DNA from: Hoylesella marshii DSM 16973 = JCM 13450
GTDB taxonomy: Bacteria > Bacteroidota > Bacteroidia > Bacteroidales > Bacteroidaceae
DNA: 64,000 nucleotides
Assembly (NCBI RefSeq): GCF_000146675.1
Contig: NZ_GL397214.1
Span: 2,371,163 to 2,435,162, forward strand
Reading direction: 5' to 3'
The translations under genes and the position numbers were made by a program. Of this stretch, positions 1 to 64,000 are shown piece by piece. The notes beneath the pieces are model-generated. The model saw nothing but the letters and a program-made list of their open reading frames with translations, ran no database searches and had not been told where the DNA came from. Every line of letters starts with the position of its first letter. Position 1 is the stretch's first letter.

Positions 1-657
1 TATGCTGTTGTCTGTGCTGCGATATTGTTGGTGCAGGGAACACGAAGAGTTCCGGTTCAATATGCAAAACGTCTTGTGGGTAATACCCAATATGGAGGTG
101 CTCGACAGTATATCCCGTTGAAACTATTTGCTGCTAATGTGATGCCAATTATCTTTGCACAAGCATTGATGTTCATTCCACTGACTGTTGTGAGATATTC
201 TTCTGGCAGTGCAGGAACTTTGCTTAGTTCATTGATGGACAATCGGAGTCTACTATATAATATAGTATATGTGATTCTGATTTTGGCTTTCACCTATTTC
301 TATACGGCAATAACCCTTAATCCGCATCAGATGGCAGAAGATATGAAGCGTAACAATGGCTTTATACCGGGTGTTAAGCCTGGGCATGATACCGCTGAAT
401 ATATAGATACCATTATGACTCGAATTACTTTGCCGGGAGCTCTGTTTATTGCATTTATTGCCATTATGCCCGCATTGGCAGGTCTGTTAAATGTACAACA
501 GGGATTTTCGCAGTTCTTCGGAGGGACATCTCTCTTGATTCTCGTTGGTGTTGTGATGGATACATTGCAACAAATTGAGTCTCATTTGATGATGCGGCAT
601 TATGACGGTCTGTTGAATGCTGGACGTACTCGCAACAGTAACATGTCTGCCTACTAA
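1..657 (+). CDS. secY: Protein translocase subunit SecY (3' part)
   Basis: C-terminal half of the SecY channel of the Sec translocase, which exports unfolded proteins across the inner membrane. The frame is open from base 1, so the 5' end lies outside the window. The fragment starts in a hydrophobic helix, followed by the conserved RRVPVQYAKR loop, and has several more membrane segments (for example around bases 250-310 and 420-500). It ends near MMRHYDGLLNAGRTR, typical of a Bacteroidota SecY cytosolic tail. The next gene, map, starts 15 bp downstream, the usual Bacteroidota order secY-map-infA. Family assignment is secure; the N-terminus cannot be assessed. Confidence 0.95.
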   Translation, partial: YAVVCAAILLVQGTRRVPVQYAKRLVGNTQYGGARQYIPLKLFAANVMPIIFAQALMFIPLTVVRYSSGSAGTLLSSLMDNRSLLYNIVYVILILAFTYFYTAITLNPHQMAEDMKRNNGFIPGVKPGHDTAEYIDTIMTRITLPGALFIAFIAIMPALAGLLNVQQGFSQFFGGTSLLILVGVVMDTLQQIESHLMMRHYDGLLNAGRTRNSNMSAY

Positions 658-671
658 AGTACTTCAGAAGA

Positions 672-1472
672 ATGAAAATATTTCTGAAGACGGACGATGA
701 GATAGAATTGATGCGACGTGCAAACCAACTTGTTGGACGTACGTTGGGTGAATTAGCAAAGCATATCAAGCCAGGTGTAACGACTCTCTACTTGGATAAA
801 ATAGCGGAAGAGTTTATTCGAGACAATGGAGCGATTCCAACGTTCAAGAATTTTCCTAATCCACTTGGAGAACCGTTTCCTGCAAGCATCTGTACCTCTG
901 TCAATGAAGTCGTTGTTCATGGAATACCGGATGAGAAAACGGTGTTGAAAGAGGGCGATATTATTTCGATTGATTGCGGAACGTTGCTCGACGGTTTTAA
1001 TGGAGATTCATGTTATACCTTTTGTGTGGGTGAGGTTTCTCCTGAAATCACACAATTGCTGAAGACCACAAAGGAGTCTCTCTATTTGGGTATTGAGGCT
1101 GCAACGGCAGGAAAGCATTTAGGCGATATAGGACAAGCGATTCAAGACCATTGTGAGACGCAAGGTTATGGTATCGTGCGTGAACTAACGGGTCATGGAA
1201 TAGGTCGTGAAATGCATGAGGCACCTCAAGTACCGAATTATGGGAAATGTGGCAACGGCGTATTGCTGAAAGCAGGAATGTGTATAGCTATTGAACCGAT
1301 GGTAACATTGGGTAGTCGCCATATTTGTATGATGCCTGATCGTTGGACAATCTGTACACAAGACAGAAAACCTGCTTGTCACTTCGAACACACCATTGCT
1401 ATAAGAAAGGGCAGACCTGAAATTTTATCGTCGTTTGAAGAAGTAGAACGTTTAGAAGGAATAATAGATTAA
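672..1472 (+). CDS. map: Type I methionine aminopeptidase
   Basis: Cytosolic metallo-enzyme that removes the initiator methionine from nascent proteins. The 266-residue length and sequence fit type Ia MAP: the metal-binding aspartates lie in the SIDCG and GDSCYTF segments, and the [10 protein letters not shown] stretch carries the catalytic histidine. EPMVTLG and FEHTIAI supply the metal-ligand glutamates. A stretch near residues 215-235 (about bases 1317-1380) replaces the usual short WxWxTxD loop with [14 protein letters not shown], a small family variation. It lies between secY and infA with gaps of 14 and 2 bp, so it is co-transcribed with the translation genes. Confidence 0.95.
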
Positions 1473-1474
1473 AT

Positions 1475-1693
1475 ATGGCAAAACAGTCCGCAATAGAACA
1501 AGATGGAACAATTGTAGAGGCTCTTTCCAATGCAATGTTTCGGGTAGAATTGGAGAATGGTTGTCCCATTACAGCGCATATCTCAGGTAAGATGAGAATG
1601 CACTATATTAAAATCCTGCCGGGTGACAAAGTAAAGATAGAGATGAGTCCTTATGATTTGACAAAAGGAAGAATCGTATTTAGATACAAATAA
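1475..1693 (+). CDS. infA: Translation initiation factor IF-1
   Basis: 72-residue OB-fold protein that binds the 30S A site during initiation and works with IF-2 and IF-3. The whole chain matches the IF-1 pattern: [16 protein letters not shown] at the N-terminus, the FRVELENG strand, [27 protein letters not shown] and the ending KGRIVFRYK. The length is standard. It begins 2 bp after the map stop and is followed 10 bp later by rpmJ, so the three are translated from one message. Nothing unusual is seen. Confidence 0.97.
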
Positions 1694-1703
1694 ATTAAAG
1701 TAT

Positions 1704-1820
1704 ATGAAGACAAGAGCATCGTTAAAGAAACGCACACCCGACTGTAAGATTGTTCGTCGTAAAGGTCGCTTGTTCGTTATCAACAAGAAGAACCCTAAGT
1801 ATAAGTTACGTCAGGGCTAA
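1704..1820 (+). CDS. rpmJ: 50S ribosomal protein L36
   Basis: 38-residue ribosomal protein of the large subunit, read directly from the sequence. It begins [20 protein letters not shown] and ends [10 protein letters not shown]. The usual zinc ribbon is reduced: only one cysteine (in PDCKIV) is present, so this is the zinc-independent (C-minus) form, which is common in Bacteroidota. It sits 10 bp after infA and is followed by a 75-bp gap before rpsM that contains a small GAGTAGG/CTCCTGCTC hairpin. Confidence 0.95.
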
Positions 1821-1895
1821 TTCAATTTGTAATGAGTAGGTATTCTCCTGCTCCCTAACAAGAATAGTTTAACTTTATCAAATTAATTATTAACA

Positions 1896-2276
1896 ATGGC
1901 AATAAGAATTGTTGGAGTAGATTTGCCCCAGAATAAGCGTGGCGAAATCGCATTGACCTATGTCTATGGCATCGGTCGAAGTAGTTCAGCAAAGATATTG
2001 GATAAAGCCGGCGTAAGCCGCGACTTGAAGGTCAGCGAGTGGACTGACGACCAAGCAGCTAAAATCCGTGGAATTATCAGCGCTGAATTCAAAGTTGAAG
2101 GTGACCTTCGCACAGAGGTTCAAATGAATATCAAACGACTGATGGATATTGGTTGTTATCGTGGAGTTCGTCATCGTAACGGTCTTCCTGTACGCGGTCA
2201 AAGCACGAAGAACAATGCTCGTACCCGTAAGGGAAAGAAGAAGACTGTTGCTAATAAGAAGAAAGCTACTAAATAG
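1896..2276 (+). CDS. rpsM: 30S ribosomal protein S13
   Basis: 126-residue S13, located in the head of the small subunit where it contacts the P-site tRNA and S19. The chain shows the characteristic start [22 protein letters not shown], the helix-hairpin-helix [12 protein letters not shown], and the basic C-terminal tail [17 protein letters not shown]. The length is normal. It begins the rpsM-rpsK-rpsD-rpoA-rplQ part of the alpha operon. The ATG is preceded by an A/T-rich leader (AATTATTAACA) without a strong Shine-Dalgarno motif, which is usual in Bacteroidota. Confidence 0.97.
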
Positions 2277-2366
2277 CATTTAACGGAGAGTTGAAAGTAA
2301 GGAGTGAACAGAGTCAGACTCTGATAACTTAAGACTTGAGACTTGAAACTTAAAACTTAAAAGATT

Positions 2367-2756
2367 ATGGCAAAGAAACAAGCAACATCAAAGAAAAGGA
2401 ATGTAAGAGTTGATGCTATTGGACAGCTTCATGTACATAGCTCTTTTAATAACATTATTGTATCTCTTGCAAATAATGAAGGGCAGATTATTTCATGGTC
2501 ATCTGCCGGTAAAATGGGATTCCGTGGTTCAAAGAAGAATACGCCGTATGCAGCCCAAATGGCAGCAGAAGATTGTGCGAAAGTAGCTTTCGACCTCGGT
2601 CTCCGCAAAGTGAAAGCGTATGTTAAAGGACCGGGTAACGGACGTGAATCAGCGATTCGTGCAGTGCACTCTTCGGGTATTGAAGTAACTGAGATTATTG
2701 ATGTTACACCGCTGCCCCACAATGGTTGTCGTCCTCCTAAGCGTCGTCGTGTATAA
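2367..2756 (+). CDS. rpsK: 30S ribosomal protein S11
   Basis: 129-residue S11 of the small-subunit platform. Conserved segments are visible: [49 protein letters not shown] and the C-terminal [17 protein letters not shown] ending (here [13 protein letters not shown]). It starts 90 bp after rpsM; the gap contains a run of short direct repeats of ACTTRARACTT type just before the ATG. It is followed after 35 bp by rpsD. There is no sign of disruption. Confidence 0.97.
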
Positions 2757-2791
2757 TTATCAACATCAATCAATAAGCACATTTAAATATT

Positions 2792-3397
2792 ATGGCAAGA
2801 TATATAGGTCCGAAATCTAAAATTGCACGTCGTTTTGGTGAACCCATCTTCGGTGCAGACAAAGTTTTGTCCAAGAGAAACTTCCCTCCTGGACAGCATG
2901 GCAACAATCGTCGCAGGAAGACTTCCGAGTACGGTGTCATGTTGGCAGAGAAGCAGAAAGCTAAGTACACGTATGGTGTGCTTGAGCGTCAGTTCCGTAA
3001 TATGTTTGAGAAAGCAGCCAAGGCCGATGGTATTACCGGTGAAGTATTGTTGCAGAATTTGGAAAGCCGTCTCGATAACGTCGTTTTCCGTATGGGCATT
3101 GCCCCCACACGTGCTGCGGCTCGTCAGCTCGTAGGACATAAGCACATTGTTGTCGACGGACAAGTGGTAAACATTCCTTCTTACGCTGTAAAGCCTGGGC
3201 AGGTCATCGGTGTTCGTGAGAAATCGAAATCTCTCGAAGTCATAGAAGAGGCTTTGGCCGGCTTTAACCATAGCAAGTACCCGTGGATAGAATGGGATAA
3301 CAACTCCAAGAGTGGCAAGTTCCTGCATAAGCCCGAACGCGCCGATATCCCTGAAAGCATTAAGGAACAGTTAATCGTTGAGTTGTACTCTAAATAA
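2792..3397 (+). CDS. rpsD: 30S ribosomal protein S4
   Basis: 201-residue S4, a primary 16S rRNA-binding protein needed for 30S assembly; in many bacteria it also represses its own operon translationally. It shows the N-terminal [17 protein letters not shown] segment, PGQHG, the [18 protein letters not shown] helices and the S4 RNA-binding domain [32 protein letters not shown]. The length is standard. rpoA starts 12 bp after the stop. No leader structure indicating autoregulation could be identified by eye. Confidence 0.97.
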
Positions 3398-3409
3398 ATC
3401 ATTGAATTA

Positions 3410-4402
3410 ATGGCGATATTAGCATTTCAAAAACCTGATAAAGTAGTAATGCTGGAGGCTAATGACAAGTTCGGCAAGTTCGAGTTTCGTCCTCTTGAGC
3501 CTGGTTTTGGGGTTACCATAGGTAATGCCCTGCGCCGCATTCTTCTTTCATCGCTGGAAGGTTATGCCATCAACACCATGCGTATCGGTAGTGTTGAGCA
3601 TGAATTTTCTTCCATTCCCGGTGTGAAGGAGGATGTTACCAACATAATCTTGAATTTGAAGCAAGTAAGATTCAAGCAAGTAGTAGAAGAATTCGAGAAT
3701 GAGAAAGTCAGCATTACCGTAGAGAATTCCACGGAATTTAAAGCCGGTGATATTGGCAAGTATTTGACTGGATTTGAAGTGTTAAACCCTGATTTGGTGA
3801 TTTGTCATTTAGATGCCAAAGCCTCCATGCAGATTGACCTCACTATTAACAAAGGCCGCGGTTATGTAACGGCCGATGAAAATCGTGAGTTCTGCACTGA
3901 TGTGAATGTCATTCCCATCGATTCTATCTACACCCCTATCCGTAACGTCAAATACACAGTAGAGCCATATCGTGTTGAACAGAAGACAGACTATGACAAA
4001 CTCGTGATAGAAGTCGATACGGACGGTTCCATTCAGCCGAAGGATGCGCTGAAAGAAGCAGCAAAGATTCTCATCTATCATTTCATGTTGTTCTCCGATG
4101 AAAAGATTGCACTCGAAAGTCCTGATGTCGAAGGCAATCAGGAGTTTGATGAAGAAGTCTTGCACATGCGTCAACTGTTGAAGACACGCCTTGTGGATAT
4201 GAACCTCAGTGTGCGCGCCCTCAACTGCCTGAAAGCCGCCGATGTCGAAACATTGGGCGACTTGGTGCAGTACAACAAGACCGACCTGCTCAAGTTCCGC
4301 AACTTCGGTAAGAAATCGCTTTCAGAGCTTGATGATTTGCTCGAGAGTCTGAATCTTACGTTTGGAACAGATATATCCAAATATAAATTAAACCAAGATT
4401 AA
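3410..4402 (+). CDS. rpoA: RNA polymerase alpha subunit
   Basis: 330-residue alpha subunit that dimerises to nucleate RNA polymerase assembly. The N-terminal domain contains [28 protein letters not shown], the classic dimerisation motif, and [14 protein letters not shown]. The C-terminal domain (about residues 250-325) has the helix-hairpin-helix motif [18 protein letters not shown] and [19 protein letters not shown], used for UP-element and activator contacts. It is placed between rpsD and rplQ as in most bacteria, with a 102-bp gap before rplQ. Confidence 0.98.
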
Positions 4403-4504
4403 ATGGAGTAGAGTAGGGCAGTAGGCAGGCAATCCTACCTTTCCATGAGGGTGGAGTGGGGCGATTCCTCCGCTGCTTTGACTACCTAAAATTGTAGACA
4501 AACA

Positions 4505-5023
4505 ATGAGACACAATAAGAAATTCAACCATCTGGGTCGTACTGCATCTCATCGTGATGCCATGCTCGCAAACATGGCTATCTCGCTGATTATGCACAAA
4601 AGAATCACTACGACCCTTGCCAAAGCCAAGGCTTTGAAGAAATATGTGGAACCGCTTATCACGCGTTCAAAGGATGATACCACAAATTCGCGCCGTGTAG
4701 TATTCCGCTATTTGCAAAACAAGTATGCTATCACCGAACTCTTTAAGGAGGTGGCAGCCAAGGTCGGTGACCGTCCGGGCGGATATACACGTATCATTAA
4801 GCTCGGTACACGCCAAGGAGATGCCGCTCAAATTGCGTTTATCGAGCTGGTAGACTTCGACGAGAATATGGCGAAGACTCCTAAAGCAGAGGCTAAGAAG
4901 ACACGCCGCAGTCGCCGCAGCAAGGCAACAGCTGAGCCAGCAGCCGTAGCAGAATCCAAAGCTGAGGCACCTGTCGAAGAAGCACCTGCAACAGAACGGG
5001 CCGAAGCACCTAAGGCAGAATAA
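4505..5023 (+). CDS. rplQ: 50S ribosomal protein L17 with acidic/alanine-rich tail
   Basis: 172-residue L17 of the large subunit. The core (about residues 1-118) is canonical: [29 protein letters not shown]-type helix (here [20 protein letters not shown]) and the [21 protein letters not shown] segment. After residue 120 it has an extension of about 50 residues that is first basic ([10 protein letters not shown]), then Ala/Glu/Pro-rich ([20 protein letters not shown]). Such extensions are common on Bacteroidota L17 and are probably disordered. It is the last gene before the operon terminator. Confidence 0.96.
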
Positions 5024-5050
5024 ATCGCTGTAGAGAAAGCTCATTATTAT

Positions 5051-5087
5051 AAAATCCCTCAAGGACATTAGTTCTTGAGGGATTTTT
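5051..5087 (+). terminator. Rho-independent terminator of the ribosomal-protein operon
   Basis: Inverted repeat AAAATCCCTCAAG / CTTGAGGGATTTT with a 10-base loop, followed by a T-rich run (TTTTTTGT). It lies 27 bp after the rplQ stop, so it closes the secY-rplQ transcription unit. Confidence 0.9.
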
Positions 5088-5130
5088 TGTCCTTCCAACT
5101 CTCACGGAAGACCCTACTTTTCATATCTAC

Positions 5131-5209
5131 ACGAGTTCGGGATAAGAGAATTTCATCCAATAGCCTCTTTGGGACTTACAGTTTGGATAACCTTATCCCG
5201 AATTCGCGT
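5131..5209. repeat. MITE-like element, copy 1 (79 bp, terminal inverted repeats)
   Basis: The left end ACGAGTTCGGGATAAG is the near inverse complement of the right end CTTATCCCGAATTCGCGT. The interior contains the shared words CATCCAATAG and GGGACTTACAG. The same ends and interior recur at 40598-40700, 44828-44910 and 45251-45455, so this is a dispersed family and not a local hairpin. No coding sequence is present. It lies directly after the rplQ terminator. Confidence 0.8.
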
Positions 5210-5364
5210 AAGTGATGGAGGATTGAAGAGTACCCCACCTCCGTCGCCCTGTCGGGAACTATTGCGCTTCGCTGGATGGCAGCGGTTGAAAACAAAGGCT
5301 TGTAGGCTTCGCATCAATTGCATGGTGCCGGCAGAGGCTCAATCCGTTCCGTAGAGTGCGCGAC

Positions 5365-5487
5365 TTACTCTGCCCACAAGTCGTATCCCGTTCCGGTGGT
5401 CTGCTCGCCGTCTTCCCAATCGTCGTCATCGAAGTCGTCGGGCTTGGCCAGAACTTCGTCCTCGCCAACGGAGTGCGATGCGATACA
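5365..5487 (-). pseudogene. Possible 3' remnant of an acidic protein
   Basis: Read on the minus strand, about 35 codons ending at a TAA (5365-5367) encode a strongly acidic tail containing KPDDFDDDDWEDGEQ and ending GYDLWAE. The codon pattern looks protein-coding, but no start codon or upstream body is present: the frame runs into unrelated sequence near 5490. I do not recognise the family. Between this fragment and the repeat at 5131-5209 (5210-5364) I see nothing definable. It could also be chance composition. Confidence 0.3.
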
Positions 5488-5565
5488 TCCTTATTAATCA
5501 TGCATATGGAAATGAAATAAAATAAAATAAAATGGTCGTCCGCATCTACAAAAGATATGATTTGT

Positions 5566-5648
5566 GACGAGAAAGATTGCCGACCTTTCCACGGACGAAC
5601 TGTGTCTGTACCACGGACAAATGCCATCTGTATAGGGTACGGATGCCG
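5566..5648 (+). repeat. Dispersed 22-bp-unit element, copy A
   Basis: Shares with copies at 41095, 44641, 48401 and 52650 the order GAAAGRTTGCCGACCTTTC (an imperfect hairpin), then two tandem 22-bp units containing CRTATCTGTACCACG and GCCATCTGTA, then GGGTACGRATGCCGAC. This copy is the most diverged (ACGGACGAACTGTGTCTG). It ends 4 bp before the stop codon of the convergent glycosidase gene. Confidence 0.75.
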
Positions 5649-5651
5649 ACA

Positions 5652-7298
5652 TCAGCGTTTGAGTATCAACATGCCCAAGCGATGGGTAACGTGTTTCCGG
5701 TCGAGCGTGCGAACGGTGTACACGCCATTTTTAAGCATCGACACGTGGATGATGCCCGCTTGAATGGGGCGCGTGGCTACGATCGTTCCTGTCATACTTT
5801 CTATGACGACGTATTCGGCATCGACCAGCTTCACATCGTCGGGCAGACGGAGCGTCCGGCCATCGGTTGGCAAAAATGTCAACGTCGGCGAAAGTCGTTT
5901 CTCGCTCATCTGCAAGGGCTCGCTTTCGTTTCCGTATCTGTCCATGGCCGTCACTGCAAAATAACGGTTGGCTGCCGAGGGAATCTGCAAATACGGTGTC
6001 GTCAGCCGCGGGGCTATTAGGTTTCGCGCATCGACAACATCCACGGGGTAGACCGACGAGGCATACACATTATATAATAGATAGGGCGCGCCGCTGTGGT
6101 CGGTTGCCCCGCTCCATCGCAACGTGATGCTGCCTGCGGATTCCACCGTCTGAAACCGAGTGGGCGCAGCTGGTCTGCGGGCATAGAGCCATGGCATCGA
6201 CGGTACGAGAGCAGGATAGAGGTCGAAACGGTCGGCAGTGAAATCGTATATTCCTTTCACGTTGTCGGTGAGGAATTTCCCGCGGAAGAAAGCATGCCCC
6301 AGACCATTTTGCCGCAGCACAGCCATCTCGCGCGTGATGACATCCGGTGCCCAATTCTTTTCTTTCGGATGCAGGAAGTAAATACCCAAACCGGGGGCTA
6401 CTATCTTGCCTGCGGCCGACTCTGCCCAGTCAATAGCGAAAGGATAGAACTGCTCGTCCTTGAAATACATCATGGGGAAGACCTCGTCCATCCAGCCCTC
6501 ACGCATCCAGCCTTGCACGTCTTGGCAAACCGTGGTGTAGGCATTCCACCCGTGACTCCAAAAGCGGGTTAAGTCATCGCGCTTGCCAATAGGTGCACAG
6601 CTGAGCTTAACCCAAGGCTTCAATGCCTTCACACGCTCATGCACGGCGCGCACGATATGGGTGATATGCGCCCTCCCCTGCGCTTTGTTCACTTTCGCCG
6701 GCCATGTCTCCGGGTAGCGGATGTAGTCGAGATGAATGCCGTCTACATCATAATTCCTTGTCACTTCCGCGCAAAGGTCGGCAAGGTAGTCGGCGGTCTC
6801 GGGAAGTTCGGGGTTCATGAATCCCTCTGCGCCTGCTTTGCGAAGCATCTTGTGACGATGGCGACGCAGTTGCCGACACCCGTAAGCATCCCACTTTCCA
6901 ATGGGGATTGTCACTATCCACGCATGTAGTTCCATGCCGCGTTTGTGGCATTCATCAATAGCAAACTGCAGGGCATCATACCCCGGCGATTTGCCCGGGA
7001 GTCCCGATAGGCATCCATCCCACGGCTCTATCTGAGAGGGGTATATCACCGTTGCGCGGATGCGTGTCTGCAAAAGTACGGTGTTGATGTTGGCGCGTCG
7101 GTATCGGTCGAGCAACTGTCGCAGTTCCTGCTTCTGCCGCTCGGCCGAAGTGGAAGATTGGGCATAGGAATGCGGCCAATCCAAACCACCGATGGTTGTC
7201 AGCCATACGGCGCGAACCTCCCTTTTGGGATATGAAGATTGAGAGAAAAGACTGAGGAAAAAGAAAAGAGATGCGAGGGTTGCTGATAAACGCTTCAT
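5652..7298 (-). CDS. Secreted GHL10-type (DUF187) glycoside hydrolase-like protein
   Basis: 548 residues. An N-terminal signal peptide (MKRLSATLASLFFFLSLFSQSS) is followed by a GHL10/DUF187 TIM-barrel domain: EVRAVWLTTIGGLDWP, NINTVLLQTRIRA, the HAWIVTIPIG strand and DGIHLDYIRYPE, which carries the likely acidic catalytic region. Residues from about 390 to 475 resemble a fibronectin-III domain (PTRFQTVESAGSITLRWSG). The last 60 residues (VVIESMTGTIVATRP, LKNGVYTVRTLDRKHVTHRL) look like a type A sorting-domain-like tail. The family acts on cell-wall or surface glycans; the substrate is unknown. It is a single gene on the minus strand with a -7 box about 36 bp upstream. Confidence 0.88.
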   Translation of the reverse strand: MKRLSATLASLFFFLSLFSQSSYPKREVRAVWLTTIGGLDWPHSYAQSSTSAERQKQELRQLLDRYRRANINTVLLQTRIRATVIYPSQIEPWDGCLSGLPGKSPGYDALQFAIDECHKRGMELHAWIVTIPIGKWDAYGCRQLRRHRHKMLRKAGAEGFMNPELPETADYLADLCAEVTRNYDVDGIHLDYIRYPETWPAKVNKAQGRAHITHIVRAVHERVKALKPWVKLSCAPIGKRDDLTRFWSHGWNAYTTVCQDVQGWMREGWMDEVFPMMYFKDEQFYPFAIDWAESAAGKIVAPGLGIYFLHPKEKNWAPDVITREMAVLRQNGLGHAFFRGKFLTDNVKGIYDFTADRFDLYPALVPSMPWLYARRPAAPTRFQTVESAGSITLRWSGATDHSGAPYLLYNVYASSVYPVDVVDARNLIAPRLTTPYLQIPSAANRYFAVTAMDRYGNESEPLQMSEKRLSPTLTFLPTDGRTLRLPDDVKLVDAEYVVIESMTGTIVATRPIQAGIIHVSMLKNGVYTVRTLDRKHVTHRLGMLILKR

Positions 7299-7333
7299 GC
7301 TGGAAAAAGAGAACGAGATGTGATTATTGCATG

Positions 7334-7341
7334 CAAAGTTA
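7334..7341 (-). promoter_or_regulatory. -7 promoter box for the GHL10 gene
   Basis: Minus-strand TAACTTTG matches the Bacteroidota -7 consensus TAnnTTTG and lies 36 bp before the start of the glycosidase-like gene. No clear TTTG -33 element was found. Confidence 0.55.
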
Positions 7342-7373
7342 TGAATAAATTCCGGTATCTCAAATTAATTATG

Positions 7374-7381
7374 TACTTTTG
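7374..7381 (+). promoter_or_regulatory. -7 promoter box for the barrel protein/M23 genes
   Basis: TACTTTTG matches TAnnTTTG and lies 66 bp upstream of the 7447 start. It diverges from the minus-strand box at 7334, so this 148-bp gap appears to be a bidirectional promoter region. Confidence 0.55.
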
Positions 7382-7446
7382 TGCTGGCTTCAAAAACGTC
7401 TTAGACGCAAGAGCCATCCACATGAAAATTAATTTGAAAACGCATC

Positions 7447-7935
7447 ATGAACAGAAAAATCTTATTGCTCTCGGCCTTGTTAGCCCTTACGCTGACAGCC
7501 AACGCACAGTTTGAAGAAGGACGGAAGTATGCCGGAGCCTCGCTCTCGGGCTTTGACCTGAGTTATAACAGTTCGGAAAAGATGAATCTCGGCGTGGAAG
7601 CTCTGGCCGGCTATTTCTTCACAGACGACTGGATGGTGTTGGGTAAAGCCTCGATACAACATTCGGGTAACAAAGACGTGCCGACTTATTTAGCTGCCGG
7701 TATCGGTGCGCGCTATTATATCATACAAAACGGCCTCTATCTCGGTGCCAATTGTAAACTTGTGCATGCCCGGCATAACTACAACGACGTGATGCCCGGC
7801 GTAGAAGTCGGATATGCTTTCTATATCAGCAAAACGGTAACGATTGAGCCGGCTCTTTATTATGATATGTCGCTGAAAAGTCAGAAAGACTATTCCACCG
7901 TTGGCGTGCGAGTAGGCTTCGGCATTTATATCTGA
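7447..7935 (+). CDS. Small outer-membrane beta-barrel protein
   Basis: 162 residues with a clear signal peptide (MNRKILLLSALLALTLTANA, cleavage before QFEEG). The mature part alternates polar and hydrophobic residues in short strands with tight turns (YAGASLSGFDLSYNSS, GIGARYYIIQNGLYLGANCKL, GVRVGFGIYI) and ends in a strand, as expected for an 8-stranded OmpW/OmpX-like barrel. No enzymatic motif is visible. The M23 gene begins 19 bp downstream, suggesting co-transcription. Exact function is unknown. Confidence 0.8.
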   Translation: MNRKILLLSALLALTLTANAQFEEGRKYAGASLSGFDLSYNSSEKMNLGVEALAGYFFTDDWMVLGKASIQHSGNKDVPTYLAAGIGARYYIIQNGLYLGANCKLVHARHNYNDVMPGVEVGYAFYISKTVTIEPALYYDMSLKSQKDYSTVGVRVGFGIYI

Positions 7936-7954
7936 CCTATTAAAAGAGAACGCC

Positions 7955-9598
7955 TTGAGTCTCTCTATCGGTATGTTGTTGTCGTCACTGACTTTGTTTT
8001 CTTCGCCCGTGCACTATTCTATCGCTCTGGCGGGTAACTTCGGCGAGCCACGTCTGAACCATTTCCACGGCGGTATCGACATAAAGACCGGACAGGTGGA
8101 GGGGAAAGCTGTCTATGCCATCGGCAACGGTTATGTGAGCAAAGCCATTGTGGGGCTCTATGGATTGGGCTTGGCCGTTTACGTGAAGCATCCGCAAGGG
8201 CAGACCAGCGTTTATTGTCATCTGAACCGTTTTGCCACTCCCATCGCGGCATGCGTGAAGCAGTGGCAATACCGGCATCATTCCGATAAAGGAGAAATGC
8301 AGTTCCGACCTACAGATTTACCGGTGGCGGAAGGGCAGTTGATTGCTTTCAGTGGCAACTCGGGTGCTAGCCAAGCTCCGCATCTTCATTTTGAGATACA
8401 CGATTCTCAAAGTTGGGATATGTTAGACCCGTTAGACTTTATCGGCGCATCCGTAGTCGATTCCATGGCACCGCTTGCTCATGCGTTCATAGCCTATCCC
8501 ATGGGTGGCACCTTTTGCGGGTCGACTAAGAAACAGAGCTTTGGCTTCTCTTCCCAGCATCTTACGCGTAAATTCACGGCATGGGGAAAGGTGGGTTTCG
8601 GCCTTTGGGGCAACGACTACATGGAAGCAACTTACAATAGATACGGGTTGCGCGAGATAAAGCTGTTGATGGATGGCCGGCAGGTGTTTCATAGCAATCT
8701 TAGCAGGATTCCCGTTGGTGTTAGTAGGCAGGTAAACGCTTGGGGAGATTACGACCATTTCCTACGTTACAAGATATGGTATCTGCGTGCTTTCGTGCCG
8801 GAGGGCATTACGTTGCCAGCCCTTTCCACCGATAAGGATAGAGGTATCTGCAACTTCAACGAAGCGCGCGACTATCACATGACATTCCTTGTGGCCGATG
8901 CAAAGGGAAACAGTCGTGAATATACATTCACAGTAACAGGGAAGGAAACACCTGCGCCTGCAGCGAAGACCTTCGATACATTCCGGCAATTGCGATACAA
9001 CGTGACGAATCTTATCCAACAGCAAGGTGCCTATCTCATCGTTTCACCGCATCGTCTACCACACGACGTAGAGTTATCTCCCACACGTTTGCCTCAGCCC
9101 CATTCGCTCTCAGATGCTTACCGCTTCCATAACGTTTCGCTGCCACTGTTCGGACGGAGTTCTATTTGCATACGACTCAACCGAAAAGTACCCGACAAGT
9201 CTAAACTCTACATCCGCAGCAAATTCATGCCTACCCGTTTCTTGGGTGGTATATACAAAGACGGTTGGGTAACGACCGGCGTGCGAGAATTGGGCGACAG
9301 CTACGAGATTGCCTACGACGATGTTCCGCCTCTTATCCATCCTGTTGCCATGCATACATGGAATGGCAGCCATATCCTAAAGTTCGGTATCACCGACACG
9401 GGTAGCGGCCTCAAGCATTACGAGGGATACATAGACAACCGCTTTATACTCTTCGAGCAAGTTCCTAAAAGCTCGTGGGTGAAATGCAATCTCAGCGATA
9501 CTCCAATTACACCCACCGGAGGGTTGCATACTTTAAAGTTCATAGCTACAGACAATAGAAACAACAAACAAACGTTTATAACAAAAGTCATCTATTAA
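7955..9598 (+). CDS. M23-family peptidase (LytM domain) with C-terminal beta domains
   Basis: 547 residues from a TTG start; an ATG at 7973 is an alternative that would shorten the hydrophobic leader. The N-terminal third is a LytM/M23 domain: HFHGGIDIK supplies the HxxxD zinc ligands, GNSGASQAPHLHFEI the HxH motif, and VYCHLNRFA the additional histidine. Family members hydrolyse peptidoglycan cross-bridges in the periplasm. About 370 further residues lack a recognisable domain but are beta-rich (TGSGLKHYEGYIDNRFILFE resembles Ig-like segments). This long form is common in Bacteroidota. It precedes the C69 dipeptidase by 23 bp. Confidence 0.88.
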   Translation: MSLSIGMLLSSLTLFSSPVHYSIALAGNFGEPRLNHFHGGIDIKTGQVEGKAVYAIGNGYVSKAIVGLYGLGLAVYVKHPQGQTSVYCHLNRFATPIAACVKQWQYRHHSDKGEMQFRPTDLPVAEGQLIAFSGNSGASQAPHLHFEIHDSQSWDMLDPLDFIGASVVDSMAPLAHAFIAYPMGGTFCGSTKKQSFGFSSQHLTRKFTAWGKVGFGLWGNDYMEATYNRYGLREIKLLMDGRQVFHSNLSRIPVGVSRQVNAWGDYDHFLRYKIWYLRAFVPEGITLPALSTDKDRGICNFNEARDYHMTFLVADAKGNSREYTFTVTGKETPAPAAKTFDTFRQLRYNVTNLIQQQGAYLIVSPHRLPHDVELSPTRLPQPHSLSDAYRFHNVSLPLFGRSSICIRLNRKVPDKSKLYIRSKFMPTRFLGGIYKDGWVTTGVRELGDSYEIAYDDVPPLIHPVAMHTWNGSHILKFGITDTGSGLKHYEGYIDNRFILFEQVPKSSWVKCNLSDTPITPTGGLHTLKFIATDNRNNKQTFITKVIY

Positions 9599-9621
9599 AA
9601 ACAATACTAATCCATCAAAAC

Positions 9622-11268
9622 ATGAAAAAACTTTTATTATCCGCTTGCATGCTCGCAGCGTTCACAGCTGCCAATGCGTGCACGAACTTCATCGTAGGTA
9701 AGAAGGCCTCAACCGATGGTTCCGTTATCTGTTCCTACAATGCCGACGACTACGGCCTCTTCATAGGCCTCTGCCATTTCCCCGCCGGTAAACATGCCAA
9801 GGGCGAGATGCGTAAGATTTACGATTGGGACAACAAGAAGTATCACGGAGAGATACCCGAAGCTCCTGAGACCTACAACGTGATTGGCAATATCAACGAG
9901 TATCAGGTAACCATTGGCGAGACTACCTATGGAGGCCGAGAAGAAATGAGAGACTCCACCGGTATTCTCGATTACGGTTCGCTTATCTACGTGGCACTCC
10001 AGCGCTCGAAGACAGCTCGTGAAGCCATTAAGGTAATGACCAGCTTGGTAGAGAAATACGGTTACAACTCCGGCGGTGAGACTTTCACCATTTGCGACCC
10101 CAACGAGGCGTGGATAATGGAGATGATGGGCAAAGGCCCGGGCAGTCGTGGTGCCGTATGGGTAGCCATTCGCATTCCCGACAATGCTATCTGCGGACAT
10201 GCCAACCAAAGCCGTATCCGCACATTCAACCAAAAAGACAAAGAAAATGTGATGTTCTCCAAAGACTGCATCTCCTTCGCACGCTCTAAAGGTTGGTTTA
10301 CCGGAAAGGACAAAGACTTCTCTTGGAACGAAACCTATGCAGCCCCCGACTTCGGCGGCCGTCGCTTCTGCGATGCACGCGTGTGGAGTTTCTTCCGTCA
10401 CTTCGACAAAGGTTTCGACCGCTATCTCCCGTGGGCAGAAGGCAAAGACCCCAACGCCGAACCGATGCCCCTGTGGATTGTTCCCGACAGAAAAGTGAGT
10501 GTGCAAGACATCGAAGCCTGCATGCGCGACCACTACGAGGGAACAGCCCTCAGTCTCGACCGTGACCTCGGACAAGGCGTGTGGGAAATGCCCTATCGAC
10601 CCACTCCGCTGCAATATGAAGTGGACGGGAAGAAGTATTTCAACGAACGTCCTACCTCTACCCAGCAGACCGGCTTCTCATACGTTAGTCAGATGCGTTC
10701 GTGGCTGCCCCGCCAGATTGGAGGCGTGCTGTGGTTTGGTAACGACGATGGCAACATGGTTGCCTACACGCCCATTTACTGCGGTAACACCATTCAACCC
10801 GAATGCTACAATACCCCGGGAGCCGATGCCGTTACTTTCTCAGACAAGAATGCTTTCTGGGTATGCAACTGGGTGAGCAACATGACCTACCCCAGATACT
10901 CCCAACTCTTCCCCTCTCTCAAAGCCGTACGCGACAGCCTTGAGCAGAGCTACTTCGCACAGCAAGCCGGCATAGAGGAAAAGGCACAGGCTCTCTACCG
11001 CCAAAGCCCCGCGCAAGCTGTTGCATATCTCAACAACTACAGCAATACCAAGGCACAGCAGATGCTTGACAGATGGAAAAAACTCGCTACGTATCTCATC
11101 GTGAAATACAACGATATGGCCGTGAAGCCTGAGAAGAACGGCGTGTTTGAACGCACACCCGAAGGACTCGGAGCACGCGTATCACGTCCCGGCATCCCTG
11201 AGAATGTAGCAAGACAGCTCGTGCGCCAAACCGGCGACCGCTATGCCGTGCCCGAAGCAAAGAAATAA
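9622..11268 (+). CDS. C69-family dipeptidase
   Basis: 548 residues. The leader (MKKLLLSACMLAAFTAANA) ends immediately before Cys20 (CTNFIVGKKASTDGSV), the expected N-terminal nucleophile of a C69/U34 Ntn-hydrolase exposed after processing. Further family segments are GETFTICDPNEAWIMEMMG, GAVWVAIRIPD and GFSYVSQMRSWLPRQIGGVLWFG. Members cleave dipeptides from peptides, and a periplasmic location fits peptide use by an asaccharolytic or proteolytic Bacteroidota. Size is normal. It shares an apparent transcription unit with the preceding M23 gene. Confidence 0.9.
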   Translation: MKKLLLSACMLAAFTAANACTNFIVGKKASTDGSVICSYNADDYGLFIGLCHFPAGKHAKGEMRKIYDWDNKKYHGEIPEAPETYNVIGNINEYQVTIGETTYGGREEMRDSTGILDYGSLIYVALQRSKTAREAIKVMTSLVEKYGYNSGGETFTICDPNEAWIMEMMGKGPGSRGAVWVAIRIPDNAICGHANQSRIRTFNQKDKENVMFSKDCISFARSKGWFTGKDKDFSWNETYAAPDFGGRRFCDARVWSFFRHFDKGFDRYLPWAEGKDPNAEPMPLWIVPDRKVSVQDIEACMRDHYEGTALSLDRDLGQGVWEMPYRPTPLQYEVDGKKYFNERPTSTQQTGFSYVSQMRSWLPRQIGGVLWFGNDDGNMVAYTPIYCGNTIQPECYNTPGADAVTFSDKNAFWVCNWVSNMTYPRYSQLFPSLKAVRDSLEQSYFAQQAGIEEKAQALYRQSPAQAVAYLNNYSNTKAQQMLDRWKKLATYLIVKYNDMAVKPEKNGVFERTPEGLGARVSRPGIPENVARQLVRQTGDRYAVPEAKK

Positions 11269-11271
11269 GAA

Positions 11272-11414
11272 AACAAACGTTCGACCCTCAACGCTGCTAT
11301 CAACGACCTCAAACACGAGGCAGCAGTTTCCAAGGCTCTTCTTCCAACAATCAGTCGCAAAGCAGCAATGCAGACGGCACCGTCCAAGACGCCGACGTTG
11401 AGGAAGTGAAGTAA
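11272..11414 (+). pseudogene. Apparent dnaK 3'-end remnant
   Basis: Two pieces resembling the DnaK C-terminus occur in different frames. First, RSTLNAAINDLKHEAA (from about 11280) resembles the C-terminal lid helix. Then, in another frame, SSNNQSQSSNADGTVQDADVEEVK ends at TAA 11412-11414 and resembles the Bacteroidota DnaK tail (QDADFEEVK type). The junction implies an internal deletion or frameshift. No start or chaperone body is present. It lies between the C69 gene and the first Fic gene and probably marks a rearrangement. Confidence 0.55.
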
Positions 11415-11486
11415 GAATAAGTTTAACTCATCCAACTCGCTTAGCCCTATACCATGGGCTAAGCGAATTCTTTCGATATTCAGGTT

Positions 11487-12227
11487 ATGGAGCAAGCAAA
11501 CACAGCAAATCCCCTCCTCGCCACCCTCCGCGAACAGAAGGCGATGCAGTTGAAAGGTGGCATCTACCACAAAACGCAAATCGACTTAACCTACAATTCC
11601 AACCACATCGAGGGCAGCAGGCTAAGTCACGAGCAAACGCGCTATATCTTCGAGACCAACACTGTCGGCATTGCCGAAGATGCCATCAATGTCGACGACA
11701 TCGTCGAAACGATGAACCACTTCCGTTGCATCGACCTCATCATCGACACGGCCGAACAGCCCCTCTCCGAAGCCAACATCAAACAGCTCCACGCCACGCT
11801 CAAATCCGCCACTTCCGACAGTCGTAAGCCCTGGTTTGCCGTAGGCGAATACAAGCAGCTGCCCAACGAAGTAGGCGGCACCGAAACCTGTGCACCCGAA
11901 GATGTTCACAACGCCATGGCAGGCCTCCTGACCGAGTATAACGCCAAGCCCACCAAAACGCTCGACGACCTGCTCGATTTCCATGTGCGTTTCGAGCGCA
12001 TTCATCCTTTTCAAGATAGTAACGGTCGCGTCGGTCGCCTCCTCCTGTTCAAAGAATGCCTGGCCAACAACATCGTGCCGTTTATCATCACCGACGAACT
12101 CAAGATGTTCTATTATCGCGGACTGCGCGAATGGCACCACATCAACGGCTACCTCCTCGACACCTGCCTCACCGCGCAAGACAACTACAAAGCCACGTTG
12201 GACTATTTCAGAATTCCTCACAACTAA
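11487..12227 (+). CDS. Fic-domain protein, class II (first of a tandem pair)
   Basis: 246-residue Fic protein. Fic enzymes usually transfer AMP from ATP to a hydroxyl side chain of a target protein. The active-site motif HPFQDSNGRVGR (about residues 171-182) carries the catalytic His and the phosphate-binding NGR. An N-terminal SNHIEG (about residues 37-42) fits the inhibitory-helix motif S/TxxxEG/N, making this a self-inhibited class II Fic. No toxin-antitoxin partner is seen. The next Fic gene starts 11 bp downstream with the same inhibitory motif, so the pair may act together. The cellular target is unknown. Confidence 0.9.
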   Translation: MEQANTANPLLATLREQKAMQLKGGIYHKTQIDLTYNSNHIEGSRLSHEQTRYIFETNTVGIAEDAINVDDIVETMNHFRCIDLIIDTAEQPLSEANIKQLHATLKSATSDSRKPWFAVGEYKQLPNEVGGTETCAPEDVHNAMAGLLTEYNAKPTKTLDDLLDFHVRFERIHPFQDSNGRVGRLLLFKECLANNIVPFIITDELKMFYYRGLREWHHINGYLLDTCLTAQDNYKATLDYFRIPHN

Positions 12228-12237
12228 CATCACGAAT

Positions 12238-13074
12238 ATGAACAACATCGAAAAGCTCTACAAGCAGTGGCAGGCACTTCAGCCCATCAGCCAGCAAGCC
12301 CAAGAGCGGCTCAACCAGAAGTTGATGTTGGAGTTCAACTACAACTCCAACCACATCGAAGGCAACACGCTCACCTATGGGCAAACCGAACTACTGTTGC
12401 TGTTCGGAAGAGTTGCCGAACCCGCCATCATGCGCGACTTGGAAGAGATGAAGGCGCACAATGTGGCGTTGCGAATGATAGGAGCAGAAGCCCGTGAGGA
12501 GGGCAGACCGCTTACCGAAACCTTTATCCGCACATTGCATCAAACCCTTTTGCGCGAAGACTATCAGGTAACAAATCCAGATGGTACTACCTACACCATA
12601 CATGCCGGGCAATACAAAACGCGCCCCAACTCGGTACGAACCATCACAGGCGAACTCTTTGAATACGCTTCGCCCGAAGAGACGCCGGCACTGATGGCCG
12701 ACCTCATCGCGTGGTATAACCGCGAAGAAGTCGCTGCCACGCTATCACCCATCCAACTGGCTTCGCTCTTCCACTATCGTTACATCCGCATCCATCCCTT
12801 TGAAGACGGCAACGGTCGCATGGCCCGCCTGCTGGTTAATTACATCCTCTGCAAACACGGCTATCCGATGATTGTAGTCAAGAGCACCGACAAAAATCAA
12901 TATCTCTCCGTGCTCAATCAGTGCGACGTCGCAGTAGGCCTCATCCCGTCCGACGGAGCCAATGCCCAGCTCAACCAAATCACCCCCTTAACCAACTATC
13001 TTTCCCATTGCCTCGAGCAATCCCTCACGCTCAGTATCACAACCGTTACTTCGGAAACGAAGCAGCAAAAATAG
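12238..13074 (+). CDS. Fic-domain protein, class II (second of a tandem pair)
   Basis: 278-residue Fic protein. The start at 12238 was chosen because the family homology begins there (MNNIEKLYKQWQAL) and it lies 11 bp after the preceding stop; the frame stays open upstream without protein-like sequence. It contains the inhibitory motif in FNYNSNHIEGNTLTYGQTE and the active-site motif HPFEDGNGRMARLL at about residue 186, the consensus HPFxDGNGRxxR. A C-terminal part (KSTDKNQYLSVLNQCD) resembles the winged-helix end of DOC/Fic family members. Paralogous to the preceding gene but clearly diverged. Confidence 0.9.
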   Translation: MNNIEKLYKQWQALQPISQQAQERLNQKLMLEFNYNSNHIEGNTLTYGQTELLLLFGRVAEPAIMRDLEEMKAHNVALRMIGAEAREEGRPLTETFIRTLHQTLLREDYQVTNPDGTTYTIHAGQYKTRPNSVRTITGELFEYASPEETPALMADLIAWYNREEVAATLSPIQLASLFHYRYIRIHPFEDGNGRMARLLVNYILCKHGYPMIVVKSTDKNQYLSVLNQCDVAVGLIPSDGANAQLNQITPLTNYLSHCLEQSLTLSITTVTSETKQQK

Positions 13075-13169
13075 CGAAATTTATTGTAACTTTCGGGTGT
13101 TAATATTCAGATAATTAACGTGAATTCGTCGAACTCACGTTACAGTTATATCTGCTTCGACCGTTCTTA

Positions 13170-13252
13170 CAGAATTTTGCACACAAAATTGCTTCCCGAC
13201 AATCCGCTGACAGAATTTTGTACACGAAATTGCTTCCCGACAACCCGCGGAA
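13170..13252. repeat. 41-bp direct repeat with internal hairpin (two units)
   Basis: Two adjacent 41-bp units begin CAGAATTTTG at 13170 and 13211, differing at a few positions. Each contains AATTTTG-N4-(C)AAAATT, a stem-loop perfect in unit 1 and slightly altered in unit 2 (TTTTGTACACGAAA). The preceding 41 bp may hold a degraded unit (TGCTTCGACCGTTCTTA). It lies in the 283-bp gap after the second Fic gene. Confidence 0.8.
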
Positions 13253-13293
13253 CAAAAATCGTAAACAAAACAAGACCTCTACATTGAAAATGA

Positions 13294-13321
13294 GATACCC
13301 TCGGTGTCGTACTGAGGTATC
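13294..13321 (-). terminator. Possible terminator between fic and murI
   Basis: Imperfect inverted repeat GATACCCTC / GAGGTATC with a 10-base loop, between the convergent Fic and murI genes. On the minus strand it is followed by TCATTTTC, a weak T-run. It could serve either direction. Confidence 0.4.
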
Positions 13322-13357
13322 TTGAGGGTAAACATAAAGAAAGGGAATGGCTGGAGG

Positions 13358-14194
13358 TTATTCCAGACTGATATGCTCCACTTGCACGTCTTCATGAAGA
13401 AACATGCGGGCGGTTTCTTGGAAACGTTCGGGACTTTCGGTGGTGAGATACCGGCATGTGCCTCCTTGGGTGCATCGCGAAGCTATCTCGGGATGGCGGT
13501 GCAGATAGTCGTCGAGACTGCGGGCGACGTAGCAGCCTTGGGGAATGATATGCACGGAGGCGGGCAGATGTTTGCGTATCTTGGAGAGGAGCAGGGGATA
13601 GTGGGTGCAACCAAGTATCAGGCTGTCGATGTGCGGGTCTTTGCTCATCAGTTCGTCGAGGCGCTTTTTGACGAAGTAATCGGCACCCTTGCTATCGGCT
13701 TCATTGGCCTCTACAATGGCAGCCCAAAGGGGACATGCCTGCCCCGTGACGATGATGTCGGGATAGAGTTTGCCGATTTCCATCTCGTAACTCCTGCTCT
13801 TGATGGTGCCCGGTGTGGCCACAATGCCTACGTGTCGGGTAGTGGTGATGTCGCCGATGACCTCCGCTGTGGGACGAATTACGCCCAATACGCGTCGCGA
13901 AGGATAGGTGGTGGGTAAATCGTGCTGCTGAATGGTGCGCAATGCCTTGGCTGATGCCGTGTTGCAAGCTAAGATGACGAGACGGCAACCTTGTGCAAAG
14001 AGCTTCATGACGGCCTGTCGCGTAAACTCATAGACCACATCGAACGAGCGAGAACCATAGGGGGCACGGGCATTGTCGCCAATGTAAATGTAATCGTACA
14101 TGGGCAGTTGCTGCCTGATTTCATGCAGAATGGTGAGTCCGCCATAACCGGAATCGAATACACCGATGGCTCCTGCGCCGGATGAATGGGTCAT
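13358..14194 (-). CDS. murI: Glutamate racemase
   Basis: 278-residue enzyme converting L-glutamate to D-glutamate for peptidoglycan. The start at 14194 (MTHSSGAGAIGVFDSGYGG) overlaps the upstream ompH stop by 3 bp in an ATGA arrangement. Key elements are the acid/base aspartate and serine in GVFDSGYGGLT, IGDNARAPYG, the first catalytic cysteine in LACNTASA and the second in LGCTHYPLL. It is the last gene of the bamA-ompH cluster, linking outer-membrane assembly to cell-wall precursor supply as in many Bacteroidota. Confidence 0.95.
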   Translation of the reverse strand: MTHSSGAGAIGVFDSGYGGLTILHEIRQQLPMYDYIYIGDNARAPYGSRSFDVVYEFTRQAVMKLFAQGCRLVILACNTASAKALRTIQQHDLPTTYPSRRVLGVIRPTAEVIGDITTTRHVGIVATPGTIKSRSYEMEIGKLYPDIIVTGQACPLWAAIVEANEADSKGADYFVKKRLDELMSKDPHIDSLILGCTHYPLLLSKIRKHLPASVHIIPQGCYVARSLDDYLHRHPEIASRCTQGGTCRYLTTESPERFQETARMFLHEDVQVEHISLE

Positions 14195-14691
14195 TTCAAT
14201 GCTTCTCTGACGAGGTTGTTGATGTCTTCCGCAAAACTTTGGTCGATATAGGGGCATGCGTTGCTGTCGGTATTGATAATCAGCACGTAGCCTCGCTCTG
14301 CTGCAATGCGTTTCAACAGGGCATTGAGCTTGTCGCGTAAGGGTCGGTAAGCGTCTTGCTCGGCTTGGGAAAGGAGGCGCGCGGCCTCTTTTTTAAAGGC
14401 GACGTTCTTGTCCATCAATTCCTGCAACTCTGCCTGTCGCTTCTGCAAAATGGTGGAAACGAAAGTGCGTTGGCCGTCTAAGAAGGCCTCGTATTTGGCG
14501 TTAAACTCGTCTTCTGCCCGCTTTGTCTCGGCATCGTATTTTGCTTTCAGGGTTTCGAGGTTCTGCTGCACGGTGGCATATTCGGGCATGGAACGGAATG
14601 CGCCGTCGTAGCTGAAACAGGCAATTTTCGTCTGTGCGACAGCCAAGAGCGGCAGTGCAAGAAACAGAAGGGGAAGGATTGATTTTTTCAT
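14191..14691 (-). CDS. OmpH/Skp-family periplasmic chaperone (third copy)
   Basis: 166 residues. A signal peptide (MKKSILPLLFLALPLLAVAQT) is followed by the OmpH pattern: KIACFSYDGAFRSMPEY, then a long charged coiled coil (about residues 40-115: LETLKAKYDAETKRAEDEFNAK) and the closing strand GYVLIINTDSNACPYID. Skp chaperones hold unfolded outer-membrane proteins in the periplasm. It overlaps murI and is separated by 63 bp from the second copy. It differs from the other two copies, so functional specialisation is possible. Confidence 0.88.
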   Translation of the reverse strand: MKKSILPLLFLALPLLAVAQTKIACFSYDGAFRSMPEYATVQQNLETLKAKYDAETKRAEDEFNAKYEAFLDGQRTFVSTILQKRQAELQELMDKNVAFKKEAARLLSQAEQDAYRPLRDKLNALLKRIAAERGYVLIINTDSNACPYIDQSFAEDINNLVREALK

Positions 14692-14754
14692 ATCGTGTGG
14701 CGGTGTAATGAAAAAGGGCAGACCCTCGAGTCTGCCCTTATGGTTATCGTTTTG

Positions 14755-15255
14755 TTATTTCAGTTTCAGCAGCTCGGCCTTTACCTCAGCGGTAACGTCT
14801 TTGCTAAGGGTGTCGCTGATATAAGGTATTCCGCTGGCTTGGTCCATGATGTAAACGTAGCCTCCGGCTTTGCCTACATTCTTAATGGCTTTGACCAATT
14901 TCTCGGTAATGGGCTGCATTTTCTCTTGCGAAGCCTTGCTGAGTGCCTGCTGATTGTCCTGATAGGTCTGCTGAATCTTTTGATACATTTGCTGCAAAGC
15001 AGTCTCTGTTTCTTGCTGCTTGGTAGCATTCATCGTGCTCTTTGTTTTGTCGTATTCCTCCGATTTGCGCTGTAGTTCGTCCTGCATCAGCTTTAAATCG
15101 TTCTCATACTGCTTCTGTTGAGCATCTATATCGCCCTTTGCTTTGATGAATTCGGGCATTCCTTGCATAATGCTCTGTGCGTCGATATGTCCGAATTTCT
15201 GTGCAAATATTGACAGAGGAGCGAACAGCATCAACATCAAAATAAGTTTCTTCAT
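14755..15255 (-). CDS. OmpH/Skp-family periplasmic chaperone (second copy)
   Basis: 166 residues with a signal peptide (MKKLILMLMLFAPLSIFAQK). The start of the mature chain (FGHIDAQSIMQGMPEF) is the Skp/OmpH N-terminal pattern. A coiled coil rich in Gln, Lys and Glu covers about residues 38-115, and the C-terminal part GGYVYIMDQASGIPYISDTLSKDVT returns to the beta body. It has its own -7 box at 15340 and so may be expressed separately from the first copy and bamA. It is a chaperone candidate for outer-membrane proteins. Confidence 0.9.
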   Translation of the reverse strand: MKKLILMLMLFAPLSIFAQKFGHIDAQSIMQGMPEFIKAKGDIDAQQKQYENDLKLMQDELQRKSEEYDKTKSTMNATKQQETETALQQMYQKIQQTYQDNQQALSKASQEKMQPITEKLVKAIKNVGKAGGYVYIMDQASGIPYISDTLSKDVTAEVKAELLKLK

Positions 15256-15339
15256 TTCTATTCTCTTTTTAAATTAACTGTATTCTTTACGTTTTCGTGT
15301 CATTGCTTCCCGCTTTCTTACCTGCGGAAAGCGAGTTTG

Positions 15340-15347
15340 CAAATATA
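15340..15347 (-). promoter_or_regulatory. -7 promoter box before the second ompH gene
   Basis: Minus-strand TATATTTG matches TAnnTTTG and lies 85 bp upstream of the ATG at 15255, in the 98-bp gap between ompH copies one and two. It suggests an internal promoter in the bamA-ompH-murI cluster. Confidence 0.55.
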
Positions 15348-15353
15348 CGCATT

Positions 15354-15866
15354 TTAGTTGGAATAACCTAACTTTTGCAAGATTTCGTTGCTAATATCTA
15401 TCCTCGGCGATGCGAAGATGATGCCATTATCGCTGGCTCTGTCGAGCACGAGAGCATAGCCGCGCTGTTCCGAGATTTCTTTCACGGCGTTGTAAATCTC
15501 GTCTTGGATAGGGGAAATCAGACTTTCGCGCTTCTTAAAGAGTTCGCCCTCTGGTCCGAAATACTTCTTTTTCAGGTCGCTGGCCTCCTTTTCTTTCTTC
15601 ATAATGGCCTCCTGACGCGTCTTTTTCTGCTCTTGAGAGAGGAAGACGACTTCATTCTGGTAATTCTTATACAAGGCGCTTGCTTCGTTGTTGAGGGCTT
15701 CGACCTCTGCCTGCCACCTTTTCGACACTTGATTCAACTGCTCGTTGGCACGTTCATAGGCAGGGATATTCTTCAGAATATACTCCATGTCCATCAATGC
15801 GAACTTCTGTGCACTGGCCGTCAGCGATATGAGAGCTACGGCCATCATCATCAATCGTTTTTTCAT
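15354..15866 (-). CDS. OmpH/Skp-family periplasmic chaperone (first copy)
   Basis: 170 residues. A signal peptide (MKKRLMMMAVALISLTASAQK) is followed by FALMDMEYILKNIPAYERA, matching the start of Bacteroidota OmpH proteins that follow bamA. The helical hairpin covers about residues 38-110 (LNQVSKRWQAEVEALNNEA), and the closing body contains GYALVLDRASDNGIIFASP, the best match of the three copies to the standard OmpH ending. It begins 58 bp after bamA and is probably co-transcribed with it. Confidence 0.92.
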   Translation of the reverse strand: MKKRLMMMAVALISLTASAQKFALMDMEYILKNIPAYERANEQLNQVSKRWQAEVEALNNEASALYKNYQNEVVFLSQEQKKTRQEAIMKKEKEASDLKKKYFGPEGELFKKRESLISPIQDEIYNAVKEISEQRGYALVLDRASDNGIIFASPRIDISNEILQKLGYSN

Positions 15867-15924
15867 CGTTTCTGCTTTTAAGTGATTTTATCTGTAGATG
15901 AGTGAGTATTCTCCTCTTCCGAGA

Positions 15925-18543
15925 TTAGAATTCCTGTCCCAGATAGAAGTGGATATGCCCGCCGCCTTTGGTTCCAAACACTTTGTCGAATCCGTAAGCC
16001 CAGTCTATACCCATAAGTCCCACCATAGGAAGGAAGATACGTATACCCAAACCAGCACTGCGTTTCATGTCAAACGGGTTGAAATGCTTGGTATCGTTCC
16101 ACGCATTACCGGCCTCGGTAAATGCCAAACCGTAGATGGTTGTATTGCCGAGCATAAACGGATAGCGCAGTTCCAATGTGAAGCGGTCATAGGCATAGCC
16201 TGCATATCCATTGGGAGTGAGCGAACCGTTTTCATATCCTCGCAAGCCGATAATTTCTTCTGCATAGCCTGTAGAGTAGCCGCTCATGCCATCACCACCC
16301 ATGTAATAGGTCTCGAAAGGCGATTTCTTATATTTATTATAACTGCCTAAAAGACCCATTTCCACACGTGTCACGAGTACAAAGCACTTCTGTGCGCCCG
16401 AGAGTGCCGTGAAAGTCTTCGATTTGAACTTCCATTTATGGTATTCCACCCAGCGGTATTTCTCCTGCTGTTCTTGCAGATAGGTGGCCGATTGAGGGTT
16501 GTTAGCCAGATTTCTATAATCCTTTCTGTCCCATTTCGACCAAGGCGGAGTGAGCGTAACCGAAGCTGTAAACTCCGACCCGCGGCGGGGAAAGAGTTGG
16601 TTGTCTGTGGAAATGCGCGACAGAGAGATACCCACGTTCAAACTGTTGGAATTTCCTGTGGACAGCAAGAAGTATCTCCAATTCTTCAGCATATAACGGG
16701 TGTACGACAGCTGGAGCGACAATGTGAAGTAGTCATCAGGCCAACGAAGTCGCTTTCCCCATCCTATCGAGGCACCAAGCAGCTTCACATACTTATCGGG
16801 GTCATAGTAATTCTCATAATTGTTGTAGTAACTGTTGCCATAACCATACATATAGTTATAGTAGTTATTCATGTAGCCATTGTTATAATAGTTACTTGAA
16901 ACATCCGTCTGCTTGGAATAATACACGCTGAAACTAAACTGAATCGGGCGTTTCCCACCAAACCAATTGGTGGAATATGCAGCATTATACGACTGATAAT
17001 ACTGGGCATTGGTCTGTGCTCCCAAAGAGAGTGTCTCGCCATCACCCACCGGCATGATGCCGCGATGTTCCTTATTTTTGTTGAAAAGGTTTCTGATGGA
17101 GAAGTTAGTGAGCTTTAATCCGACACGTCCGATAAGTCCCGTCTGTCCCCAACCTAAGGAGAGTTCCACTTGGTCATTGGCTTTCTGTTGCAAATCCCAA
17201 TTGATGTCCACGGTTCCATCTTCGTAATTGGGTTTTACGTCGGGGGCTATTTTCTCTGGATCAAAGTGCCCCATAGAGGCCAACTCTCTGGCCGAACGCA
17301 TCAAAGCCTCTTTAGAAAACAGGTCACCGGGCTTTGTACGCAGTTCACGCCTTACCACATTCTCATAGAGTCGGTCGTTTCCATTGATTCTTACGTGATT
17401 GATGTGTGCCTGTTGTCCCTCGAATATGCGCATTTCCAAGTCGATGGAATCTCCTACAATGTTTACTTCCGTGGGTTGAAGGTTATAGAAGATATAGCCG
17501 TTATTCCAATAGTTATTGCCCACGGCATCGTCGTCTTCGGTCAAACGCTTGTTGAGCAACTTTTGGTTGTACACGTCTCCTTTCTTCATTCCTAAGACCG
17601 CCATGAGATAGTCGGTAGAGTAAACGGTATTGCCGACCCATGTGATGTTGCGAATATAATACTTCTGGCCTTCATCTATCTTCACATAGATATCTACGTG
17701 CTTCTTATCGTAATTGCTGACACTGTCTTTTACGATAACGGCATCTCGGTATCCATATTCATTGTACTTGTCTATGAGTTTCTGCTTGTCTTTCTTAAAG
17801 CGTTCAGGGGTATATTTTTTCGACTTCAAAAAGGTAGACAGCTTGCCGGCTTCGTGTGTCTTTGAGAACGCACCTTTTTTGAGTAAACCTCCTTTTATTT
17901 TAGAATCAGACAGGGCATGGTTGCCTTCGAGAATGATTTGATGCACTTTTATCTTCTCTTGCTTGTCCACATCCACATCCAGAATCACTTGCCCTTTATT
18001 CGTTAAATCATCGTGTTGACGAATGGTTATCTCTGCGTTCTTATAGCCCTTATCATCGAAATACTTCTTTGCAAGCTTCTTGGCGCGGTCTATCATGTTG
18101 GGCGTAATCTGCGACCCTTTGATGATACCGAGCTTTGTCTCCATGTCTTCACGTTCCGATTTCTTCAATCCCGTGTAGTTGATGGTAGACACCCTCGGCC
18201 TTGTCTTCAAGTGAATATTGAGATAGATGCGACTGCCCACGATGGAATCGGCTGTGATGGAGACCTCGGAAAACAAGCCATGACGCCAATATCGCTTCAC
18301 GGCATCGCTGATTTCGTTGCCCGGCACGCTGATTTCCTGCCCTATCGAAAGTCCTGAAATACCTGTCAGTATGTAGTCTTCATAACCTTCTATCCCCGTA
18401 ACGGTTATGCCGCCGATGGTGCAAGAACGGGGTGTTCCGGCGTAGGAGATGTCGGGGTTCACGATTTTATCTTGTGCCATGCCCTGCAAAGCGATGCCGG
18501 TGGTCACGAGATTCAGAATGAATATCTTCTTTATAAAATTCAT
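15925..18543 (-). CDS. bamA: Outer-membrane protein assembly factor BamA
   Basis: 872 residues. It is the central component of the BAM machine, which inserts beta-barrel proteins into the outer membrane. A signal peptide precedes five POTRA repeats (for example VTGIEGYEDYILTGISGLSIGQEI and VRINGNDRLYENVVRRELRTKPGDLF). The C-terminal Omp85 barrel includes the VRGY-type motif as IGLRGYENGSL, and the chain ends with HFYLGQEF, an aromatic terminal residue. A Tyr/Asn-rich insert of about 35 residues lies near residues 555-590. It is placed between uppS and ompH as usual in the phylum. Confidence 0.95.
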   Translation of the reverse strand: MNFIKKIFILNLVTTGIALQGMAQDKIVNPDISYAGTPRSCTIGGITVTGIEGYEDYILTGISGLSIGQEISVPGNEISDAVKRYWRHGLFSEVSITADSIVGSRIYLNIHLKTRPRVSTINYTGLKKSEREDMETKLGIIKGSQITPNMIDRAKKLAKKYFDDKGYKNAEITIRQHDDLTNKGQVILDVDVDKQEKIKVHQIILEGNHALSDSKIKGGLLKKGAFSKTHEAGKLSTFLKSKKYTPERFKKDKQKLIDKYNEYGYRDAVIVKDSVSNYDKKHVDIYVKIDEGQKYYIRNITWVGNTVYSTDYLMAVLGMKKGDVYNQKLLNKRLTEDDDAVGNNYWNNGYIFYNLQPTEVNIVGDSIDLEMRIFEGQQAHINHVRINGNDRLYENVVRRELRTKPGDLFSKEALMRSARELASMGHFDPEKIAPDVKPNYEDGTVDINWDLQQKANDQVELSLGWGQTGLIGRVGLKLTNFSIRNLFNKNKEHRGIMPVGDGETLSLGAQTNAQYYQSYNAAYSTNWFGGKRPIQFSFSVYYSKQTDVSSNYYNNGYMNNYYNYMYGYGNSYYNNYENYYDPDKYVKLLGASIGWGKRLRWPDDYFTLSLQLSYTRYMLKNWRYFLLSTGNSNSLNVGISLSRISTDNQLFPRRGSEFTASVTLTPPWSKWDRKDYRNLANNPQSATYLQEQQEKYRWVEYHKWKFKSKTFTALSGAQKCFVLVTRVEMGLLGSYNKYKKSPFETYYMGGDGMSGYSTGYAEEIIGLRGYENGSLTPNGYAGYAYDRFTLELRYPFMLGNTTIYGLAFTEAGNAWNDTKHFNPFDMKRSAGLGIRIFLPMVGLMGIDWAYGFDKVFGTKGGGHIHFYLGQEF

Positions 18544-18564
18544 ATATCTATAATATGTCTTGTC

Positions 18565-19302
18565 TTATTGAGGGGCTGTCATCTGTTCTTCGGTCTTCCC
18601 GAAGCGACGTTGGCGACGTTGATAGCTTGCTATGGCCTCGCGTAACTCCTGCTCCGAGAAGTCCGGCCAATAGGTATCGCAGAAATAAAGCTCGGCGTAT
18701 GCGATTTGCCAGAGCAGGAAATTACTGATGCGAAGTTCTCCGCCGGTACGTATCAGCAGTTCGGGGTCGGGCATAAAGGCGGTATTCAGATGCTTTGTTA
18801 CTGCTTCTTCGTCGATGGCCTCGAGAGCCATCTGCCCCTCTTTCACTTCCTTTGCGATATTGCGAACAGCGTTGGTTATCTCCCATTTGGAAGAGTAGCT
18901 CAAGGCAACGACCATGGTCATCGCCGTATTCCCTGCCGTGTGTTCCATTGTTTCCTGCAATTTGCATTGCACCTCTTCGGGCAATCGCCTCATGTCTCCT
19001 ATCACTTGGAACCGCACGTTGTTCTTCATAAAAATCTCATCTTCGAGCGACGAGAGCACCAGACCCATGAGGGCTGAGATTTCTTCGGCAGGTCTGTTCC
19101 AATTCTCGGTAGAGAACGTATAGAGCGTAAGATACTTCACTCCCAATCGGGTGCACTCGGATGTGATGCGTCGCACAGTCTCCACACCCATCCGATGTCC
19201 GTAGCTGCGAGGTTGTTTGCGCTCTGCCGCCCACCGCCCGTTGCCATCCATGATAATGGCAATATGGCGTGGAATGCGTTGCATGTCTAATATCTCAGTC
19301 AT
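18565..19302 (-). CDS. uppS: Isoprenyl (undecaprenyl-diphosphate) synthase
   Basis: 245-residue cis-prenyltransferase making the C55 lipid carrier for peptidoglycan and surface glycans. The chosen start ([17 protein letters not shown]) overlaps the preceding gene by 8 bp; the longer open frame upstream lacks homology. Motifs are [14 protein letters not shown] (Asp binding the diphosphate), [23 protein letters not shown] and [17 protein letters not shown] with the AELYF ending. It is followed 21 bp later by bamA, so lipid-carrier supply and outer-membrane assembly are coupled. Confidence 0.95.
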
Positions 19303-19981
19303 CTGTATCTTTGTTACACGTTCTACATTTGGGAGAGAGGCTATAGGTAAGTGTGAGACGGAAGAGCGAATAGCCATCGGTATTCTTGAAAAGACCGGTA
19401 CTCTTTACGCCGTAAGGGTCTTTCACACCGTCTAAACGGTCGCTCATAGAGAAATGCACAACCCATTCCCATCCCATGTTCACCCGTTCCGAAACCTTAT
19501 ATTTTGCACCTATCCCGATGGGAATACTGCCCGTAAACACATTTGTTCCTGAGCCTGTGACGGCCGTAAAACCTATTCCGCCGAAGACGAAAGGTGTCAA
19601 CCTTCGCGACCCGCGATAATCCCGACCTGTTCCGTAAGGAAAGAAGTTGTATTCATACGTCAGGCTTACGTCTGTCAGCGTATTGCTGAAAGTATATCGT
19701 CCGGAAGCGACGGCGGGATAATACGTGCTGACATCGGCGGAGGTTCCTTTCAACTTTCCGGTTGTAACGGCCAACCTGAAGGCCATATAAGGGTCTAACA
19801 CATACTTGCCCGCTAAAGTGACGGCCGGTTGCATATGCCGGAGGGGATGCCCGTTGAAGTCTCCTTCGTAGGTCAAAGCTCCCACGCCACCTCCTATCTC
19901 CATACGATATTCGGGGTCGTCTTGTGCCTGTACGGGACAGGCCATGAGCAAGAGGAGCACAAACCCTGCGAGATGCTTCAT
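19295..19981 (-). CDS. DUF6089-type outer-membrane barrel protein
   Basis: 228 residues. A signal peptide ([21 protein letters not shown]) precedes a beta-rich chain: [21 protein letters not shown], the long strand pair [22 protein letters not shown] and [14 protein letters not shown]. It ends with the strand [12 protein letters not shown] and the short polar tail [10 protein letters not shown]. It matches the DUF6089 proteins found just upstream of uppS and bamA in Bacteroidota, and overlaps uppS by 8 bp, implying translational coupling. It is probably an outer-membrane barrel; function unknown. Confidence 0.82.
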
Positions 19982-19999
19982 GTGTCGATATGTAAACGC

Positions 20000-21424
20000 T
20001 TATTCGGTAAACGTCTTTTGTTCGGTCGCCCAGCCGAGTTTGTTGAGCCGCCCGCGCCAGATTTGCCCCGTAGAGCCGCAGATAATCCACAAGCAATGGT
20101 TGCTATCGCTCGCCAGCGTGAAAGCGGTGGCGCTACTACTGAAGCCCTTTGGCAGTTTGAAACGGGCATCTTTCACCCACGTCAGCCCTTCGTCGATACT
20201 GTAATAGAGCTGTGAGAAAGCGGCGACGGAAGAGCCTCCGAAGCCTGCTCCGCCAATGGCTATAATGCCGGAACCGTAGTTCACGGCAGTGAGGTTTGTC
20301 AGACGAGGCAGGGGAAAACGGCTTCCATGACCGAAAGGCATATAAGCCCATGCGTTTTCTGTAGTGCTTCCGTCGTATGCAGCCATTTTATTCCATACCA
20401 TAGCGGTCTTTTCCGAGGCGCTGGCAGCCATGCTCCGGTTGCCTATGAGCAATACCTTATCGGTATTCCGGTTGGTCGTCATGGGCTTTGAGAAGCAGCT
20501 GATGTCCTGCGAAGGCAAGTAGGCTGCATCGGTGTCAAGGGTTTCTGCCACCCATGTAGCACCGTTGTCTTTGGATAGATACAGAGCGTTTGTGCTCGTA
20601 AGGCCATATAGTTGTTTGCTGCTTGCCCCGATGAGCCGGCTGATAGCAGGCGTTGCCACCTGTGTCCATGTGGTTCCATCGGCTGATTTCAGTAGTTTCC
20701 CGCCTGTCAACAGATAGAGAGAACCGTTGAGAGAGGCCATGGTAGCACCGGCATCGATGCCTCCGGATATGTTGGAAGAGAGTTCTGTCCAGCTTCGCCC
20801 ATCGGTAATGGCACTACAATAGAGCCGTCCTGAAGTGCCATCGGGCGTTCCCAACACAAAGAGATGTGCGTTGTTCTCAATAGCTCTCATAGCTTGCAGT
20901 GCACTGAAATCAGCGTTGATGCCAAGCGAAGTCCACCGAAACGAGTCGGCCTCTTCTTTATGTATATTTACACTCACCTGATATGCCCTGTAACCGCTGC
21001 CATCTGAGGCATAGGCTCTTACTTCCCGCGGTTGCGAAAAGTCGATGGAATCTTTAGGGGCGTAAAAGAAGAGTGAGTCGTTAGACACGTGCTTAAAGAC
21101 GATAATACTTTTATTCTTGCCTTGAATGGAAGCAATGACATGTTTCATGTCTGTTCCGCAGGGCAGAGAGTCGGGGTTGTATATCTTTTTCTCCAACTGA
21201 TTGATATACATTTTGTAATTGCTGCCTTTTACAGAGACCTTATAGGTACTGTCCACTCCTTTGGAGGACTTGGTCGTCAGGTAACGGTTGAGCGTGCCCA
21301 AAGAGAAAGAGGAAATGGCCGTATCGCTGTAAACGGAAAGTTCTGTCCCGTCGTTTTTCAGACAAGAGGTAAAGAAACTCATGACGGACAACAGGAGAAT
21401 AAAGGCTGCAAACTTACTTTTCAT
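20000..21424 (-). CDS. DUF6242-type lipoprotein with Asp-box propeller
   Basis: 474 residues. The start (MKSKFAAFILLLSVMSF) gives a lipoprotein signal with a lipobox around FTSC. The N-terminal 180 residues contain DUF6242-like segments (SDTAISSFSLGTLNRYL and the two beta-sandwich halves). The C-terminal region is a likely sialidase-like beta propeller: the Asp-box-like words SADGTTWT, SKDNGATW and SIDEGLTW recur at intervals of 45-150 residues. No sialidase catalytic set is evident, so it may bind rather than cleave. It has its own -7 box and precedes the DUF6089 gene by 18 bp. Confidence 0.82.
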   Translation of the reverse strand: MKSKFAAFILLLSVMSFFTSCLKNDGTELSVYSDTAISSFSLGTLNRYLTTKSSKGVDSTYKVSVKGSNYKMYINQLEKKIYNPDSLPCGTDMKHVIASIQGKNKSIIVFKHVSNDSLFFYAPKDSIDFSQPREVRAYASDGSGYRAYQVSVNIHKEEADSFRWTSLGINADFSALQAMRAIENNAHLFVLGTPDGTSGRLYCSAITDGRSWTELSSNISGGIDAGATMASLNGSLYLLTGGKLLKSADGTTWTQVATPAISRLIGASSKQLYGLTSTNALYLSKDNGATWVAETLDTDAAYLPSQDISCFSKPMTTNRNTDKVLLIGNRSMAASASEKTAMVWNKMAAYDGSTTENAWAYMPFGHGSRFPLPRLTNLTAVNYGSGIIAIGGAGFGGSSVAAFSQLYYSIDEGLTWVKDARFKLPKGFSSSATAFTLASDSNHCLWIICGSTGQIWRGRLNKLGWATEQKTFTE

Positions 21425-21847
21425 TGGGCGATTGATATTATTTTTGGCTGCAAATTTAATCAGAATTCTGCAAATAGCTCTGTTTTTGCACACTTTATTA
21501 TATAAAATAGGGTTTGTAAACGCATTTTTAACCCAAATCGGTCATGAGAGTCTGTCAGATTTTGTTTGATGGTTGTTCAGATTGTTTGCCGTCCGCTCGA
21601 AGGCGTAGCGGGCTACGTCAAGAGAGGACGGCAGGCAAGATGCCGACAAGCAAATAAAAGATGACAGGAAGCTATGTCATCCACATTGAAAGGATTGATA
21701 AGCAGTCTCATGACCAATTTTGGGTTTAAGTTCTGTTTACGCAAGTGGGGACAAGGGCTGCCGATAAGCGAATGAACCACACTGAAAATGCGTCGACGGA
21801 CAGGCAGACCGACGATTGGGAAAAGCACACAGAGGAGGGAACTTGCC
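21425..21847. other. Intergenic region with structured elements and promoter
   Basis: No protein-coding gene is supported in this stretch. It holds a minus-strand -7 box TAAATTTG (21451-21458) for the DUF6242 gene. It also contains two copies of the motif CTCATGACCNATTTGGGTTTAA (minus near 21529-21550, plus near 21707-21730). A nested hairpin with outer stem GCCGTCC/GGACGGC and inner stem GTAG/CTAC lies near 21589-21632, and a GATGACA/TGTCATC stem near 21660-21681. The nested hairpin could be part of a non-coding RNA; no known family was recognised. Confidence 0.45.
21451..21458 (-). promoter_or_regulatory. -7 promoter box for the DUF6242 gene
   Basis: Minus-strand TAAATTTG fits TAnnTTTG and lies 27 bp before the ATG at 21424. 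It probably also drives the downstream DUF6089-uppS-bamA genes. Confidence 0.55.
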
Positions 21848-21935
21848 GGAGCTATGCTTTAACAGCGTAAAAGGATAGCTCTAACCTCCTAAAAGCATAG
21901 CGTTTACACGCTCAAAGCACAGCTTTTGCAAAACA
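21848..21935. repeat. 22-bp tandem array (AAAGCATAGC family), four units
   Basis: Four consecutive 22-bp units start at 21848, 21870, 21892 and 21914. Units two to four begin AAAGGATAGC, AAAGCATAGC and AAAGCACAGC; the first is more diverged (GGAGCTATGCTTT). The same family with the same period occurs at 34878-34965 and, inverted, at 60270-60329. Outside the repeats the gap to 22064 is featureless. Confidence 0.75.
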
Positions 21936-22064
21936 ATCTGTATCCTATTGATTATCAGAAGTTTGCATCCGTTCCGCAGGCAACTTCCTTGTCGTGGATT
22001 GAAAGGCGCTCTGTGATGCCTCTCATCCTACGGCTTGCGACCATTCTCCTTGCATTTCACTCCC

Positions 22065-22104
22065 ATAAAAGAAAAGCCTGCTATCCGTAAGAGGATAACA
22101 GGCT
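22065..22104 (-). terminator. Rho-independent terminator of tRNA-Leu
   Basis: On the minus strand AGCCTG-TTATCC / GGATAG-CAGGCT forms a stem with a 6-base loop, followed by TTTTCTTTTAT. It begins 14 bp after the tRNA 3' end. Confidence 0.85.
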
Positions 22105-22117
22105 ATGGATTGTTGCG

Positions 22118-22199
22118 TGCGCCCAATAGGACTCGAACCTACACATCGCGAGATACCAGATCCTAAGTCTGGCGCGTCTACCAATTCCGCCACGGGCGC
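22118..22199 (-). tRNA. tRNA-Leu (anticodon UAG)
   Basis: On the minus strand the acceptor GCGCCCG pairs with TGGGCGC plus discriminator A. The D-arm region is GCGGAATTGGTAGACGC, the anticodon stem CCAGA/TCTGG encloses CTTAGGA (anticodon TAG), a short variable arm TATCTCGCGATG follows, and the T arm is GTAGG-TTCGAGT-CCTAT. The 82-base length fits a class II tRNA-Leu. CCA is not encoded. Confidence 0.95.
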
Positions 22200-22221
22200 A
22201 AAACTTTCATTTTAAGCTGTG

Positions 22222-22229
22222 CAAAGGTA
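22222..22229 (-). promoter_or_regulatory. -7 promoter box for tRNA-Leu
   Basis: Minus-strand TACCTTTG fits TAnnTTTG and lies 22 bp upstream of the tRNA 5' end. Confidence 0.6.
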
Positions 22230-22253
22230 GCGGTATTTCTCGGAACGACCAAA

Positions 22254-23258
22254 TTATTCATGCAATAATTTGCGGGCGTATTCTATCAACGTGTCCTTTC
22301 CGTCTTTCAAGTCTTTATCGGCGAGGGCTACATAGTGGTCGGGGGCGATGCCAAACTCCGTGTGCCGACGGTCTCGGTCGTATGTGGGGCATGCGCTGAA
22401 CCTGATACTCCAGCCGTTGGGAAGCTCGCCCGAAAAGGGCAATCCTGCCCCTCCGCCGGTACGGTCGCCCACCGTTTGCACTTGGGGACAGCATTTCATG
22501 TACTTCACAAATTCGTTGGCGGCACTGAACACCTTGCGGTTGGTGAGCACAACGACGGCTTTCTGCCATCTGATGCCTCGTCCGGGTTTGAGTCGTTGTT
22601 CCTGCATAGGCGAAAAATCGCTGTGCCCCGGCCCTCTTTTATGTTGCATATAGCCCACAAGCAGGTTTTTGTTGGTAAAACGGGAAGCCAGCATCTCTGC
22701 CGCTGTCAGCAAGCCTCCACCGTTGCCACGCACGTCGATAATGAGTCCGTTGCAGGGTGCGAGATAGAGCAGTGCATGGTCTAAATTACCGGCTCCAATG
22801 CCATTGGCAAAGTTAGGGCACTGGATGTAGCCGATATTATCGTCAAGAATGCGGTAGCGAAGACTGCCGGCTATGTGATAGCCGGTGCCTAAATATTTGC
22901 GGATGAGGGTATCGCTTTGGTTGGAAGGGTAGTTTTCGTGGTACGACCAGTTGCGTGCCACATCGAAAGGAGAATAAATATTCACATGCCCGTCTTTGAG
23001 TTCGGCCAGCATGTGGGTAAGTACCTCGAAGAGTTGGCTGTTCGTCATGCTCTCGTCCACTTGCTTCGCATAGCGTGCATGCACCTCGTTCCAGTCCAGT
23101 CCGTAGGTTTCTTTCTTGTAGTCGAAGAAGCAGTAATGCTCGTCTACTTGCTTCCAAAGCGATTCGAAGTTGCCTCGGGCGTTGTCTGAGAAGGTTTCTT
23201 CACGCACGCACGCTGTGAGAATGGCGAGCAGCCATACGTATAGAAATAGGTGTTTCAT
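22254..23258 (-). CDS. S41-family peptidase, lipoprotein
   Basis: 334 residues. A lipoprotein-type leader (MKHLFLYVWLLAILTAC) is followed by an N-terminal helical domain (NFESLWKQVDEHYCFFDYK, ELKDGHVNIYSP), the usual start of Bacteroidota S41 proteins. The tail-specific protease core contains NIGYIQCPNF, GLIIDVRGNGGG and VVLTNRKVFSAANEFV, in which the serine is the likely nucleophile, plus GDRTGGGAGLPF. No complete PDZ domain is seen. Probably a periplasmic or surface-anchored processing peptidase. It follows the DUF3316 gene with a 6-bp gap. Confidence 0.9.
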   Translation of the reverse strand: MKHLFLYVWLLAILTACVREETFSDNARGNFESLWKQVDEHYCFFDYKKETYGLDWNEVHARYAKQVDESMTNSQLFEVLTHMLAELKDGHVNIYSPFDVARNWSYHENYPSNQSDTLIRKYLGTGYHIAGSLRYRILDDNIGYIQCPNFANGIGAGNLDHALLYLAPCNGLIIDVRGNGGGLLTAAEMLASRFTNKNLLVGYMQHKRGPGHSDFSPMQEQRLKPGRGIRWQKAVVVLTNRKVFSAANEFVKYMKCCPQVQTVGDRTGGGAGLPFSGELPNGWSIRFSACPTYDRDRRHTEFGIAPDHYVALADKDLKDGKDTLIEYARKLLHE

Positions 23259-23264
23259 GACTTA

Positions 23265-24182
23265 TTAACGTTTGATGGAAAAGCGTTTGACGTAGCCCAG
23301 CAAAAAGGCATGGGTATAGGTGTGTTGTTTCAATGCGTTGACGGCAGCTTGGCGATAATCGCCGAGGTAGCCTACAGTGAAAGTGGATTTGCCAAGAGGA
23401 ATATCGAAAGTCAGCATCTGTCGCAGCGATGGGGTGGCAATGAAGGTAGTGGGCACGATGTTGCGGTCGTAGTTTCCTTTGTTGAAGATTTCATAATAAG
23501 ACTGTCCGTAACGGGGAGAGAACATCAGCCCTGCCAGCGGAGCTGCCGCTTCGTAGCGCAAGAGATAGTGTCGGCCGTGGAAAATGAAGGAATAGCTCGC
23601 GGTCACCGACGGCATTATGTGGAGGGCGACCTTGGCTTGTGCGGGATTGTTGCTGTTGCGGGTGTTGTAAAGAAAACCTATTTGGGCATCCAACAGACCG
23701 CCGACCTTGATGCGAAGCCTGCCTTCGAGCAAGCGCCAATGATAGTGCCAACCGTAATCGAAGGTGTACATGCCACTCAGTTCGTTGCCGTCCTGCGACC
23801 TCGGAGCAGCTTTGGCCACTTCTCCCCGATGGCTTATCTCGCACGAAAAAGGGGTTCCCGACTTGTGGTAGACCGTGTGTGAGAGGAAGCTGAGCGAGGT
23901 TCCACGATATTGTTCGGGCGAGAGATAGGTGTCGAGGATAAGCGTATGCCCTATGGCCAGCATCTTGCGGCGGGTGACCGGAGCCTCTTCGTAGGGGTCG
24001 AGTCCCTCTCGTCCTCCTTGCAGCAGCATGGCAATACTGTCGTGAACCTCAACCGACAACGTGTCCGAGCTTTGTGCATGCAGGCTTGTTGCCCAGCAAA
24101 TAAAGGCTGCGAGCAGGACTGCCATCCCCATAAAATGCGAGCGGGTAGCAACCGGAGAGAGAGGGTTACGCATCTGTTTCAT
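23265..24182 (-). CDS. DUF3316-type exported protein
   Basis: 305 residues from 24182 (an ATG at 24173 is also possible). Either start overlaps the 3' end of the topoisomerase gene, implying translational coupling. The leader MAVLLAAFICWATSLHAQS is followed by a region with VHDSIAMLLQGGREGLDPYE. Strands such as SGMYTFDYGWHYHWRLLEG and FTVGYLGDYRQAAVNALKQ suggest a beta barrel ending in LLGYVKRFSIKR. It fits the DUF3316 family of Bacteroidota. Function unknown; an outer-membrane location is inferred from the strand pattern. Confidence 0.78.
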   Translation of the reverse strand: MKQMRNPLSPVATRSHFMGMAVLLAAFICWATSLHAQSSDTLSVEVHDSIAMLLQGGREGLDPYEEAPVTRRKMLAIGHTLILDTYLSPEQYRGTSLSFLSHTVYHKSGTPFSCEISHRGEVAKAAPRSQDGNELSGMYTFDYGWHYHWRLLEGRLRIKVGGLLDAQIGFLYNTRNSNNPAQAKVALHIMPSVTASYSFIFHGRHYLLRYEAAAPLAGLMFSPRYGQSYYEIFNKGNYDRNIVPTTFIATPSLRQMLTFDIPLGKSTFTVGYLGDYRQAAVNALKQHTYTHAFLLGYVKRFSIKR

Positions 24183-26871
24183 CGTCGAATAAATTGAGCT
24201 GACCCGTGATTTCATCCCTTATTTGTTGCTCACTTTTTCCCTTGTCGGGGTCTAAATCCTCCGTATCGGCCGTCTCTTCTGCCTTATCGGCTTGAGTTTC
24301 GTCTGTCTGCGGGGCAACTTTGAGCGGCTTCAGTTCTTCTATCTTTGCCACGTTCCATGTGGAAATGCGCTTCCCTTTGGCCTTGAATCCCTTGACGGAG
24401 ATAAACTCCTCTACATCGATTTCCAACGGGTCGCGGAACGCATCGGTACTTCCGAAGGTTACTTTGATACGTGGATAGGGTTCATCGGTCAGCAATACGG
24501 GGATGGTTTCAGGGTTATCGCCCAAATAATTCTGATGCTTTCGGGTGGCCTCCATGAGGAAACGCTTCACGTAAGGATAGCCTTGCTGGTCGGCATCGAA
24601 AAGGACGGCGCTCCAAACTTTATTCTCATCCCACTTTTCTATGCGCAGAATATTGTCTTCGTAATGGTTGTTGAGGTCGAAGTTTGTGGTATAGAACTCG
24701 CCGTTATCCAAGACAACAAGGATGGAATCGTCGTCGTTGAACTCGCCGAGCAGTCGTCCGTGTTCATCGTAGTTGAGCCGTCTCACATCGGTATCGAACC
24801 AAACCTTTCGTCCGCCCAGTGTGCTGTGTCCGTGGCTCTTCAATCCGATGCGATGGATGCTGTTCTTCGTGAGCAGATTGCCTTTGGAAGCGCGTCCTTT
24901 GATGAGAATGTTTGAGAAATCGGCTTCGAGAAACAACTTTTTCATCTTCGGCGATGGGTCGAGCGTTATCTTAATGGTTTCGGCCTCGCCGTTGGGATTG
25001 GCGGTGAAATACACTACGCGCGAGCCTTGCGTTCCCTGTGTGAGGTCGTACTCTTTATCGCGCGTCATGCTCGTGACGTTGAAGCGTTTAATGTAGTAAA
25101 AGCCTTGTTTCCCGTCGCGATAAACGGCGTTGTAGATGGTGCGTTTGTCGTTTTTCTTGAACACTTGCAGGTGGATGATGTTCTTCCCCACGAATATCTT
25201 GTCGGCGACCCTTATCACTTTGTACTTGCCGTCGCGGTAGAAGATGATAATATCGTCGATGTCCGAGCAGTTGCAGACGAACTCGTCGCGTTTCAACGCT
25301 GTGCCGATAAAGCCGTCGGCTCTGTTGATATAGAGTTTCTCGTTAGCTTCCGCCACTTTCACGGCTTCTATCGTCTCGAAGTTTTTGATTTCCGTAAGGC
25401 GCGGATGTTCGCTTCCATACTTTTCTTTGAGGTAGATGAACCAGTTGCAGGTGATTTCCACGAGGTTTTGCAGGTCTCTGTCGATGCCCGCCACTTCTTC
25501 TTTGATGCGTGCAATCAGTTCGTCGGCTTTGTCTTTATTGAACTTCAGGATGCGTTGCATCTTGATTTCCATGAGGCGGAGGATGTCTTCCTTGCGTACT
25601 TCGCGAACGAATTGGGGATAAAACGGCGTCAGCTTCTCGTCGATAAAGCTGCAAGCTGCATCCATGTCGGCGGCCTGTTCAAAGCGTCGCTCTTTGTAGA
25701 TGCGTTCTTCGATGAATATCTTTTCGAGCGACGAGAAGAAGAGCTGTTCCATCAGTTCGTTGCGACGGATTTCGAGTTCGGTCTTCATCAGGCGCATGGT
25801 TTGCCGGGCCGACTGCCTCAACACGTCGCTGACGGTGAGAAACTTGGGCTTGTTGTCTTCTATCACGCAGCAGTTGGGCGAAATGTTTATCTCGCAGTCC
25901 GTGAAAGCATAGAGGGCATCCAGCGTCTTGTCCGACGACACACCCGGGGCGAGATGCACGAGTATTTCCACATTGGCAGCCGTGAGGTCTTCCACTTTCC
26001 GCACCTTTATCTTATTTTTCTCCACGGCTTTTGTGATGGAGTCGATCAGTGTTTCCGACGTTTTGCTAAACGGTATATCCTTAATCACTAAGGTCTTGTT
26101 GTCCTGCTTCTCTATCTTGGCACGCACTTTCACCGTTCCGCCGCGCTGACCGTCGTTGTATTTACTCACGTCTATGCTGCCGCCGGTGGGGAAATCGGGA
26201 TAGACATGGAACTCCTCGCCGCGCAGACAGCTCACGGCAGCATCGCACAATTCGTTGAAATTATGAGGAAGAATTTTTGAACTCAATCCCACGGCGATGC
26301 CCTCGGCTCCCTGCGCCAACAGCAACGGAAACTTCACGGGCAGCGTGATGGGTTCTTTGTTGCGACCATCGTAGCTGAGTTGCCATTCGGTCGTCTTGGG
26401 ATTAAACACCGTTTCCAAAGCGAATTTCGACAGGCGGGCTTCTATGTATCGCGGTGCCGCAGCCGAAGAACCCGTCAAGATGTTGCCCCAATTGCCCTGC
26501 GTGTCTATCAGCAAATCCTTCTGACCCAACTGCACCAACGCGTCGCCTATGGAAGCATCGCCATGGGGATGAAACTGCATGGTATGCCCCACGATGTTTG
26601 CCACCTTGTTGTATCGACCATCGTCCATCCGTTTCATCGAGTGCAGGATGCGCCGCTGCACCGGCTTCAGTCCGTCCTCTATGTGGGGAACAGCCCGTTC
26701 GAGTATCACGTAAGAAGCATAATCAAGAAACCAATTCTGATACATGCCGCTCAGATGCTTCACAGCCGAAGCATCAAAACGGTCTACGGGCTGATAATCG
26801 GAGTGTGCCCCTTCGCTCGGCTCCTCTGTTTCCGCATTTTGCGCGTAATTGTCTTTTATCTCGTCGTCCAT
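24166..26871 (-). CDS. parC: DNA topoisomerase IV/gyrase subunit A
   Basis: 901 residues from the start MDDEIKDNYAQNAET. It is the DNA-cleaving subunit of a type II topoisomerase: the breakage-reunion domain includes HPHGDASIGDALV, GNWGNILTGSSAAAPRYIEARLS with the catalytic tyrosine, and the IPVNFLNPNAEGI-like segment VKFPLLLAQGAEGIAVG. The C-terminal propeller (about residues 520-800) lacks a clear GyrA box (QRRGGKG), which favours ParC over GyrA. The acidic tail (KAEETADTEDLDPDKGKSE) is probably flexible. No parE gene is adjacent in this window. A -7 box lies 45 bp upstream. Confidence 0.9.
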   Translation of the reverse strand: MDDEIKDNYAQNAETEEPSEGAHSDYQPVDRFDASAVKHLSGMYQNWFLDYASYVILERAVPHIEDGLKPVQRRILHSMKRMDDGRYNKVANIVGHTMQFHPHGDASIGDALVQLGQKDLLIDTQGNWGNILTGSSAAAPRYIEARLSKFALETVFNPKTTEWQLSYDGRNKEPITLPVKFPLLLAQGAEGIAVGLSSKILPHNFNELCDAAVSCLRGEEFHVYPDFPTGGSIDVSKYNDGQRGGTVKVRAKIEKQDNKTLVIKDIPFSKTSETLIDSITKAVEKNKIKVRKVEDLTAANVEILVHLAPGVSSDKTLDALYAFTDCEINISPNCCVIEDNKPKFLTVSDVLRQSARQTMRLMKTELEIRRNELMEQLFFSSLEKIFIEERIYKERRFEQAADMDAACSFIDEKLTPFYPQFVREVRKEDILRLMEIKMQRILKFNKDKADELIARIKEEVAGIDRDLQNLVEITCNWFIYLKEKYGSEHPRLTEIKNFETIEAVKVAEANEKLYINRADGFIGTALKRDEFVCNCSDIDDIIIFYRDGKYKVIRVADKIFVGKNIIHLQVFKKNDKRTIYNAVYRDGKQGFYYIKRFNVTSMTRDKEYDLTQGTQGSRVVYFTANPNGEAETIKITLDPSPKMKKLFLEADFSNILIKGRASKGNLLTKNSIHRIGLKSHGHSTLGGRKVWFDTDVRRLNYDEHGRLLGEFNDDDSILVVLDNGEFYTTNFDLNNHYEDNILRIEKWDENKVWSAVLFDADQQGYPYVKRFLMEATRKHQNYLGDNPETIPVLLTDEPYPRIKVTFGSTDAFRDPLEIDVEEFISVKGFKAKGKRISTWNVAKIEELKPLKVAPQTDETQADKAEETADTEDLDPDKGKSEQQIRDEITGQLNLFDDETDA

Positions 26872-26916
26872 CGTTAAAAAAATGTTTTTGCTCCCTCCAT
26901 CGGGGAATGAGCCGTG

Positions 26917-26924
26917 CAAAAATA
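26917..26924 (-). promoter_or_regulatory. -7 promoter box for parC
   Basis: Minus-strand TATTTTTG fits TAnnTTTG, 45 bp upstream of the parC ATG. The 41-bp repeat array lies about 90 bp further upstream. Confidence 0.55.
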
Positions 26925-27014
26925 CAAAAATAATTTCATTTCCTACGCATGAAATCACCCCCGAAGCGTTTCACCCCCTAAATGCCCGAGCGCAGAGCGG
27001 TCAGAATGTGAAAA

Positions 27015-27245
27015 CTGCCATCATCCACGGCGGATGGCAGAAAATAACTCAAAAACTGCCATCATCCACGGAAGATGGCAGAAAATAACCAAAAAACTGC
27101 CATCGTCCACGGAGGATGGCAGAAAATAACCAAAAAACTGCCATCGTCCACAGAGGATGGCAGAAAATAACCAAAAAACTGCCATCATCCACGGTGGATG
27201 GCAGAAAATAACCAAAAAACTGCCATCATCCACGGTGGATGGCAG
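27015..27245. repeat. 41-bp tandem array with palindromic units, six units
   Basis: Six units start at 27015, 27056, 27097, 27138, 27179 and 27220, an exact 41-bp period. Each is a 26-bp imperfect palindrome with invariant arms CTGCCATC / GATGGCAG, then a spacer AAAATAACCAAAAAA. Variation is confined to the centre (ATCCACGGCG, GTCCACAGAG and similar). It sits between divergent promoters of parC and the HTH gene. A period not divisible by three rules out a coding repeat. Confidence 0.92.
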
Positions 27246-27263
27246 AAAAAATCTTCAAAAACT

Positions 27264-27294
27264 TTTGTAGATTGCTCAATTATGAATAATTTTG
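27264..27294 (+). promoter_or_regulatory. Bacteroidota promoter (TTTG-N19-TAATTTTG) for the HTH gene
   Basis: A -33 TTTG (27264-27267) and -7 TAATTTTG (27287-27294) are separated by exactly 19 bp, a full match to the Bacteroidota consensus. It lies 19 bp after the 41-bp array and 82 bp before the 27377 start. Confidence 0.75.
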
Positions 27295-27376
27295 GGCATG
27301 CAAACCCGAAAATCTTGCGAAACAGACATTTTCAGATACCGAGAAACGAAAAATCACCATCAAAAAACAATTGAAT

Positions 27377-27862
27377 ATGGCCAAAAACAGTAAAACCAGC
27401 AAGCCCGAACCGCAATACAGCTTCGACGACCTTTATTTTACGCCGTTCAGCGAGCAGCGCAAGTTCGATGAAGAGGGCAACATCTATTACGTCCCCATTG
27501 AAAGGAATACCCATCCCACCGGCATCAGAGCATTCGACAATTATTTCAACCGCCTCAATGAGGGGCACTACAACATCTGGTGGCATTGCAACGAAGAGGG
27601 TATCTCGGAGTGCGACTTCTACGCCATGTGTCGTGTGCTCACGGGTATGCAATTCATTGAATTCAAACAGAAATGGGTGGAACACAATGTGCTGGAGTTG
27701 TTGCGCTACACCGACCTCTCGCTCGAAGAAGTGACAGACCGCAGCGGCGCAGGATCGATTCGCAACATGCATCGCGCCTGTAAACGGGCATCGCGCGTCT
27801 CGCCCCACTTTTACCGTCGCCGGTTCTGCGACGAAGACGATGTGGGGAAATTCCGGCTGTAA
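27377..27862 (+). CDS. Small helix-turn-helix protein (AraC-like)
   Basis: 161 residues. The ATG at 27377 (MAKNSKTSK) is chosen over a TTG six bases earlier. There are no transmembrane segments or signal peptide. The N-terminal two thirds (YSFDDLYFTPFSEQRKFDEEGNIYYV, INYFNRLNEGHYNIWWHCNEEG-like) is not recognised. Residues about 95-150 (FIEFKQKWVEHNVLELLRYTDLSLEEVTDRSGAGSIRNMHRACKRA, RVSPHFYRRRF) look like the two helix-turn-helices of an AraC-type DNA-binding domain. It is probably a transcription factor with an unknown sensory part; what it regulates is not evident. Confidence 0.7.
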   Translation: MAKNSKTSKPEPQYSFDDLYFTPFSEQRKFDEEGNIYYVPIERNTHPTGIRAFDNYFNRLNEGHYNIWWHCNEEGISECDFYAMCRVLTGMQFIEFKQKWVEHNVLELLRYTDLSLEEVTDRSGAGSIRNMHRACKRASRVSPHFYRRRFCDEDDVGKFRL

Positions 27863-27912
27863 AAGAACGCGAATGCACGAATCGCACTATCAAGTAAATG
27901 AATAATTTTTCG

Positions 27913-27920
27913 TAAGTTTG
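27913..27920 (+). promoter_or_regulatory. -7 promoter box for the SpoIID-fusion/ampG operon
   Basis: TAAGTTTG fits TAnnTTTG and lies 25 bp before the ATG at 27946. Confidence 0.55.
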
Positions 27921-27945
27921 CACGCGAATAACCGAAACCCTTCAC

Positions 27946-30900
27946 ATGAGAGAGAAAATAGATTTCTTCCTGCCCTGCACCGACCTCGCAGCAGCAACCG
28001 AATTGATAAAGACGCTGCGCGAAAGCCTCGTCATACGCCGCATCCATCTGATGGCGACAGCCGATTTCACCCTAACACACAGCCTGCCCGATGGATGCAC
28101 ATGGCTCCCGACCGACAGCTTGCAAGCCTCCGCCACCGTGGAACGCATCGCCCGACACGCCGAAGCCGACTACACGATGCTTTGCACAAAAGCATCGCCC
28201 GTCGCGTTGGGACTGCACGCCCTCGAGCGATTCCTCCTTACGGCCGAAGACACCCATGCAGCCATGATCTATGCCGACCGCCTTTCGGTGGAAAACGGCA
28301 AAACCGTGCGCCATCCCGTCATCGATTATCAAACAGGAAGTCTGCGCGACGACTTCGACTTCGGGTCGCTCCTGCTCATCAACACGCAGCTCCTCCACCG
28401 CTACGCCTCGCAACCCTCAATGCCAAGCTACGCCTACGCCGGACTGTACGACCTGCGATTGTATCTCAGCCGGCAAGGCACCCTGTTTCATCTCAACGAA
28501 TTTCTCTATACCGAAGAAGAGACCGACACCCGCCAAAGCGGCGAGAAACAATTCGATTACGTCAACCCACGCAATCGCGAAGTGCAGGTCGAGATGGAAC
28601 AGGCAGCAACAAACCATCTGCAAGAACTCGGCGCACTCGTGGATACCGACACTTACACAGAACCCGATTTCGCAGAGCAGGAGTTCCCCGTGGAGGCCTC
28701 CGTCGTCATACCCGTTTACAACAGAGAGAAAACCATCTGCGATGCCGTCGGCTCGGCGTTGGCACAGAAGACCTCGTTTGCTTACAACGTCATCGTCGTA
28801 GACAACCATTCCACAGACCGAACCACCGCCCTTCTACAAGCCTATACCGACCCCCGGCTGGTGCATATCATTCCTTCACGCACCGACTTGGGCATCGGCG
28901 GATGCTGGAACACAGCCCTCGACGACAAGCGATGCGGCCGCTTTGCCGTACAGCTCGATAGCGACGACCTCTACTCCTCCGAACAAACGCTGCAAACCAT
29001 CGTAGAAGCATTTCGCAAACAACATGCCGCCATGATTGTCGGAGCTTACCGCATGTGCGACTTCCACTTACAGACACTTCCCCCCGGGCTCATCGACCAT
29101 CGCGAATGGACAGACGATAACGGCTGCAACAATGCACTCCGCATCAATGGCCTGGGAGCCCCAAGAGCATTCTTCACACCGCTGGCACGCCAAATACGTT
29201 TCCCAAACACGTCTTATGGCGAAGATTACGCCATGGGACTGGCTTTCTCCCGCCGCTTCAGAATCGGTCGGATATACGACGAACTCTATCTCTGTCGGCG
29301 ATGGGGAGGAAACAGCGATGCGGCACTCTCGGTCGAGAAAGTAAACGCAAACAACCTATATAAAGACCGGCTACGCACCATCGAGATAGCCGCACGCCGA
29401 CAAATGAACGAAGGAAAGGCAGACCTGCTGCGCGAAACACCCTTACAACGATTCTTCGACCGCCAGCTTTCAACATGGGAAGAAGCACGCCTGCGCTATA
29501 AAGATTTGCAAAACGTACAGACAAAAGAGTGCACCGTGGGGCAGCTGACAATCCGCGTGCAGCACAATCCCGCACGTATGGTTTCAACGGGAGCAGCTAT
29601 CGACACCGAGAGTCTTCGCCGTCGCCCTTGTTTCCTCTGTGCAGAGAATCGCCCCGAACAGCAAATCGTCAAGATATTCGACCGCCATTTCGATTTTCTG
29701 GTGAATCCTTTCCCCATCCTACCGGTACATTTCACCGTAGCCGGACATCACCACGAACCGCAACATATCTTAGGAAACTACGAAGAAATACATGCTATCT
29801 TGGGCGCACACGCCGAGCTAACGGTGTTTTACAACGGCCCTTTGTGCGGCGCATCAGCACCCGACCACGTGCATCTTCAGGCCGTCGCAGGCGATGTCCT
29901 GCCGCTTCAAAGTGCGTGGCAGCGGTTGAGTCGCAATCTGCAAACCGTGTTCTCTCGGAATGAAAACGAACAAATAGCCCTGATAACAGACTACCCTTGT
30001 CCGGCATTTGCTATCAGAAGTCGCTGCAAAGAGAGTGATTCTGCACTGTTCAAAAGACTCTACAACGCCATGGAAAAGCAAGACGAGGCCATTGAGCCGA
30101 GCATGAATATCGTGAGCTGGCGCAACGGCGAGGAGTTTATCTCTGTGGTCTTCCCCCGCGGGAAACATCGTCCGGCCTGCTACTACGAAGAGACGGGTGC
30201 GCAATTGCTGGTCAGTCCGGGGGCGTTGGATATGGCCGGCCTCATCATTACGCCGCGTCAAGAGGACTTCGAGCATATCTCGGACGACGACATCGCCCGC
30301 ATCTTACGCGAGGTCAGCATCACGCCCGAGGAAGCAGAGCAGCTCACGAAACGGCTGAAAACCAGCATTCCCGTTCTGAAAACCTTCCCCCGCGAACCCG
30401 AAGTGAGCGTTGGCATCATGAGCGGAGAACAGCTGCATTTCCTTTTAAACAAACCTTATACGGCAAAAGGAGAGAGCGTGGAAGGAGAGCAGACGGTGGC
30501 ATTGGCCGACGGAGCAATACTTTGGAACGGACAGACGTATAAGGAACTCACCTTCTCACCCCTGTCAACAGACGCTTCTTTCTCGCTCTCCGATGTCACG
30601 ATAGGTGTGCATTTCCATTGGGAACGCAAGGAAACGCAGGTTTTTCAAGGGACATTGAAACTCGTGGTCGAAGCCGATAACATCGTTGCCATCAACCTCC
30701 TGCCCGTAGAACGCTATCTGACGAGCGTTATCTCCAGCGAAATGAGTGCCACGAGTTCTTTGGAATTGCTGAAAGCCCACGCTGTGATTTCGCGCAGTTG
30801 GCTGCTCGCCCAAATGGAGAAACGCAGGCTGGCGGGGAAAGAAAGTGCTGCTTTCTTTTCGTTCATAAAGAGCGATGACGAATGGATACGCTGGTACGAC

Positions 30901-31701
30901 CGCGAAGACCACAGCATTTTCGACGTCTGCGCAGATGACCATTGCCAACGATACCAAGGCATCACCAAGACAACGGATAAGCGTGTGGCACAAGCCGTCA
31001 AAGACACAAAGGGAGAAATCCTTGCCTACAACGGCGAGATATGCGATGCACGTTTCAGCAAATGCTGCGGAGGCGTGACCGAGGAGTTCGACTGTTGCTG
31101 GGAAGACAAGCAGGTTCCGTATCTCATTGCCTTGCGAGATAATCCCGACGGACTACTGCCCGACCTCACAAAAGAAGAACAGGCAGAGGCGTGGATACGA
31201 ACTCCGGAACCGGCATATTGCCATACGACCGACCCGAAAATACTCTCTCAAGTACTCAATGATTACGACCAAGAGACACATGACTTTTATCGGTGGCGCG
31301 TGGAAATGAGCCAAGAACGCATGGCTGCTCTCATCTCAAAAAATACCGGCATAGATTTCGGTCTGATACAAGACCTTATACCTGTAGAGAGAGGTAAGAG
31401 CGGACGTATTAAAAAGTTGTGCATTGTGGGAGAGAAAAAGACTTTTACCATTGGAAAAGAACTCGAAATACGGCGCGTTCTCAGCGAGACACATCTTTAC
31501 AGTTCGGCCTTCGTGGTGAAAAAAAACAACCTCTCGCCCGATGGCACACCGGCTTCTTTCACACTGATAGGTGCCGGTTGGGGACATGGAGTTGGTCTCT
31601 GTCAAATCGGAGCAGCTGTGATGGGCGCACAAGGACATAGTTATGACGATATTCTTCTGCACTATTACCGTGGCGCAGAGATAAAAAAAGCCTATAGATA
31701 A
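27946..31701 (+). CDS. Three-part fusion: glycosyltransferase GT2 / DUF4922 / SpoIID-LytB
   Basis: 1251 residues without a signal peptide. Residues 1-230 are a degenerate glycosyltransferase-like segment. Residues about 248-480 form a GT2 GT-A fold with ASVVIPVYNREKTI, VDNHSTD and the DxD-type LDSDD at about 335. Residues about 550-800 match DUF4922, a HIT/GalT-like nucleotidyltransferase-type fold, with CFLC at 557 and DHVHLQA near 640. Residues about 870-1250 are SpoIID/LytB: LPVERYLTSVISSEMS near 920, the Cys pair CCGGV, and GWGHGVGLCQIGA near 1211. SpoIID proteins are lytic enzymes that act on denuded glycan strands. The stop overlaps the AmpG start by one base, so the two work together, probably in peptidoglycan turnover. 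Confidence 0.85.
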   Translation: MREKIDFFLPCTDLAAATELIKTLRESLVIRRIHLMATADFTLTHSLPDGCTWLPTDSLQASATVERIARHAEADYTMLCTKASPVALGLHALERFLLTAEDTHAAMIYADRLSVENGKTVRHPVIDYQTGSLRDDFDFGSLLLINTQLLHRYASQPSMPSYAYAGLYDLRLYLSRQGTLFHLNEFLYTEEETDTRQSGEKQFDYVNPRNREVQVEMEQAATNHLQELGALVDTDTYTEPDFAEQEFPVEASVVIPVYNREKTICDAVGSALAQKTSFAYNVIVVDNHSTDRTTALLQAYTDPRLVHIIPSRTDLGIGGCWNTALDDKRCGRFAVQLDSDDLYSSEQTLQTIVEAFRKQHAAMIVGAYRMCDFHLQTLPPGLIDHREWTDDNGCNNALRINGLGAPRAFFTPLARQIRFPNTSYGEDYAMGLAFSRRFRIGRIYDELYLCRRWGGNSDAALSVEKVNANNLYKDRLRTIEIAARRQMNEGKADLLRETPLQRFFDRQLSTWEEARLRYKDLQNVQTKECTVGQLTIRVQHNPARMVSTGAAIDTESLRRRPCFLCAENRPEQQIVKIFDRHFDFLVNPFPILPVHFTVAGHHHEPQHILGNYEEIHAILGAHAELTVFYNGPLCGASAPDHVHLQAVAGDVLPLQSAWQRLSRNLQTVFSRNENEQIALITDYPCPAFAIRSRCKESDSALFKRLYNAMEKQDEAIEPSMNIVSWRNGEEFISVVFPRGKHRPACYYEETGAQLLVSPGALDMAGLIITPRQEDFEHISDDDIARILREVSITPEEAEQLTKRLKTSIPVLKTFPREPEVSVGIMSGEQLHFLLNKPYTAKGESVEGEQTVALADGAILWNGQTYKELTFSPLSTDASFSLSDVTIGVHFHWERKETQVFQGTLKLVVEADNIVAINLLPVERYLTSVISSEMSATSSLELLKAHAVISRSWLLAQMEKRRLAGKESAAFFSFIKSDDEWIRWYDREDHSIFDVCADDHCQRYQGITKTTDKRVAQAVKDTKGEILAYNGEICDARFSKCCGGVTEEFDCCWEDKQVPYLIALRDNPDGLLPDLTKEEQAEAWIRTPEPAYCHTTDPKILSQVLNDYDQETHDFYRWRVEMSQERMAALISKNTGIDFGLIQDLIPVERGKSGRIKKLCIVGEKKTFTIGKELEIRRVLSETHLYSSAFVVKKNNLSPDGTPASFTLIGAGWGHGVGLCQIGAAVMGAQGHSYDDILLHYYRGAEIKKAYR

Positions 31702-33005
31702 TGAAGAAATCCAACCCTTGGAGCTGGGTTCCATCCCTCTATTTCGCAGAGGGATTGCCCTACGTAGCTGTGATGACAATCTCGCTTGTACTGTATAAAC
31801 AAATGGGATTGAGCAACTCCGAAATCACATTTTATACCTCATGGCTGTATCTGCCTTGGTTTATCAAACCGTTGTGGAGCCCCTTTGTAGACATCATAAA
31901 AACCAAACGGTGGTGGATTACCTCAATGGAAGTACTCATAGGAGCCGCTTTCGGAGGAATCGCCTTTACCATTCCGACCCACTTTTGGCTACAAGGCACA
32001 TTGTTCTTCTTTTGGGTGATGGCCTTTGCAAGTGCCACCCATGACATTGCGGCCGATGGATTCTATATGTTAGGACTCAGCCAACATAAGCAAGCATGGT
32101 TCGTTGGCATCCGTTCCACTTTCTATCGATTAGCTACCATCTTTGGTCAGGGCGTGTTGGTCATGATTGCCGGTAATTTGCAAGTTATCTATCGCGACAA
32201 CATTGCTTTCTCTTGGAGCCTCATGTTCTATGGAGTTGCGGCGTTGTTTATCGGTCTTTGGCTGTGGCATTGGTACAGTCTGCCTACTCCAAAAGAGGAT
32301 GGAGAGACAAAAAGGAGAGAACGGGGCGACGTATGGGAAGATTTTCTACAGACTATCGTCACCTTTTTCCGCAAACCACAAGTAGTTGCAGGCATCTTGT
32401 TCATGCTCTTTTACCGTATGCCCGAAGGATTATTAGCCAAGATTTCAGCCCTTTTCCTCATCGATTCCATACATAATGGCGGATTGGGGCTGTCACCCCA
32501 AGAATACGGACTTGTGCAGGGAACAGTCGGGGTAATCGGTCTGACGTTAGGAGGAATACTCGGCGGTATCGTAACAGGTAAACACGGGCTGAAACATTGG
32601 CTATGGCCGATGGTCTGCGCCATTACCTTGCCCGACATCGTTTACGTGTATCTGAGTTATGAAATGCCGTCGAATCTTTTGATTATCAATGCTTGCGTCT
32701 TTATAGAACAATTCGGCTATGGGTTCGGATTTACCGCTTACATGCTTTATCTCATCTATTACAGCCGCGGAAAATTCAACACAAGCCACTACTCTCTTTG
32801 CACAGCATTCATGGCACTCTCAATGATGATACCCGGAATCTATGCAGGCGATTTGCAGGAACTCGTAGGCTACAGGTGGTTCTTCTTAATCGTGATGGTT
32901 TGCTGTAGCGTCACTTTCATCGTGACTTACTTCCTTCGCATAGACCCGGAGTTTGGGAAGAAGCAACCCGAACTGAGTCTTGAGGAGGAAGAAGACAGGC
33001 TCTGA
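31701..33005 (+). CDS. ampG: AmpG-like permease (MFS), peptidoglycan fragment importer
   Basis: 434 residues with about 12 hydrophobic segments (for example GTLFFFWVMAFASATHDIAADGF, VGVIGLTLGGILGG and SLCTAFMALSMMIPGIYAG). The start WSWVPSLYFAEGLPYVAVM and the ATHDIAADGFYMLGL motif are typical of AmpG/PAT-type transporters, which import anhydro-muropeptides or GlcNAc-anhMurNAc. The start ATG overlaps the stop of the SpoIID fusion (TAATG). In relatives such as Tannerella, SpoIID/LytB and AmpG genes lie in muropeptide-recycling clusters; here no murQ or murK follows. Transport substrate is inferred. Confidence 0.85.
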   Translation: MKKSNPWSWVPSLYFAEGLPYVAVMTISLVLYKQMGLSNSEITFYTSWLYLPWFIKPLWSPFVDIIKTKRWWITSMEVLIGAAFGGIAFTIPTHFWLQGTLFFFWVMAFASATHDIAADGFYMLGLSQHKQAWFVGIRSTFYRLATIFGQGVLVMIAGNLQVIYRDNIAFSWSLMFYGVAALFIGLWLWHWYSLPTPKEDGETKRRERGDVWEDFLQTIVTFFRKPQVVAGILFMLFYRMPEGLLAKISALFLIDSIHNGGLGLSPQEYGLVQGTVGVIGLTLGGILGGIVTGKHGLKHWLWPMVCAITLPDIVYVYLSYEMPSNLLIINACVFIEQFGYGFGFTAYMLYLIYYSRGKFNTSHYSLCTAFMALSMMIPGIYAGDLQELVGYRWFFLIVMVCCSVTFIVTYFLRIDPEFGKKQPELSLEEEEDRL

Positions 33006-33076
33006 GTCCATCGCACGCATACGGTTAAAAAACATAAAATAAGCAACATATACAATGTTGTATGAACTTTTTTCCC

Positions 33077-33084
33077 TACTTTTG
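33077..33084 (+). promoter_or_regulatory. -7 promoter box for the NIF3 gene
   Basis: TACTTTTG fits TAnnTTTG, 29 bp before the GTG start at 33114. Confidence 0.55.
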
Positions 33085-33113
33085 CACACCAAAGTATATA
33101 AGAGCTGAAAAGC

Positions 33114-33899
33114 GTGAAAATAAAAGAAGTGGTTTCCGCCCTTGAACTGTTCGCGCCTCTGCCTTTGCAGGAAAGCTATGATAATGCTGGCTTGCAACTT
33201 GGACTAACAGAGACGGAGGTATCAGGGGCTTTATTGTGTCTTGACGTCACGGAAGAAATGGTCGATGAAGCCGTGGAAAAAGGTTGTAATCTCATCGTTT
33301 CCCATCATCCGTTGATTTTCCACAAACTGAATCGTATCACGGAAGACGACTTCGTGCAGCGTATTGTCATGAAGGCTATCCGTCGAAACATCACTATCGT
33401 ATCTATGCACACAAACCTCGACAATGCTCGGGGCGGTGTAAACTTTAAAATGGCGGATAAGTTGGGACTGACCGATGCCGACTTTTTCGCTTCCCGAACG
33501 ATAGAGGGCGTGGTATGTGGAAGTGGCGTTATTGGGTCGTTATCCGAACCTTTGTCGGCCGAACGCTTTATACAAAAGCTAAAAGACGTATTCCACGTAT
33601 CCTGTGCACAATGCAATCACCTCCTGTCGCGTCCTATCCGGCGGGTAGCTCTCTGTGGAGGAGCCGGCTCGTTTCTACTCGAAGATGCCGTAAAAGCCAA
33701 TGCTGATGCATTTGTGACAGGAGAGATGCACTACCATGAGTTCTTCGGACACGACGACGAAATACAGATAGCTGTCATCGGACACTATCAAAGCGAACAG
33801 TACACAAACGAAATTTTCAAATCAATCATTGAGGAACGGTGCCCCGAAGTCAGATGTTTCCTGACCCAAATCAACACCAATCCTATAATCTACTTATAA
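33114..33899 (+). CDS. NIF3-family dinuclear metal protein
   Basis: 261 residues from a GTG start (MKIKEVVSALELFAPLPLQE). It contains the NIF3 family signatures: SYDNAGLQLG, LDVTEEMVDEAVEKGCNLIVSHHPLIFHKL with the two metal-binding histidines, MHTNLDNARGGVN, LCGGAGSFL and the GEMHYHEFF and IGHYQSEQ segments. Such proteins form hexameric rings with two metal ions and have been called GTP cyclohydrolase I type 2, but the physiological role is unclear. The zinc-ribbon gene follows after 2 bp, a conserved Bacteroidota pair. Confidence 0.92.
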   Translation: MKIKEVVSALELFAPLPLQESYDNAGLQLGLTETEVSGALLCLDVTEEMVDEAVEKGCNLIVSHHPLIFHKLNRITEDDFVQRIVMKAIRRNITIVSMHTNLDNARGGVNFKMADKLGLTDADFFASRTIEGVVCGSGVIGSLSEPLSAERFIQKLKDVFHVSCAQCNHLLSRPIRRVALCGGAGSFLLEDAVKANADAFVTGEMHYHEFFGHDDEIQIAVIGHYQSEQYTNEIFKSIIEERCPEVRCFLTQINTNPIIYL

Positions 33900-33901
33900 T
33901 T

Positions 33902-34732
33902 ATGGCAAAGAAAGATCCCACAGATTTATCGGTAGAAGAGAAGTTGAAAACTCTCTATCAGCTACAAACCATGCTCTCATCTATTGATGAAAAGAAAGCG
34001 TTAAGAGGCGAATTGCCCCTTGAAGTACAAGACTTGGAAGACGAAATAGAAGGTCTCTCCACACGAATCGAGAAGATTGAAACAGAACTCAATGAGTTCC
34101 GGAAAGCTATCTCGCAAAAGAATACCGAGATACAAGAGGCTCAAAGCAGCGTAGAACGTTACAAGGAGCAGTTGAACGATGTAAAGAATAATCGCGAATA
34201 CGACACCTTGAGCAAAGAGATAGAATTCCAATCACTCGAAATAGAACTGTGCAACAAGAAGATAAAGGAAGCGATGATGAAGATAGATGAAAGAAGTCGT
34301 GACCTGGAAGCAGCACAGGCATTGGTGGAAGAACGTAAGGCTGCCTTGGAAGAGAAAAAGGGCGAGCTGTCGGAAATCATGCAAGAAACACGAGAAGAAG
34401 AAGAAAAACTAAAAGAGAAGGCCAAAGATTTGGAAACAAAAATCGAACCTCGACTCCTTCTCAGCTTCAAACGCATCCGCAAAAACGCCCGCAACGGTCT
34501 CGGTATCGTTTATGTTCAGCGTGATGCCTGTGGCGGTTGCTTCAACAAAATACCACCCCAGAGACAATTGGATGTGAAGATGCACAAGAAAATCATCGTG
34601 TGTGAATACTGTGGACGCATCTTGATCGACCCTGAATTGGCTGGTATTAAAACCGCAGCAACTGCAGGAGAAGCCAAACCGAAACGAAAACGTGCGACGA
34701 AAAAAGCAACGAAAGAGGAAACAAACTCCTGA
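33902..34732 (+). CDS. C4-type zinc-ribbon coiled-coil protein
   Basis: 276 residues from MAKKDPTDLSVEEKLK. A long coiled coil spans about residues 15-190, rich in Glu, Lys and Leu (ALRGELPLEVQDLEDEIEGL). The C-terminal zinc ribbon has CGGC (in RDACGGCFNKIPPQRQ) and CEYCGRILIDPEL, giving four cysteines. The tail is lysine-rich (KPKRKRATKKATKEE). The gene follows NIF3 by 2 bp, a pairing often seen in the phylum. The family (CT398-like) is linked to flagella or secretion in other bacteria, but its role here is unknown. Confidence 0.88.
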   Translation: MAKKDPTDLSVEEKLKTLYQLQTMLSSIDEKKALRGELPLEVQDLEDEIEGLSTRIEKIETELNEFRKAISQKNTEIQEAQSSVERYKEQLNDVKNNREYDTLSKEIEFQSLEIELCNKKIKEAMMKIDERSRDLEAAQALVEERKAALEEKKGELSEIMQETREEEEKLKEKAKDLETKIEPRLLLSFKRIRKNARNGLGIVYVQRDACGGCFNKIPPQRQLDVKMHKKIIVCEYCGRILIDPELAGIKTAATAGEAKPKRKRATKKATKEETNS

Positions 34733-34742
34733 CCACACCACA

Positions 34743-34833
34743 AAGGAGACTATCTCCTCATGATGATAGAATCCCTATTAAGTGAGACCTCTGTAAAGGA
34801 AAGAGCCTAACGGTTCTCCTTACAGAGGTCTCT
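34743..34833 (+). terminator. Hairpin cluster downstream of the zinc-ribbon gene
   Basis: A small stem AGGAGA/TCTCCT (34744-34758) is followed by a long hairpin at 34784-34833: GAGACCTCTGTAA pairs with TTACAGAGGTCTC, extended by AGGA/TCCT, and an inner AGAGCC/GGTTCT. There is no clear T-run, so it may be an attenuator or processing site instead of a terminator. Confidence 0.45.
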
Positions 34834-34877
34834 CTGCGTAAGTTCTTATCATACAATGACATACAAAGTTTATCGAA

Positions 34878-34965
34878 AAAGCATAGCTCTTACCTTCTGA
34901 AAGCTGTCCTTTCATGCCTTAAAAGCTATCTTTTTATCTTTCCAAAGCATACCTTTTTCGCCATA
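34878..34965. repeat. 22-bp tandem array (AAAGCATAGC family), four units
   Basis: Units start at 34878, 34900, 34922 and 34944, beginning AAAGCATAGC, AAAGCTGTCC, AAAGCTATCT and AAAGCATACC. The period is exactly 22 bp. It belongs to the same family as the array at 21848. The rest of the gap to 35092 holds a CTCATGACAGATTTGAG motif (35031-35047) and no gene. Confidence 0.75.
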
Positions 34966-35092
34966 GGCACTGCGTCTTCGACAGAACAACAAACAATCAG
35001 AACGACCATCCAACAAAATCTGAATAGGCTCTCATGACAGATTTGAGATAAAAGTAATGAGACTTTCAGGTGGCAGATACGACAAATTTGAT

Positions 35093-35100
35093 TATCTTTG
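35093..35100 (+). promoter_or_regulatory. -7 promoter box for the LRR gene
   Basis: TATCTTTG fits TAnnTTTG, 67 bp before the ATG at 35168. Confidence 0.55.
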
Positions 35101-35167
35101 CGACATGTGTACTGCGGTCGCATTGGTGCGAGTTGCAGACATATATCACCGAAAATCTAAGAGTATC

Positions 35168-36517
35168 ATGCTGAAAAAGAATTTCTGTCTATTGTTGTTT
35201 TGCGCTTTTGGGGTATATGCCACAGCATCGACCGCCGACAGAGCGGCAACAAAAAAGCAAAGTAATACCGGTATATCAGTCTCTGTTTCTTCCTCTGTCG
35301 ACGTGGGAAGCAAACCTCTTTCACCAGCTCCGGCCGACGAACACACCCCTGCCATCAGCCTTTCTACGACGCTCACGGCAGGCAGTCGCATCTCACTCAA
35401 CGTTACATCGGCCACAGGAAGCTATCGCCTCGACCTTGGTGATGGCAATCAGATAGAAGTGTCGTCGGGAATGTATAGGGGCAAGGTGGTCGGAAACGAG
35501 ATAAAAATATACGGTCAAGTGACTGCCGTAGCGGCAAGCAGTTGTAAGATAAAGGGCGTGACGGTAAACACGCACGACCTGACTCTGCTGAATCTGACCG
35601 ACAACCTGTTGACTGAATTCACATTGCCGGCCAACAATCAGCTGACCTCTCTGTCTTTGCAAGGTAACCGGTTAAAGGAAATGGTATTGCCGGCAACGCT
35701 TCCTGCACTCTCCACTCTGAACATCAAAGGTAACAAGTTTACCGCCCTGCCATCGACAGACATGCCGTCATTGGCAATACTGATAGCAGGCAACAACCTT
35801 TTCGAGACGTTGGAGTTGCAGTCGTACACCCATTTACAGAGCATTCGTGTAGCAAATTGTAAACTGACGCAACTAATGCTGCCTGCCTCGTGTACGGAAC
35901 TGCATGCCGAGAAAAACCTGTTGAACTTTCCCGAAGACTATTTTACGGCATTTCCCGCTCTGCAATCCCTGCGCTTGAGCAGCAATAAGGTGCGTGCACT
36001 GAACGTAACCGCATGCCCTAAACTGAAAGAACTCGAATTGAAAGACAACGGCATGCAGCGGCTGACAATTGCCGATTTACCTTCACTCAACTACGTAGAC
36101 CTTCGCACCAACTTGCTGTCGGCAACCCTTCTGGATGCCGTTTATCAGGCTTTACCCTCCGTTGCGAGAGGTTCTGTAAAGGTGACAGGAAACGCTGAGG
36201 CTGCCGATGCTCACGGATATATTGCTACCGATAAGGGGTGGAAAATCGACGTGGTCGGCCTTCCGAAGGAGCCTACAGGTATAGACCATCCGGCAGCAAT
36301 GTGCTTGCAGACCGTGTATGATGGCTATACAAACCAGCTGTATATCACCGATGCTTCTGCCGTGGCATCTATTGAGTTGTATGCGGAATCGGGTGCCAAA
36401 CTCGGTTCGTTAAAGGCAGAACCGGTTATTGACTTCTCACACTTGGCCAAAGGCTTGTATTTAGTGGATATACGTACAACGAACGGAGAGAAGAAGATGG
36501 TGAAAATTTGTAGGTAA
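35168..36517 (+). CDS. Secreted leucine-rich-repeat protein with sorting-domain-like tail
   Basis: 449 residues from MLKKNFCLLLFCAFGVY; the ATG at 35168 gives a clean signal peptide, whereas upstream open frame does not. Residues about 75-130 form a small beta domain (TLTAGSRISLNVTSATGSYRL). LRR units of about 21-23 residues run from about 135 to 340 with LNLTDNLLTEFTLPANNQLTSLSLQGN-type repeats. The C-terminal 70 residues (NQLYITDASAVASIELYAESG, FSHLAKGLYLVDIRTTNGEKKMVKICR) fit a type A T9SS sorting domain. Probably exported and surface-anchored, possibly a binding or adhesion protein. Confidence 0.85.
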   Translation: MLKKNFCLLLFCAFGVYATASTADRAATKKQSNTGISVSVSSSVDVGSKPLSPAPADEHTPAISLSTTLTAGSRISLNVTSATGSYRLDLGDGNQIEVSSGMYRGKVVGNEIKIYGQVTAVAASSCKIKGVTVNTHDLTLLNLTDNLLTEFTLPANNQLTSLSLQGNRLKEMVLPATLPALSTLNIKGNKFTALPSTDMPSLAILIAGNNLFETLELQSYTHLQSIRVANCKLTQLMLPASCTELHAEKNLLNFPEDYFTAFPALQSLRLSSNKVRALNVTACPKLKELELKDNGMQRLTIADLPSLNYVDLRTNLLSATLLDAVYQALPSVARGSVKVTGNAEAADAHGYIATDKGWKIDVVGLPKEPTGIDHPAAMCLQTVYDGYTNQLYITDASAVASIELYAESGAKLGSLKAEPVIDFSHLAKGLYLVDIRTTNGEKKMVKICR

Positions 36518-36565
36518 AAATAAATAAAAAACAGATAGAATAGAAGGCAGACATGGGAAAAACAC

Positions 36566-36573
36566 TATCTTTG
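36566..36573 (+). promoter_or_regulatory. -7 promoter box for the OmpA-family gene
   Basis: TATCTTTG fits TAnnTTTG, 56 bp before the ATG at 36630. Confidence 0.55.
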
Positions 36574-36629
36574 CAGCCGTATTAACAGTAAAAAGAACGT
36601 ATTAAGTAACAAGATTCATTCAGATTTTT

Positions 36630-37310
36630 ATGAAGAAGACTAAGATTATTTCTTTGCTGATGTGCGGTAGTGTACTGCTGTTCAGCTGCGGTTCCAACCT
36701 GAAAAACGGCGCTTTGATAGGAGCCGGTGGCGGAGCTGTGCTCGGTGGAATTATCGGTAAAATTGCCGGAAACACGGCTGTTGGTGCTGCCATGGGTACT
36801 GCCGTAGGTGCAGGAGCCGGTGCTCTGATAGGCAAACACATGGACAAGGTGAAGGCGCAAACACAGGCGCAGGTGCAGAATGCCAAGGTTGAAGAGGTGA
36901 CGGATGTCAATGGATTGAAAGCCGTTAAGGTGACATTCGATTCAGGAATCCTCTTTGCACTCAACAAGGCCGAGCTAAACGCTACGTCGAAAAACGAACT
37001 GATGAACTTCTCAAACGTATTGAAGAAGAATACCGATTGCCAAGTAGACATACAAGGATATACGGACAGTACGGGTAACGACGACATCAACCTGCCGCTC
37101 TCTAACAGTAGAGCACAGGCCGTAGTGAGCTATCTTGCCCAATGCGGTGTGCCCTACAGTCAGTTCAAAAACGTAAAGGGCTATGGTTCATCCAACCCCG
37201 TGGCAGACAACAGCACAGAGGCCGGTCGCAAACAAAACCGACGCGTGGAGGTATATATCTACGCCGGAGAAGCTATGATTCAGGCTGCTAACAACGGCAC
37301 ATTGAAATAA
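36630..37310 (+). CDS. OmpA-family lipoprotein with glycine-zipper segment
   Basis: 226 residues. The lipoprotein signal ends at LFSC (Cys20). Residues about 25-70 form a glycine zipper (IGAGGGAVLGGIIGKIAGN, GTAVGAGAGALIG), which probably embeds in a membrane. The OmpA C-terminal domain (about 105-215) has GYTDSTGNDDINLPLSNSRAQAV and GYGSSNPVADNSTEAGRKQNRRVEVYI, the peptidoglycan-binding pattern (with Asp and Arg contacts). It ties the outer membrane to the cell wall. A hairpin with T-run closes the transcript at 37387. Confidence 0.92.
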   Translation: MKKTKIISLLMCGSVLLFSCGSNLKNGALIGAGGGAVLGGIIGKIAGNTAVGAAMGTAVGAGAGALIGKHMDKVKAQTQAQVQNAKVEEVTDVNGLKAVKVTFDSGILFALNKAELNATSKNELMNFSNVLKKNTDCQVDIQGYTDSTGNDDINLPLSNSRAQAVVSYLAQCGVPYSQFKNVKGYGSSNPVADNSTEAGRKQNRRVEVYIYAGEAMIQAANNGTLK

Positions 37311-37386
37311 GCCCTCATTGGTCGTAGGAGCCTCTCATGACCGATTGGGGTTAAACGATCGGAGTCATCGGCTACCGGTGCTCTTA

Positions 37387-37434
37387 TGCCCATGAATCAG
37401 ACAGGTAGGCTGTGTGGTTCATGGGCATTGTTTT
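37387..37434 (+). terminator. Terminator after the OmpA-family gene
   Basis: Perfect 10-bp stem TGCCCATGAA / TTCATGGGCA (37387-37396, 37418-37427) followed by TTGTTTT. A CTCATGACCGATTGGGGTTAAA motif lies just upstream at 37334. The MtgA start lies 38 bp downstream. Confidence 0.7.
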
Positions 37435-37472
37435 CATCTATCGACAAGGATATCACCTTACTTTTCATAGAA

Positions 37473-38225
37473 ATGAAGAACCTATTGAAACTATTGCGAA
37501 AGATAACGAAATGGCTTGCCGTGGCGTTTTTCGGAACATCTATTCTAACTGTTGTCGTCTACAAGTTCCTACCCGTCTACTTCACGCCGCTGATGTTCAT
37601 ACGTTGTTCTCAGCAGAAGTTCAAGGGCGAAGATATGAAGATGAGCCACCACTGGGTGCCCATGCGGGAGATTTCTCCCCACATGCCCGTAGCCGTGATG
37701 GCAAGCGAAGACCAGCGTTTCCTGCTACACCATGGCTTCGACTACGATGCCATACAGAAAGCAGCCCTACGCAACATACGGGGAAGTGGGAAGAAATTGG
37801 GCGCGAGTACCATATCTCAACAGACAGCAAAGAACGTTTTTCTATGGCCGGGACGCAGTTGGGTGCGCAAGGGATTCGAGGTGTATTTCACTGCACTCAT
37901 AGAATTGATATGGAGCAAACAGCGTATCATGGAGGTCTATCTTAACTCCATAGAGATGGGCGACGGTATCTATGGGGTAGATGCCGTGGCTATGGAGCAT
38001 TTCCATACCACAGCCGCACGTCTCTCGCGTGCCGACTGTGCCCTGATTGCTGCCACACTGCCCAACCCGCTACGCTTCAACTCTGCACATCCAAATGCCT
38101 ACATGCGGCAACGGCAATTACGTATACAACATGAAATGAGGTACATTCCGGCCTTTCCAAAGGAGGGTGAAGACTATGACCCCTCTACAGCGTCGGGTGG
38201 CGTGTACAGGAAAAAGAAAAGATAA
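37473..38225 (+). CDS. mtgA: Monofunctional biosynthetic peptidoglycan transglycosylase
   Basis: 250 residues from MKNLLKLLRKITKWLAVAF; the frame is open upstream but this ATG gives the usual short cytoplasmic stretch and one transmembrane helix (about residues 13-33). It belongs to GT51: the motifs MASEDQRFLLHHGFDYDAIQKA (with catalytic Glu), GASTISQQTAKNVFLW, RKGFEVYFTALIELIWSKQRIMEVYLNSIEMG and the AALIAATLPNP-like ALIAATLPNPLRFN are all present. It polymerises lipid II into glycan strands. The helicase gene starts 15 bp downstream. Confidence 0.93.
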   Translation: MKNLLKLLRKITKWLAVAFFGTSILTVVVYKFLPVYFTPLMFIRCSQQKFKGEDMKMSHHWVPMREISPHMPVAVMASEDQRFLLHHGFDYDAIQKAALRNIRGSGKKLGASTISQQTAKNVFLWPGRSWVRKGFEVYFTALIELIWSKQRIMEVYLNSIEMGDGIYGVDAVAMEHFHTTAARLSRADCALIAATLPNPLRFNSAHPNAYMRQRQLRIQHEMRYIPAFPKEGEDYDPSTASGGVYRKKKR

Positions 38226-38240
38226 AACAGAGAAAAAGAC

Positions 38241-40610
38241 ATGGAGAAAAGCATACTCGAAACATTGAATGACAGTCAACGTAGGGCTGTAGAGCATATC
38301 GACGGCCCCTCTATCGTCATAGCCGGCGCAGGGTCGGGCAAGACCCGTGTGCTGACTTACAAGATAGCCCATCTGCTGAACAACGGTTTCGAGCCATGGC
38401 ATATCCTCGCTCTCACCTTTACCAATAAGGCTGCTACGGAGATGAAAACGCGTATCGGCCATCTCGTGAGTATGGAACGGGCGCGATATCTCAACATGGG
38501 AACGTTCCACTCTGTATTCTCGCACATCCTTCGTACTGAGGCCGAACGGATTGGGTTCGGCAAGCAATACACCATCTACGACGAAAACGATTCGCGCTCG
38601 TTGTGCAAGGTCATCATCAAAGAGATGGGATTGGATGACAAAATATACAAACCGGCTACCGTGCACGCCCGTATCTCGATGGCAAAAAACCATCTCATAT
38701 TGCCAGCACAATATGCAAAGGATAGCCACGCCTTGCAGCATGACCGCGACAGTCGTATGCCTGCCATGAGCCATATCTACACAACCTACTGCGAACGATG
38801 CCGCAAGAGCAATGCCATGGATTTCGACGATTTGCTCGTCTACACCCATCAGTTGTTCAACGAGCATGACGACGTGTTGCAGAAATACCGAGACCGCTTC
38901 CGTTTCATCCTTGTAGACGAATACCAAGATACCAATTTCGTGCAGCAGAGCATCGTTACCCGATTGGCCGAAGCACACCGGCGTATCTGCGTGGTGGGCG
39001 ACGATGCACAGAGCATCTATGGCTTCCGAGGAGCGAACATCGACAATATTCTCGACTTCCAAGAGAAGTTTGCCGATGCCGAAATGTTTAAATTAGAGCA
39101 GAACTATCGTAGTACGCAGCGCATTGTATTGGCTGCCAACAGCCTCATCAAGCACAATCGACGACAAATACCTAAGGATATTTTCAGTCGTAATGACAAG
39201 GGTGAACGGCTCACGCTTAAGCCCGCATACAGCGACACAGAGGAAGCGATGATTGTTTGCAACGACATCCGGCGCATCCACCGTGCCGATGCTTGTGCAT
39301 ATAGTGACTTTGCCGTGCTCTATCGTACCAACTCTCAAAGCCGCAGTTTCGAGGAGCAGTTGCGCAAACAAGGCATTCCCTACCGCATCTATGGTGGGTT
39401 GAGTTTCTATCAACGTAAGGAGATAAAAGACGTGATTGCCTATTTCCGGCTTGTTGCCAATCCCGATGATGAAGAGGCATTCCGCCGTATCATCAACTAT
39501 CCTGCCAGAGGAATCGGCGATACGACCGTAGGTAAGATTCTTTCGGCAGCGAACGCGCATGGCGTCAGTCCGTGGACGGTTGTCAAGTCGCCGGCACGCT
39601 ACGGTGCAGATGTGCGAGGAACGACAGTCACGAAGATAGAGACCTTTCGCACACTCATCATGAACTTTGTCGAGGCGATGCCCCAAACGGATGCTTACGA
39701 GTTGGGGAAAAATATCATGAAAGATAGCGGTATTACGGCCGACATCTTTGGCGATACCACGCCCGAAGGTCTTTCGCGTCAGGAAAACATCGAGGAGTTT
39801 CTCGGTGCCATGCAGGATTTCGTGAGCATAAGGCAAGAAGAGGGGCGTGGCGAAGAGGTGTCTATTGCCGATTTCCTGCAGGAAGTGGCGCTGTTGGCAG
39901 ACCTTGACAGCGACGACGGGAACGACTCCGACCGCGTGGCGCTCATGACCATTCACAGTGCCAAAGGCTTAGAGTTTCCCAACGTGTTTATCGTGGGAAT
40001 GGAAGAGAATATATTCCCCAGTCCCCGCGCCTGTGATTCGCAACGCGAATTGGAGGAAGAACGACGTCTGCTCTATGTCGCTATCACGCGTGCCGAACGC
40101 CGTTGTATCCTTACCTGTGCCCGCAACCGATTCCGCTACGGTCGGGTAGAGTTCGATACGCCAAGCCGTTTCCTCCGTGAGATAGACCCTCAATACATGA
40201 CCGTGGAGAGCGAGATGTCAGCATCTTACGGGCAGCAACGATATGGTCGACGCGGGGGATACGACGAGAGCCGATACCAAAACAGCCGTCCCGTAGCCGA
40301 CAGATTTCGTGCCGACCCTCAACCCCGCATCACGGCGCATCGCCCTATCGAGCCGGCAACTCCCCCCGCATCATTCCGACGTGCTCCCGCATCCCAGCCT
40401 ATTGAAACTCCATCGGTAGGGTCGACGTTTGCCATCGCAGTGCAAGAGGGTGACGTGATAGAACACGAGCGGTTTGGCATCGGGCGTATCTTGCGTATGG
40501 AGGGGACGGGCGAAAATACGAAAGCAACGGTGGAGTTCAAACATGCCGGTGCCAAACAACTCCTACTGAAATTCGCCCGCTTTAAGAAAATGAACACCAT
40601 TTCGGAATAG
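38241..40610 (+). CDS. UvrD/PcrA-type superfamily 1 DNA helicase
   Basis: 789 residues. A 3'-5' helicase for repair and for removing obstacles to replication. Motifs run in order: I (GAGSGKTRVLTYKIA), Ia (ALTFTNKAATEMK), II (FILVDEYQDTN), III (VVGDDAQSIYGFRGA), IV (LEQNYRST), V (VALMTIHSAKGLEFPNVFIVGMEE) and VI (ERRLLYVAITRAERR). A C-terminal Tudor-like PcrA domain (GDVIEHERFGIGRILRMEG) follows a disordered Arg/Pro-rich linker. The stop codon lies in sequence resembling the left end of the MITE-like repeat, so the very C-terminus may have been supplied by that element. Confidence 0.95.
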   Translation: MEKSILETLNDSQRRAVEHIDGPSIVIAGAGSGKTRVLTYKIAHLLNNGFEPWHILALTFTNKAATEMKTRIGHLVSMERARYLNMGTFHSVFSHILRTEAERIGFGKQYTIYDENDSRSLCKVIIKEMGLDDKIYKPATVHARISMAKNHLILPAQYAKDSHALQHDRDSRMPAMSHIYTTYCERCRKSNAMDFDDLLVYTHQLFNEHDDVLQKYRDRFRFILVDEYQDTNFVQQSIVTRLAEAHRRICVVGDDAQSIYGFRGANIDNILDFQEKFADAEMFKLEQNYRSTQRIVLAANSLIKHNRRQIPKDIFSRNDKGERLTLKPAYSDTEEAMIVCNDIRRIHRADACAYSDFAVLYRTNSQSRSFEEQLRKQGIPYRIYGGLSFYQRKEIKDVIAYFRLVANPDDEEAFRRIINYPARGIGDTTVGKILSAANAHGVSPWTVVKSPARYGADVRGTTVTKIETFRTLIMNFVEAMPQTDAYELGKNIMKDSGITADIFGDTTPEGLSRQENIEEFLGAMQDFVSIRQEEGRGEEVSIADFLQEVALLADLDSDDGNDSDRVALMTIHSAKGLEFPNVFIVGMEENIFPSPRACDSQRELEEERRLLYVAITRAERRCILTCARNRFRYGRVEFDTPSRFLREIDPQYMTVESEMSASYGQQRYGRRGGYDESRYQNSRPVADRFRADPQPRITAHRPIEPATPPASFRRAPASQPIETPSVGSTFAIAVQEGDVIEHERFGIGRILRMEGTGENTKATVEFKHAGAKQLLLKFARFKKMNTISE

Positions 40611-40700
40611 TCTCATCCAATAACCCTAAAGGGGCGACATACCTTACATAGAGGTAAGCGGTAGCACAACAGTCCCAATACCCTTATCTCGAACTCGCAT
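40598..40700. repeat. MITE-like element, copy 4 (left end degenerate)
   Basis: The left end TTTCGGAATAG resembles TTCGGGATAAG of copies 1 and 2; the shared interior TCTCATCCAATAACCCTAAAGGGGCGAC follows, and the right end CTTATCTCGAACTCGCA ends near 40699. The left end overlaps the helicase stop codon. A solitary left-end piece ATGCGAGTTCGGGATAG occurs nearby at 40772-40788. Confidence 0.7.
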
Positions 40701-41094
40701 CTCTATTGGTACAAGGCGCAATGTAAGCTCCGAGAAAGCCGTTTTGTAGGGTACATTGATACCATAATTATATGCGAGTTCGGGATAGAGAATATTTAAG
40801 CCGTAAGAGAAGAGGCGGCTGTGGAGTACAGCGGAACGATAAAAGTGACCCTCACTATTGGGAAAAAGACACCCCATTTCTCTAATTTCGCAGCACAGGA
40901 CTTAGGCTGATGCTTAAACCGAACTCACATATATTATAATGGTATGAGGTGCAACTTAGACTCTAAGAGAGCGCAAGATATGAGCCCAGCGCGTAGCACT
41001 GGATATAGGGCAATTCCACGGCACTGAAACGAAGTTCGCCGTGCGAAGCAAAGGCAAAATACGACATTGACGAACACCAGATGCCTGTTGCGCT
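40701..41094. other. Intergenic region without a supported gene
   Basis: Between the MITE-like element and repeat copy B I see no convincing coding sequence. Besides the half-element at 40772-40788 it holds CCGCTTT-type fragments and AT-rich sequence. A GCGTAGCACTGGATATAGGGCAATTCCACGG stretch near 41000 is weakly echoed near 44750. Confidence 0.4.
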
Positions 41095-41226
41095 GAGAAA
41101 GGTTGCCGACCTTTCCTTGTACAAACTGTATCTGTACACCATACAAACGCCATCTGTACAGGGTACGAATGCCGACTTATCAATCGTAACTTTACGTCCC
41201 TTAAACTCCAATCGGTCATAAGAGCC
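41095..41226 (+). repeat. Dispersed 22-bp-unit element, copy B
   Basis: The core (41095-41176) has GAGAAAGGTTGCCGACCTTTC (a near-perfect hairpin), the two 22-bp units with CTGTATCTGTACACC and GCCATCTGTACAGGG, and GAATGCCGACTTA. The right flank ATCAATCGTAACTTTACG...AATCGGTCATAAGAG also matches copy E in inverse orientation, so the full unit may extend to 41226. Confidence 0.8.
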
Positions 41227-41257
41227 TTACTGGTTGAGGTTAAATTAGTTAAAAGGT

Positions 41258-41288
41258 ATTGATATGTAAGGATAAAAATGTATATTTG
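41258..41288 (+). promoter_or_regulatory. Promoter for the secreted-protein gene at 41350
   Basis: -7 TATATTTG (41281-41288) with ATTG at 41258-41261, a 19-bp spacing; ATTG is a one-base variant of the -33 TTTG. It lies 61 bp before the ATG. Confidence 0.55.
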
Positions 41289-41349
41289 CATATCATTCGA
41301 TGAGAACAAGATTTATTTTCTTTTTACTAACCTTTTAATTTTAAACTCA

Positions 41350-42219
41350 ATGATGAAACATTTGTTCATGACCACTTTGTTGGCAACGGCATGTACACTT
41401 GGAGCCTCGGCACAGAGTATCAAAGTGACCGATGCAAAAGGCGTGGCGTACAAGTTTGCAGCCGAAAGGGTGAGAGACATCACCTTTGCCAAAGTAAATG
41501 CTTCTAACGTTATCGACTTTAGTTCCATCACGGCACGTGCCTATTCGTCTGGTGCTGTAGAGGCTACCTTTTCTTCGGCCGACAGTCCCAAGACTGTGAC
41601 GCTGTGGATTGTGGGGCCGTCGATGGGAAAGTATCTGTATGACGGGGTGTACACGGTGTCGTCTGCAGCCGGAGCTATGACGATTGATGCTGCTCCGTCG
41701 TATTCTTTCGTAAAAGAGAACGGCGCTTCCACAGCTTTGAAATCCGGAGTGATGAACGTGGCTATCTCTGGTAAGGAATATACCATCACATTCGACCTGA
41801 TATTAGCCGACGATAGCGGACTGAAAGGAAAATATATCGGCGAAATGCCGGGGACGGTAGGCAAGGACTTCACATTGCCTGTATGCGAGGCACCCACCGT
41901 GAAAACCACAGAGGTGAACGACTATGTAAAGGGAGAGTTTTATGTGAAGATGAACGATGCGGCATGGAGCTATGAAATGGTGATAGACTTCTTTGCCGAC
42001 GCGAATGCCACAAAACTGCCCGCCGGAACCTATACTTATGCAACAGACAAGTCGGCCGGAACATTCGGCACACGTAGTTCCATCGACATCTATAATCCCA
42101 GCTGTAACTACAAATTCGCCACGGGCAGCACGGTGAAAGTGTCATATGACGGCGACAACATCGTCATGGAAATAGTACTTGTCACAACAGATGGCCGCAA
42201 GATAGACATGACCTATTGA
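41350..42219 (+). CDS. Secreted protein of unknown function (first of three)
   Basis: 289 residues from the first of two adjacent ATGs (41350, 41353); the signal peptide is MKHLFMTTLLATACTLGASAQ. The mature start IKVTDAKGVAYKFAAERVRDITFAK carries a DxxGxxxxF-x5-VxxITF pattern shared by the next two genes. The rest is beta-rich with repeated turns (VTLWIVGPSMGKYLYDGVYTV, MPGTVGKDFTLPVCEAP, KLPAGTYTYATDKSAGTFG). No enzymatic motif. Together with the next two genes it forms a three-gene cluster of exported, probably surface-associated proteins. Confidence 0.72.
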   Translation: MMKHLFMTTLLATACTLGASAQSIKVTDAKGVAYKFAAERVRDITFAKVNASNVIDFSSITARAYSSGAVEATFSSADSPKTVTLWIVGPSMGKYLYDGVYTVSSAAGAMTIDAAPSYSFVKENGASTALKSGVMNVAISGKEYTITFDLILADDSGLKGKYIGEMPGTVGKDFTLPVCEAPTVKTTEVNDYVKGEFYVKMNDAAWSYEMVIDFFADANATKLPAGTYTYATDKSAGTFGTRSSIDIYNPSCNYKFATGSTVKVSYDGDNIVMEIVLVTTDGRKIDMTY

Positions 42220-42324
42220 GGTGCCATCGCGTTCCCCGCCCCCGCATCATCTAAAAGTGCGCTCACGGCATCCGTTGCATCGGCAACATCCATTACAAAA
42301 TCTCATTTTTAAATACCGATAGAT

Positions 42325-42810
42325 ATGAAAAACGTTATAATAGCTCTTTTTGTCGCCTTTACCACTGTCCCATCGGCCATGGCGCAGCATATAGACAGAG
42401 ATTATGCCATGCACGTAAACACGGCCGACGGGAAAGCCATAGAGTATAGGTTTGATATGGAACCCGTTGTCAGCTTTAGCGATGGACAAATGGTTGTTGA
42501 AACCAACGGAGATGCCCCCGTGAAGTTTATACTCGACCATGTGGTCAAAATCACATTCAGCGGCGAAACGACAGGCATAGGCCATGCGGTCGACAAGAGG
42601 CCGTCACTGAGTGTGTCTGTTTCCGCAGACGAGCTCATCATCAATGGTATGAAGGCGTTCGACAAAGTGACGGTATATGGCATAGACGGTAGCCTGCTCA
42701 CCTCCACGAATGCCGATGCCAACGGACATGCAGTTATGAATGTCAGCCATTTCGGTAATGGCGTGTTTGTCGTACATACGACGACAAACGCTTTCAAATT
42801 CATTAAATAA
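42325..42810 (+). CDS. Small secreted protein with sorting-domain-like tail (second of three)
   Basis: 161 residues with a signal peptide (MKNVIIALFVAFTTVPSAMAQ). Residues about 25-75 hold the common motif: MHVNTADGKAIEYRFDMEPVVSFSDG. Residues about 88-161 look like a type A T9SS C-terminal domain (LSVSVSADELIINGMKAFDKVTVYGIDG, MNVSHFGNGVFVVHTTTNAFKFIK). It is almost only a signal, a motif and a sorting-domain-like tail, so it could be a small surface protein or a processed remnant of a larger gene. It lies 105 bp after the first gene. Confidence 0.72.
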   Translation: MKNVIIALFVAFTTVPSAMAQHIDRDYAMHVNTADGKAIEYRFDMEPVVSFSDGQMVVETNGDAPVKFILDHVVKITFSGETTGIGHAVDKRPSLSVSVSADELIINGMKAFDKVTVYGIDGSLLTSTNADANGHAVMNVSHFGNGVFVVHTTTNAFKFIK

Positions 42811-42823
42811 ACGAATACGTGAT

Positions 42824-44524
42824 ATGAAAGATATGAAAAGATTGATAGTAGTCGCTTGTGCAATTGCCACAACGACATCGCTGTTTGCACAGAATTATCA
42901 AGTGATTGTTACGACCAAAGATGGCGAACGCAAGGTGTTTGCAACAAACGAAGTGTCTAACATAGCGTTCAGCAACGCCCCTGAATATATCAAGGCGAAT
43001 ACCTTTATTGAGGGCACATACAATCCGAAGGCCGACAACGCCGTATACAGTCTCACCATCGCTACCGAGGAGCCTGACGCACAAGGGCAACCTTCCTTGG
43101 TAGGAGGTTTGCAGTTAGGGTTGAGCATGTATGCTCCCCTCAGCGCAGAAGCACAGAAGGCCGTTCTCCCCGAGGGGTATTATCGCGTCGGCGGTGGGAA
43201 TGCACCCTATACGATAAATGCATCGAAATCGGCAGTGTGGGTGCGCAAGTCGGAAGGCGAGAGCGGAGTCGTGGTCGGCTATGTCGTGGGTGGAACTGTC
43301 GATGTGCGCCATGTCGGAGGCAATTATGATATGCGTGCCGAAATAGACTTGATAGATGGTACACACATAGATGTATCTTACTATGGCAACATGACGTTTA
43401 CGGTGGGTGCATCAGGCTCGAGTGAATTTAAGACAGACCAGAATGTGACGTTTACCGAAGGCCAAGGCAGAGTGTGGGCAAATTGGTTTAATCCCTTCTG
43501 CGACGACGCGGCGTTGCAGTTCTTTACCGGTACGTTTACCGAAAGTGGCAAACAAACAGAAGGTTATTGTCTCTATTTACCTGTCTTCATGACGAAAGAC
43601 GACAGCCATACGTCGCAATGGTCACCGGTTATACCGGATGGGGAATATAAGATGGATCCCCGTACCGTCATCTCGGGGCAGACATATCTGCCTAATACGT
43701 TGCAGCGAGGTGCCGTATTGAATGTGTTCGGAACGACAACGATTACCGGGTCTTATCTGACCTATCTTGCGGTCGATGGCAGAACGTCTTTGGCAACGAT
43801 TTCCGAAGGCTCTATGACTGTGTCTGAGAACGGGACGAAGTTCTTGTTTCATTTTACGGCAAGCAACGGCATCAAAATCACGGGAACATACACCCGAAAA
43901 CCGTATATCGTCAATATGATTGACAACAGTAAGAAACCAGAATTTCCGGATAAACTGACAGGGGATTATCAGCTTAAGAAGTTTCCTGCGGATGTAGCAG
44001 TCCTCGACTACAATATGGGCGATTACATCGTTCAGGGACTCAATTCGCACATACTGATGTTTACCGATCCTGAACAGAAAGAAGGCGACTATCTGGAACT
44101 CGACTTATTCTCTGATTCAGATAAACTGAAAGACGGCGTGTACACGATAGATAATTCGCTTGTTAATATGTCTGGCATAAAGGGTGTTGTCAATTACCAA
44201 GGAAGTATGGTCTTCTCGTGGTATGGCGATTTAGACTCTACCGACGGTGAAGGCTATCAGTCCATTCTTGCCCCTATATCCGGTGGAACGCTGACTGTCT
44301 CTACAGTTGAGGGCGATAAGCGTAAGTTCGACTTCGATCTCCGCGACCTTAAAGGCAACAAGATAACCGGTTCTCTTACGCATGCTGTACACTACGCTTC
44401 TAAAACAGGCTCAAATGACGCCAAGGTGGAGCGTAGCCACGCACGTGCACTCGGAAGTGTGAAGCGTAAGTGGGATATAAGAAACACAGACATTGAGCCA
44501 CGCGTATTGATGCTACACAGATAA
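42824..44524 (+). CDS. Large secreted beta-rich protein (third of three)
   Basis: 566 residues; ATG 42824 is used (42833 is also possible). The signal peptide is MKRLIVVACAIATTTSLFAQ. The start of the mature chain YQVIVTTKDGERKVFATNEVSNIAFSN is the same motif as in the two upstream genes. Several beta-rich blocks of about 160 residues follow (NTFIEGTYNPKADNAVYSL, GQTYLPNTLQRGAVLNVFG, LDLFSDSDKLKDGVYTIDN), weakly repetitive with DGxYxxD turns. No clear sorting domain is visible at the C-terminus. Function unknown. It starts 13 bp after the second gene and is closed by the terminator at 44548. Confidence 0.7.
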   Translation: MKDMKRLIVVACAIATTTSLFAQNYQVIVTTKDGERKVFATNEVSNIAFSNAPEYIKANTFIEGTYNPKADNAVYSLTIATEEPDAQGQPSLVGGLQLGLSMYAPLSAEAQKAVLPEGYYRVGGGNAPYTINASKSAVWVRKSEGESGVVVGYVVGGTVDVRHVGGNYDMRAEIDLIDGTHIDVSYYGNMTFTVGASGSSEFKTDQNVTFTEGQGRVWANWFNPFCDDAALQFFTGTFTESGKQTEGYCLYLPVFMTKDDSHTSQWSPVIPDGEYKMDPRTVISGQTYLPNTLQRGAVLNVFGTTTITGSYLTYLAVDGRTSLATISEGSMTVSENGTKFLFHFTASNGIKITGTYTRKPYIVNMIDNSKKPEFPDKLTGDYQLKKFPADVAVLDYNMGDYIVQGLNSHILMFTDPEQKEGDYLELDLFSDSDKLKDGVYTIDNSLVNMSGIKGVVNYQGSMVFSWYGDLDSTDGEGYQSILAPISGGTLTVSTVEGDKRKFDFDLRDLKGNKITGSLTHAVHYASKTGSNDAKVERSHARALGSVKRKWDIRNTDIEPRVLMLHR

Positions 44525-44547
44525 ACGATTCGTATGAATCTACTCAT

Positions 44548-44584
44548 AAAGGAGGGTATGTCAAAACAGGCATACTCTCCTTTT
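44548..44584 (+). terminator. Rho-independent terminator of the secreted-protein cluster
   Basis: AAAGGAGGGTATG / CATACTCTCCTTT stem with one mismatch and a 10-base loop, followed by T residues. It starts 24 bp after the stop of the third gene. Confidence 0.8.
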
Positions 44585-44640
44585 ACGTTGTGTACCACCA
44601 ACATTTACCGTCTTATATGAACAGAAGCCGTCTGTGTCAA

Positions 44641-44720
44641 GAAAGGTTACCGACCTTGCCTTGTACAAACCGTATCTGTGCCACGTACAAACGCCATCTG
44701 TACAGGGAACGAATGCCGAC
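44641..44720 (+). repeat. Dispersed 22-bp-unit element, copy C
   Basis: GAAAGGTTACCGACCTTG, then the two 22-bp units with CCGTATCTGTGCCACG and CGCCATCTGTACAGGG, and GAACGAATGCCGACTA. Same orientation as copies A and B; the core is about 90% identical to copy B by eye. Confidence 0.82.
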
Positions 44721-44827
44721 TAAAAGCGAAAGGGATAAGCGAGTCAAACACCTGCCAATACCACGAAATGAAGTCGCCCCTGTCACCACAACATGAGACA
44801 TCGTGCACCTGATAAGGACATCATTCC

Positions 44828-44910
44828 CTACGCGAGTTCGGGATAAGAGGTCTCGTCTAATACCCCCGTCGGGGCTTACAGTCCGATAGCCTTATCCAGA
44901 ACTCGCGTAG
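44828..44910. repeat. MITE-like element, copy 2
   Basis: The ends CTACGCGAGTTCGGGATAAG and CTTATCCAGAACTCGCGTAG are inverse complements over 20 bp with one mismatch; the interior is about 43 bp. It is the best-preserved copy. CTA/TAG at the two outer ends may belong to the inverted repeat rather than to a target duplication. Confidence 0.85.
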
Positions 44911-44976
44911 TTAGATAATCAAGTCGATGAAACATGGTTTATCATCGTCTTTACGATAGGAAATACAAATTCCCAA

Positions 44977-45174
44977 ACGTGGATAACGACTTATCCAAAC
45001 GTTGGTAATGACTTATCCAAACGTGGAGAATAGATTATCCAGACGTGGATAACAAATTATCCAAACGTGGAGAACAGATTATCCAGACTTGGAGAACAAA
45101 TTCTCCAAACGTGGATAATGAGTTATACAGACGTGTATAATGAGTTATACAGACGTGGATAAGGGATTATAAGG
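44977..45174. repeat. 22-bp tandem array with palindromic units (about nine units)
   Basis: Consecutive 22-bp units start at 44977 and then every 22 bp. Typical unit ACGTGGATAACGACTTATCCAA; the core TTATCCAAACGTGGATAA is a palindrome across the unit boundary. Variants substitute GGAGAA or GTATAA for GGATAA, with matching changes on the partner arm in some units (TTCTCC, TTATAC). No start codon or open frame uses the array. Confidence 0.9.
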
Positions 45175-45250
45175 ATGTGATGGGAATTTAATATTCCTTA
45201 TATCTCGTGAGGTGAAATCATATTGTAAAGGCGGTTGCCCTCTAACTATC

Positions 45251-45455
45251 TACGTGGGTTCGAGATAAGAGAATCTCATCCAATAACTCCAAAGGGGCGA
45301 CAGAAAACTAAACTCAATCCTCTGTCACCCCTGCGGGATTCATCTTTCTGCACATGCTTGTCAGGGGTGGCGCTCTTACGAGCTTCACACCCTGCTTAAG
45401 GTCTTACGCCCCGTTGGGGCTTATCGTTCGATAGCCTTTATCCAGAACTCATGTA
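45251..45455. repeat. MITE-like element, copy 3, enlarged by an internal insertion
   Basis: The ends TACGTGGGTTCGAGATAAG and CTTTATCCAGAACTCATGTA are related inverted repeats, and CTCATCCAATAACTCCAAAGGGGCGAC follows the left end. About 126 bp extra lies in the middle, including GGGGCGACAGA paired with TCTGTCACCCC. It is 205 bp instead of 79. No coding potential recognised. Confidence 0.7.
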
Positions 45456-45534
45456 TTCCCTTACAGACGGTTGCAGATTGGGGGTTAAATAAAATAAAAT
45501 ACAGGAGCAAAGTCGTTGATTCAACTTTTATTAT

Positions 45535-45542
45535 TATCTTTG
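45535..45542 (+). promoter_or_regulatory. -7 promoter box for the methylmalonyl-CoA genes
   Basis: TATCTTTG fits TAnnTTTG, 27 bp before the ATG at 45570. Confidence 0.6.
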
Positions 45543-45569
45543 CACCATATTATTTAAATCATTATTCGT

Positions 45570-45974
45570 ATGAAAATCTCACACATTGAACATTTAGGAA
45601 TCGCAGTTCCTAACATCGAAGAAGCTCTCCCTTACTTTGAAAACGTATTGGGACTGAAGTGTTATAACGTTGAAGTGGTAGAAGACCAGAAAGTAAAGAC
45701 GGCCTTCTTGAAGTGCGGTGAGGTAAAGTTGGAACTCTTGGAGCCGACTTCTCCCGAAAGCACTATCCAGAAATGGCTTGATAAAGGCAATCGCGGTGTT
45801 CATCATGTGGCATTCTGCATTGAAGACGGTGTAGCCCATGCCTTGGCAGAATGTGATGAGAAGGGCATCAGGCTGATTGATAAAGCCCCGAGAAAGGGTG
45901 CAGAAAACCTGAACATCGCCTTTTTGCATCCGAAATCGACGGCAGGCATCTTGACCGAACTTTGCGAACATTAA
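45570..45974 (+). CDS. mce: Methylmalonyl-CoA epimerase
   Basis: 134-residue glyoxalase-fold enzyme interconverting (R)- and (S)-methylmalonyl-CoA between the mutase and the decarboxylase. Sequence: MKISHIEHLGIAVPNIEEALPYFENVLG, then VKTAFLKCGEVKLELLEPTSPES, then GVHHVAFCIEDG and the ending LHPKSTAGILTELCEH, with the metal-binding His and Glu positions of the family. Normal length. It leads the operon; mmdA follows after 46 bp. Confidence 0.95.
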   Translation: MKISHIEHLGIAVPNIEEALPYFENVLGLKCYNVEVVEDQKVKTAFLKCGEVKLELLEPTSPESTIQKWLDKGNRGVHHVAFCIEDGVAHALAECDEKGIRLIDKAPRKGAENLNIAFLHPKSTAGILTELCEH

Positions 45975-46020
45975 ACAAAACATACATCAAAGAAAAGACA
46001 TATAAGTCTAACAATCAATT

Positions 46021-47574
46021 ATGAGCAGACAATTGGAAAAGATTAAAGAGCTGATTGCGAAACGCGAACAAGCTCGTTTGGGCGGTGGCGAGAAAGCCAT
46101 CGACAAGCAACATGAGCGTGGAAAATATACCGCCCGTGAACGTATTGACATGCTTCTTGACGAGGGTAGTTTCGAGGAATACGACATGTTTAAGCTCCAC
46201 CGTTGCTATAACTTCGGTATGGAAAAGAAACAGTATTTAGGCGACGGTGTCGTAGCAGGTTCGGGCACCATAGATGGGCGCCTCGTTTATATCTTCGCTC
46301 AAGACTTTACGGTCAACGGTGGTTCGTTGTCCGAAACCATGGCGCAAAAGATATGCAAGGTAATGGATATGGCCATGACCATGGGCGCACCCTGCATCGG
46401 AATCAATGACTCCGGTGGTGCACGCATACAAGAAGGTATCGGTGCCCTATCCGGTTATGCCGAGATATTCGAACGCAACATCCTTTCGAGTGGCGTAGTA
46501 CCCCAGATTTCCGGTATCTTCGGCCCCTGCGCCGGTGGTGCTGTGTATTCTCCGGCACTGACAGACTTCACGTTGATGATGGAGAACACCTCCTACATGT
46601 TCCTTACCGGCCCCAAAGTAGTGAAGACCGTAACGGGCGAAGATATCGATGCAGAAGGTCTGGGTGGTGCATCCGTACATGCCACAAAGAGCGGTGTAAC
46701 CCATTTCACCGCCAAGACAGAGGAGGAAGGTCTGCAAATGATTAAGACCCTTTTGAGCTACATTCCCTCCAACAACATGGAAGAGGCACCGCGCAAAGAC
46801 TGTACCGACCCCATCGACCGCATGGAAGACAGCCTGAACGAAATCATTCCTGAAGACCCCAATCAGGCTTACGACATGTACAAGGTTATCTCTGCCGTGA
46901 CCGACGATGGCGAGTTCTTTGAAGTACAACCCAAATTTGCCAAGAACATTATCACGGGCTTTGCCCGGTTCAATGGACAAAGCGTGGGTATCGTTGCCAA
47001 TCAGCCGGCCTGCTATGCCGGTGTGCTTGACGTAAACGCTAGCCGCAAGGGTGCACGCTTCGTGCGTTTCTGCGATGCTTTCAACATACCCATTGTTACA
47101 CTTGTCGACGTTCCCGGCTTCCTGCCTGGCACAGGTCAGGAATACAATGCCGTGATTCTGCACGGTGCACAGTTGCTCTATGCTTATGGCGAAGCCACCG
47201 TGCCCAAGATTACCGTTACGTTGCGTAAGAGCTACGGCGGCAGTCATATCGTGATGGGTTGCAAGCAGCTCCGCTCAGACCTCAACTACGCATGGCCTTC
47301 AGCCGAGATTGCCGTGATGGGCGCATCGGGTGCCGTGGCCGTGTTGTATGCCAAGGAAGCCAAGTCGCAAGAAGACCCGAAAGCCTATCTTGCCGAGAAG
47401 GAAGACGAATACACCGAGTTGTTTGCCAATCCTTATCAGGCTGCCCGCTATGGCTATATAGATGACGTGATAGAACCGCGCAACACCCGTTTCCGCATCT
47501 GTCGCGGTCTGGCACAGCTGGCTACCAAACGTCAGTCGCTGCCAGCTAAGAAACATGGCTGTATACCCATGTAA
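46021..47574 (+). CDS. mmdA: Methylmalonyl-CoA decarboxylase alpha (carboxyltransferase) subunit
   Basis: 517-residue acyl-CoA carboxyltransferase that moves the carboxyl group between methylmalonyl-CoA and the biotin carrier. Family features: GKYTARERIDMLLDEGSF, the GINDSGGARIQEGIGALSGYAEIF oxyanion-hole region, ISGIFGPCAGGAVYSPALTDFTLM, and the second glycine-rich site VDVPGFLPGTGQEYNAVI. The C-terminal AYLAEKEDEYTELFANPYQAARYGYIDDVIEPRNTR is typical of MmdA/PccB. The 27-bp gap to the small gene suggests co-transcription. Confidence 0.95.
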   Translation: MSRQLEKIKELIAKREQARLGGGEKAIDKQHERGKYTARERIDMLLDEGSFEEYDMFKLHRCYNFGMEKKQYLGDGVVAGSGTIDGRLVYIFAQDFTVNGGSLSETMAQKICKVMDMAMTMGAPCIGINDSGGARIQEGIGALSGYAEIFERNILSSGVVPQISGIFGPCAGGAVYSPALTDFTLMMENTSYMFLTGPKVVKTVTGEDIDAEGLGGASVHATKSGVTHFTAKTEEEGLQMIKTLLSYIPSNNMEEAPRKDCTDPIDRMEDSLNEIIPEDPNQAYDMYKVISAVTDDGEFFEVQPKFAKNIITGFARFNGQSVGIVANQPACYAGVLDVNASRKGARFVRFCDAFNIPIVTLVDVPGFLPGTGQEYNAVILHGAQLLYAYGEATVPKITVTLRKSYGGSHIVMGCKQLRSDLNYAWPSAEIAVMGASGAVAVLYAKEAKSQEDPKAYLAEKEDEYTELFANPYQAARYGYIDDVIEPRNTRFRICRGLAQLATKRQSLPAKKHGCIPM

Positions 47575-47600
47575 TCAGGCTAACCCTTAACAATAAAAAC

Positions 47601-47759
47601 ATGGCAAAAAAAAGTAATGAAGTGTACGCCGCTATAGCGATGGCACTGCATGAATTCAAAGGCAATAACGTACACGATAAGGAGACGGGAATCATCACCA
47701 TACGGCCGCGCCACACTCAGTGGAACAACCGTATCCTGACAATGACCCAGCACCCGTGA
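47601..47759 (+). CDS. Small OadG/MmdD-like C-terminal protein
   Basis: 52 residues. It matches only the soluble C-terminal part of the decarboxylase gamma/delta subunit: EVYAAIAMALHEFKGNNVHDKETGIITIRP and HTQWNNRI. The usual N-terminal membrane helix is absent. The same region in full-length proteins contacts the carboxyltransferase and carrier subunits. It lies 26 bp after mmdA and 55 bp before the biotin carrier gene. It is probably functional as a separate assembly factor, but this is inference. Confidence 0.75.
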   Translation: MAKKSNEVYAAIAMALHEFKGNNVHDKETGIITIRPRHTQWNNRILTMTQHP

Positions 47760-47814
47760 ACAATCACGCACAGGCATGCGGGAGAAATGCTGTGTGCCTG
47801 TGCAAAAAAATATA

Positions 47815-48249
47815 ATGATGAAAGCATATAAATATACGATTAACGGCAACAAATATGAGGTTGCCATCGGCGACATCGTAGAGAATGTGGCCGACATCAC
47901 CGTCAATGGCGAGTCTTTTAAGGTAGAGATGGAACCGGAGGCTGTGCCCGAGAAGAAAAAAGTAGTATTGAAAAAGCCGACTGCTGCCACATCTGCCGCC
48001 GATGAAGCCCCTGCTGCAGGTGGTAGCGTGAATACCTCAAACGCCATCAAAGCCCCGCTACCCGGTGTGGTAACGGAAATCAAGGTAAATGTAGGCGACA
48101 CTGTTTCGGCCGGCGATACCGTACTCATCCTCGAAGCCATGAAGATGGCCAACAATATCGATGCCGAGAAAGACGGCAAGGTAACGGCTATCTGCGTGAA
48201 AGTGGGCGAGAGCGTGATGGAGGACTCTCCGCTCATCGTCATCGAATAA
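47815..48249 (+). CDS. mmdC: Biotin carboxyl carrier protein of the decarboxylase
   Basis: 144 residues from the first of two adjacent ATGs (47815, 47818). The first 50 residues (YKYTINGNKYEVAIGDIVENVADITVNGE) are a small beta domain typical of this family, followed by an Ala/Pro-rich linker (PTAATSAADEAPAAGGS). The lipoyl-type biotinyl domain starts at about residue 80 and has the motif ILEAMKMANNI, with the biotinylated lysine near residue 109. It follows the small MmdD-like gene and is the last gene of the unit. Confidence 0.93.
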   Translation: MMKAYKYTINGNKYEVAIGDIVENVADITVNGESFKVEMEPEAVPEKKKVVLKKPTAATSAADEAPAAGGSVNTSNAIKAPLPGVVTEIKVNVGDTVSAGDTVLILEAMKMANNIDAEKDGKVTAICVKVGESVMEDSPLIVIE

Positions 48250-48272
48250 CCCTCACCTTACGAGGACACCTT

Positions 48273-48316
48273 ATATTATAGGGGATGCGTCTAAGCAGAC
48301 GCATCCCCTATAATAT
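48273..48316. terminator. Strong bidirectional terminator hairpin after mmdC
   Basis: Perfect 20-bp stem, ATATTATAGGGGATGCGTCT with its inverse complement, loop AAGC; followed by TTCGTTTT. The A/T ends can give a poly-U tract in either direction, which would suit mmdC (plus) and panD (minus) converging here. Confidence 0.85.
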
Positions 48317-48400
48317 TTCGTTTTGCCGGCAGTCATTCTCTATGTTTTGCTCTCCCATGTCGGTTCTTTTATCCCGTTCTTTCCGATTTGCCGAGAAAGG

Positions 48401-48502
48401 GTCGTAAAGTTGCGATTAATAAGTCGGCATTCGTACCTTGTACAGATGGCGTTTGTACGTGGTACAGATACGGTTTGTACATAGAAAGGTCGGCAACCTT
48501 TC
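48401..48502 (-). repeat. Dispersed 22-bp-unit element, copy D
   Basis: Inverse orientation to A-C. In the plus strand it reads GCGATTAATAAGTCGGCATTCG, then TACCTTGTACAGATGGCGTTTG, TACGTGGTACAGATACGGTTTG and TACATAGAAAGGTCGGCAACCT: four 22-base segments, of which the middle two are clear tandem repeats. It lies between the mmdC terminator and panD. Confidence 0.82.
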
Positions 48503-48557
48503 AGGAAGCAAATCGTATATGTGGAAAATCATATATGCGTATCGGGCAGTAAGAAGT

Positions 48558-48905
48558 CTACTTCTCGATACGGTTGTTTTTAGGAAATACCACTGTGGGT
48601 TTGAATGTTTTGGCCTCTTCAAAGTCCATCAAGGCATACGAGATAATGATAAGAGTATCGCCCACATAGGCTTTGCGTGCCGCTGCACCGTTGAGACAGA
48701 TGCAACCGCTGCCCCTTTCGCCTTTGATAATATAGGTTTCGAGGCGTTCCCCGTTGTCGTTATCCACGATTTGAACCTTCTCTCCTGCCACCATGTTTGC
48801 GGCATCCATCAGGTCTTCGTCTATGGTAATGCTGCCTATGTAGTGCAAATTGGCCTCCGTCACTCGCACGCAGTGCAGCTTCGACTTCAATACTTCTATT
48901 TGCAT
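48558..48905 (-). CDS. panD: Aspartate 1-decarboxylase (proenzyme)
   Basis: 115-residue proenzyme making beta-alanine for pantothenate. The self-cleavage site is visible as YIGSITID with Gly24-Ser25, giving the pyruvoyl group on Ser25. Further family segments: [50 protein letters not shown] and [17 protein letters not shown]. The length is normal. It follows panC by 9 bp on the minus strand. Confidence 0.96.
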
Positions 48906-48914
48906 CTTCCTACT

Positions 48915-49760
48915 TTAAAATTTAATATGGTCTATAAGGCGGATAGGCGTATAGCCACAATAAACGGTGATACATCCCACGATGGCATCAGACGCAGTCC
49001 AATCCGTGATGTTCAGCAGCGTATGGCCGTCTACGATGGAGAAGTATTCTACCTCTAAGCCTTCCACAGCGTTGATGTCGCTCACCACACGGTCGTGTAC
49101 CTCGGTCACGGTCATAGTCTTTGCCCATTGGGGCGCTTCTTTCAGTACGCGGTAGATATGAGGGGCTATCTTCCGTTCCTCGGTCGTAAGCAGTGCGTTG
49201 CGCGAACTTTTCGCTAAGCCGTCTTCATCTCTCACGATGTCGCACTCCACAATTTCCACGGGCAGATTCAGATACTTCACCATCGCTTTTACGACCGCAA
49301 TCTGTTGCCAATCTTTTTCACCGAAGTAGGCTCTGTCGGGTTTTACAATATAGAACAGGCGGGACACCACTTGGCATACACCGTTGAAATGTCCGGGTCT
49401 GTAAGCACCTTCCATGACCGTTGTCACAGGCGGAAAGTCGAACCGGCGGGTATCGGGTGTGGGATACATCTCCTCCACGGTGGGCGCAAAAACGTAGTCG
49501 GTGCCGAGGATCTCAAGCAACCGACAGTCATCTTCCAATGTCCGAGGATAGTTTTTTAGGTCGTTCTTATCATTGAACTGCGTGGGATTTACGAAGACGG
49601 AAACCACTGTTACCCCATTTTCTCTCACGCTACGTGCCACTAAGGACGCATGTCCCTCGTGCAACGCACCCATGGTAGGCACCAGTCCGACTTGCTTCCC
49701 TGCCTTACGGACATCAAAAAGCTCGTTCTGCAATTCAACGATACTCCCAAATACTTTCAT
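48915..49760 (-). CDS. panC: Pantothenate synthetase
   Basis: 281-residue ligase joining pantoate and beta-alanine with ATP. Motifs: [16 protein letters not shown] with the nucleotide-binding Hx[39 protein letters not shown] with the conserved KDWQQ, and [13 protein letters not shown]. Normal length. It is followed by panD, so the beta-alanine supply and ligation steps are encoded together; panB is not in this window. The promoter region lies in the 182-bp divergent gap shared with the glycogen synthase gene, where a minus-strand near-match TTACTTTG occurs at about 49806. Confidence 0.96.
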
Positions 49761-49914
49761 GATGTGTATATCGCTTATAATCGTTTTCTTCTATTGGCTT
49801 GCAAAGTAACAACATTTTTCATAAACGAGGAAGAATAATCTTAAAAATATGCCAATAGGCTTGTCCATTTCTCTAAATTAAACAAAATAAGCCCTCCATA
49901 CCATTTTTTTTTCG

Positions 49915-49922
49915 TACCTTTG
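49915..49922 (+). promoter_or_regulatory. -7 promoter box for the glycogen synthase gene
   Basis: TACCTTTG fits TAnnTTTG, 20 bp before the ATG at 49943. A poly-T stretch lies just upstream. Confidence 0.6.
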
Positions 49923-49942
49923 CAACATTAAACTACCACGAT

Positions 49943-50746
49943 ATGAAGGCAAAGAAAGTATTGTTTATCAATCAAGAGATTGCTCCTTACGTACCCGACA
50001 GCGAAATGTCACTCATGGGCAATCAACTCCCTCATATGATGCAGGAAAGCGGATGCGAAATTCGCACGTTTATGCCTAAATGGGGAAATATCAATGAGCG
50101 GCGCGGACAACTGCACGAAGTAATACGTCTATCGGGTATGAATCTGATTATCGACGATACAGACCACCCTTTAATCATTAAGGTAGCCTCTATTCCCGTA
50201 TCGAGAATACAAGTATATTTCATAGACAATGACGACTATTTCATGAAGCGTCGCATGACCGAAGACGAAGAAGGTAAGGAATATGAGGACAACGGTGAGC
50301 GTGCTATCTTCTTCGCCCGTGGAGTATTGGAGACAGTAAAGAAATTGCGATGGGTGCCCGACGTGATTCATTGCCAAGGCTGGATGAGTGCTGTGGTGCC
50401 GCTGTATATCAAGAAAGCCTATCACGATGAACCTTCGTTTGCCGACACTAAGGTAGTGACAAGCCTTTTCTCCTCACCATTCAAGGGAATCCTCGACACC
50501 AATTTCAAGAAATGTCTTGAGTTTAAGAACGTTAAGCCGAAGCTGTTATCGGCTTATAACGACACTTTCGACTTCTTCGAACTAAGTAAAATGGCCATTG
50601 ATTACTCCGACGGAGTGATTGAAGCTACCCCCAAAGTAAATAAAGAACTGATGGCATATGCCGATAAGTGCAAGATGCCATTGCTGCGATATGAGAACAG
50701 AGACGAAGCCGGACGCTATACAGCATTCTATGACAGTCTGTTTTGA
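49943..50746 (+). CDS. Glycogen/starch synthase, GT5 N-terminal domain only
   Basis: 267 residues. It matches the N-terminal Rossmann domain of GT5 glycogen synthases: KVLFINQEIAPYVPDSEMSLMGNQLP, KWGNINERRGQLHEVIRLSGMN, DNGERAIFFARGVLETVKKLRWVPDVIHCQGW and SKMAIDYSDGVIEATP. The usual ADP-glucose-binding C-terminal domain is missing, and the ADP-binding KxGG motif is altered (PDSEMSLMGN). The short form is common in Bacteroidota beside a DUF4270 gene, so it is not a local truncation. It may be a regulatory or transferase-type relative; activity is uncertain. Confidence 0.8.
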   Translation: MKAKKVLFINQEIAPYVPDSEMSLMGNQLPHMMQESGCEIRTFMPKWGNINERRGQLHEVIRLSGMNLIIDDTDHPLIIKVASIPVSRIQVYFIDNDDYFMKRRMTEDEEGKEYEDNGERAIFFARGVLETVKKLRWVPDVIHCQGWMSAVVPLYIKKAYHDEPSFADTKVVTSLFSSPFKGILDTNFKKCLEFKNVKPKLLSAYNDTFDFFELSKMAIDYSDGVIEATPKVNKELMAYADKCKMPLLRYENRDEAGRYTAFYDSLF

Positions 50747-50835
50747 TAAGTGACAAACGGCAATACCTCCACAGCCTTTCCTAAGAGAAACGAATTCCTC
50801 ATATCCATCATATCCCTTTCAATCAGTATTAGAAA

Positions 50836-52272
50836 ATGAGTATCAAACGATTCGCTGCCATCGCCTTCGCAGCTTGTGCATTGGCAGCTTGCGATGACAA
50901 TACCGATGTGCTCGGCTCCTCTCTCATCGGCGATGGCGACCACCTTACCGTAGCTGCCGATACGTTTAACATCTCCACCTCATCTTTTGTAGCCGATTCC
51001 GTGCTTTCGAGGAGCACCATCGGCTATCTCGGACGTATCAGAGACCCTGAAACTGGAGCGACCATTACGGGAGACTTCATGACACAGTTCCATATGCAAG
51101 AGAACTTCCAATTCCCTCCTATCGACAGCATTGTCAGTAAGGTGGGCGGACAAGTGGTGGCTGACTCCTGTGAAATCAGGCTCTTCTTCAACCAATTCTA
51201 TGGAGATTCCACCATAGCAATGAAACTTACGGCCTATGAGATGGATAAACCGCTGGAGGAAGGAGTGCAATATTACTCTAATTATAACCCACAAAAAGAG
51301 GGTTATCTGCGCACCGCAGGACTGACACTCCCCCATGGCTATGCCCTAATGGACATCAATGAAAAGGATTCTCTGCGCAAGTCGAAAGGCTATGTTCCCA
51401 GCATCCGGCTCCTGCTCAACGACCCCTATACCGATAAAAACGGCGTAACATACAACAATTTCGGTACTTACCTGATGCGTACCTACTACGCCCACCCTGC
51501 TTATTTCAAAAACTCTTACAACTTCATTCACCATGTGGCACCGGGATTCTTCTTTAAATGGAGCTATGGAGAGGGAGCAATGGCCTACGTCAATCTAAGT
51601 CAGCTCACAGTCCATTTCAGAGAAATCGTTAAAGGAAAGCCCGTTAAGGTAATGGTTTCATTTGCAGGTACCGAGGAAGTGTTGCAGACAACGACCGTCA
51701 CCAACGACAAGAACACCATCCGCACATTGGCTACCGATAATACCTGCACCTATTTGAAAACCCCCGCAGGTATATTCACAGAGATGACCCTACCCATAAC
51801 CGGTATCGTCACCGGTCACGAAAACGACAGTATCAACGCGGCAAAAGTGGTGTTACACCGTATCAACAATACCATACATAGCCCCTATACGCTTGAACCG
51901 CCTAAGACTTTGCTGATGATTCCACGTGATAGCCTTTATTCTTTCTTCGAGAACGGACGCGTCACCGATTACCGCACATCGTTCATCTCCACCTACGGGA
52001 AGCCCACAGCGAATGCCTACACGTTCAGCAATATCAGTGGGCTCATCACCCACCTCAACAGCATGAAGACAGCCGGTGGTACGGGATGGACAACCTTGCA
52101 TCCTAATTGGAACAAGGTAGTGCTCATACCCGTTACTGTGACAACCAACTCCACAGGTACTATCACAAGGGTAGTCCACGACATGTCTATGAAGAGTACC
52201 AAGCTCGCAGGCGGCACCGGTAATCCGCATGCTCCTTTAGAGATTAGCGTGATATATAGCAAATTCAAATAA
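50836..52272 (+). CDS. DUF4270-type lipoprotein
   Basis: 478 residues. A lipoprotein signal with the lipobox LAAC (MSIKRFAAIAFAACALAACDDN) is followed by DUF4270: VLGSSLIGDGDHLTVAADTFNISTSS, PFLGRIRDPETG-like IGYLGRIRDPETGATITGDF and SIVSKVGGQVVADSCEIRLF. Family members are widespread in Bacteroidota, often next to the short glycogen synthase, but their function is not established. The gene starts 89 bp after the synthase and ends in the terminator at 52282. Confidence 0.9.
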   Translation: MSIKRFAAIAFAACALAACDDNTDVLGSSLIGDGDHLTVAADTFNISTSSFVADSVLSRSTIGYLGRIRDPETGATITGDFMTQFHMQENFQFPPIDSIVSKVGGQVVADSCEIRLFFNQFYGDSTIAMKLTAYEMDKPLEEGVQYYSNYNPQKEGYLRTAGLTLPHGYALMDINEKDSLRKSKGYVPSIRLLLNDPYTDKNGVTYNNFGTYLMRTYYAHPAYFKNSYNFIHHVAPGFFFKWSYGEGAMAYVNLSQLTVHFREIVKGKPVKVMVSFAGTEEVLQTTTVTNDKNTIRTLATDNTCTYLKTPAGIFTEMTLPITGIVTGHENDSINAAKVVLHRINNTIHSPYTLEPPKTLLMIPRDSLYSFFENGRVTDYRTSFISTYGKPTANAYTFSNISGLITHLNSMKTAGGTGWTTLHPNWNKVVLIPVTVTTNSTGTITRVVHDMSMKSTKLAGGTGNPHAPLEISVIYSKFK

Positions 52273-52281
52273 CACTTCCCG

Positions 52282-52317
52282 ATGGCAGGCAATTTCGATT
52301 GTCTGCCATTATTGTTT
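52282..52317 (+). terminator. Rho-independent terminator of the DUF4270 gene
   Basis: Stem ATGGCAGGCAAT / ATTGTCTGCCAT with loop TTCG and one internal mismatch (52282-52309), followed by TATTGTTT. It begins 9 bp after the stop. Confidence 0.85.
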
Positions 52318-52323
52318 ACAAGC

Positions 52324-52452
52324 ATGGCCGACAATTTCTTAGAGCGACACAAAGAGGAGTACGAACAGCGAAAAGCATCGTTACAAAGTCGCAAACAAAG
52401 TGTTTCAAGAGTGAAGAGAAACATTCAAAAACCTGATGACGAGGCGCTGTAA
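52324..52452 (+). CDS. Small basic/charged protein, hypothetical
   Basis: 42 residues from the ATG at 52324: MADNFLERHKEEYEQRKAS at the start and KRNIQKPDDEAL at the end. It is highly charged, probably helical, without cysteines or membrane segments. Short proteins starting MADNxLE occur widely in Bacteroidota. The upstream ATG at 52282 in the same frame lies in the terminator hairpin and is disfavoured. It starts 14 bp after the hairpin, so read-through or an unseen promoter would be required for expression. Confidence 0.55.
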   Translation: MADNFLERHKEEYEQRKASLQSRKQSVSRVKRNIQKPDDEAL

Positions 52453-52649
52453 CTGCCGGTTCCAGCTATCTCGTACCCCGACTGAATATTTTGCCCAAAG
52501 GCTGCATCGTGTCCACAGGTAGCGCACATCACAATAGTTCAATCGTTTTTGATGCTCAAAAGTTCAGGATTGTAACTTCTACCCCCAATCATTCATGAGA
52601 CTGCTTTTCTACCATTTGATAGGGATGACATCGCTTCCCGTACAAGCAC

Positions 52650-52754
52650 TCATGACCGATTTGAGTTTCAGGGTCGTAAAGCTACGATTGATAAGTCGGC
52701 GTTCGTCCCCCACACAGATGGCGTTTGTACATAGAAAGATCGGCAACCTTTCTC
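52650..52754 (-). repeat. Dispersed 22-bp-unit element, copy E (one unit deleted)
   Basis: It begins (plus strand) with CTCATGACCGATTTGAGTTTCAGG and GTAAAGCTACGATTGATAAGTCGGCGTTCG, as in copies B and D. It then has only one of the two 22-bp units (ACAGATGGCGTTTGTAC) before ATAGAAAGATCGGCAACCTTTC. The missing piece is exactly 22 bp, flanked in copy D by GTTTGTAC direct repeats. The gap 52453-52918 contains no other gene that I can support. Confidence 0.8.
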
Positions 52755-52918
52755 GGCGCAATTGCATTTGCCGATATAACCAAGGCAAGCAATGAGCTAA
52801 CATCCTGCGCTCTTGCAGAGCTTATTCCTATATTATAAAAAAGAGGTGGGAACGGAGCTATTGTCTGATATATTGCGCATTGAAAAGCCGCTTTGTGCAG
52901 AATAGGAGCGGAGAGACA

Positions 52919-54049
52919 TCAGCTGTTTTTCCGGTAGCTTATCACAGCCCAGACGTTCATCACGGCGGCATAAACGGTGAGCAGCAGGAGTTGTGGGGCG
53001 ATACTGTGCAGATTGCCACCACGCACGAATACCGTGCGAATGCCATCGATGAAGTGGCGCACGGGGTTGAGGAGCGTAAGCGTTTGCGCCCAGTCGGGCA
53101 TGCTACTCACAGGCGTGAACAATCCACTGAGCAGCATGGAGCATACGAGAATAAACCACATGACGAACATCGACTGTTGCAAGGTGTCGCTATAGTTGGA
53201 GATGACGAGGCCGATACCGCTGAAGATAAAGGCCAGCAAGATGGAAACAGCATAAACGAGCAACAGGTTTCCTTGAGCGGTGATGCCATAGACGAGCCAC
53301 GCGATGATGAAGCAGGCGGTGATGACCACCATGCCTATCAACCAGTAGGGGATGAGTTTGGCCAGAATGAATGTGCCTTTGCTGACAGGCGTCACGTTGA
53401 TTTGCTCAATGGTGCCTTTCTCCTTCTCGTTTACGATGTTGAGCGCTGGCAGAAATCCGCACAACATAATCATCAATACCCCCATTAAGGCCGGTATCAT
53501 AAACACTTTGTAGTCTAAATACGGGTTGTAGAGGTTCAAGGTGGAGACGGGAGCAATCGGCTTGATAGGGGCAGGCATGCCCATTGCGGAAGACGAGACA
53601 GGGTGGGTGTTTTGCCATGCTGTGGCGTTTTGTTGCACGATAGCGGCGAGATAGGCACTTCCGATACCGCCTTTGGTGCCGTTCACAGCGTTGGCTGCGA
53701 TGAGCACTTCCGGCTGCCGACCGTTCACTTTGTCGCGTTCGTAGCGTGGTGGAATGACCATCACAATGTCGGCCTTTCCCCGTTCTACGTCGGTCAGTGC
53801 CTCGGCATAAGAGGAGCGCATGCCATTGAAAACGAAATAATGAGACGATTCCACGCTTTGCACCATGCGACGCGACGTGGTGGAATGGTCGTTGTCTACA
53901 ACATCGATGGAGACGTTTTGCACCTCAAGATTCATCACCCATGGCATGACAAGCATAATCACGATGGGATAGACAACAATCATCTTGGGCAGAAAACTGT
54001 CGCGTCGCAGTTGTAAAAGCTCCTTTTGTATGAGGTATTTCAGTATCAT
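52919..54049 (-). CDS. ABC-2 type permease (YbhR/YhhJ-like), second permease
   Basis: 376 residues. An N-terminal helix (VVYPIVIMLVMPWVM) is followed by a periplasmic domain (about residues 45-175), then five hydrophobic helices towards the end (VFMIPALMGVLMIMLCGFLPAL, YWLIGMVVITACFIIAWLVYG, MFVMWFILVCSMLLSGLFTP). NEKEKGTIEQINVTPVSK is the ABC-2 family signature loop. With the adjacent permease it forms the membrane part of a drug-efflux ABC exporter. Its start overlaps the stop of the preceding permease by 4 bp. Confidence 0.9.
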   Translation of the reverse strand: MILKYLIQKELLQLRRDSFLPKMIVVYPIVIMLVMPWVMNLEVQNVSIDVVDNDHSTTSRRMVQSVESSHYFVFNGMRSSYAEALTDVERGKADIVMVIPPRYERDKVNGRQPEVLIAANAVNGTKGGIGSAYLAAIVQQNATAWQNTHPVSSSAMGMPAPIKPIAPVSTLNLYNPYLDYKVFMIPALMGVLMIMLCGFLPALNIVNEKEKGTIEQINVTPVSKGTFILAKLIPYWLIGMVVITACFIIAWLVYGITAQGNLLLVYAVSILLAFIFSGIGLVISNYSDTLQQSMFVMWFILVCSMLLSGLFTPVSSMPDWAQTLTLLNPVRHFIDGIRTVFVRGGNLHSIAPQLLLLTVYAAVMNVWAVISYRKNS

Positions 54050-55134
54050 ACGTCTAATCGTTTATTGAATTTACCGAGGGCGATAAGCAACAAAACAGCC
54101 GTCATAGCCGAAAGGATGGTGAGTTCCTGCCGCACGCTTCCTACATCAACCCCCATAATCATGAGTTTGCGCATGGCTGCAATATACCACCTCCCCGGGA
54201 TGGCAGCCGTCATGTATTGCAGTATCTCCGGCATACTCTCTACGGGGAAAATCATGCCCGACAGGAGAAGGTTGGGCAATAGAAATACAACACCCGATAC
54301 GAGCATGGCGGCTACTTGGGTGCGAACTAGAATACTGATGAGCAGCCCGAGGGCTAACGATAGGAAGATATAGAGCAGCGAAAGCGCGAAAATCCAGAAA
54401 AGACTGCCCGCTACAGGCACTCCCAACAGGTAGACAGACAGCAGGAGAATCATCACGAGTATGATAACGGAAAGTACCAGATAGGGAACGGCCTTGGCTA
54501 AGATAATCATCACGGGACGCACCGGCGAGACCAGCAAGACCTCCATCGTGCCGCGCTCCTTTTCACGAACGATACTCACGGAGGTCATCATGGCGCAGAT
54601 AATCATGAGCAGCAACCCCATGATGCCGGGTACAAAGTTGTATGTACTCTTCATTTGTGGGTTGTAGAGCATGCGCAGGTTGACTGACGGTTGCATGCTG
54701 CTGCCGACGAGTGCGCCGGCAATGATGCGTTCGGCATACGACGTGCGCTGTATGGCCATGTTGGGGTCGGCAGCGTCGGCGATGAGTTGTACCTTGGCTG
54801 TGCCGTCGTAACGGTGGTTGGCCACATTCGGGGCAAAGACCACAGCCATATCGGCCTGCTGGTTGCGAATGAGCTGTTCGGCTTCTGCGGGCGTGGCAAC
54901 TCGGTGGGTGACGGTGAAATATTCCGAGGCATCGAGCTGCTGTATGATGCGCTGCGTCAGGTTGTCTGTCGATGAGAGCACCGCCACTGTACGAACGTTG
55001 CGCACGTCGGTACTGATGGCAAAACCGAAGAGCAGCATCATGACCATCGGAATGCCGAAGAGAATCATCATCGTGCGGCTGTCGCGCAAGATATGCTTGG
55101 TTTCCTTCACGATAAAAGAGGCGAATGTATTCAC
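54046..55134 (-). CDS. ABC-2 type permease (YbhS-like), first permease
   Basis: 362 residues, beginning KETKHILRDSRTMMILFGIPMVMMLLFGFAI. A periplasmic domain covers about residues 40-170, followed by helices FVPGIMGLLLMIICAMMTSVSIV, LVLSVIILVMILLLSVYLLGV and LFWIFALSLLYIFLSLALGLL. The signature REKERGTMEVLLVSPVRP corresponds to ABC-2 permeases. It overlaps the second permease by 4 bp and begins 46 bp after the ATPase gene. It resembles the YbhS/YbhR pair of the YbhFSR exporter. Confidence 0.9.
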   Translation of the reverse strand: MNTFASFIVKETKHILRDSRTMMILFGIPMVMMLLFGFAISTDVRNVRTVAVLSSTDNLTQRIIQQLDASEYFTVTHRVATPAEAEQLIRNQQADMAVVFAPNVANHRYDGTAKVQLIADAADPNMAIQRTSYAERIIAGALVGSSMQPSVNLRMLYNPQMKSTYNFVPGIMGLLLMIICAMMTSVSIVREKERGTMEVLLVSPVRPVMIILAKAVPYLVLSVIILVMILLLSVYLLGVPVAGSLFWIFALSLLYIFLSLALGLLISILVRTQVAAMLVSGVVFLLPNLLLSGMIFPVESMPEILQYMTAAIPGRWYIAAMRKLMIMGVDVGSVRQELTILSAMTAVLLLIALGKFNKRLDV

Positions 55135-55180
55135 TGTGCGTTGCTTTTAGAATAACGGAAGACTTGCAAACATGAAGCAT

Positions 55181-56650
55181 TCAATCGGCCTTGCGCACCG
55201 ATTGTCGTGCCAGATGGGTGAAGACGGCATCCATGTCCGTGCAGCCAAACTCGGCTTTCAGTGTTTCAGGCGTGCCCAATGCGCGAATCTTTCCATCGAC
55301 CATGATGGAGATGCGGTCGCAGTATTCGGCCTCGTCCATGTAGTGGGTCGTCACGAAGACTGTGATGCCGCGATGGGCAGCGTCGTAGATGAGTTGCCAA
55401 AACTGTTGCCGCGTGGCAGGGTCTACTCCGCCGGTGGGTTCGTCGAGAAACACGATACCCGGCTCATGGAAGATGCTCACCGAGAAGGCCAGCTTCTGTT
55501 TCCACCCCAACGGCAGCGATTTCACGATGGTATCGGCATGCTCTGTAAAGCGGAGCCGTTGCAGAAGGTCGGTCGTCTTGCGGGCTATCTCAGCATCTTT
55601 CATGCCATAGATGCCGGCGAAGAGGCGGATATTTTCCCTCACAGTAAGGTCTTCGTAGAGCGAGAAGCGTTGGCTCATGTAGCCGATGTGTTGCTTGATT
55701 TGCTCGTGTTGCGTGGCGATGTCGAAGCCCATCACCGTACCCCGTCCGCCGGTAGGTTGCGACAGGCCTGTGAGCATGTGCATGGCCGTGCTTTTGCCGG
55801 CGCCGTTGGCACCGAGAAAGCCGAATATTTCGCCCTTGCGCACGTTGAAGGTGATGTCGTCTACGGCACGGAATGTGCCGAACGCTTTTACGAGATGTTC
55901 GACGCGTATGACGTCGTCGGTCGATGCAGCATGCGTCGTATGCACGGGAGCGGGCGGGGTAAACACATGGGCGAAGGCGGCGAGCACTTCGTCAGGCGTG
56001 CCCGTTCCTTTCACCGAACCTCGGTCGAGGAAGGCCACGCGCTCGCATCGGCGAATCTCGTCGATATACGGTGTGGCGGCCACGATAGTGATACCGCGCT
56101 CTTTGAGCATGGCGAGCATGTCCCAAAACTCCTTGCGCGAGACGGGGTCGACGCCCGTGGTGGGTTCGTCGAACAGCAGGATATCGGGGCGATGAACGAG
56201 GGCGCACGAGAGTGCCAGCTTCTGTTTCATGCCGCCCGAGAGTGCTCCGGCCTTGCGTTTTCTGAACGGTTCTATCTGCGAGTAGATGGCGCGGATGCCG
56301 TCGTAGCCCTCCTCGACGGTGGTGCCGAAGAGGGTGGCAAAGAAGCAGAGATTTTCTTCCACGGTGAGGTCTTGATAGAGCGAGAAGCGGCCGGGCATAT
56401 AGCCGAGTCTGCGCCGCAGCGGTTTCATGTTGTTCACCACGTCGAGTCCGAAGAGCGATGCGCGCCCCGCGTCGGGCACGAGCAGGGTGGCGAGGATGCG
56501 GAAGAGTGTGGTCTTGCCCGCTCCGTCGGCACCGATGAGGCCGAACACCTCGCCCTTGTCCACGTGGAAGCTGACGTCGGCGAGCGCGGTTGTTGCCCCG
56601 TAATGCTTTGCGAGGCGGTCTGCTTGGATGATATGGTTCATTGTTTTCAT
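55181..56650 (-). CDS. Double ABC ATPase of the efflux system (YbhF-like)
   Basis: 489 residues with two ATP-binding cassettes. The first (about residues 1-215) has Walker A GADGAGKTTLFR, signature ALSGGMKQKLALS and Walker B ILLFDEPTTGVD. A linker (about 225-250) follows. The second (about 250-480) has GANGAGKSTAMH, the variant signature LPLGWKQKLAFS and IVFLDEPTGGVD. The variant in the second cassette is normal for YbhF-like proteins. It powers the two ABC-2 permeases downstream; the 41-bp repeat array separates it from hlyD. Confidence 0.92.
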   Translation of the reverse strand: MKTMNHIIQADRLAKHYGATTALADVSFHVDKGEVFGLIGADGAGKTTLFRILATLLVPDAGRASLFGLDVVNNMKPLRRRLGYMPGRFSLYQDLTVEENLCFFATLFGTTVEEGYDGIRAIYSQIEPFRKRKAGALSGGMKQKLALSCALVHRPDILLFDEPTTGVDPVSRKEFWDMLAMLKERGITIVAATPYIDEIRRCERVAFLDRGSVKGTGTPDEVLAAFAHVFTPPAPVHTTHAASTDDVIRVEHLVKAFGTFRAVDDITFNVRKGEIFGFLGANGAGKSTAMHMLTGLSQPTGGRGTVMGFDIATQHEQIKQHIGYMSQRFSLYEDLTVRENIRLFAGIYGMKDAEIARKTTDLLQRLRFTEHADTIVKSLPLGWKQKLAFSVSIFHEPGIVFLDEPTGGVDPATRQQFWQLIYDAAHRGITVFVTTHYMDEAEYCDRISIMVDGKIRALGTPETLKAEFGCTDMDAVFTHLARQSVRKAD

Positions 56651-56678
56651 GATTGTTGAAAGATGGGGGTCGCAAAAA

Positions 56679-56859
56679 GTGACTTTCTTAGGCTGCCGGA
56701 GTTCATTTACTCCGAGAAAGTGACTTTCTTAGGCTGCCGGAGCTCATTTACTCCGAGAAAGTGACTTTCTTGCGTTGCCGGAGTTCATTTACTCCGAGAA
56801 AGTGACTTTCTTGGGCTGCCGGAGTTCATTTACTCCGAGAAAGTGACTTTCTTGAGGTC
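56679..56859. repeat. 41-bp tandem array inside the efflux operon (four and a half units)
   Basis: Units start at 56679, 56720, 56761 and 56802 with a partial fifth at 56843. Unit (plus strand): GTGACTTTCTTAGGCTGCC followed by GGAGTTCATTTACTCC and GAGAAA. The last two arms form GGAGT/ACTCC, enclosed by CTTTCT/AGAAAG across the unit. The array lies in the 288-bp gap between the hlyD-like gene and the ATPase gene and is transcribed on the minus strand. The rest of the gap is featureless. Confidence 0.92.
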
Positions 56860-56938
56860 ATGACAGTTATTTTTTTGATGGCGTTGTCAATTTACACCGG
56901 TATCTCGAAGGGTCGGCACGTCCACCCGTCCCATTGTT

Positions 56939-57835
56939 TCAGAACTTCACCTTGCCGTACATGCCTATCTTAATGCCGCCGTCGTTTCTCACGGCTATCT
57001 TCACGGCATAGACGAGGTCGGCGCGTTCGTCGTCGGTGACGATGGTCTTGGGAGTAAACTCCGAACGGTCGGAAATCCATACGACGATGCCCGAATACGT
57101 CTTACCTGCATGGTGTCCGTAGTCGCTCGTCACGCGCACCCTTTGTCCTATTTTTACGCTTGAGAGCTGTTCGGACGTGATGTAGGCGCGGAGAAACATG
57201 CGGTCGGTGTCGGCCATCTTGAACAGCGGTTTGCCCACAACGGCAAACTCGCCCCGTTCGGCATACGTCTCCAGTACCGTACCGGCAATGGGTGCTCGTA
57301 CATGGCATTTCTGCAATTGGTCTATCACCTCGGCACGCTGTATGTCGGCTGCCGTCATCTGACTGTTCAGGCTCTGTGTGCTGTTGCCGATGGCCGATAT
57401 CTGCGCCTCCAATTGCCGGCGCAACACGCGCACAGCATTGTCGGCATCGTCGAGTTGTTTGCGGCTGGCGGCACCGTCGGCCACAAGTCCCGCAAAGCGT
57501 CGGCGCTCCATTTCGGCGTTACTGAGTTGCTCACGGAGTGTGGCTATCTGTTTTGAAAGGTCGGGACGCTGGTTGGCATACACGGCTCTCGTGGCTCCAA
57601 GCTGCCGTGCCTTGAGCATCAGCGGCACGGTGTCGATGAGGCCTACCTGCTCGGCTGCCTGCAATCGGCTGCCCTCCATCACGTCGAACCCGATGAGGCG
57701 GCCGCTCTGTTCGGCCGAGACGGTTACTTCCGTGGCCTCGAAAAGGCCGGTCGCGTCATAGTCTTTCTGCCTGTTGCCACATGCCGTGAGCAGTGCCAAG
57801 GCCATGAACGGGAGTAAAAGGATTGTTCGTTTCAT
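56939..57835 (-). CDS. HlyD-family periplasmic adaptor (lipoprotein)
   Basis: 298 residues. The lipoprotein signal (LALLTAC) is followed by the biotinyl-lipoyl start DATGLFEATEVTVSAEQSGRLIGFDVMEGSRL, a coiled coil of about residues 75-165 (KQIATLREQLSNAEMERRRFAGLVADGAASRKQLDD) and the returning lipoyl half CHVRAPIAGTVLETYAERGEFAVVGKPLFKM. The beta-barrel domain includes YITSEQLSSVKIGQRVRV. It bridges the inner-membrane exporter and the TolC-like channel, and is encoded between them. Confidence 0.93.
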   Translation of the reverse strand: MKRTILLLPFMALALLTACGNRQKDYDATGLFEATEVTVSAEQSGRLIGFDVMEGSRLQAAEQVGLIDTVPLMLKARQLGATRAVYANQRPDLSKQIATLREQLSNAEMERRRFAGLVADGAASRKQLDDADNAVRVLRRQLEAQISAIGNSTQSLNSQMTAADIQRAEVIDQLQKCHVRAPIAGTVLETYAERGEFAVVGKPLFKMADTDRMFLRAYITSEQLSSVKIGQRVRVTSDYGHHAGKTYSGIVVWISDRSEFTPKTIVTDDERADLVYAVKIAVRNDGGIKIGMYGKVKF

Positions 57836-57859
57836 ATCGCTTGTTTTTTATGTTTTGTC

Positions 57860-59137
57860 TTAGTTGCCAGCCTCGCCGACGGCAAATCGCAGGTCGTAAA
57901 GTGCCTTGAGCATCTCCATCTCGTGTGCCGACCTGCGGTTGCGGGCATCGTTCTCGCGTGTGAGTTCCTGTATCAGTTGGTTGACATCTATGATGCCATG
58001 GTCGAGTTTCGATTCCGCAGCTTTCCGCACAGCACCGCGCAGCCGTATGATTTCCTCGTCGTCGGCCATCAGTTGCCGATAGGTTTCCATCAGCTGTCGT
58101 TGTCTTACCTGTTCGATGCTGTTGTTGAAGAGGAACACTTCGCGACTGTTTTCTGCCATGCGCCGTTGCGATTCCAACTTCCGTTGCTCGTTTTTATGGG
58201 TGTATAGCGAGGCGATATTCCACGTCAGACGCGCACCGATAAGCCCGTTGAGTCGCCAGCGGTGGGTCATGATATCGTCGAACATGTTGTAGCTCGGATA
58301 GCCGTAATAGCCCTGAACGAACACAGAGAGGCGAGGCATGAGGTCGGCTTTCAACGCGCGTTCCGCCGCCTCTGTCCATTGGATGCGCCTGTCGATAAGT
58401 TGCAGCTCGGGACGCTCAACCGTTTGTGCAACCTCCGCTACCGGCGGCTTGCTCAGCATCTGCACTTCGTATCCGCAGAAGAGGCTCAACATCCGCAATG
58501 CGGCACGGCGCACACCCTTCAACTCCGTCTGTTGCTGCATCGCTTTCATGCGTTCAGCCTTCACCGCATCCACATCGCTCTGCGTAGCCACTCCGTTGCG
58601 GAGCATGGCAGACAGTTTCTGCTCGTTGGCGGCAAGCAATGTCAGCAAATCATCGGTGGCCTTCATGCGTTCGTCGGTTGCGAGAACAGAGAAAAACAAC
58701 TCATTTACGCGTCCGCGCACGGCATACATCGTTACATTCTCTTCTGCCGTCTGCACGTCTCCTAACCTGTTTTCCATCTGTTTCCGGTTGCGTATCCGTC
58801 CGCCGTCCCATATCGTTTGGCTCACGTCTATGCCTACTTTGTATTGGTCTTTCTTCAATCCTTCGGGCGCATATCCCATGCTTGTCATCATGCCACCCAA
58901 CGCATCGGGCAGTTGCGCCACTCTGTTTTGCCATGTGGCTTGTGCCAAGGCAGATACTTGCGGCAACCATCCCTTGTTGAGATTGGCCACCGTGTAGGCC
59001 GTAGTTTGTCGTATGAGGTCGTATTTCCTGATAAGAGGATAATTGCGTGCGGCCGCTTCCTGGCAATCCGACAAAGAGGTCTGACTCCATGCCGGTAGCA
59101 CAAGCGCCGATAGCAGAGCCATGAATAGTTTCTTCAT
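57860..59137 (-). CDS. TolC-family outer-membrane efflux channel
   Basis: 425 residues. A signal peptide (MKKLFMALLSALVLPAWSQ) is followed by the two TolC halves: LSDCQEAAARNYPLIRKYDL and NLNKGWLPQVSALAQATWQN, then KPPVAEVAQTVERPELQLIDRRI and ALKADLMPRLSVFVQGYYGYPSYN. Helical segments lie near residues 145-215 and 320-400. It forms the outer-membrane exit channel of the efflux system and is the first gene of the minus-strand operon, 24 bp before the hlyD gene. A -7 box TACCTTTG is at 59161-59168. Confidence 0.93.
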   Translation of the reverse strand: MKKLFMALLSALVLPAWSQTSLSDCQEAAARNYPLIRKYDLIRQTTAYTVANLNKGWLPQVSALAQATWQNRVAQLPDALGGMMTSMGYAPEGLKKDQYKVGIDVSQTIWDGGRIRNRKQMENRLGDVQTAEENVTMYAVRGRVNELFFSVLATDERMKATDDLLTLLAANEQKLSAMLRNGVATQSDVDAVKAERMKAMQQQTELKGVRRAALRMLSLFCGYEVQMLSKPPVAEVAQTVERPELQLIDRRIQWTEAAERALKADLMPRLSVFVQGYYGYPSYNMFDDIMTHRWRLNGLIGARLTWNIASLYTHKNEQRKLESQRRMAENSREVFLFNNSIEQVRQRQLMETYRQLMADDEEIIRLRGAVRKAAESKLDHGIIDVNQLIQELTRENDARNRRSAHEMEMLKALYDLRFAVGEAGN

Positions 59138-59160
59138 ATCTTATGCTTTGATTTCGGAAG

Positions 59161-59168
59161 CAAAGGTA
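59161..59168 (-). promoter_or_regulatory. -7 promoter box for the efflux operon
   Basis: Minus-strand TACCTTTG fits TAnnTTTG, 24 bp upstream of the tolC ATG. Confidence 0.6.
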
Positions 59169-59265
59169 GGACGTTTCGGGCAATCAACAGTTATCTGTAG
59201 AAAGGATAAAATGTTCTTTTCGTACAAAAAACCTTTGTCTCAGAAAGGGATAGCGAAATAATGCT

Positions 59266-59273
59266 TATCTTTG
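59266..59273 (+). promoter_or_regulatory. -7 promoter box for the AraC-family regulator
   Basis: TATCTTTG fits TAnnTTTG, 23 bp before the ATG at 59296. It is divergent from the efflux operon promoter 98 bp away, so the regulator probably controls both. Confidence 0.6.
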
Positions 59274-59295
59274 CCACATTATTATATGAAAGGCA

Positions 59296-60198
59296 ATGGA
59301 AAGGGAACAACTCTACAATCTGACATTCTCTGAAGCGAAGAGCATTATCGAAAAGGACGACAGAAAAACGCTGGCTCATACGTATGTTGCCGAAGGATTT
59401 GGCATTTCTATCGGTGTGTCGGATTTGTTCCGTCGCAGAATCAGCGAGAAGCCCATGCGCATTGAAGGCCTGCGATTGGTACTCGTCAAGAGCGGACAGG
59501 CACGTGTCATTATCAACCTTATCACATACGAAATCACGGCGGGCAGCCTCATTATGGTATCAGACGACAGTATCGTGCATCTGCAATCCTATTCCGACGA
59601 CATAGATATCATGGGGCTGGTGCTTGTAGACGAACTGTTGAATCTCTTTTTCCACGGTTCGCCGCCCGAGACATTTTGTCGGAAGATGAACGGCTTCGTA
59701 CTCCGACTTACACCCGATGAATGCGATATAATGGAACGGATGCTTCATCTCATTTGGTCTGTGGCCAGACAAAAAGGGGCGGGATGCGAGACCGTGGGCG
59801 ACCTGATGGCTGCAAGTATCCGCTTTTGCGATGAATTGAATATAGAGAAAGTGAAGGAGGAGCGACAGCACAAAAGTCGTAACCAGCAACTCTTCGACCG
59901 TTTTATTGCCCTCATCAATACCCATGTTGGCGAGCACCATCGCCTCGCATTCTATGCCAACGAACTCTGCCTGACACAACGCTATCTCAGCACTCTTATC
60001 AAACAAACAAGCGGCGTGACGGCAAAGGCATGGATAGAGCGTGCCCTCGTGATGCGCATCAAGGTGATGTTGCGCCACTCAGACATGCAGATAACGCAAA
60101 TATCCGATAGCCTTCATTTTCCTAATGTCAGTTTCTTTTGCAAGTTCTTCAAGCGTCTTACAGGCCTCACACCCACCGAATACCAACACGCACAATAG
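59296..60198 (+). CDS. AraC-family transcriptional regulator
   Basis: 300 residues. The N-terminal domain (about 1-150) is a cupin-like ligand domain (GLRLVLVKSGQARVIINLITYEI, TAGSLIMVSDDSIVHLQSYS). Residues about 195-300 form the AraC DNA-binding domain with two helix-turn-helices: ELCLTQRYLSTLIKQTSGVTAKAWIERALVMRIKVMLRHSDMQITQISDSLHFPNVSFFCKFFKRLTGLTPTEYQ split across two segments. It is divergent from the tolC operon and is the natural candidate for its regulator; no operator could be defined by eye. Confidence 0.92.
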   Translation: MEREQLYNLTFSEAKSIIEKDDRKTLAHTYVAEGFGISIGVSDLFRRRISEKPMRIEGLRLVLVKSGQARVIINLITYEITAGSLIMVSDDSIVHLQSYSDDIDIMGLVLVDELLNLFFHGSPPETFCRKMNGFVLRLTPDECDIMERMLHLIWSVARQKGAGCETVGDLMAASIRFCDELNIEKVKEERQHKSRNQQLFDRFIALINTHVGEHHRLAFYANELCLTQRYLSTLIKQTSGVTAKAWIERALVMRIKVMLRHSDMQITQISDSLHFPNVSFFCKFFKRLTGLTPTEYQHAQ

Positions 60199-60632
60199 TC
60201 TTTTCCTCCAGCGGATTCACTCCGTCTCTATATATATTTAACCCATTGGACATTAAGGAGTTATATGTCACCTCGTCATCTCTTAGCTTTCACATGCTCA
60301 GAGCTATGCTTTCGCAGTGTAAATGCTTCTATAAAATCAGAAAACAGGAAAAATGTAGCGATTGAGTTGTGAATCAAGTTCTTAGGCGGGAAATTAAGAA
60401 GTGATAAAAAGTCACGCTATACCACGAAAAGGCAACTTACAGCCACCGTTCAGTTGCCAATTCGTAACCTCTTTTGCGATGGCGGCAAAGAGAGGAAAGA
60501 CGAGGAAATGGTGGCACGATAAGGACATGGGCATGATATAGAAAGAGGGTAACCAATGGAAATTCTTCCTCTCCCGCTTCGATTTCCGCAATCCTCCGCG
60601 ATTTGCGTAGTGACGAATGACTCTGCATTGAA
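60199..60632. other. Intergenic region before the mobile element
   Basis: No supported gene. It contains an inverted set of two 22-bp units (60270-60291 and 60292-60313) of the AAAGCATAGC family plus a partial third. The remainder is AT-rich. The integrase promoter follows. Confidence 0.5.
60270..60329 (-). repeat. 22-bp tandem array (AAAGCATAGC family), inverted, two units and a partial
   Basis: Read on the minus strand: GAAAGCATAGCTCTGAGCAT and GAAAGCTAAGAGATGACGAG, each 22 bp with two more bases. The first is close to units at 34878 (AAAGCATAGCTCT). A partial third unit, GAAGCATTTACACTGC, precedes them. Confidence 0.65.
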
Positions 60633-60640
60633 TAATTTTG
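60633..60640 (+). promoter_or_regulatory. -7 promoter box for the tyrosine recombinase
   Basis: TAATTTTG fits TAnnTTTG, 20 bp before the ATG at 60661. Confidence 0.6.
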
Positions 60641-60660
60641 CAAACAAAGAAAGAAACACA

Positions 60661-61902
60661 ATGAAGAGTACATTTTCAGTCATCTTCTACTTAAAGAAGA
60701 ACAAGGTAAAGAAAGACGGCACCTCGCCCATCATGGGACGCATCACCGTGGACGGCACACAGGCACAGTTCAGCTGCAAGGTTTCCATCGAAGCAAAACT
60801 CTGGGGCATCAAAGGCGGACGAGCCATTGGCAAAAGCATAACGGCACGCGATATCAATCGTGCACTCGATAAGCTGCGTGCCACCATTACAAAACATTAT
60901 CAGGAAATCATGGAGCGCGACAACTTCGTCACCGCAGAAAAGGTGCGCAATGCTTTTCAAGGCTTGGAATACCGCAAACATACCCTCATCACCCTCTACG
61001 ACGACTTCCTGACAGACTACGCCCAAAAGGTGGAATGCGGTTTAAAGTCCAAGCGAACCCTGCAAAAATACCGTGCCGTTTACAAGCATCTGAAAAGCTT
61101 CCTGCAAACCAGACACCATCTTAGCGATATCGCCTTAAAAGAAATCCAACCCACTTTTGCCACCGACTTCGAAACATTTCTGCTCACTTATTGCCATTTG
61201 AGCCATAACACCGTTTGGCTTTATAGTTTTCCTGTGCGGATGCTCATGCACCGAGCCGTAGAGAACGGCTGGCTGGTTCGCTATCCCTTTTCCGATTACA
61301 ATATCAGCCAGCAAAGACCCGAGCGGGTGTTCCTGACAAAGGAAGAAATCAGACTGCTCATAGATGCCCCCAAACTCACACCCGCACAAACCTTCATTCG
61401 CGATATGTTTCTCTTCTGCACTTTTACGGGACTTGCCTACATTGATTTGAAGAACCTTCGTGAAGAGAATATCGTCCGCAGTCCATTCGACGGCGATGTG
61501 TGGATACGTACCCGACGACAGAAGACAAGCGTGGAGGTAAACGTTAAATTGCTCGATATTCCCCTGCAAATCCTCGACAAATACAGCGGGCTTAGTAACA
61601 ATGGGTATCTCTTCCCCATTCCCTCGCATGTCTATTGTTGCAACCAACTTAAAACTATCATCAAGAAATGCGGCATCGACAAACACGTCACATGGCACGT
61701 AGCCCGGCATACCATGGCAACGGTTGTATGCTTATCTAACGGCATGCCCATCGAATCGGTGAGCAGTCTGTTGGGACACAAATGTATCACCAGCACGCAG
61801 ATATACGCCAAGATAACCAACGAAAAATTAGGTAGGGAAATAGATACTCTTTCCACAAAACTAACCGACATCAGCAATCATGCCGCAGCAACCCTCATTT
61901 AA
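60661..61902 (+). CDS. Tyrosine recombinase (Bacteroidota mobile-element integrase)
   Basis: 413 residues from MKSTFSVIFYLKKNK. The N-terminal arm-binding domain (KKDGTSPIMGRITVDGTQAQF) and SAM-like domain (about 100-200) are followed by the catalytic domain. The usual first Arg is replaced: TGLAYIDLKNL has Ala, as also reported for some Bacteroides conjugative-transposon integrases. The HxxR box is WHVARHTMAT, then LLGHKCITSTQIYAKI with the nucleophilic tyrosine. The RhuM-like gene begins 19 bp downstream. Probably marks an integrated element of which little else remains. Confidence 0.9.
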   Translation: MKSTFSVIFYLKKNKVKKDGTSPIMGRITVDGTQAQFSCKVSIEAKLWGIKGGRAIGKSITARDINRALDKLRATITKHYQEIMERDNFVTAEKVRNAFQGLEYRKHTLITLYDDFLTDYAQKVECGLKSKRTLQKYRAVYKHLKSFLQTRHHLSDIALKEIQPTFATDFETFLLTYCHLSHNTVWLYSFPVRMLMHRAVENGWLVRYPFSDYNISQQRPERVFLTKEEIRLLIDAPKLTPAQTFIRDMFLFCTFTGLAYIDLKNLREENIVRSPFDGDVWIRTRRQKTSVEVNVKLLDIPLQILDKYSGLSNNGYLFPIPSHVYCCNQLKTIIKKCGIDKHVTWHVARHTMATVVCLSNGMPIESVSSLLGHKCITSTQIYAKITNEKLGREIDTLSTKLTDISNHAAATLI

Positions 61903-61921
61903 CGAAAAAGGAGAAAAGACT

Positions 61922-62275
61922 ATGAAACGCAATATAATTACCTTTGAGCCTCCCGTTCTTTATATTCCGCAGGGAGAGATATGGATGACCCTTGCTGAAA
62001 TTGCCGAACTGTTCAACACCACGGCAACGCATATCAGACATACCATTCGGGCGATATATCGCTCGGACGTGCTGTTACCGTGCCACACAACACAGTTTGT
62101 CGTGTTAGAAAACGGCAACTACGATGATGTCTACAATCTCGACTTATTGCTTGCCCTTGCCTACCGCATCGACAGCTCTGTCGCCCGGCAATTGCGCAAG
62201 AAAGTTGCAGGCTCCCTCTGTCGAAAGCCAGAAACATCCATTATCTTCTGTCTTGATACAGCATGTGTCAATTAA
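61922..62275 (+). CDS. RhuM-like N-terminal DNA-binding protein (short)
   Basis: 117 residues from MKRNIITFEPPVLYIPQGE; an upstream frame is open but starts in the integrase stop. It resembles the N-terminal part of RhuM/virulence proteins: WMTLAEIAELFNTTATHIRHTIRAIYRSDVLLPCH (a helix-turn-helix), NYDDVYNLDLLLALAYRIDS. The C-terminal portion of RhuM-family proteins is absent, so this is a short form common beside Bacteroidota integrases. Probably an excision- or transcription-related factor for the element. Confidence 0.75.
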   Translation: MKRNIITFEPPVLYIPQGEIWMTLAEIAELFNTTATHIRHTIRAIYRSDVLLPCHTTQFVVLENGNYDDVYNLDLLLALAYRIDSSVARQLRKKVAGSLCRKPETSIIFCLDTACVN

Positions 62276-62873
62276 CACAGCAAACATAGATAAAATAGAG
62301 AATAAAAATAAGGAGGAATAAGCCCTTCGACGGTAGAAATACTGAAAGAGGGCTTTGTTTGCAGTAGGTTTTACAGGTACGTTTTGCTTTTATCATCTCA
62401 TAGTTGCTTGCAAAGTTAAGGACGACTTTTTATTTTTTGTTACATTCTCAAAAGATATTACCTGCTGTTATTTGCGATTTTATAGATAAGGGTATGCACC
62501 CAAATTTTTTTCCCGGTAATAAATTTATTTCTTTGCGAGAAGAAATTTCTGCGTGTGTGTAACTAATCAATGAAAATGGAGAAATATCGAAGTTGATGTA
62601 AACTAACTGATAATGAGTATGAAACGGGATGATTTGCATAAAACTAGTCTATTTGTAAAGGGCAGGAATATACAGATTTAGGCAGAAGTTCAATTACCAG
62701 AGTGTTACCTTTTTGATGTAGGTAACGATGGTGCAGCATTCGGTAACTGAATTATTTTCACTCGTGTGGCTTTTGCTTTGGCCGGCAGTTTCCTGCGTAA
62801 GTGAGGAACGCTTTGCCATGAGTAAAGCTGAACGGCAATCCGTAAAGAGTGCGTGGGCAAGTCAAGAGCAGGA
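62276..62873. other. AT-rich intergenic region in the mobile element
   Basis: No supported gene. It holds a minus-strand TAACTTTG box near 62409-62416 with no gene reading away from it except antisense to the RhuM-like gene. A GTTACC/GGTAAC stem occurs near 62703-62727. A region of about 150 bp around 62760-62870 may be decayed integrase N-terminal sequence, but I cannot align it. Confidence 0.4.
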
Positions 62874-63774
62874 AGCACTTATCAGAATCTTTTCTATTCA
62901 GACAAGTTACTTACAGAGTTCGTAAAAGATAAGAGAATGGCGGATATAGCCATAGTCACTATAACGGAAGACTAGTTTGAGGAATACGGCTTCTATTTGA
63001 AAGGGCAAAGTATGGCAATAGTAACCATGAATCGTTACCTTTGTTGGTTGAGTAGGCTGATGTACCATGGGGTCAGCTAAAGGCTCATCCATTGCAATCC
63101 TTTTGGGAATGCCAAGTACAAGAAGCGGAACAAAAGATACGTTTTCTGCAAAAGAGCGAAGTTGCCAAACTTACAGCATTAAAGATTCTTAACAAACAGA
63201 CGAGACAAGCAAGACGGATTTTTCTGTTTTAAAGGCTTGGCAATTACTGATATGGAACATTTGCAATTTGAACATATCCAGACGGCAGTCGACGGACAAA
63301 GAAAGATATATCCGAAAGGAATGGCAAAAGGCGAAAGTAGAGTTTATTGTGCCTCTGCACTCGATAGTGGAAGCCCTCATCAATCAATGTAAGGAAGAAC
63401 AACCAATGAATAAAGAAAGACAAATGGTGAAAGAAAAAGGCAATGGCCTTGTCTTTCACTGTAATTGCAGCCGTAGAGTGATGAATGTAAAGCTAAGTAT
63501 CGTGAGCAGAGCTTGTGGTATCAGAGAGTGATTGTCCTACCATATGGCAAGGCACATGTTTGGCACAATGAGTTTAAGTGCAGGAATCCCCATTGAGAGC
63601 ATTGCCAAAATGATGGGGCACACCTCTATCTCAAGCACTCAAATCTATGCACAAATAACCGACAATAAGATTTTGGAGGAGATGGACAGGTTAATAAGGA
63701 AACATCAGACAGAGGAAACTTCTCTTTCACCGATATCAACCCACGACATAGCTACAAAAGATATAAAATTGTGA
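62874..63774 (+). pseudogene. Decayed second tyrosine recombinase
   Basis: A Bacteroides-type integrase broken by stops and frameshifts. Readable pieces: TEFVKDKRMADIAIVTITED, then TAG, FEEYGFYLKG, NRYLCWLSRLMYHGVS, then TAA, NPFGNAKYKKRN. Further on, in another frame, KVEFIVPLHSIVEALINQCKEEQ and VSRACGIRE are followed by an in-frame TGA at 63529-63531. Directly after this comes SYHMARHMFGTMSLSAGIPIESIAKMMGHTSISSTQIYAQI with the HxxR-GH-Y catalytic set. The N-terminus is missing. It shows loss of function after element integration. Confidence 0.85.
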
Positions 63775-63787
63775 TAGAAAGAAAGTT

Positions 63788-63850
63788 AGAATGTAGTTGG
63801 AGAAAACAAACATTACTCCCCCATGACTACATTCTACTTTTCTTCTTTAT
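63788..63850. terminator. Terminator hairpin between recombinase remnant and OMP gene
   Basis: Stem AGAATGTAGT / ACTACATTCT (63788-63797, 63826-63835) with a 28-base loop, followed by a T-rich tract (ACTTTTCTTCTTT). It could end the recombinase transcript and, in reverse, the convergent outer-membrane gene. Confidence 0.6.
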
Positions 63851-63908
63851 GCATCTTCACATGATATTTTTATTTTGAGTATAGTCATTTCGTGCATTTA
63901 AAATGGAG

Positions 63909-64000
63909 TCAGAAACTGTATTTCATCTTCACCCACGCTTCGGAGTTCTTACCATACATGGCAAACTTGCCTTTGTCGGCATGGAAATAGTCGTAACCGG
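63909..64000 (-). CDS. Outer-membrane protein, 3' end
   Basis: The last 29 complete codons of a minus-strand gene whose start lies beyond the window. The stop is TGA at 63909-63911. The tail contains GYDYFHADKGKFAMYGKN and ends AWVKMKYSF, an alternating strand with a C-terminal phenylalanine, the recognition signature for outer-membrane beta barrels inserted by BamA. The specific family cannot be named from this piece. Confidence 0.6.
   Translation of the reverse strand, partial: GYDYFHADKGKFAMYGKNSEAWVKMKYSF

What the first reader, a model, noticed from the sequence alone, without database searches (positions are those of the whole stretch)
13170..60329. Period-locked tandem arrays: 22 bp and 41 bp recur with unrelated unit sequences
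Seen directly: 22-bp tandem units occur at 21848, 34878, 44977, 60270 and inside the five dispersed elements at 5566, 41095, 44641, 48401 and 52650. 41-bp units occur at 13170, 27015 and 56679. Families differ in sequence but keep exactly the same period, and the 41-bp units and the 44977 array contain inverted repeats. 22 and 41 bp are close to two and four helical turns, so units would face the same side of DNA. Inference: they may be made by a common amplification process or bound by a protein that needs helical phasing. I know of no described Bacteroidota system with these two fixed periods.
Basis: partly seen in the sequence, partly recalled or inferred. Interest (0 to 1): 0.72.

Follow-up and report, generated by a model that had tools for sequence, protein, structure and literature searches.

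The report
Palindromic 22- and 41-bp repeat arrays
This Prevotella-like genome carries many short tandem repeats whose unit is mostly 22 or 41 letters long, as in some of its relatives, and the units hold small mirror-image motifs more often than chance; the fixed lengths likely come from a few ancestral arrays that gain and lose whole units, and what first set the two lengths is unknown.

Summary
In 864 kb of this genome (a third), 52 of 62 non-coding tandem arrays have period 22 or 41 (or 42, or near multiples); a held-out second sample gave the same peaks. The lock recurs in two further species of the genus (G690, G137); several other Bacteroidales samples peak at 22 only, two show no peak, and Porphyromonas gingivalis is reported with 41/23/22. 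The non-Bacteroidota control shows neither.
The 41- and 22-bp units hold inverted repeats more than shuffled units do; arrays of other periods do not. Most 41-bp families that look unrelated are linked by partial similarity (31 arrays, 6-12 lineages). One family sits at one site inside a dead IS5-type element in four genomes; in this genome its copies differ by whole units, and palindrome tips have been swapped while spacer and pitch stayed.
Helical phasing is not supported (21/42 expected; no helical repeat fits both). RNA-level selection and the genome's Y1 transposase also find no support. Best reading: a palindromic minisatellite class akin to P. gingivalis BrickBuilt/PgRS repeats, kept by descent and whole-unit recombination. 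A hairpin-reading length ruler is not excluded.

The parts
13166..13251 (.). 41-bp array, 2 units, palindrome AATTTTG-CACA-CAAAATT
27011..27249 (+). 41-bp array, 5.8 units with six palindromes (CTGCCATC...GATGGCAG); lies between divergent genes; one of seven related loci in the genome
56676..56854 (.). 41-bp array, 4.4 units, two palindromes per unit (AGAAAG-TGA-CTTTCT and CGGAGT-TCATTT-ACTCCG); between convergent genes
44973..45179 (.). 22-bp array, 9 units, palindrome TTATCC-aaacgt-GGATAA; lies between two IS/MITE-type inverted-repeat elements
21848..21935 (.). 22-bp array of the AAAGC-nnn-GCTTT family, 4 diverged units
34875..34960 (.). 22-bp array of the same AAAGC family, 4 diverged units
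60262..60335 (.). 22-bp array of the same AAAGC family, about 3 diverged units (weakest of the three)
5552..5651 (+). dispersed element with internal 22-bp repeats (family with at least about 40 places in the genome)
41078..41202 (+). dispersed element with internal 22-bp repeats
44622..44721 (+). dispersed element with internal 22-bp repeats
48397..48511 (-). dispersed element with internal 22-bp repeats
52646..52761 (-). dispersed element with internal 22-bp repeats (weakest copy)
5128..5210 (.). MITE-like element, terminal inverted repeats TACACGAGTTCGGGATAAG / CTTATCCCGAATTCGCGTA, no array inside
44828..44910 (.). MITE-like element of the same type, left of the 22-bp array at 44973

Best explanation
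The 22-bp and 41-bp arrays are minisatellites enriched in palindromic units, and their fixed periods likely come from a few ancestral arrays that gain and lose copies in whole units and are passed on by descent, by exchange between arrays and by riding in insertion sequences, rather than from helical phasing. SHOWN: units hold short inverted repeats more than shuffled units do; palindrome plus spacer add up to 22 or 41 bp. SHOWN: 31 sampled 41-bp arrays link into 6 to 12 groups by sequence, depending on the cut. SHOWN: one 41-bp family lies at one identical site in four copies of a dead IS5-type element (one copy truncated on the left), holding 3, 4, 6 and 8 palindromes; the array regions differ by 42, 82 and 82 bp (one unit of the shortest is 40 bp), while the comparable parts of the IS body are 97-99% identical. 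SHOWN: between those copies the inner 9 nt of the palindrome can differ at every position while spacer and pitch stay. INFERRED: unequal recombination or slippage between units is the copy-number process, and it keeps the period because whole units are added or lost. INFERRED: the palindrome is kept at the DNA level (foldback on single strands and arm-to-arm repair, or exchange between arrays), and the tip swaps come from such exchange. NOT EXPLAINED: why the founding lengths were 22 and 41, and why the same lengths are reported in P. gingivalis.
For: Period lock. Palindromes versus shuffled units: 41-class n=18, mean stem 5.50 vs 3.71, Fisher 7.6e-7 (7 of 18 singly at P<=0.05); 22-class n=16, 4.88 vs 3.34, 1.9e-5 (5 of 16); relatives' 22/23/44-bp n=29, 1.4e-8 (12 of 29); relatives' other periods n=38, P 0.64 (2 of 38). 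Held-out 41-class n=13, 5.7e-5; 22-class n=19 including six 66-bp rows, 0.002. Linkage: 44 of 465 pairs of 41-bp units score >=12 with 0.9 expected, components 15, 10, 3, 1, 1, 1; 12 components at >=14. IS copies; array-free relatives; the same array at the same junction in G690, G223 and G759 (3 of 19 fetched loci; 6 clearly array-free). Other species: G690 41-units match own units, 14 of 341 pairs >=12 vs 1.6 expected; of the best two, one keeps spacer and palindrome (score 25), the other keeps the spacer with a changed palindrome (23). The 27011 family: five of seven copies share leader and tail flanks. No RNA-type wobble bias (GT 25, AC 23, P 0.48).
Against: Descent does not cover everything: 22-bp arrays remain 13 components, nine of them singletons, and three 41-bp arrays stay unlinked even at the looser cut. 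Groups that remain separate still share the same two periods. Most arrays are not inside recognised MITEs (inward-facing end pairs at 1 of 31 and 1 of 29 against 18 of 2050 non-ORF control positions; any end motif within 500 bp at 13 of 31 and 12 of 29 against 611 of 2050; only four end motifs and 500 bp were tried), so the carrier of most is unknown. Within arrays, compensated stem changes are few (3 of 902 cells), so changed-but-paired stems are seen mainly between arrays. In the IS family 24 of 38 units have a perfect tip and the rest do not; the shuffle test of tip pairing is weak (P 0.04, 9 tips, one a chance match), and several units in G690's copy are imperfect too. The 3-nt centre is the commonest loop (11 of 18, 7 of 16), but the control arrays give 24 of 38 by the same method, so loop length is not shown to be special. 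In G759 the 22-bp units are not palindromic (Fisher 0.97, n=12). No strains of this species were available to see copy-number change directly.
Confidence: 0.5

Rival explanations
1. A sequence-independent length ruler: an enzyme that recognises the palindrome as a hairpin cuts or copies at a fixed distance, and so makes 22- or 41-bp tandem units out of whatever spacer is present.
For: Two dominant period classes in G000 and again in G690 and G137, and 22 as the commonest period in Prevotellaceae loci. Spacers of the same length but different sequence flank the same palindrome edge (L247:7293 versus the IS family). Palindrome tips are swapped with pitch kept.
Against: No candidate enzyme found; the one tested, the Y1 transposase, goes with 66-bp arrays. 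Hairpins with unrelated stems show no 22 or 41 spacing genome-wide. Much of the 41-bp class is linked by similarity. No array was seen to arise from unique local sequence.
Confidence: 0.25
2. Helically phased binding sites for a DNA-binding protein.
For: Units hold inverted repeats; pitches are near two and four turns.
Against: 21 and 42 would be favoured but are rare; none of three helical repeats fits both 22 and 41; by arithmetic a nine-unit 22-bp array drifts 0.76 turn at 10.5 bp/turn; palindrome sequences differ between arrays, so one sequence-specific protein is unlikely to read them all.
Confidence: 0.07
3. The arrays are transcribed and selected as strings of RNA hairpins.
For: Hairpin-forming units; stems vary less than spacers (0.055 vs 0.083) and loops vary most (0.109).
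Against: No strand-specific G-U preference (25 vs 23; per-array test P 0.48); no Rfam match in five loci holding arrays or in the window (a tRNA only); no clear orientation to genes.
Confidence: 0.08
4. They are REP elements spread by a Y1 (IS200/IS605 or RAYT-type) transposase.
For: Palindromic, extragenic, dispersed; the genome has one Y1 gene with a 66-bp two-hairpin array about 0.4-0.5 kb downstream.
Against: In 21 fetched Y1 loci (23 genes, some cut by contig ends) arrays within 700 bp have periods 17, 48, 66-72, 88 and 92-94, never 22 or 41.
Confidence: 0.07

Closest known systems
BrickBuilt and 464/PgRS elements of Porphyromonas gingivalis (PMC4596501; section 7 part 1 and passages seen)
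   Same: Same order; tandem direct repeats of 23 and 41 nt (22 also reported for W83); IS5-type ends GAGACC..TGCA, like those of the IS here (GAGACCTCTGCAA); repeats inside an IS-derived element; predicted stem-loops for BrickBuilt.
   Different: Unit sequences could not be compared (P. gingivalis units not seen). Here most arrays have no recognised IS/MITE ends, dozens of 41-bp and 22-bp arrays coexist, palindromes are tested statistically, and an array is found inside a transposase gene.
REP / BIME arrays with RAYT transposases (PMC3733652, passages seen)
   Same: Short extragenic palindromes, some in arrays.
   Different: No Y1 gene examined is linked to 22- or 41-bp arrays; the 66-bp class here fits REP-Y1 better.
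Helically phased binding arrays (plasmid iterons, F plasmid sopC; recalled, no call)
   Same: Tandem units of about 22 or 43 bp with inverted repeats.
   Different: Those are one site and one protein; here many sites with different palindromes.
Prokaryote satellites survey (PMC6749651, passages seen)
   Same: Tandem DNA families, usually species specific.
   Different: The word starts Bacteroid and Prevotella do not occur in its main text; no 22/41 lock in the passages seen.

Membership tests
BrickBuilt / PgRS-type minisatellite-bearing MITE | tandem direct repeats of 23, 41 (or 22) nt without spacers between units | tested here: met
BrickBuilt / PgRS-type minisatellite-bearing MITE | array enclosed by leader and tail with IS-type terminal inverted repeats | tested here: inconclusive
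   Met for IS5-type copies and in part for the 27011 family (5 of 7 copies share both flanks); not seen for most arrays (paired ends 1 of 31 and 1 of 29, which looked for only four end motifs within 500 bp)
BrickBuilt / PgRS-type minisatellite-bearing MITE | unit sequence homologous to the P. gingivalis units | not tested
REP-RAYT (REPtron) | repeats flank a Y1 tyrosine transposase gene | tested here: not met
   0 of 23 Y1 genes in 21 fetched loci have a 22- or 41-bp array within 700 bp; one search listed more Y1 matches that were not fetched
CRISPR array | conserved repeats separated by unique spacers | tested here: not met
   spacers are repeated within each array; cas genes not searched
Helically phased protein-binding array | period an integral number of helical turns | tested here: not met
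Structured RNA family | strand-specific G-U wobble in variable stems | tested here: not met
   Rfam none in five array loci

The most novel reading that the evidence does not exclude
Bacteroidales possess a hairpin-reading DNA process with two fixed lengths, 22 and 41 bp, that builds tandem palindromic arrays from any spacer and can replace the hairpin tip as a block; P. gingivalis 41/23/22 repeats and these Prevotella arrays are products of the same machine.
Probability: 0.22. Interest if true: 0.85.

Novelty: new variant of a known kind. Interest (0 to 1): 0.6.

Why it matters
Period-locked minisatellites reported in P. gingivalis appear here as a wider class with a shared architecture (palindrome plus spacer to a fixed total). 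The array-bearing dead IS looks like an intermediate between an ordinary IS and a minisatellite-bearing MITE, with array-free relatives and copy-number steps visible. The tip swaps at constant pitch give a concrete, testable puzzle about how bacterial DNA keeps a length while changing a palindrome.

Tried and rejected
Rejected or negative. Hairpins with unrelated stems do not show 22- or 41-bp spacing genome-wide; only similar-stem pairs do. An outer-stem motif TTGC-N9-GCAA shared by several arrays is only mildly enriched in the sample (51 at N9, 20-44 at other gaps). Wobble test for RNA selection negative. Enclosure of arrays by four MITE end motifs not general. Y1 transposase as maker not supported. 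The idea that the IS-borne spacer derives from the transposase gene was considered; the resemblance is too weak to claim. Gene orientation: 41-class 6 divergent, 3 codirectional, 2 convergent, 5 overlapping a predicted ORF, 2 unknown of 18; no clear bias. The impression that 3-nt centres are special is not borne out: control arrays show them as often. I first took 66-bp arrays for coding repeats; those without hairpins (such as L230) may be, while L243:8050, L244, L246 and L311 hold hairpins. One search used a pattern that missed most units and was redone.

Limits. Array counts are from samples: 864 kb of 2.56 Mb of this genome. The scan is ungapped with score >=18 and misses diverged or gapped arrays. 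Pieces of one locus (L095, L229, L235) count as two arrays. 'Non-coding' means outside stop-to-stop frames of 450 bp or more. Searches scored only part of their candidates.

Literature: (search listings) showed no paper on 22/41-bp arrays in Prevotella; two ids tried for the P. gingivalis genome papers are not held. PMC5771137 and PMC10969869: passages only.
Full report
WHAT WAS CLAIMED AND CHECKED. The finding lists tandem arrays of 22 and 41 bp at a dozen places. Every place was confirmed against shuffles of the same bases, with best periods of 22 (44 at 34875) and 41. The window is positions 2371163-2435162 of contig 1 of a 2.56-Mb genome; its mmdA-type protein is 92% identical to that of an uncultured Prevotella.

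IS THE PERIOD LOCK REAL? An ungapped self-match scan over periods 10-130 found, in the first set plus the window (464 kb), 52 segments: 15 at 41 and 13 at 22, against 8 segments and none at 22 or 41 after local shuffling. The held-out set gave 37 segments: 12 at 41, 11 at 22. Restricted to non-coding sequence and period >=15, 62 of the 89 remain: 22 (21), 41 (24), 44 (3), 42 (2), 81 and 124 (1 each), 66 (4), and one each at 15, 17, 18, 21, 23 and 110. Scaling the 31 sampled 41-class arrays (coding filter off) to the genome suggests roughly 90 (extrapolation).

HOW WIDE IS IT? Same scan, non-coding, period >=15. Prevotellaceae loci (1.45 Mb): 57 arrays, 20 at 22, next 5 at 16, none at 41. Stretches from relatives G003, G004, G008, G009, G010 and G016: 36 arrays, broad, with 2 at 41 and 1 at 22. 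Other-family Bacteroidales L162-L172: 7 arrays, none at 22 or 41, one at 23. Phocaeicola and Parabacteroides records (200 kb): 2 arrays, both 22; non-Bacteroidota records (200 kb): 5 arrays, none at 22 or 41. Prevotella sp. oral taxon 299 F0039 (191 kb, no coding filter): 4 of 4 at 22. G690 (200 kb): 34 arrays, with 22 (9), 23 (7), 41 (5), 42 (3), 82 (3), 44 (2), and five others. G137 (80 kb): 11 arrays, with 41 (4), 44 (2), and one each at 22, 82, 84, 18 and 65. G759 (200 kb): 31 arrays, with 22 (10), 66 (5), 16 (4), 24 (4), 44 (2), six others, none at 41. So 22 is found in several families of the order and 41 is a class of some species. P. gingivalis W83 is reported to have 41-, 23- and 22-nt tandem direct repeats (PMC4596501).

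WHAT A UNIT IS. Many units show a short inverted repeat plus a spacer. Against shuffled versions of each unit, stems are longer in own 41-class (n=18, Fisher 7.6e-7), own 22-class (n=16, 1.9e-5) and relatives' 22/23/44-bp units (n=29, 1.4e-8), but not in relatives' arrays of other periods (n=38, 0.64); singly, 7 of 18, 5 of 16, 12 of 29 and 2 of 38 reach P 0.05. Held-out: 41-class 5.7e-5 (n=13); 22-class 0.002 (n=19, including six 66-bp rows). G690 6e-8 (n=29); G137 1.3e-4 (n=9). F0039 and gut Bacteroidales together 0.03 (n=6). G759 shows no palindromes (0.97, n=12). A 3-nt centre is commonest (11 of 18, 7 of 16) but equally so in the control (24 of 38), so the loop length is not special.

ARE THE FAMILIES UNRELATED? 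Mostly not. By best ungapped circular segment, 44 of 465 pairs of 41-bp consensus units score >=12 where 0.9 is expected, leaving components of 15, 10, 3, 1, 1, 1; a stricter cut (>=14) leaves 12. The 29 22-class units leave 13 components at >=11. G690's eleven 41-class units also link to them (14 of 341 pairs >=12, 1.6 expected).

A FAMILY CAUGHT IN THE ACT. Five of the sampled arrays form one family by shared spacer or palindrome-edge sequence but have different palindromes. Four G000 loci, one truncated on the left, carry this array inside an IS5-type transposase gene (Pfam DDE_Tnp_1 in the downstream piece; relatives named IS5 family transposase) with ends GAGACCTCTGCAA, close to those of P. 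gingivalis BrickBuilt and ISPg1. Array-free relatives with an open transposase frame exist; one in F0039 is 95-97% identical in DNA, although a 5.3-kb stretch of the window finds only about 68% identity in that record, so the IS has probably moved between species. At the array site F0039 holds 52 bp of coding sequence. The four G000 copies share both junctions; the parts of their bodies that could be compared (98 to 742 bp) are 97-99% identical; the array region is 144, 186, 268 or 350 bp with 3, 4, 6 or 8 palindromes, one unit being 40 bp. In six arrays of the family the inner 9 nt of the palindrome is most often TCAACATGA, AACGGCGTT or CCGGCTGGG, while the spacer and the 41-bp pitch stay; 24 of 38 units have a fully paired tip. 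The G000 copies also lack part of the upstream reading frame present in F0039 (left parts of 421 against 642 bp), so they are dead. A G000 fragment keeps the left IS end next to the array after an internal deletion, with its right end lost: close to the architecture of a minisatellite-bearing MITE. A genus search (22 of 398 genomes match the transposase piece, some distantly) gave 19 loci: three further genomes (G690, G223, G759) hold the same array at the same junction with 7, 4 and 4 palindromes, some imperfect; six are clearly array-free; three more read through without an array but with a diverged left side; seven could not be judged. Of 28 loci from the order-wide search, none shows a 41-bp array. 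The array-bearing element is thus most likely one dead, shared lineage whose tips changed after it formed.

WHAT IT IS NOT. Helical phasing predicts 21 and 42, and none of three helical repeats fits both 22 and 41. RNA-level selection predicts one-sided G-U changes; they are balanced, 25 against 23. The Y1 transposase genes examined are flanked by other periods. Hairpins with unrelated stems do not keep the pitch. Most arrays are not inside the four MITE end types tried.

HOW IT MOST LIKELY WORKS. Whole-unit recombination or slippage changes copy number and homogenises units, which keeps a period once it exists; IS and MITE movement and exchange between arrays spread units; palindromes are kept or re-made at the DNA level. 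The first two rest on the steps above, with the agent inferred; the last is inferred. Why 22 and 41 remains open, and a hairpin-reading ruler is the strongest rival.

COMPARISON AND VERDICT. The nearest described things are BrickBuilt and PgRS of P. gingivalis. By period and by IS ends the IS-borne family is of that kind; most arrays fail, or could not be shown to meet, the MITE feature. I call it a new variant of a known kind, interest 0.6.

Noticed in passing
G000 C1:1594063-1594518 (L311:8063-8518) and L311:8923-9287: The genome's only Y1-type transposase match (IS200/IS605 model just over cut-off, RAYT model below) has a 66-bp array with hairpins about 0.4-0.5 kb downstream; similar 66-bp arrays with changed but still paired stems lie at L243:8050, L244:10081 and L246:6177. 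Looks like a REP-type system.
   Followed up: partly
L320, L321, L323, L326, L327, L331 (Y1 loci of relatives): Y1 transposase genes in several Bacteroidales have tandem arrays of other periods within 700 bp: 48, 66-72, 88, 92-94.
   Followed up: no
NC_022111.1: A 1.77-Mb replicon of Prevotella sp. oral taxon 299 F0039 is filed as a plasmid in PLSDB; its length equals contig 1 of genome G267.
   Followed up: no
L095:401-856 and L229:10905-11237: Two different 41-bp arrays sit side by side, 12 bp apart, at two places of the genome.
   Followed up: no
window 21530-21730 and 34970-35050: Two of the AAAGC-type 22-bp arrays lie next to a dispersed element with ends like AAACCCAAATCGGTCATGAGAG (41 matches in the genome, 40 of 119 candidates scored; inverted pair).
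   Followed up: partly
G759 (L361-L370): This relative has ten 22-bp arrays, most of one shared non-palindromic unit type (TGCATTTAGCACCAAAACGC-like), a 22-bp class of another make.
   Followed up: no
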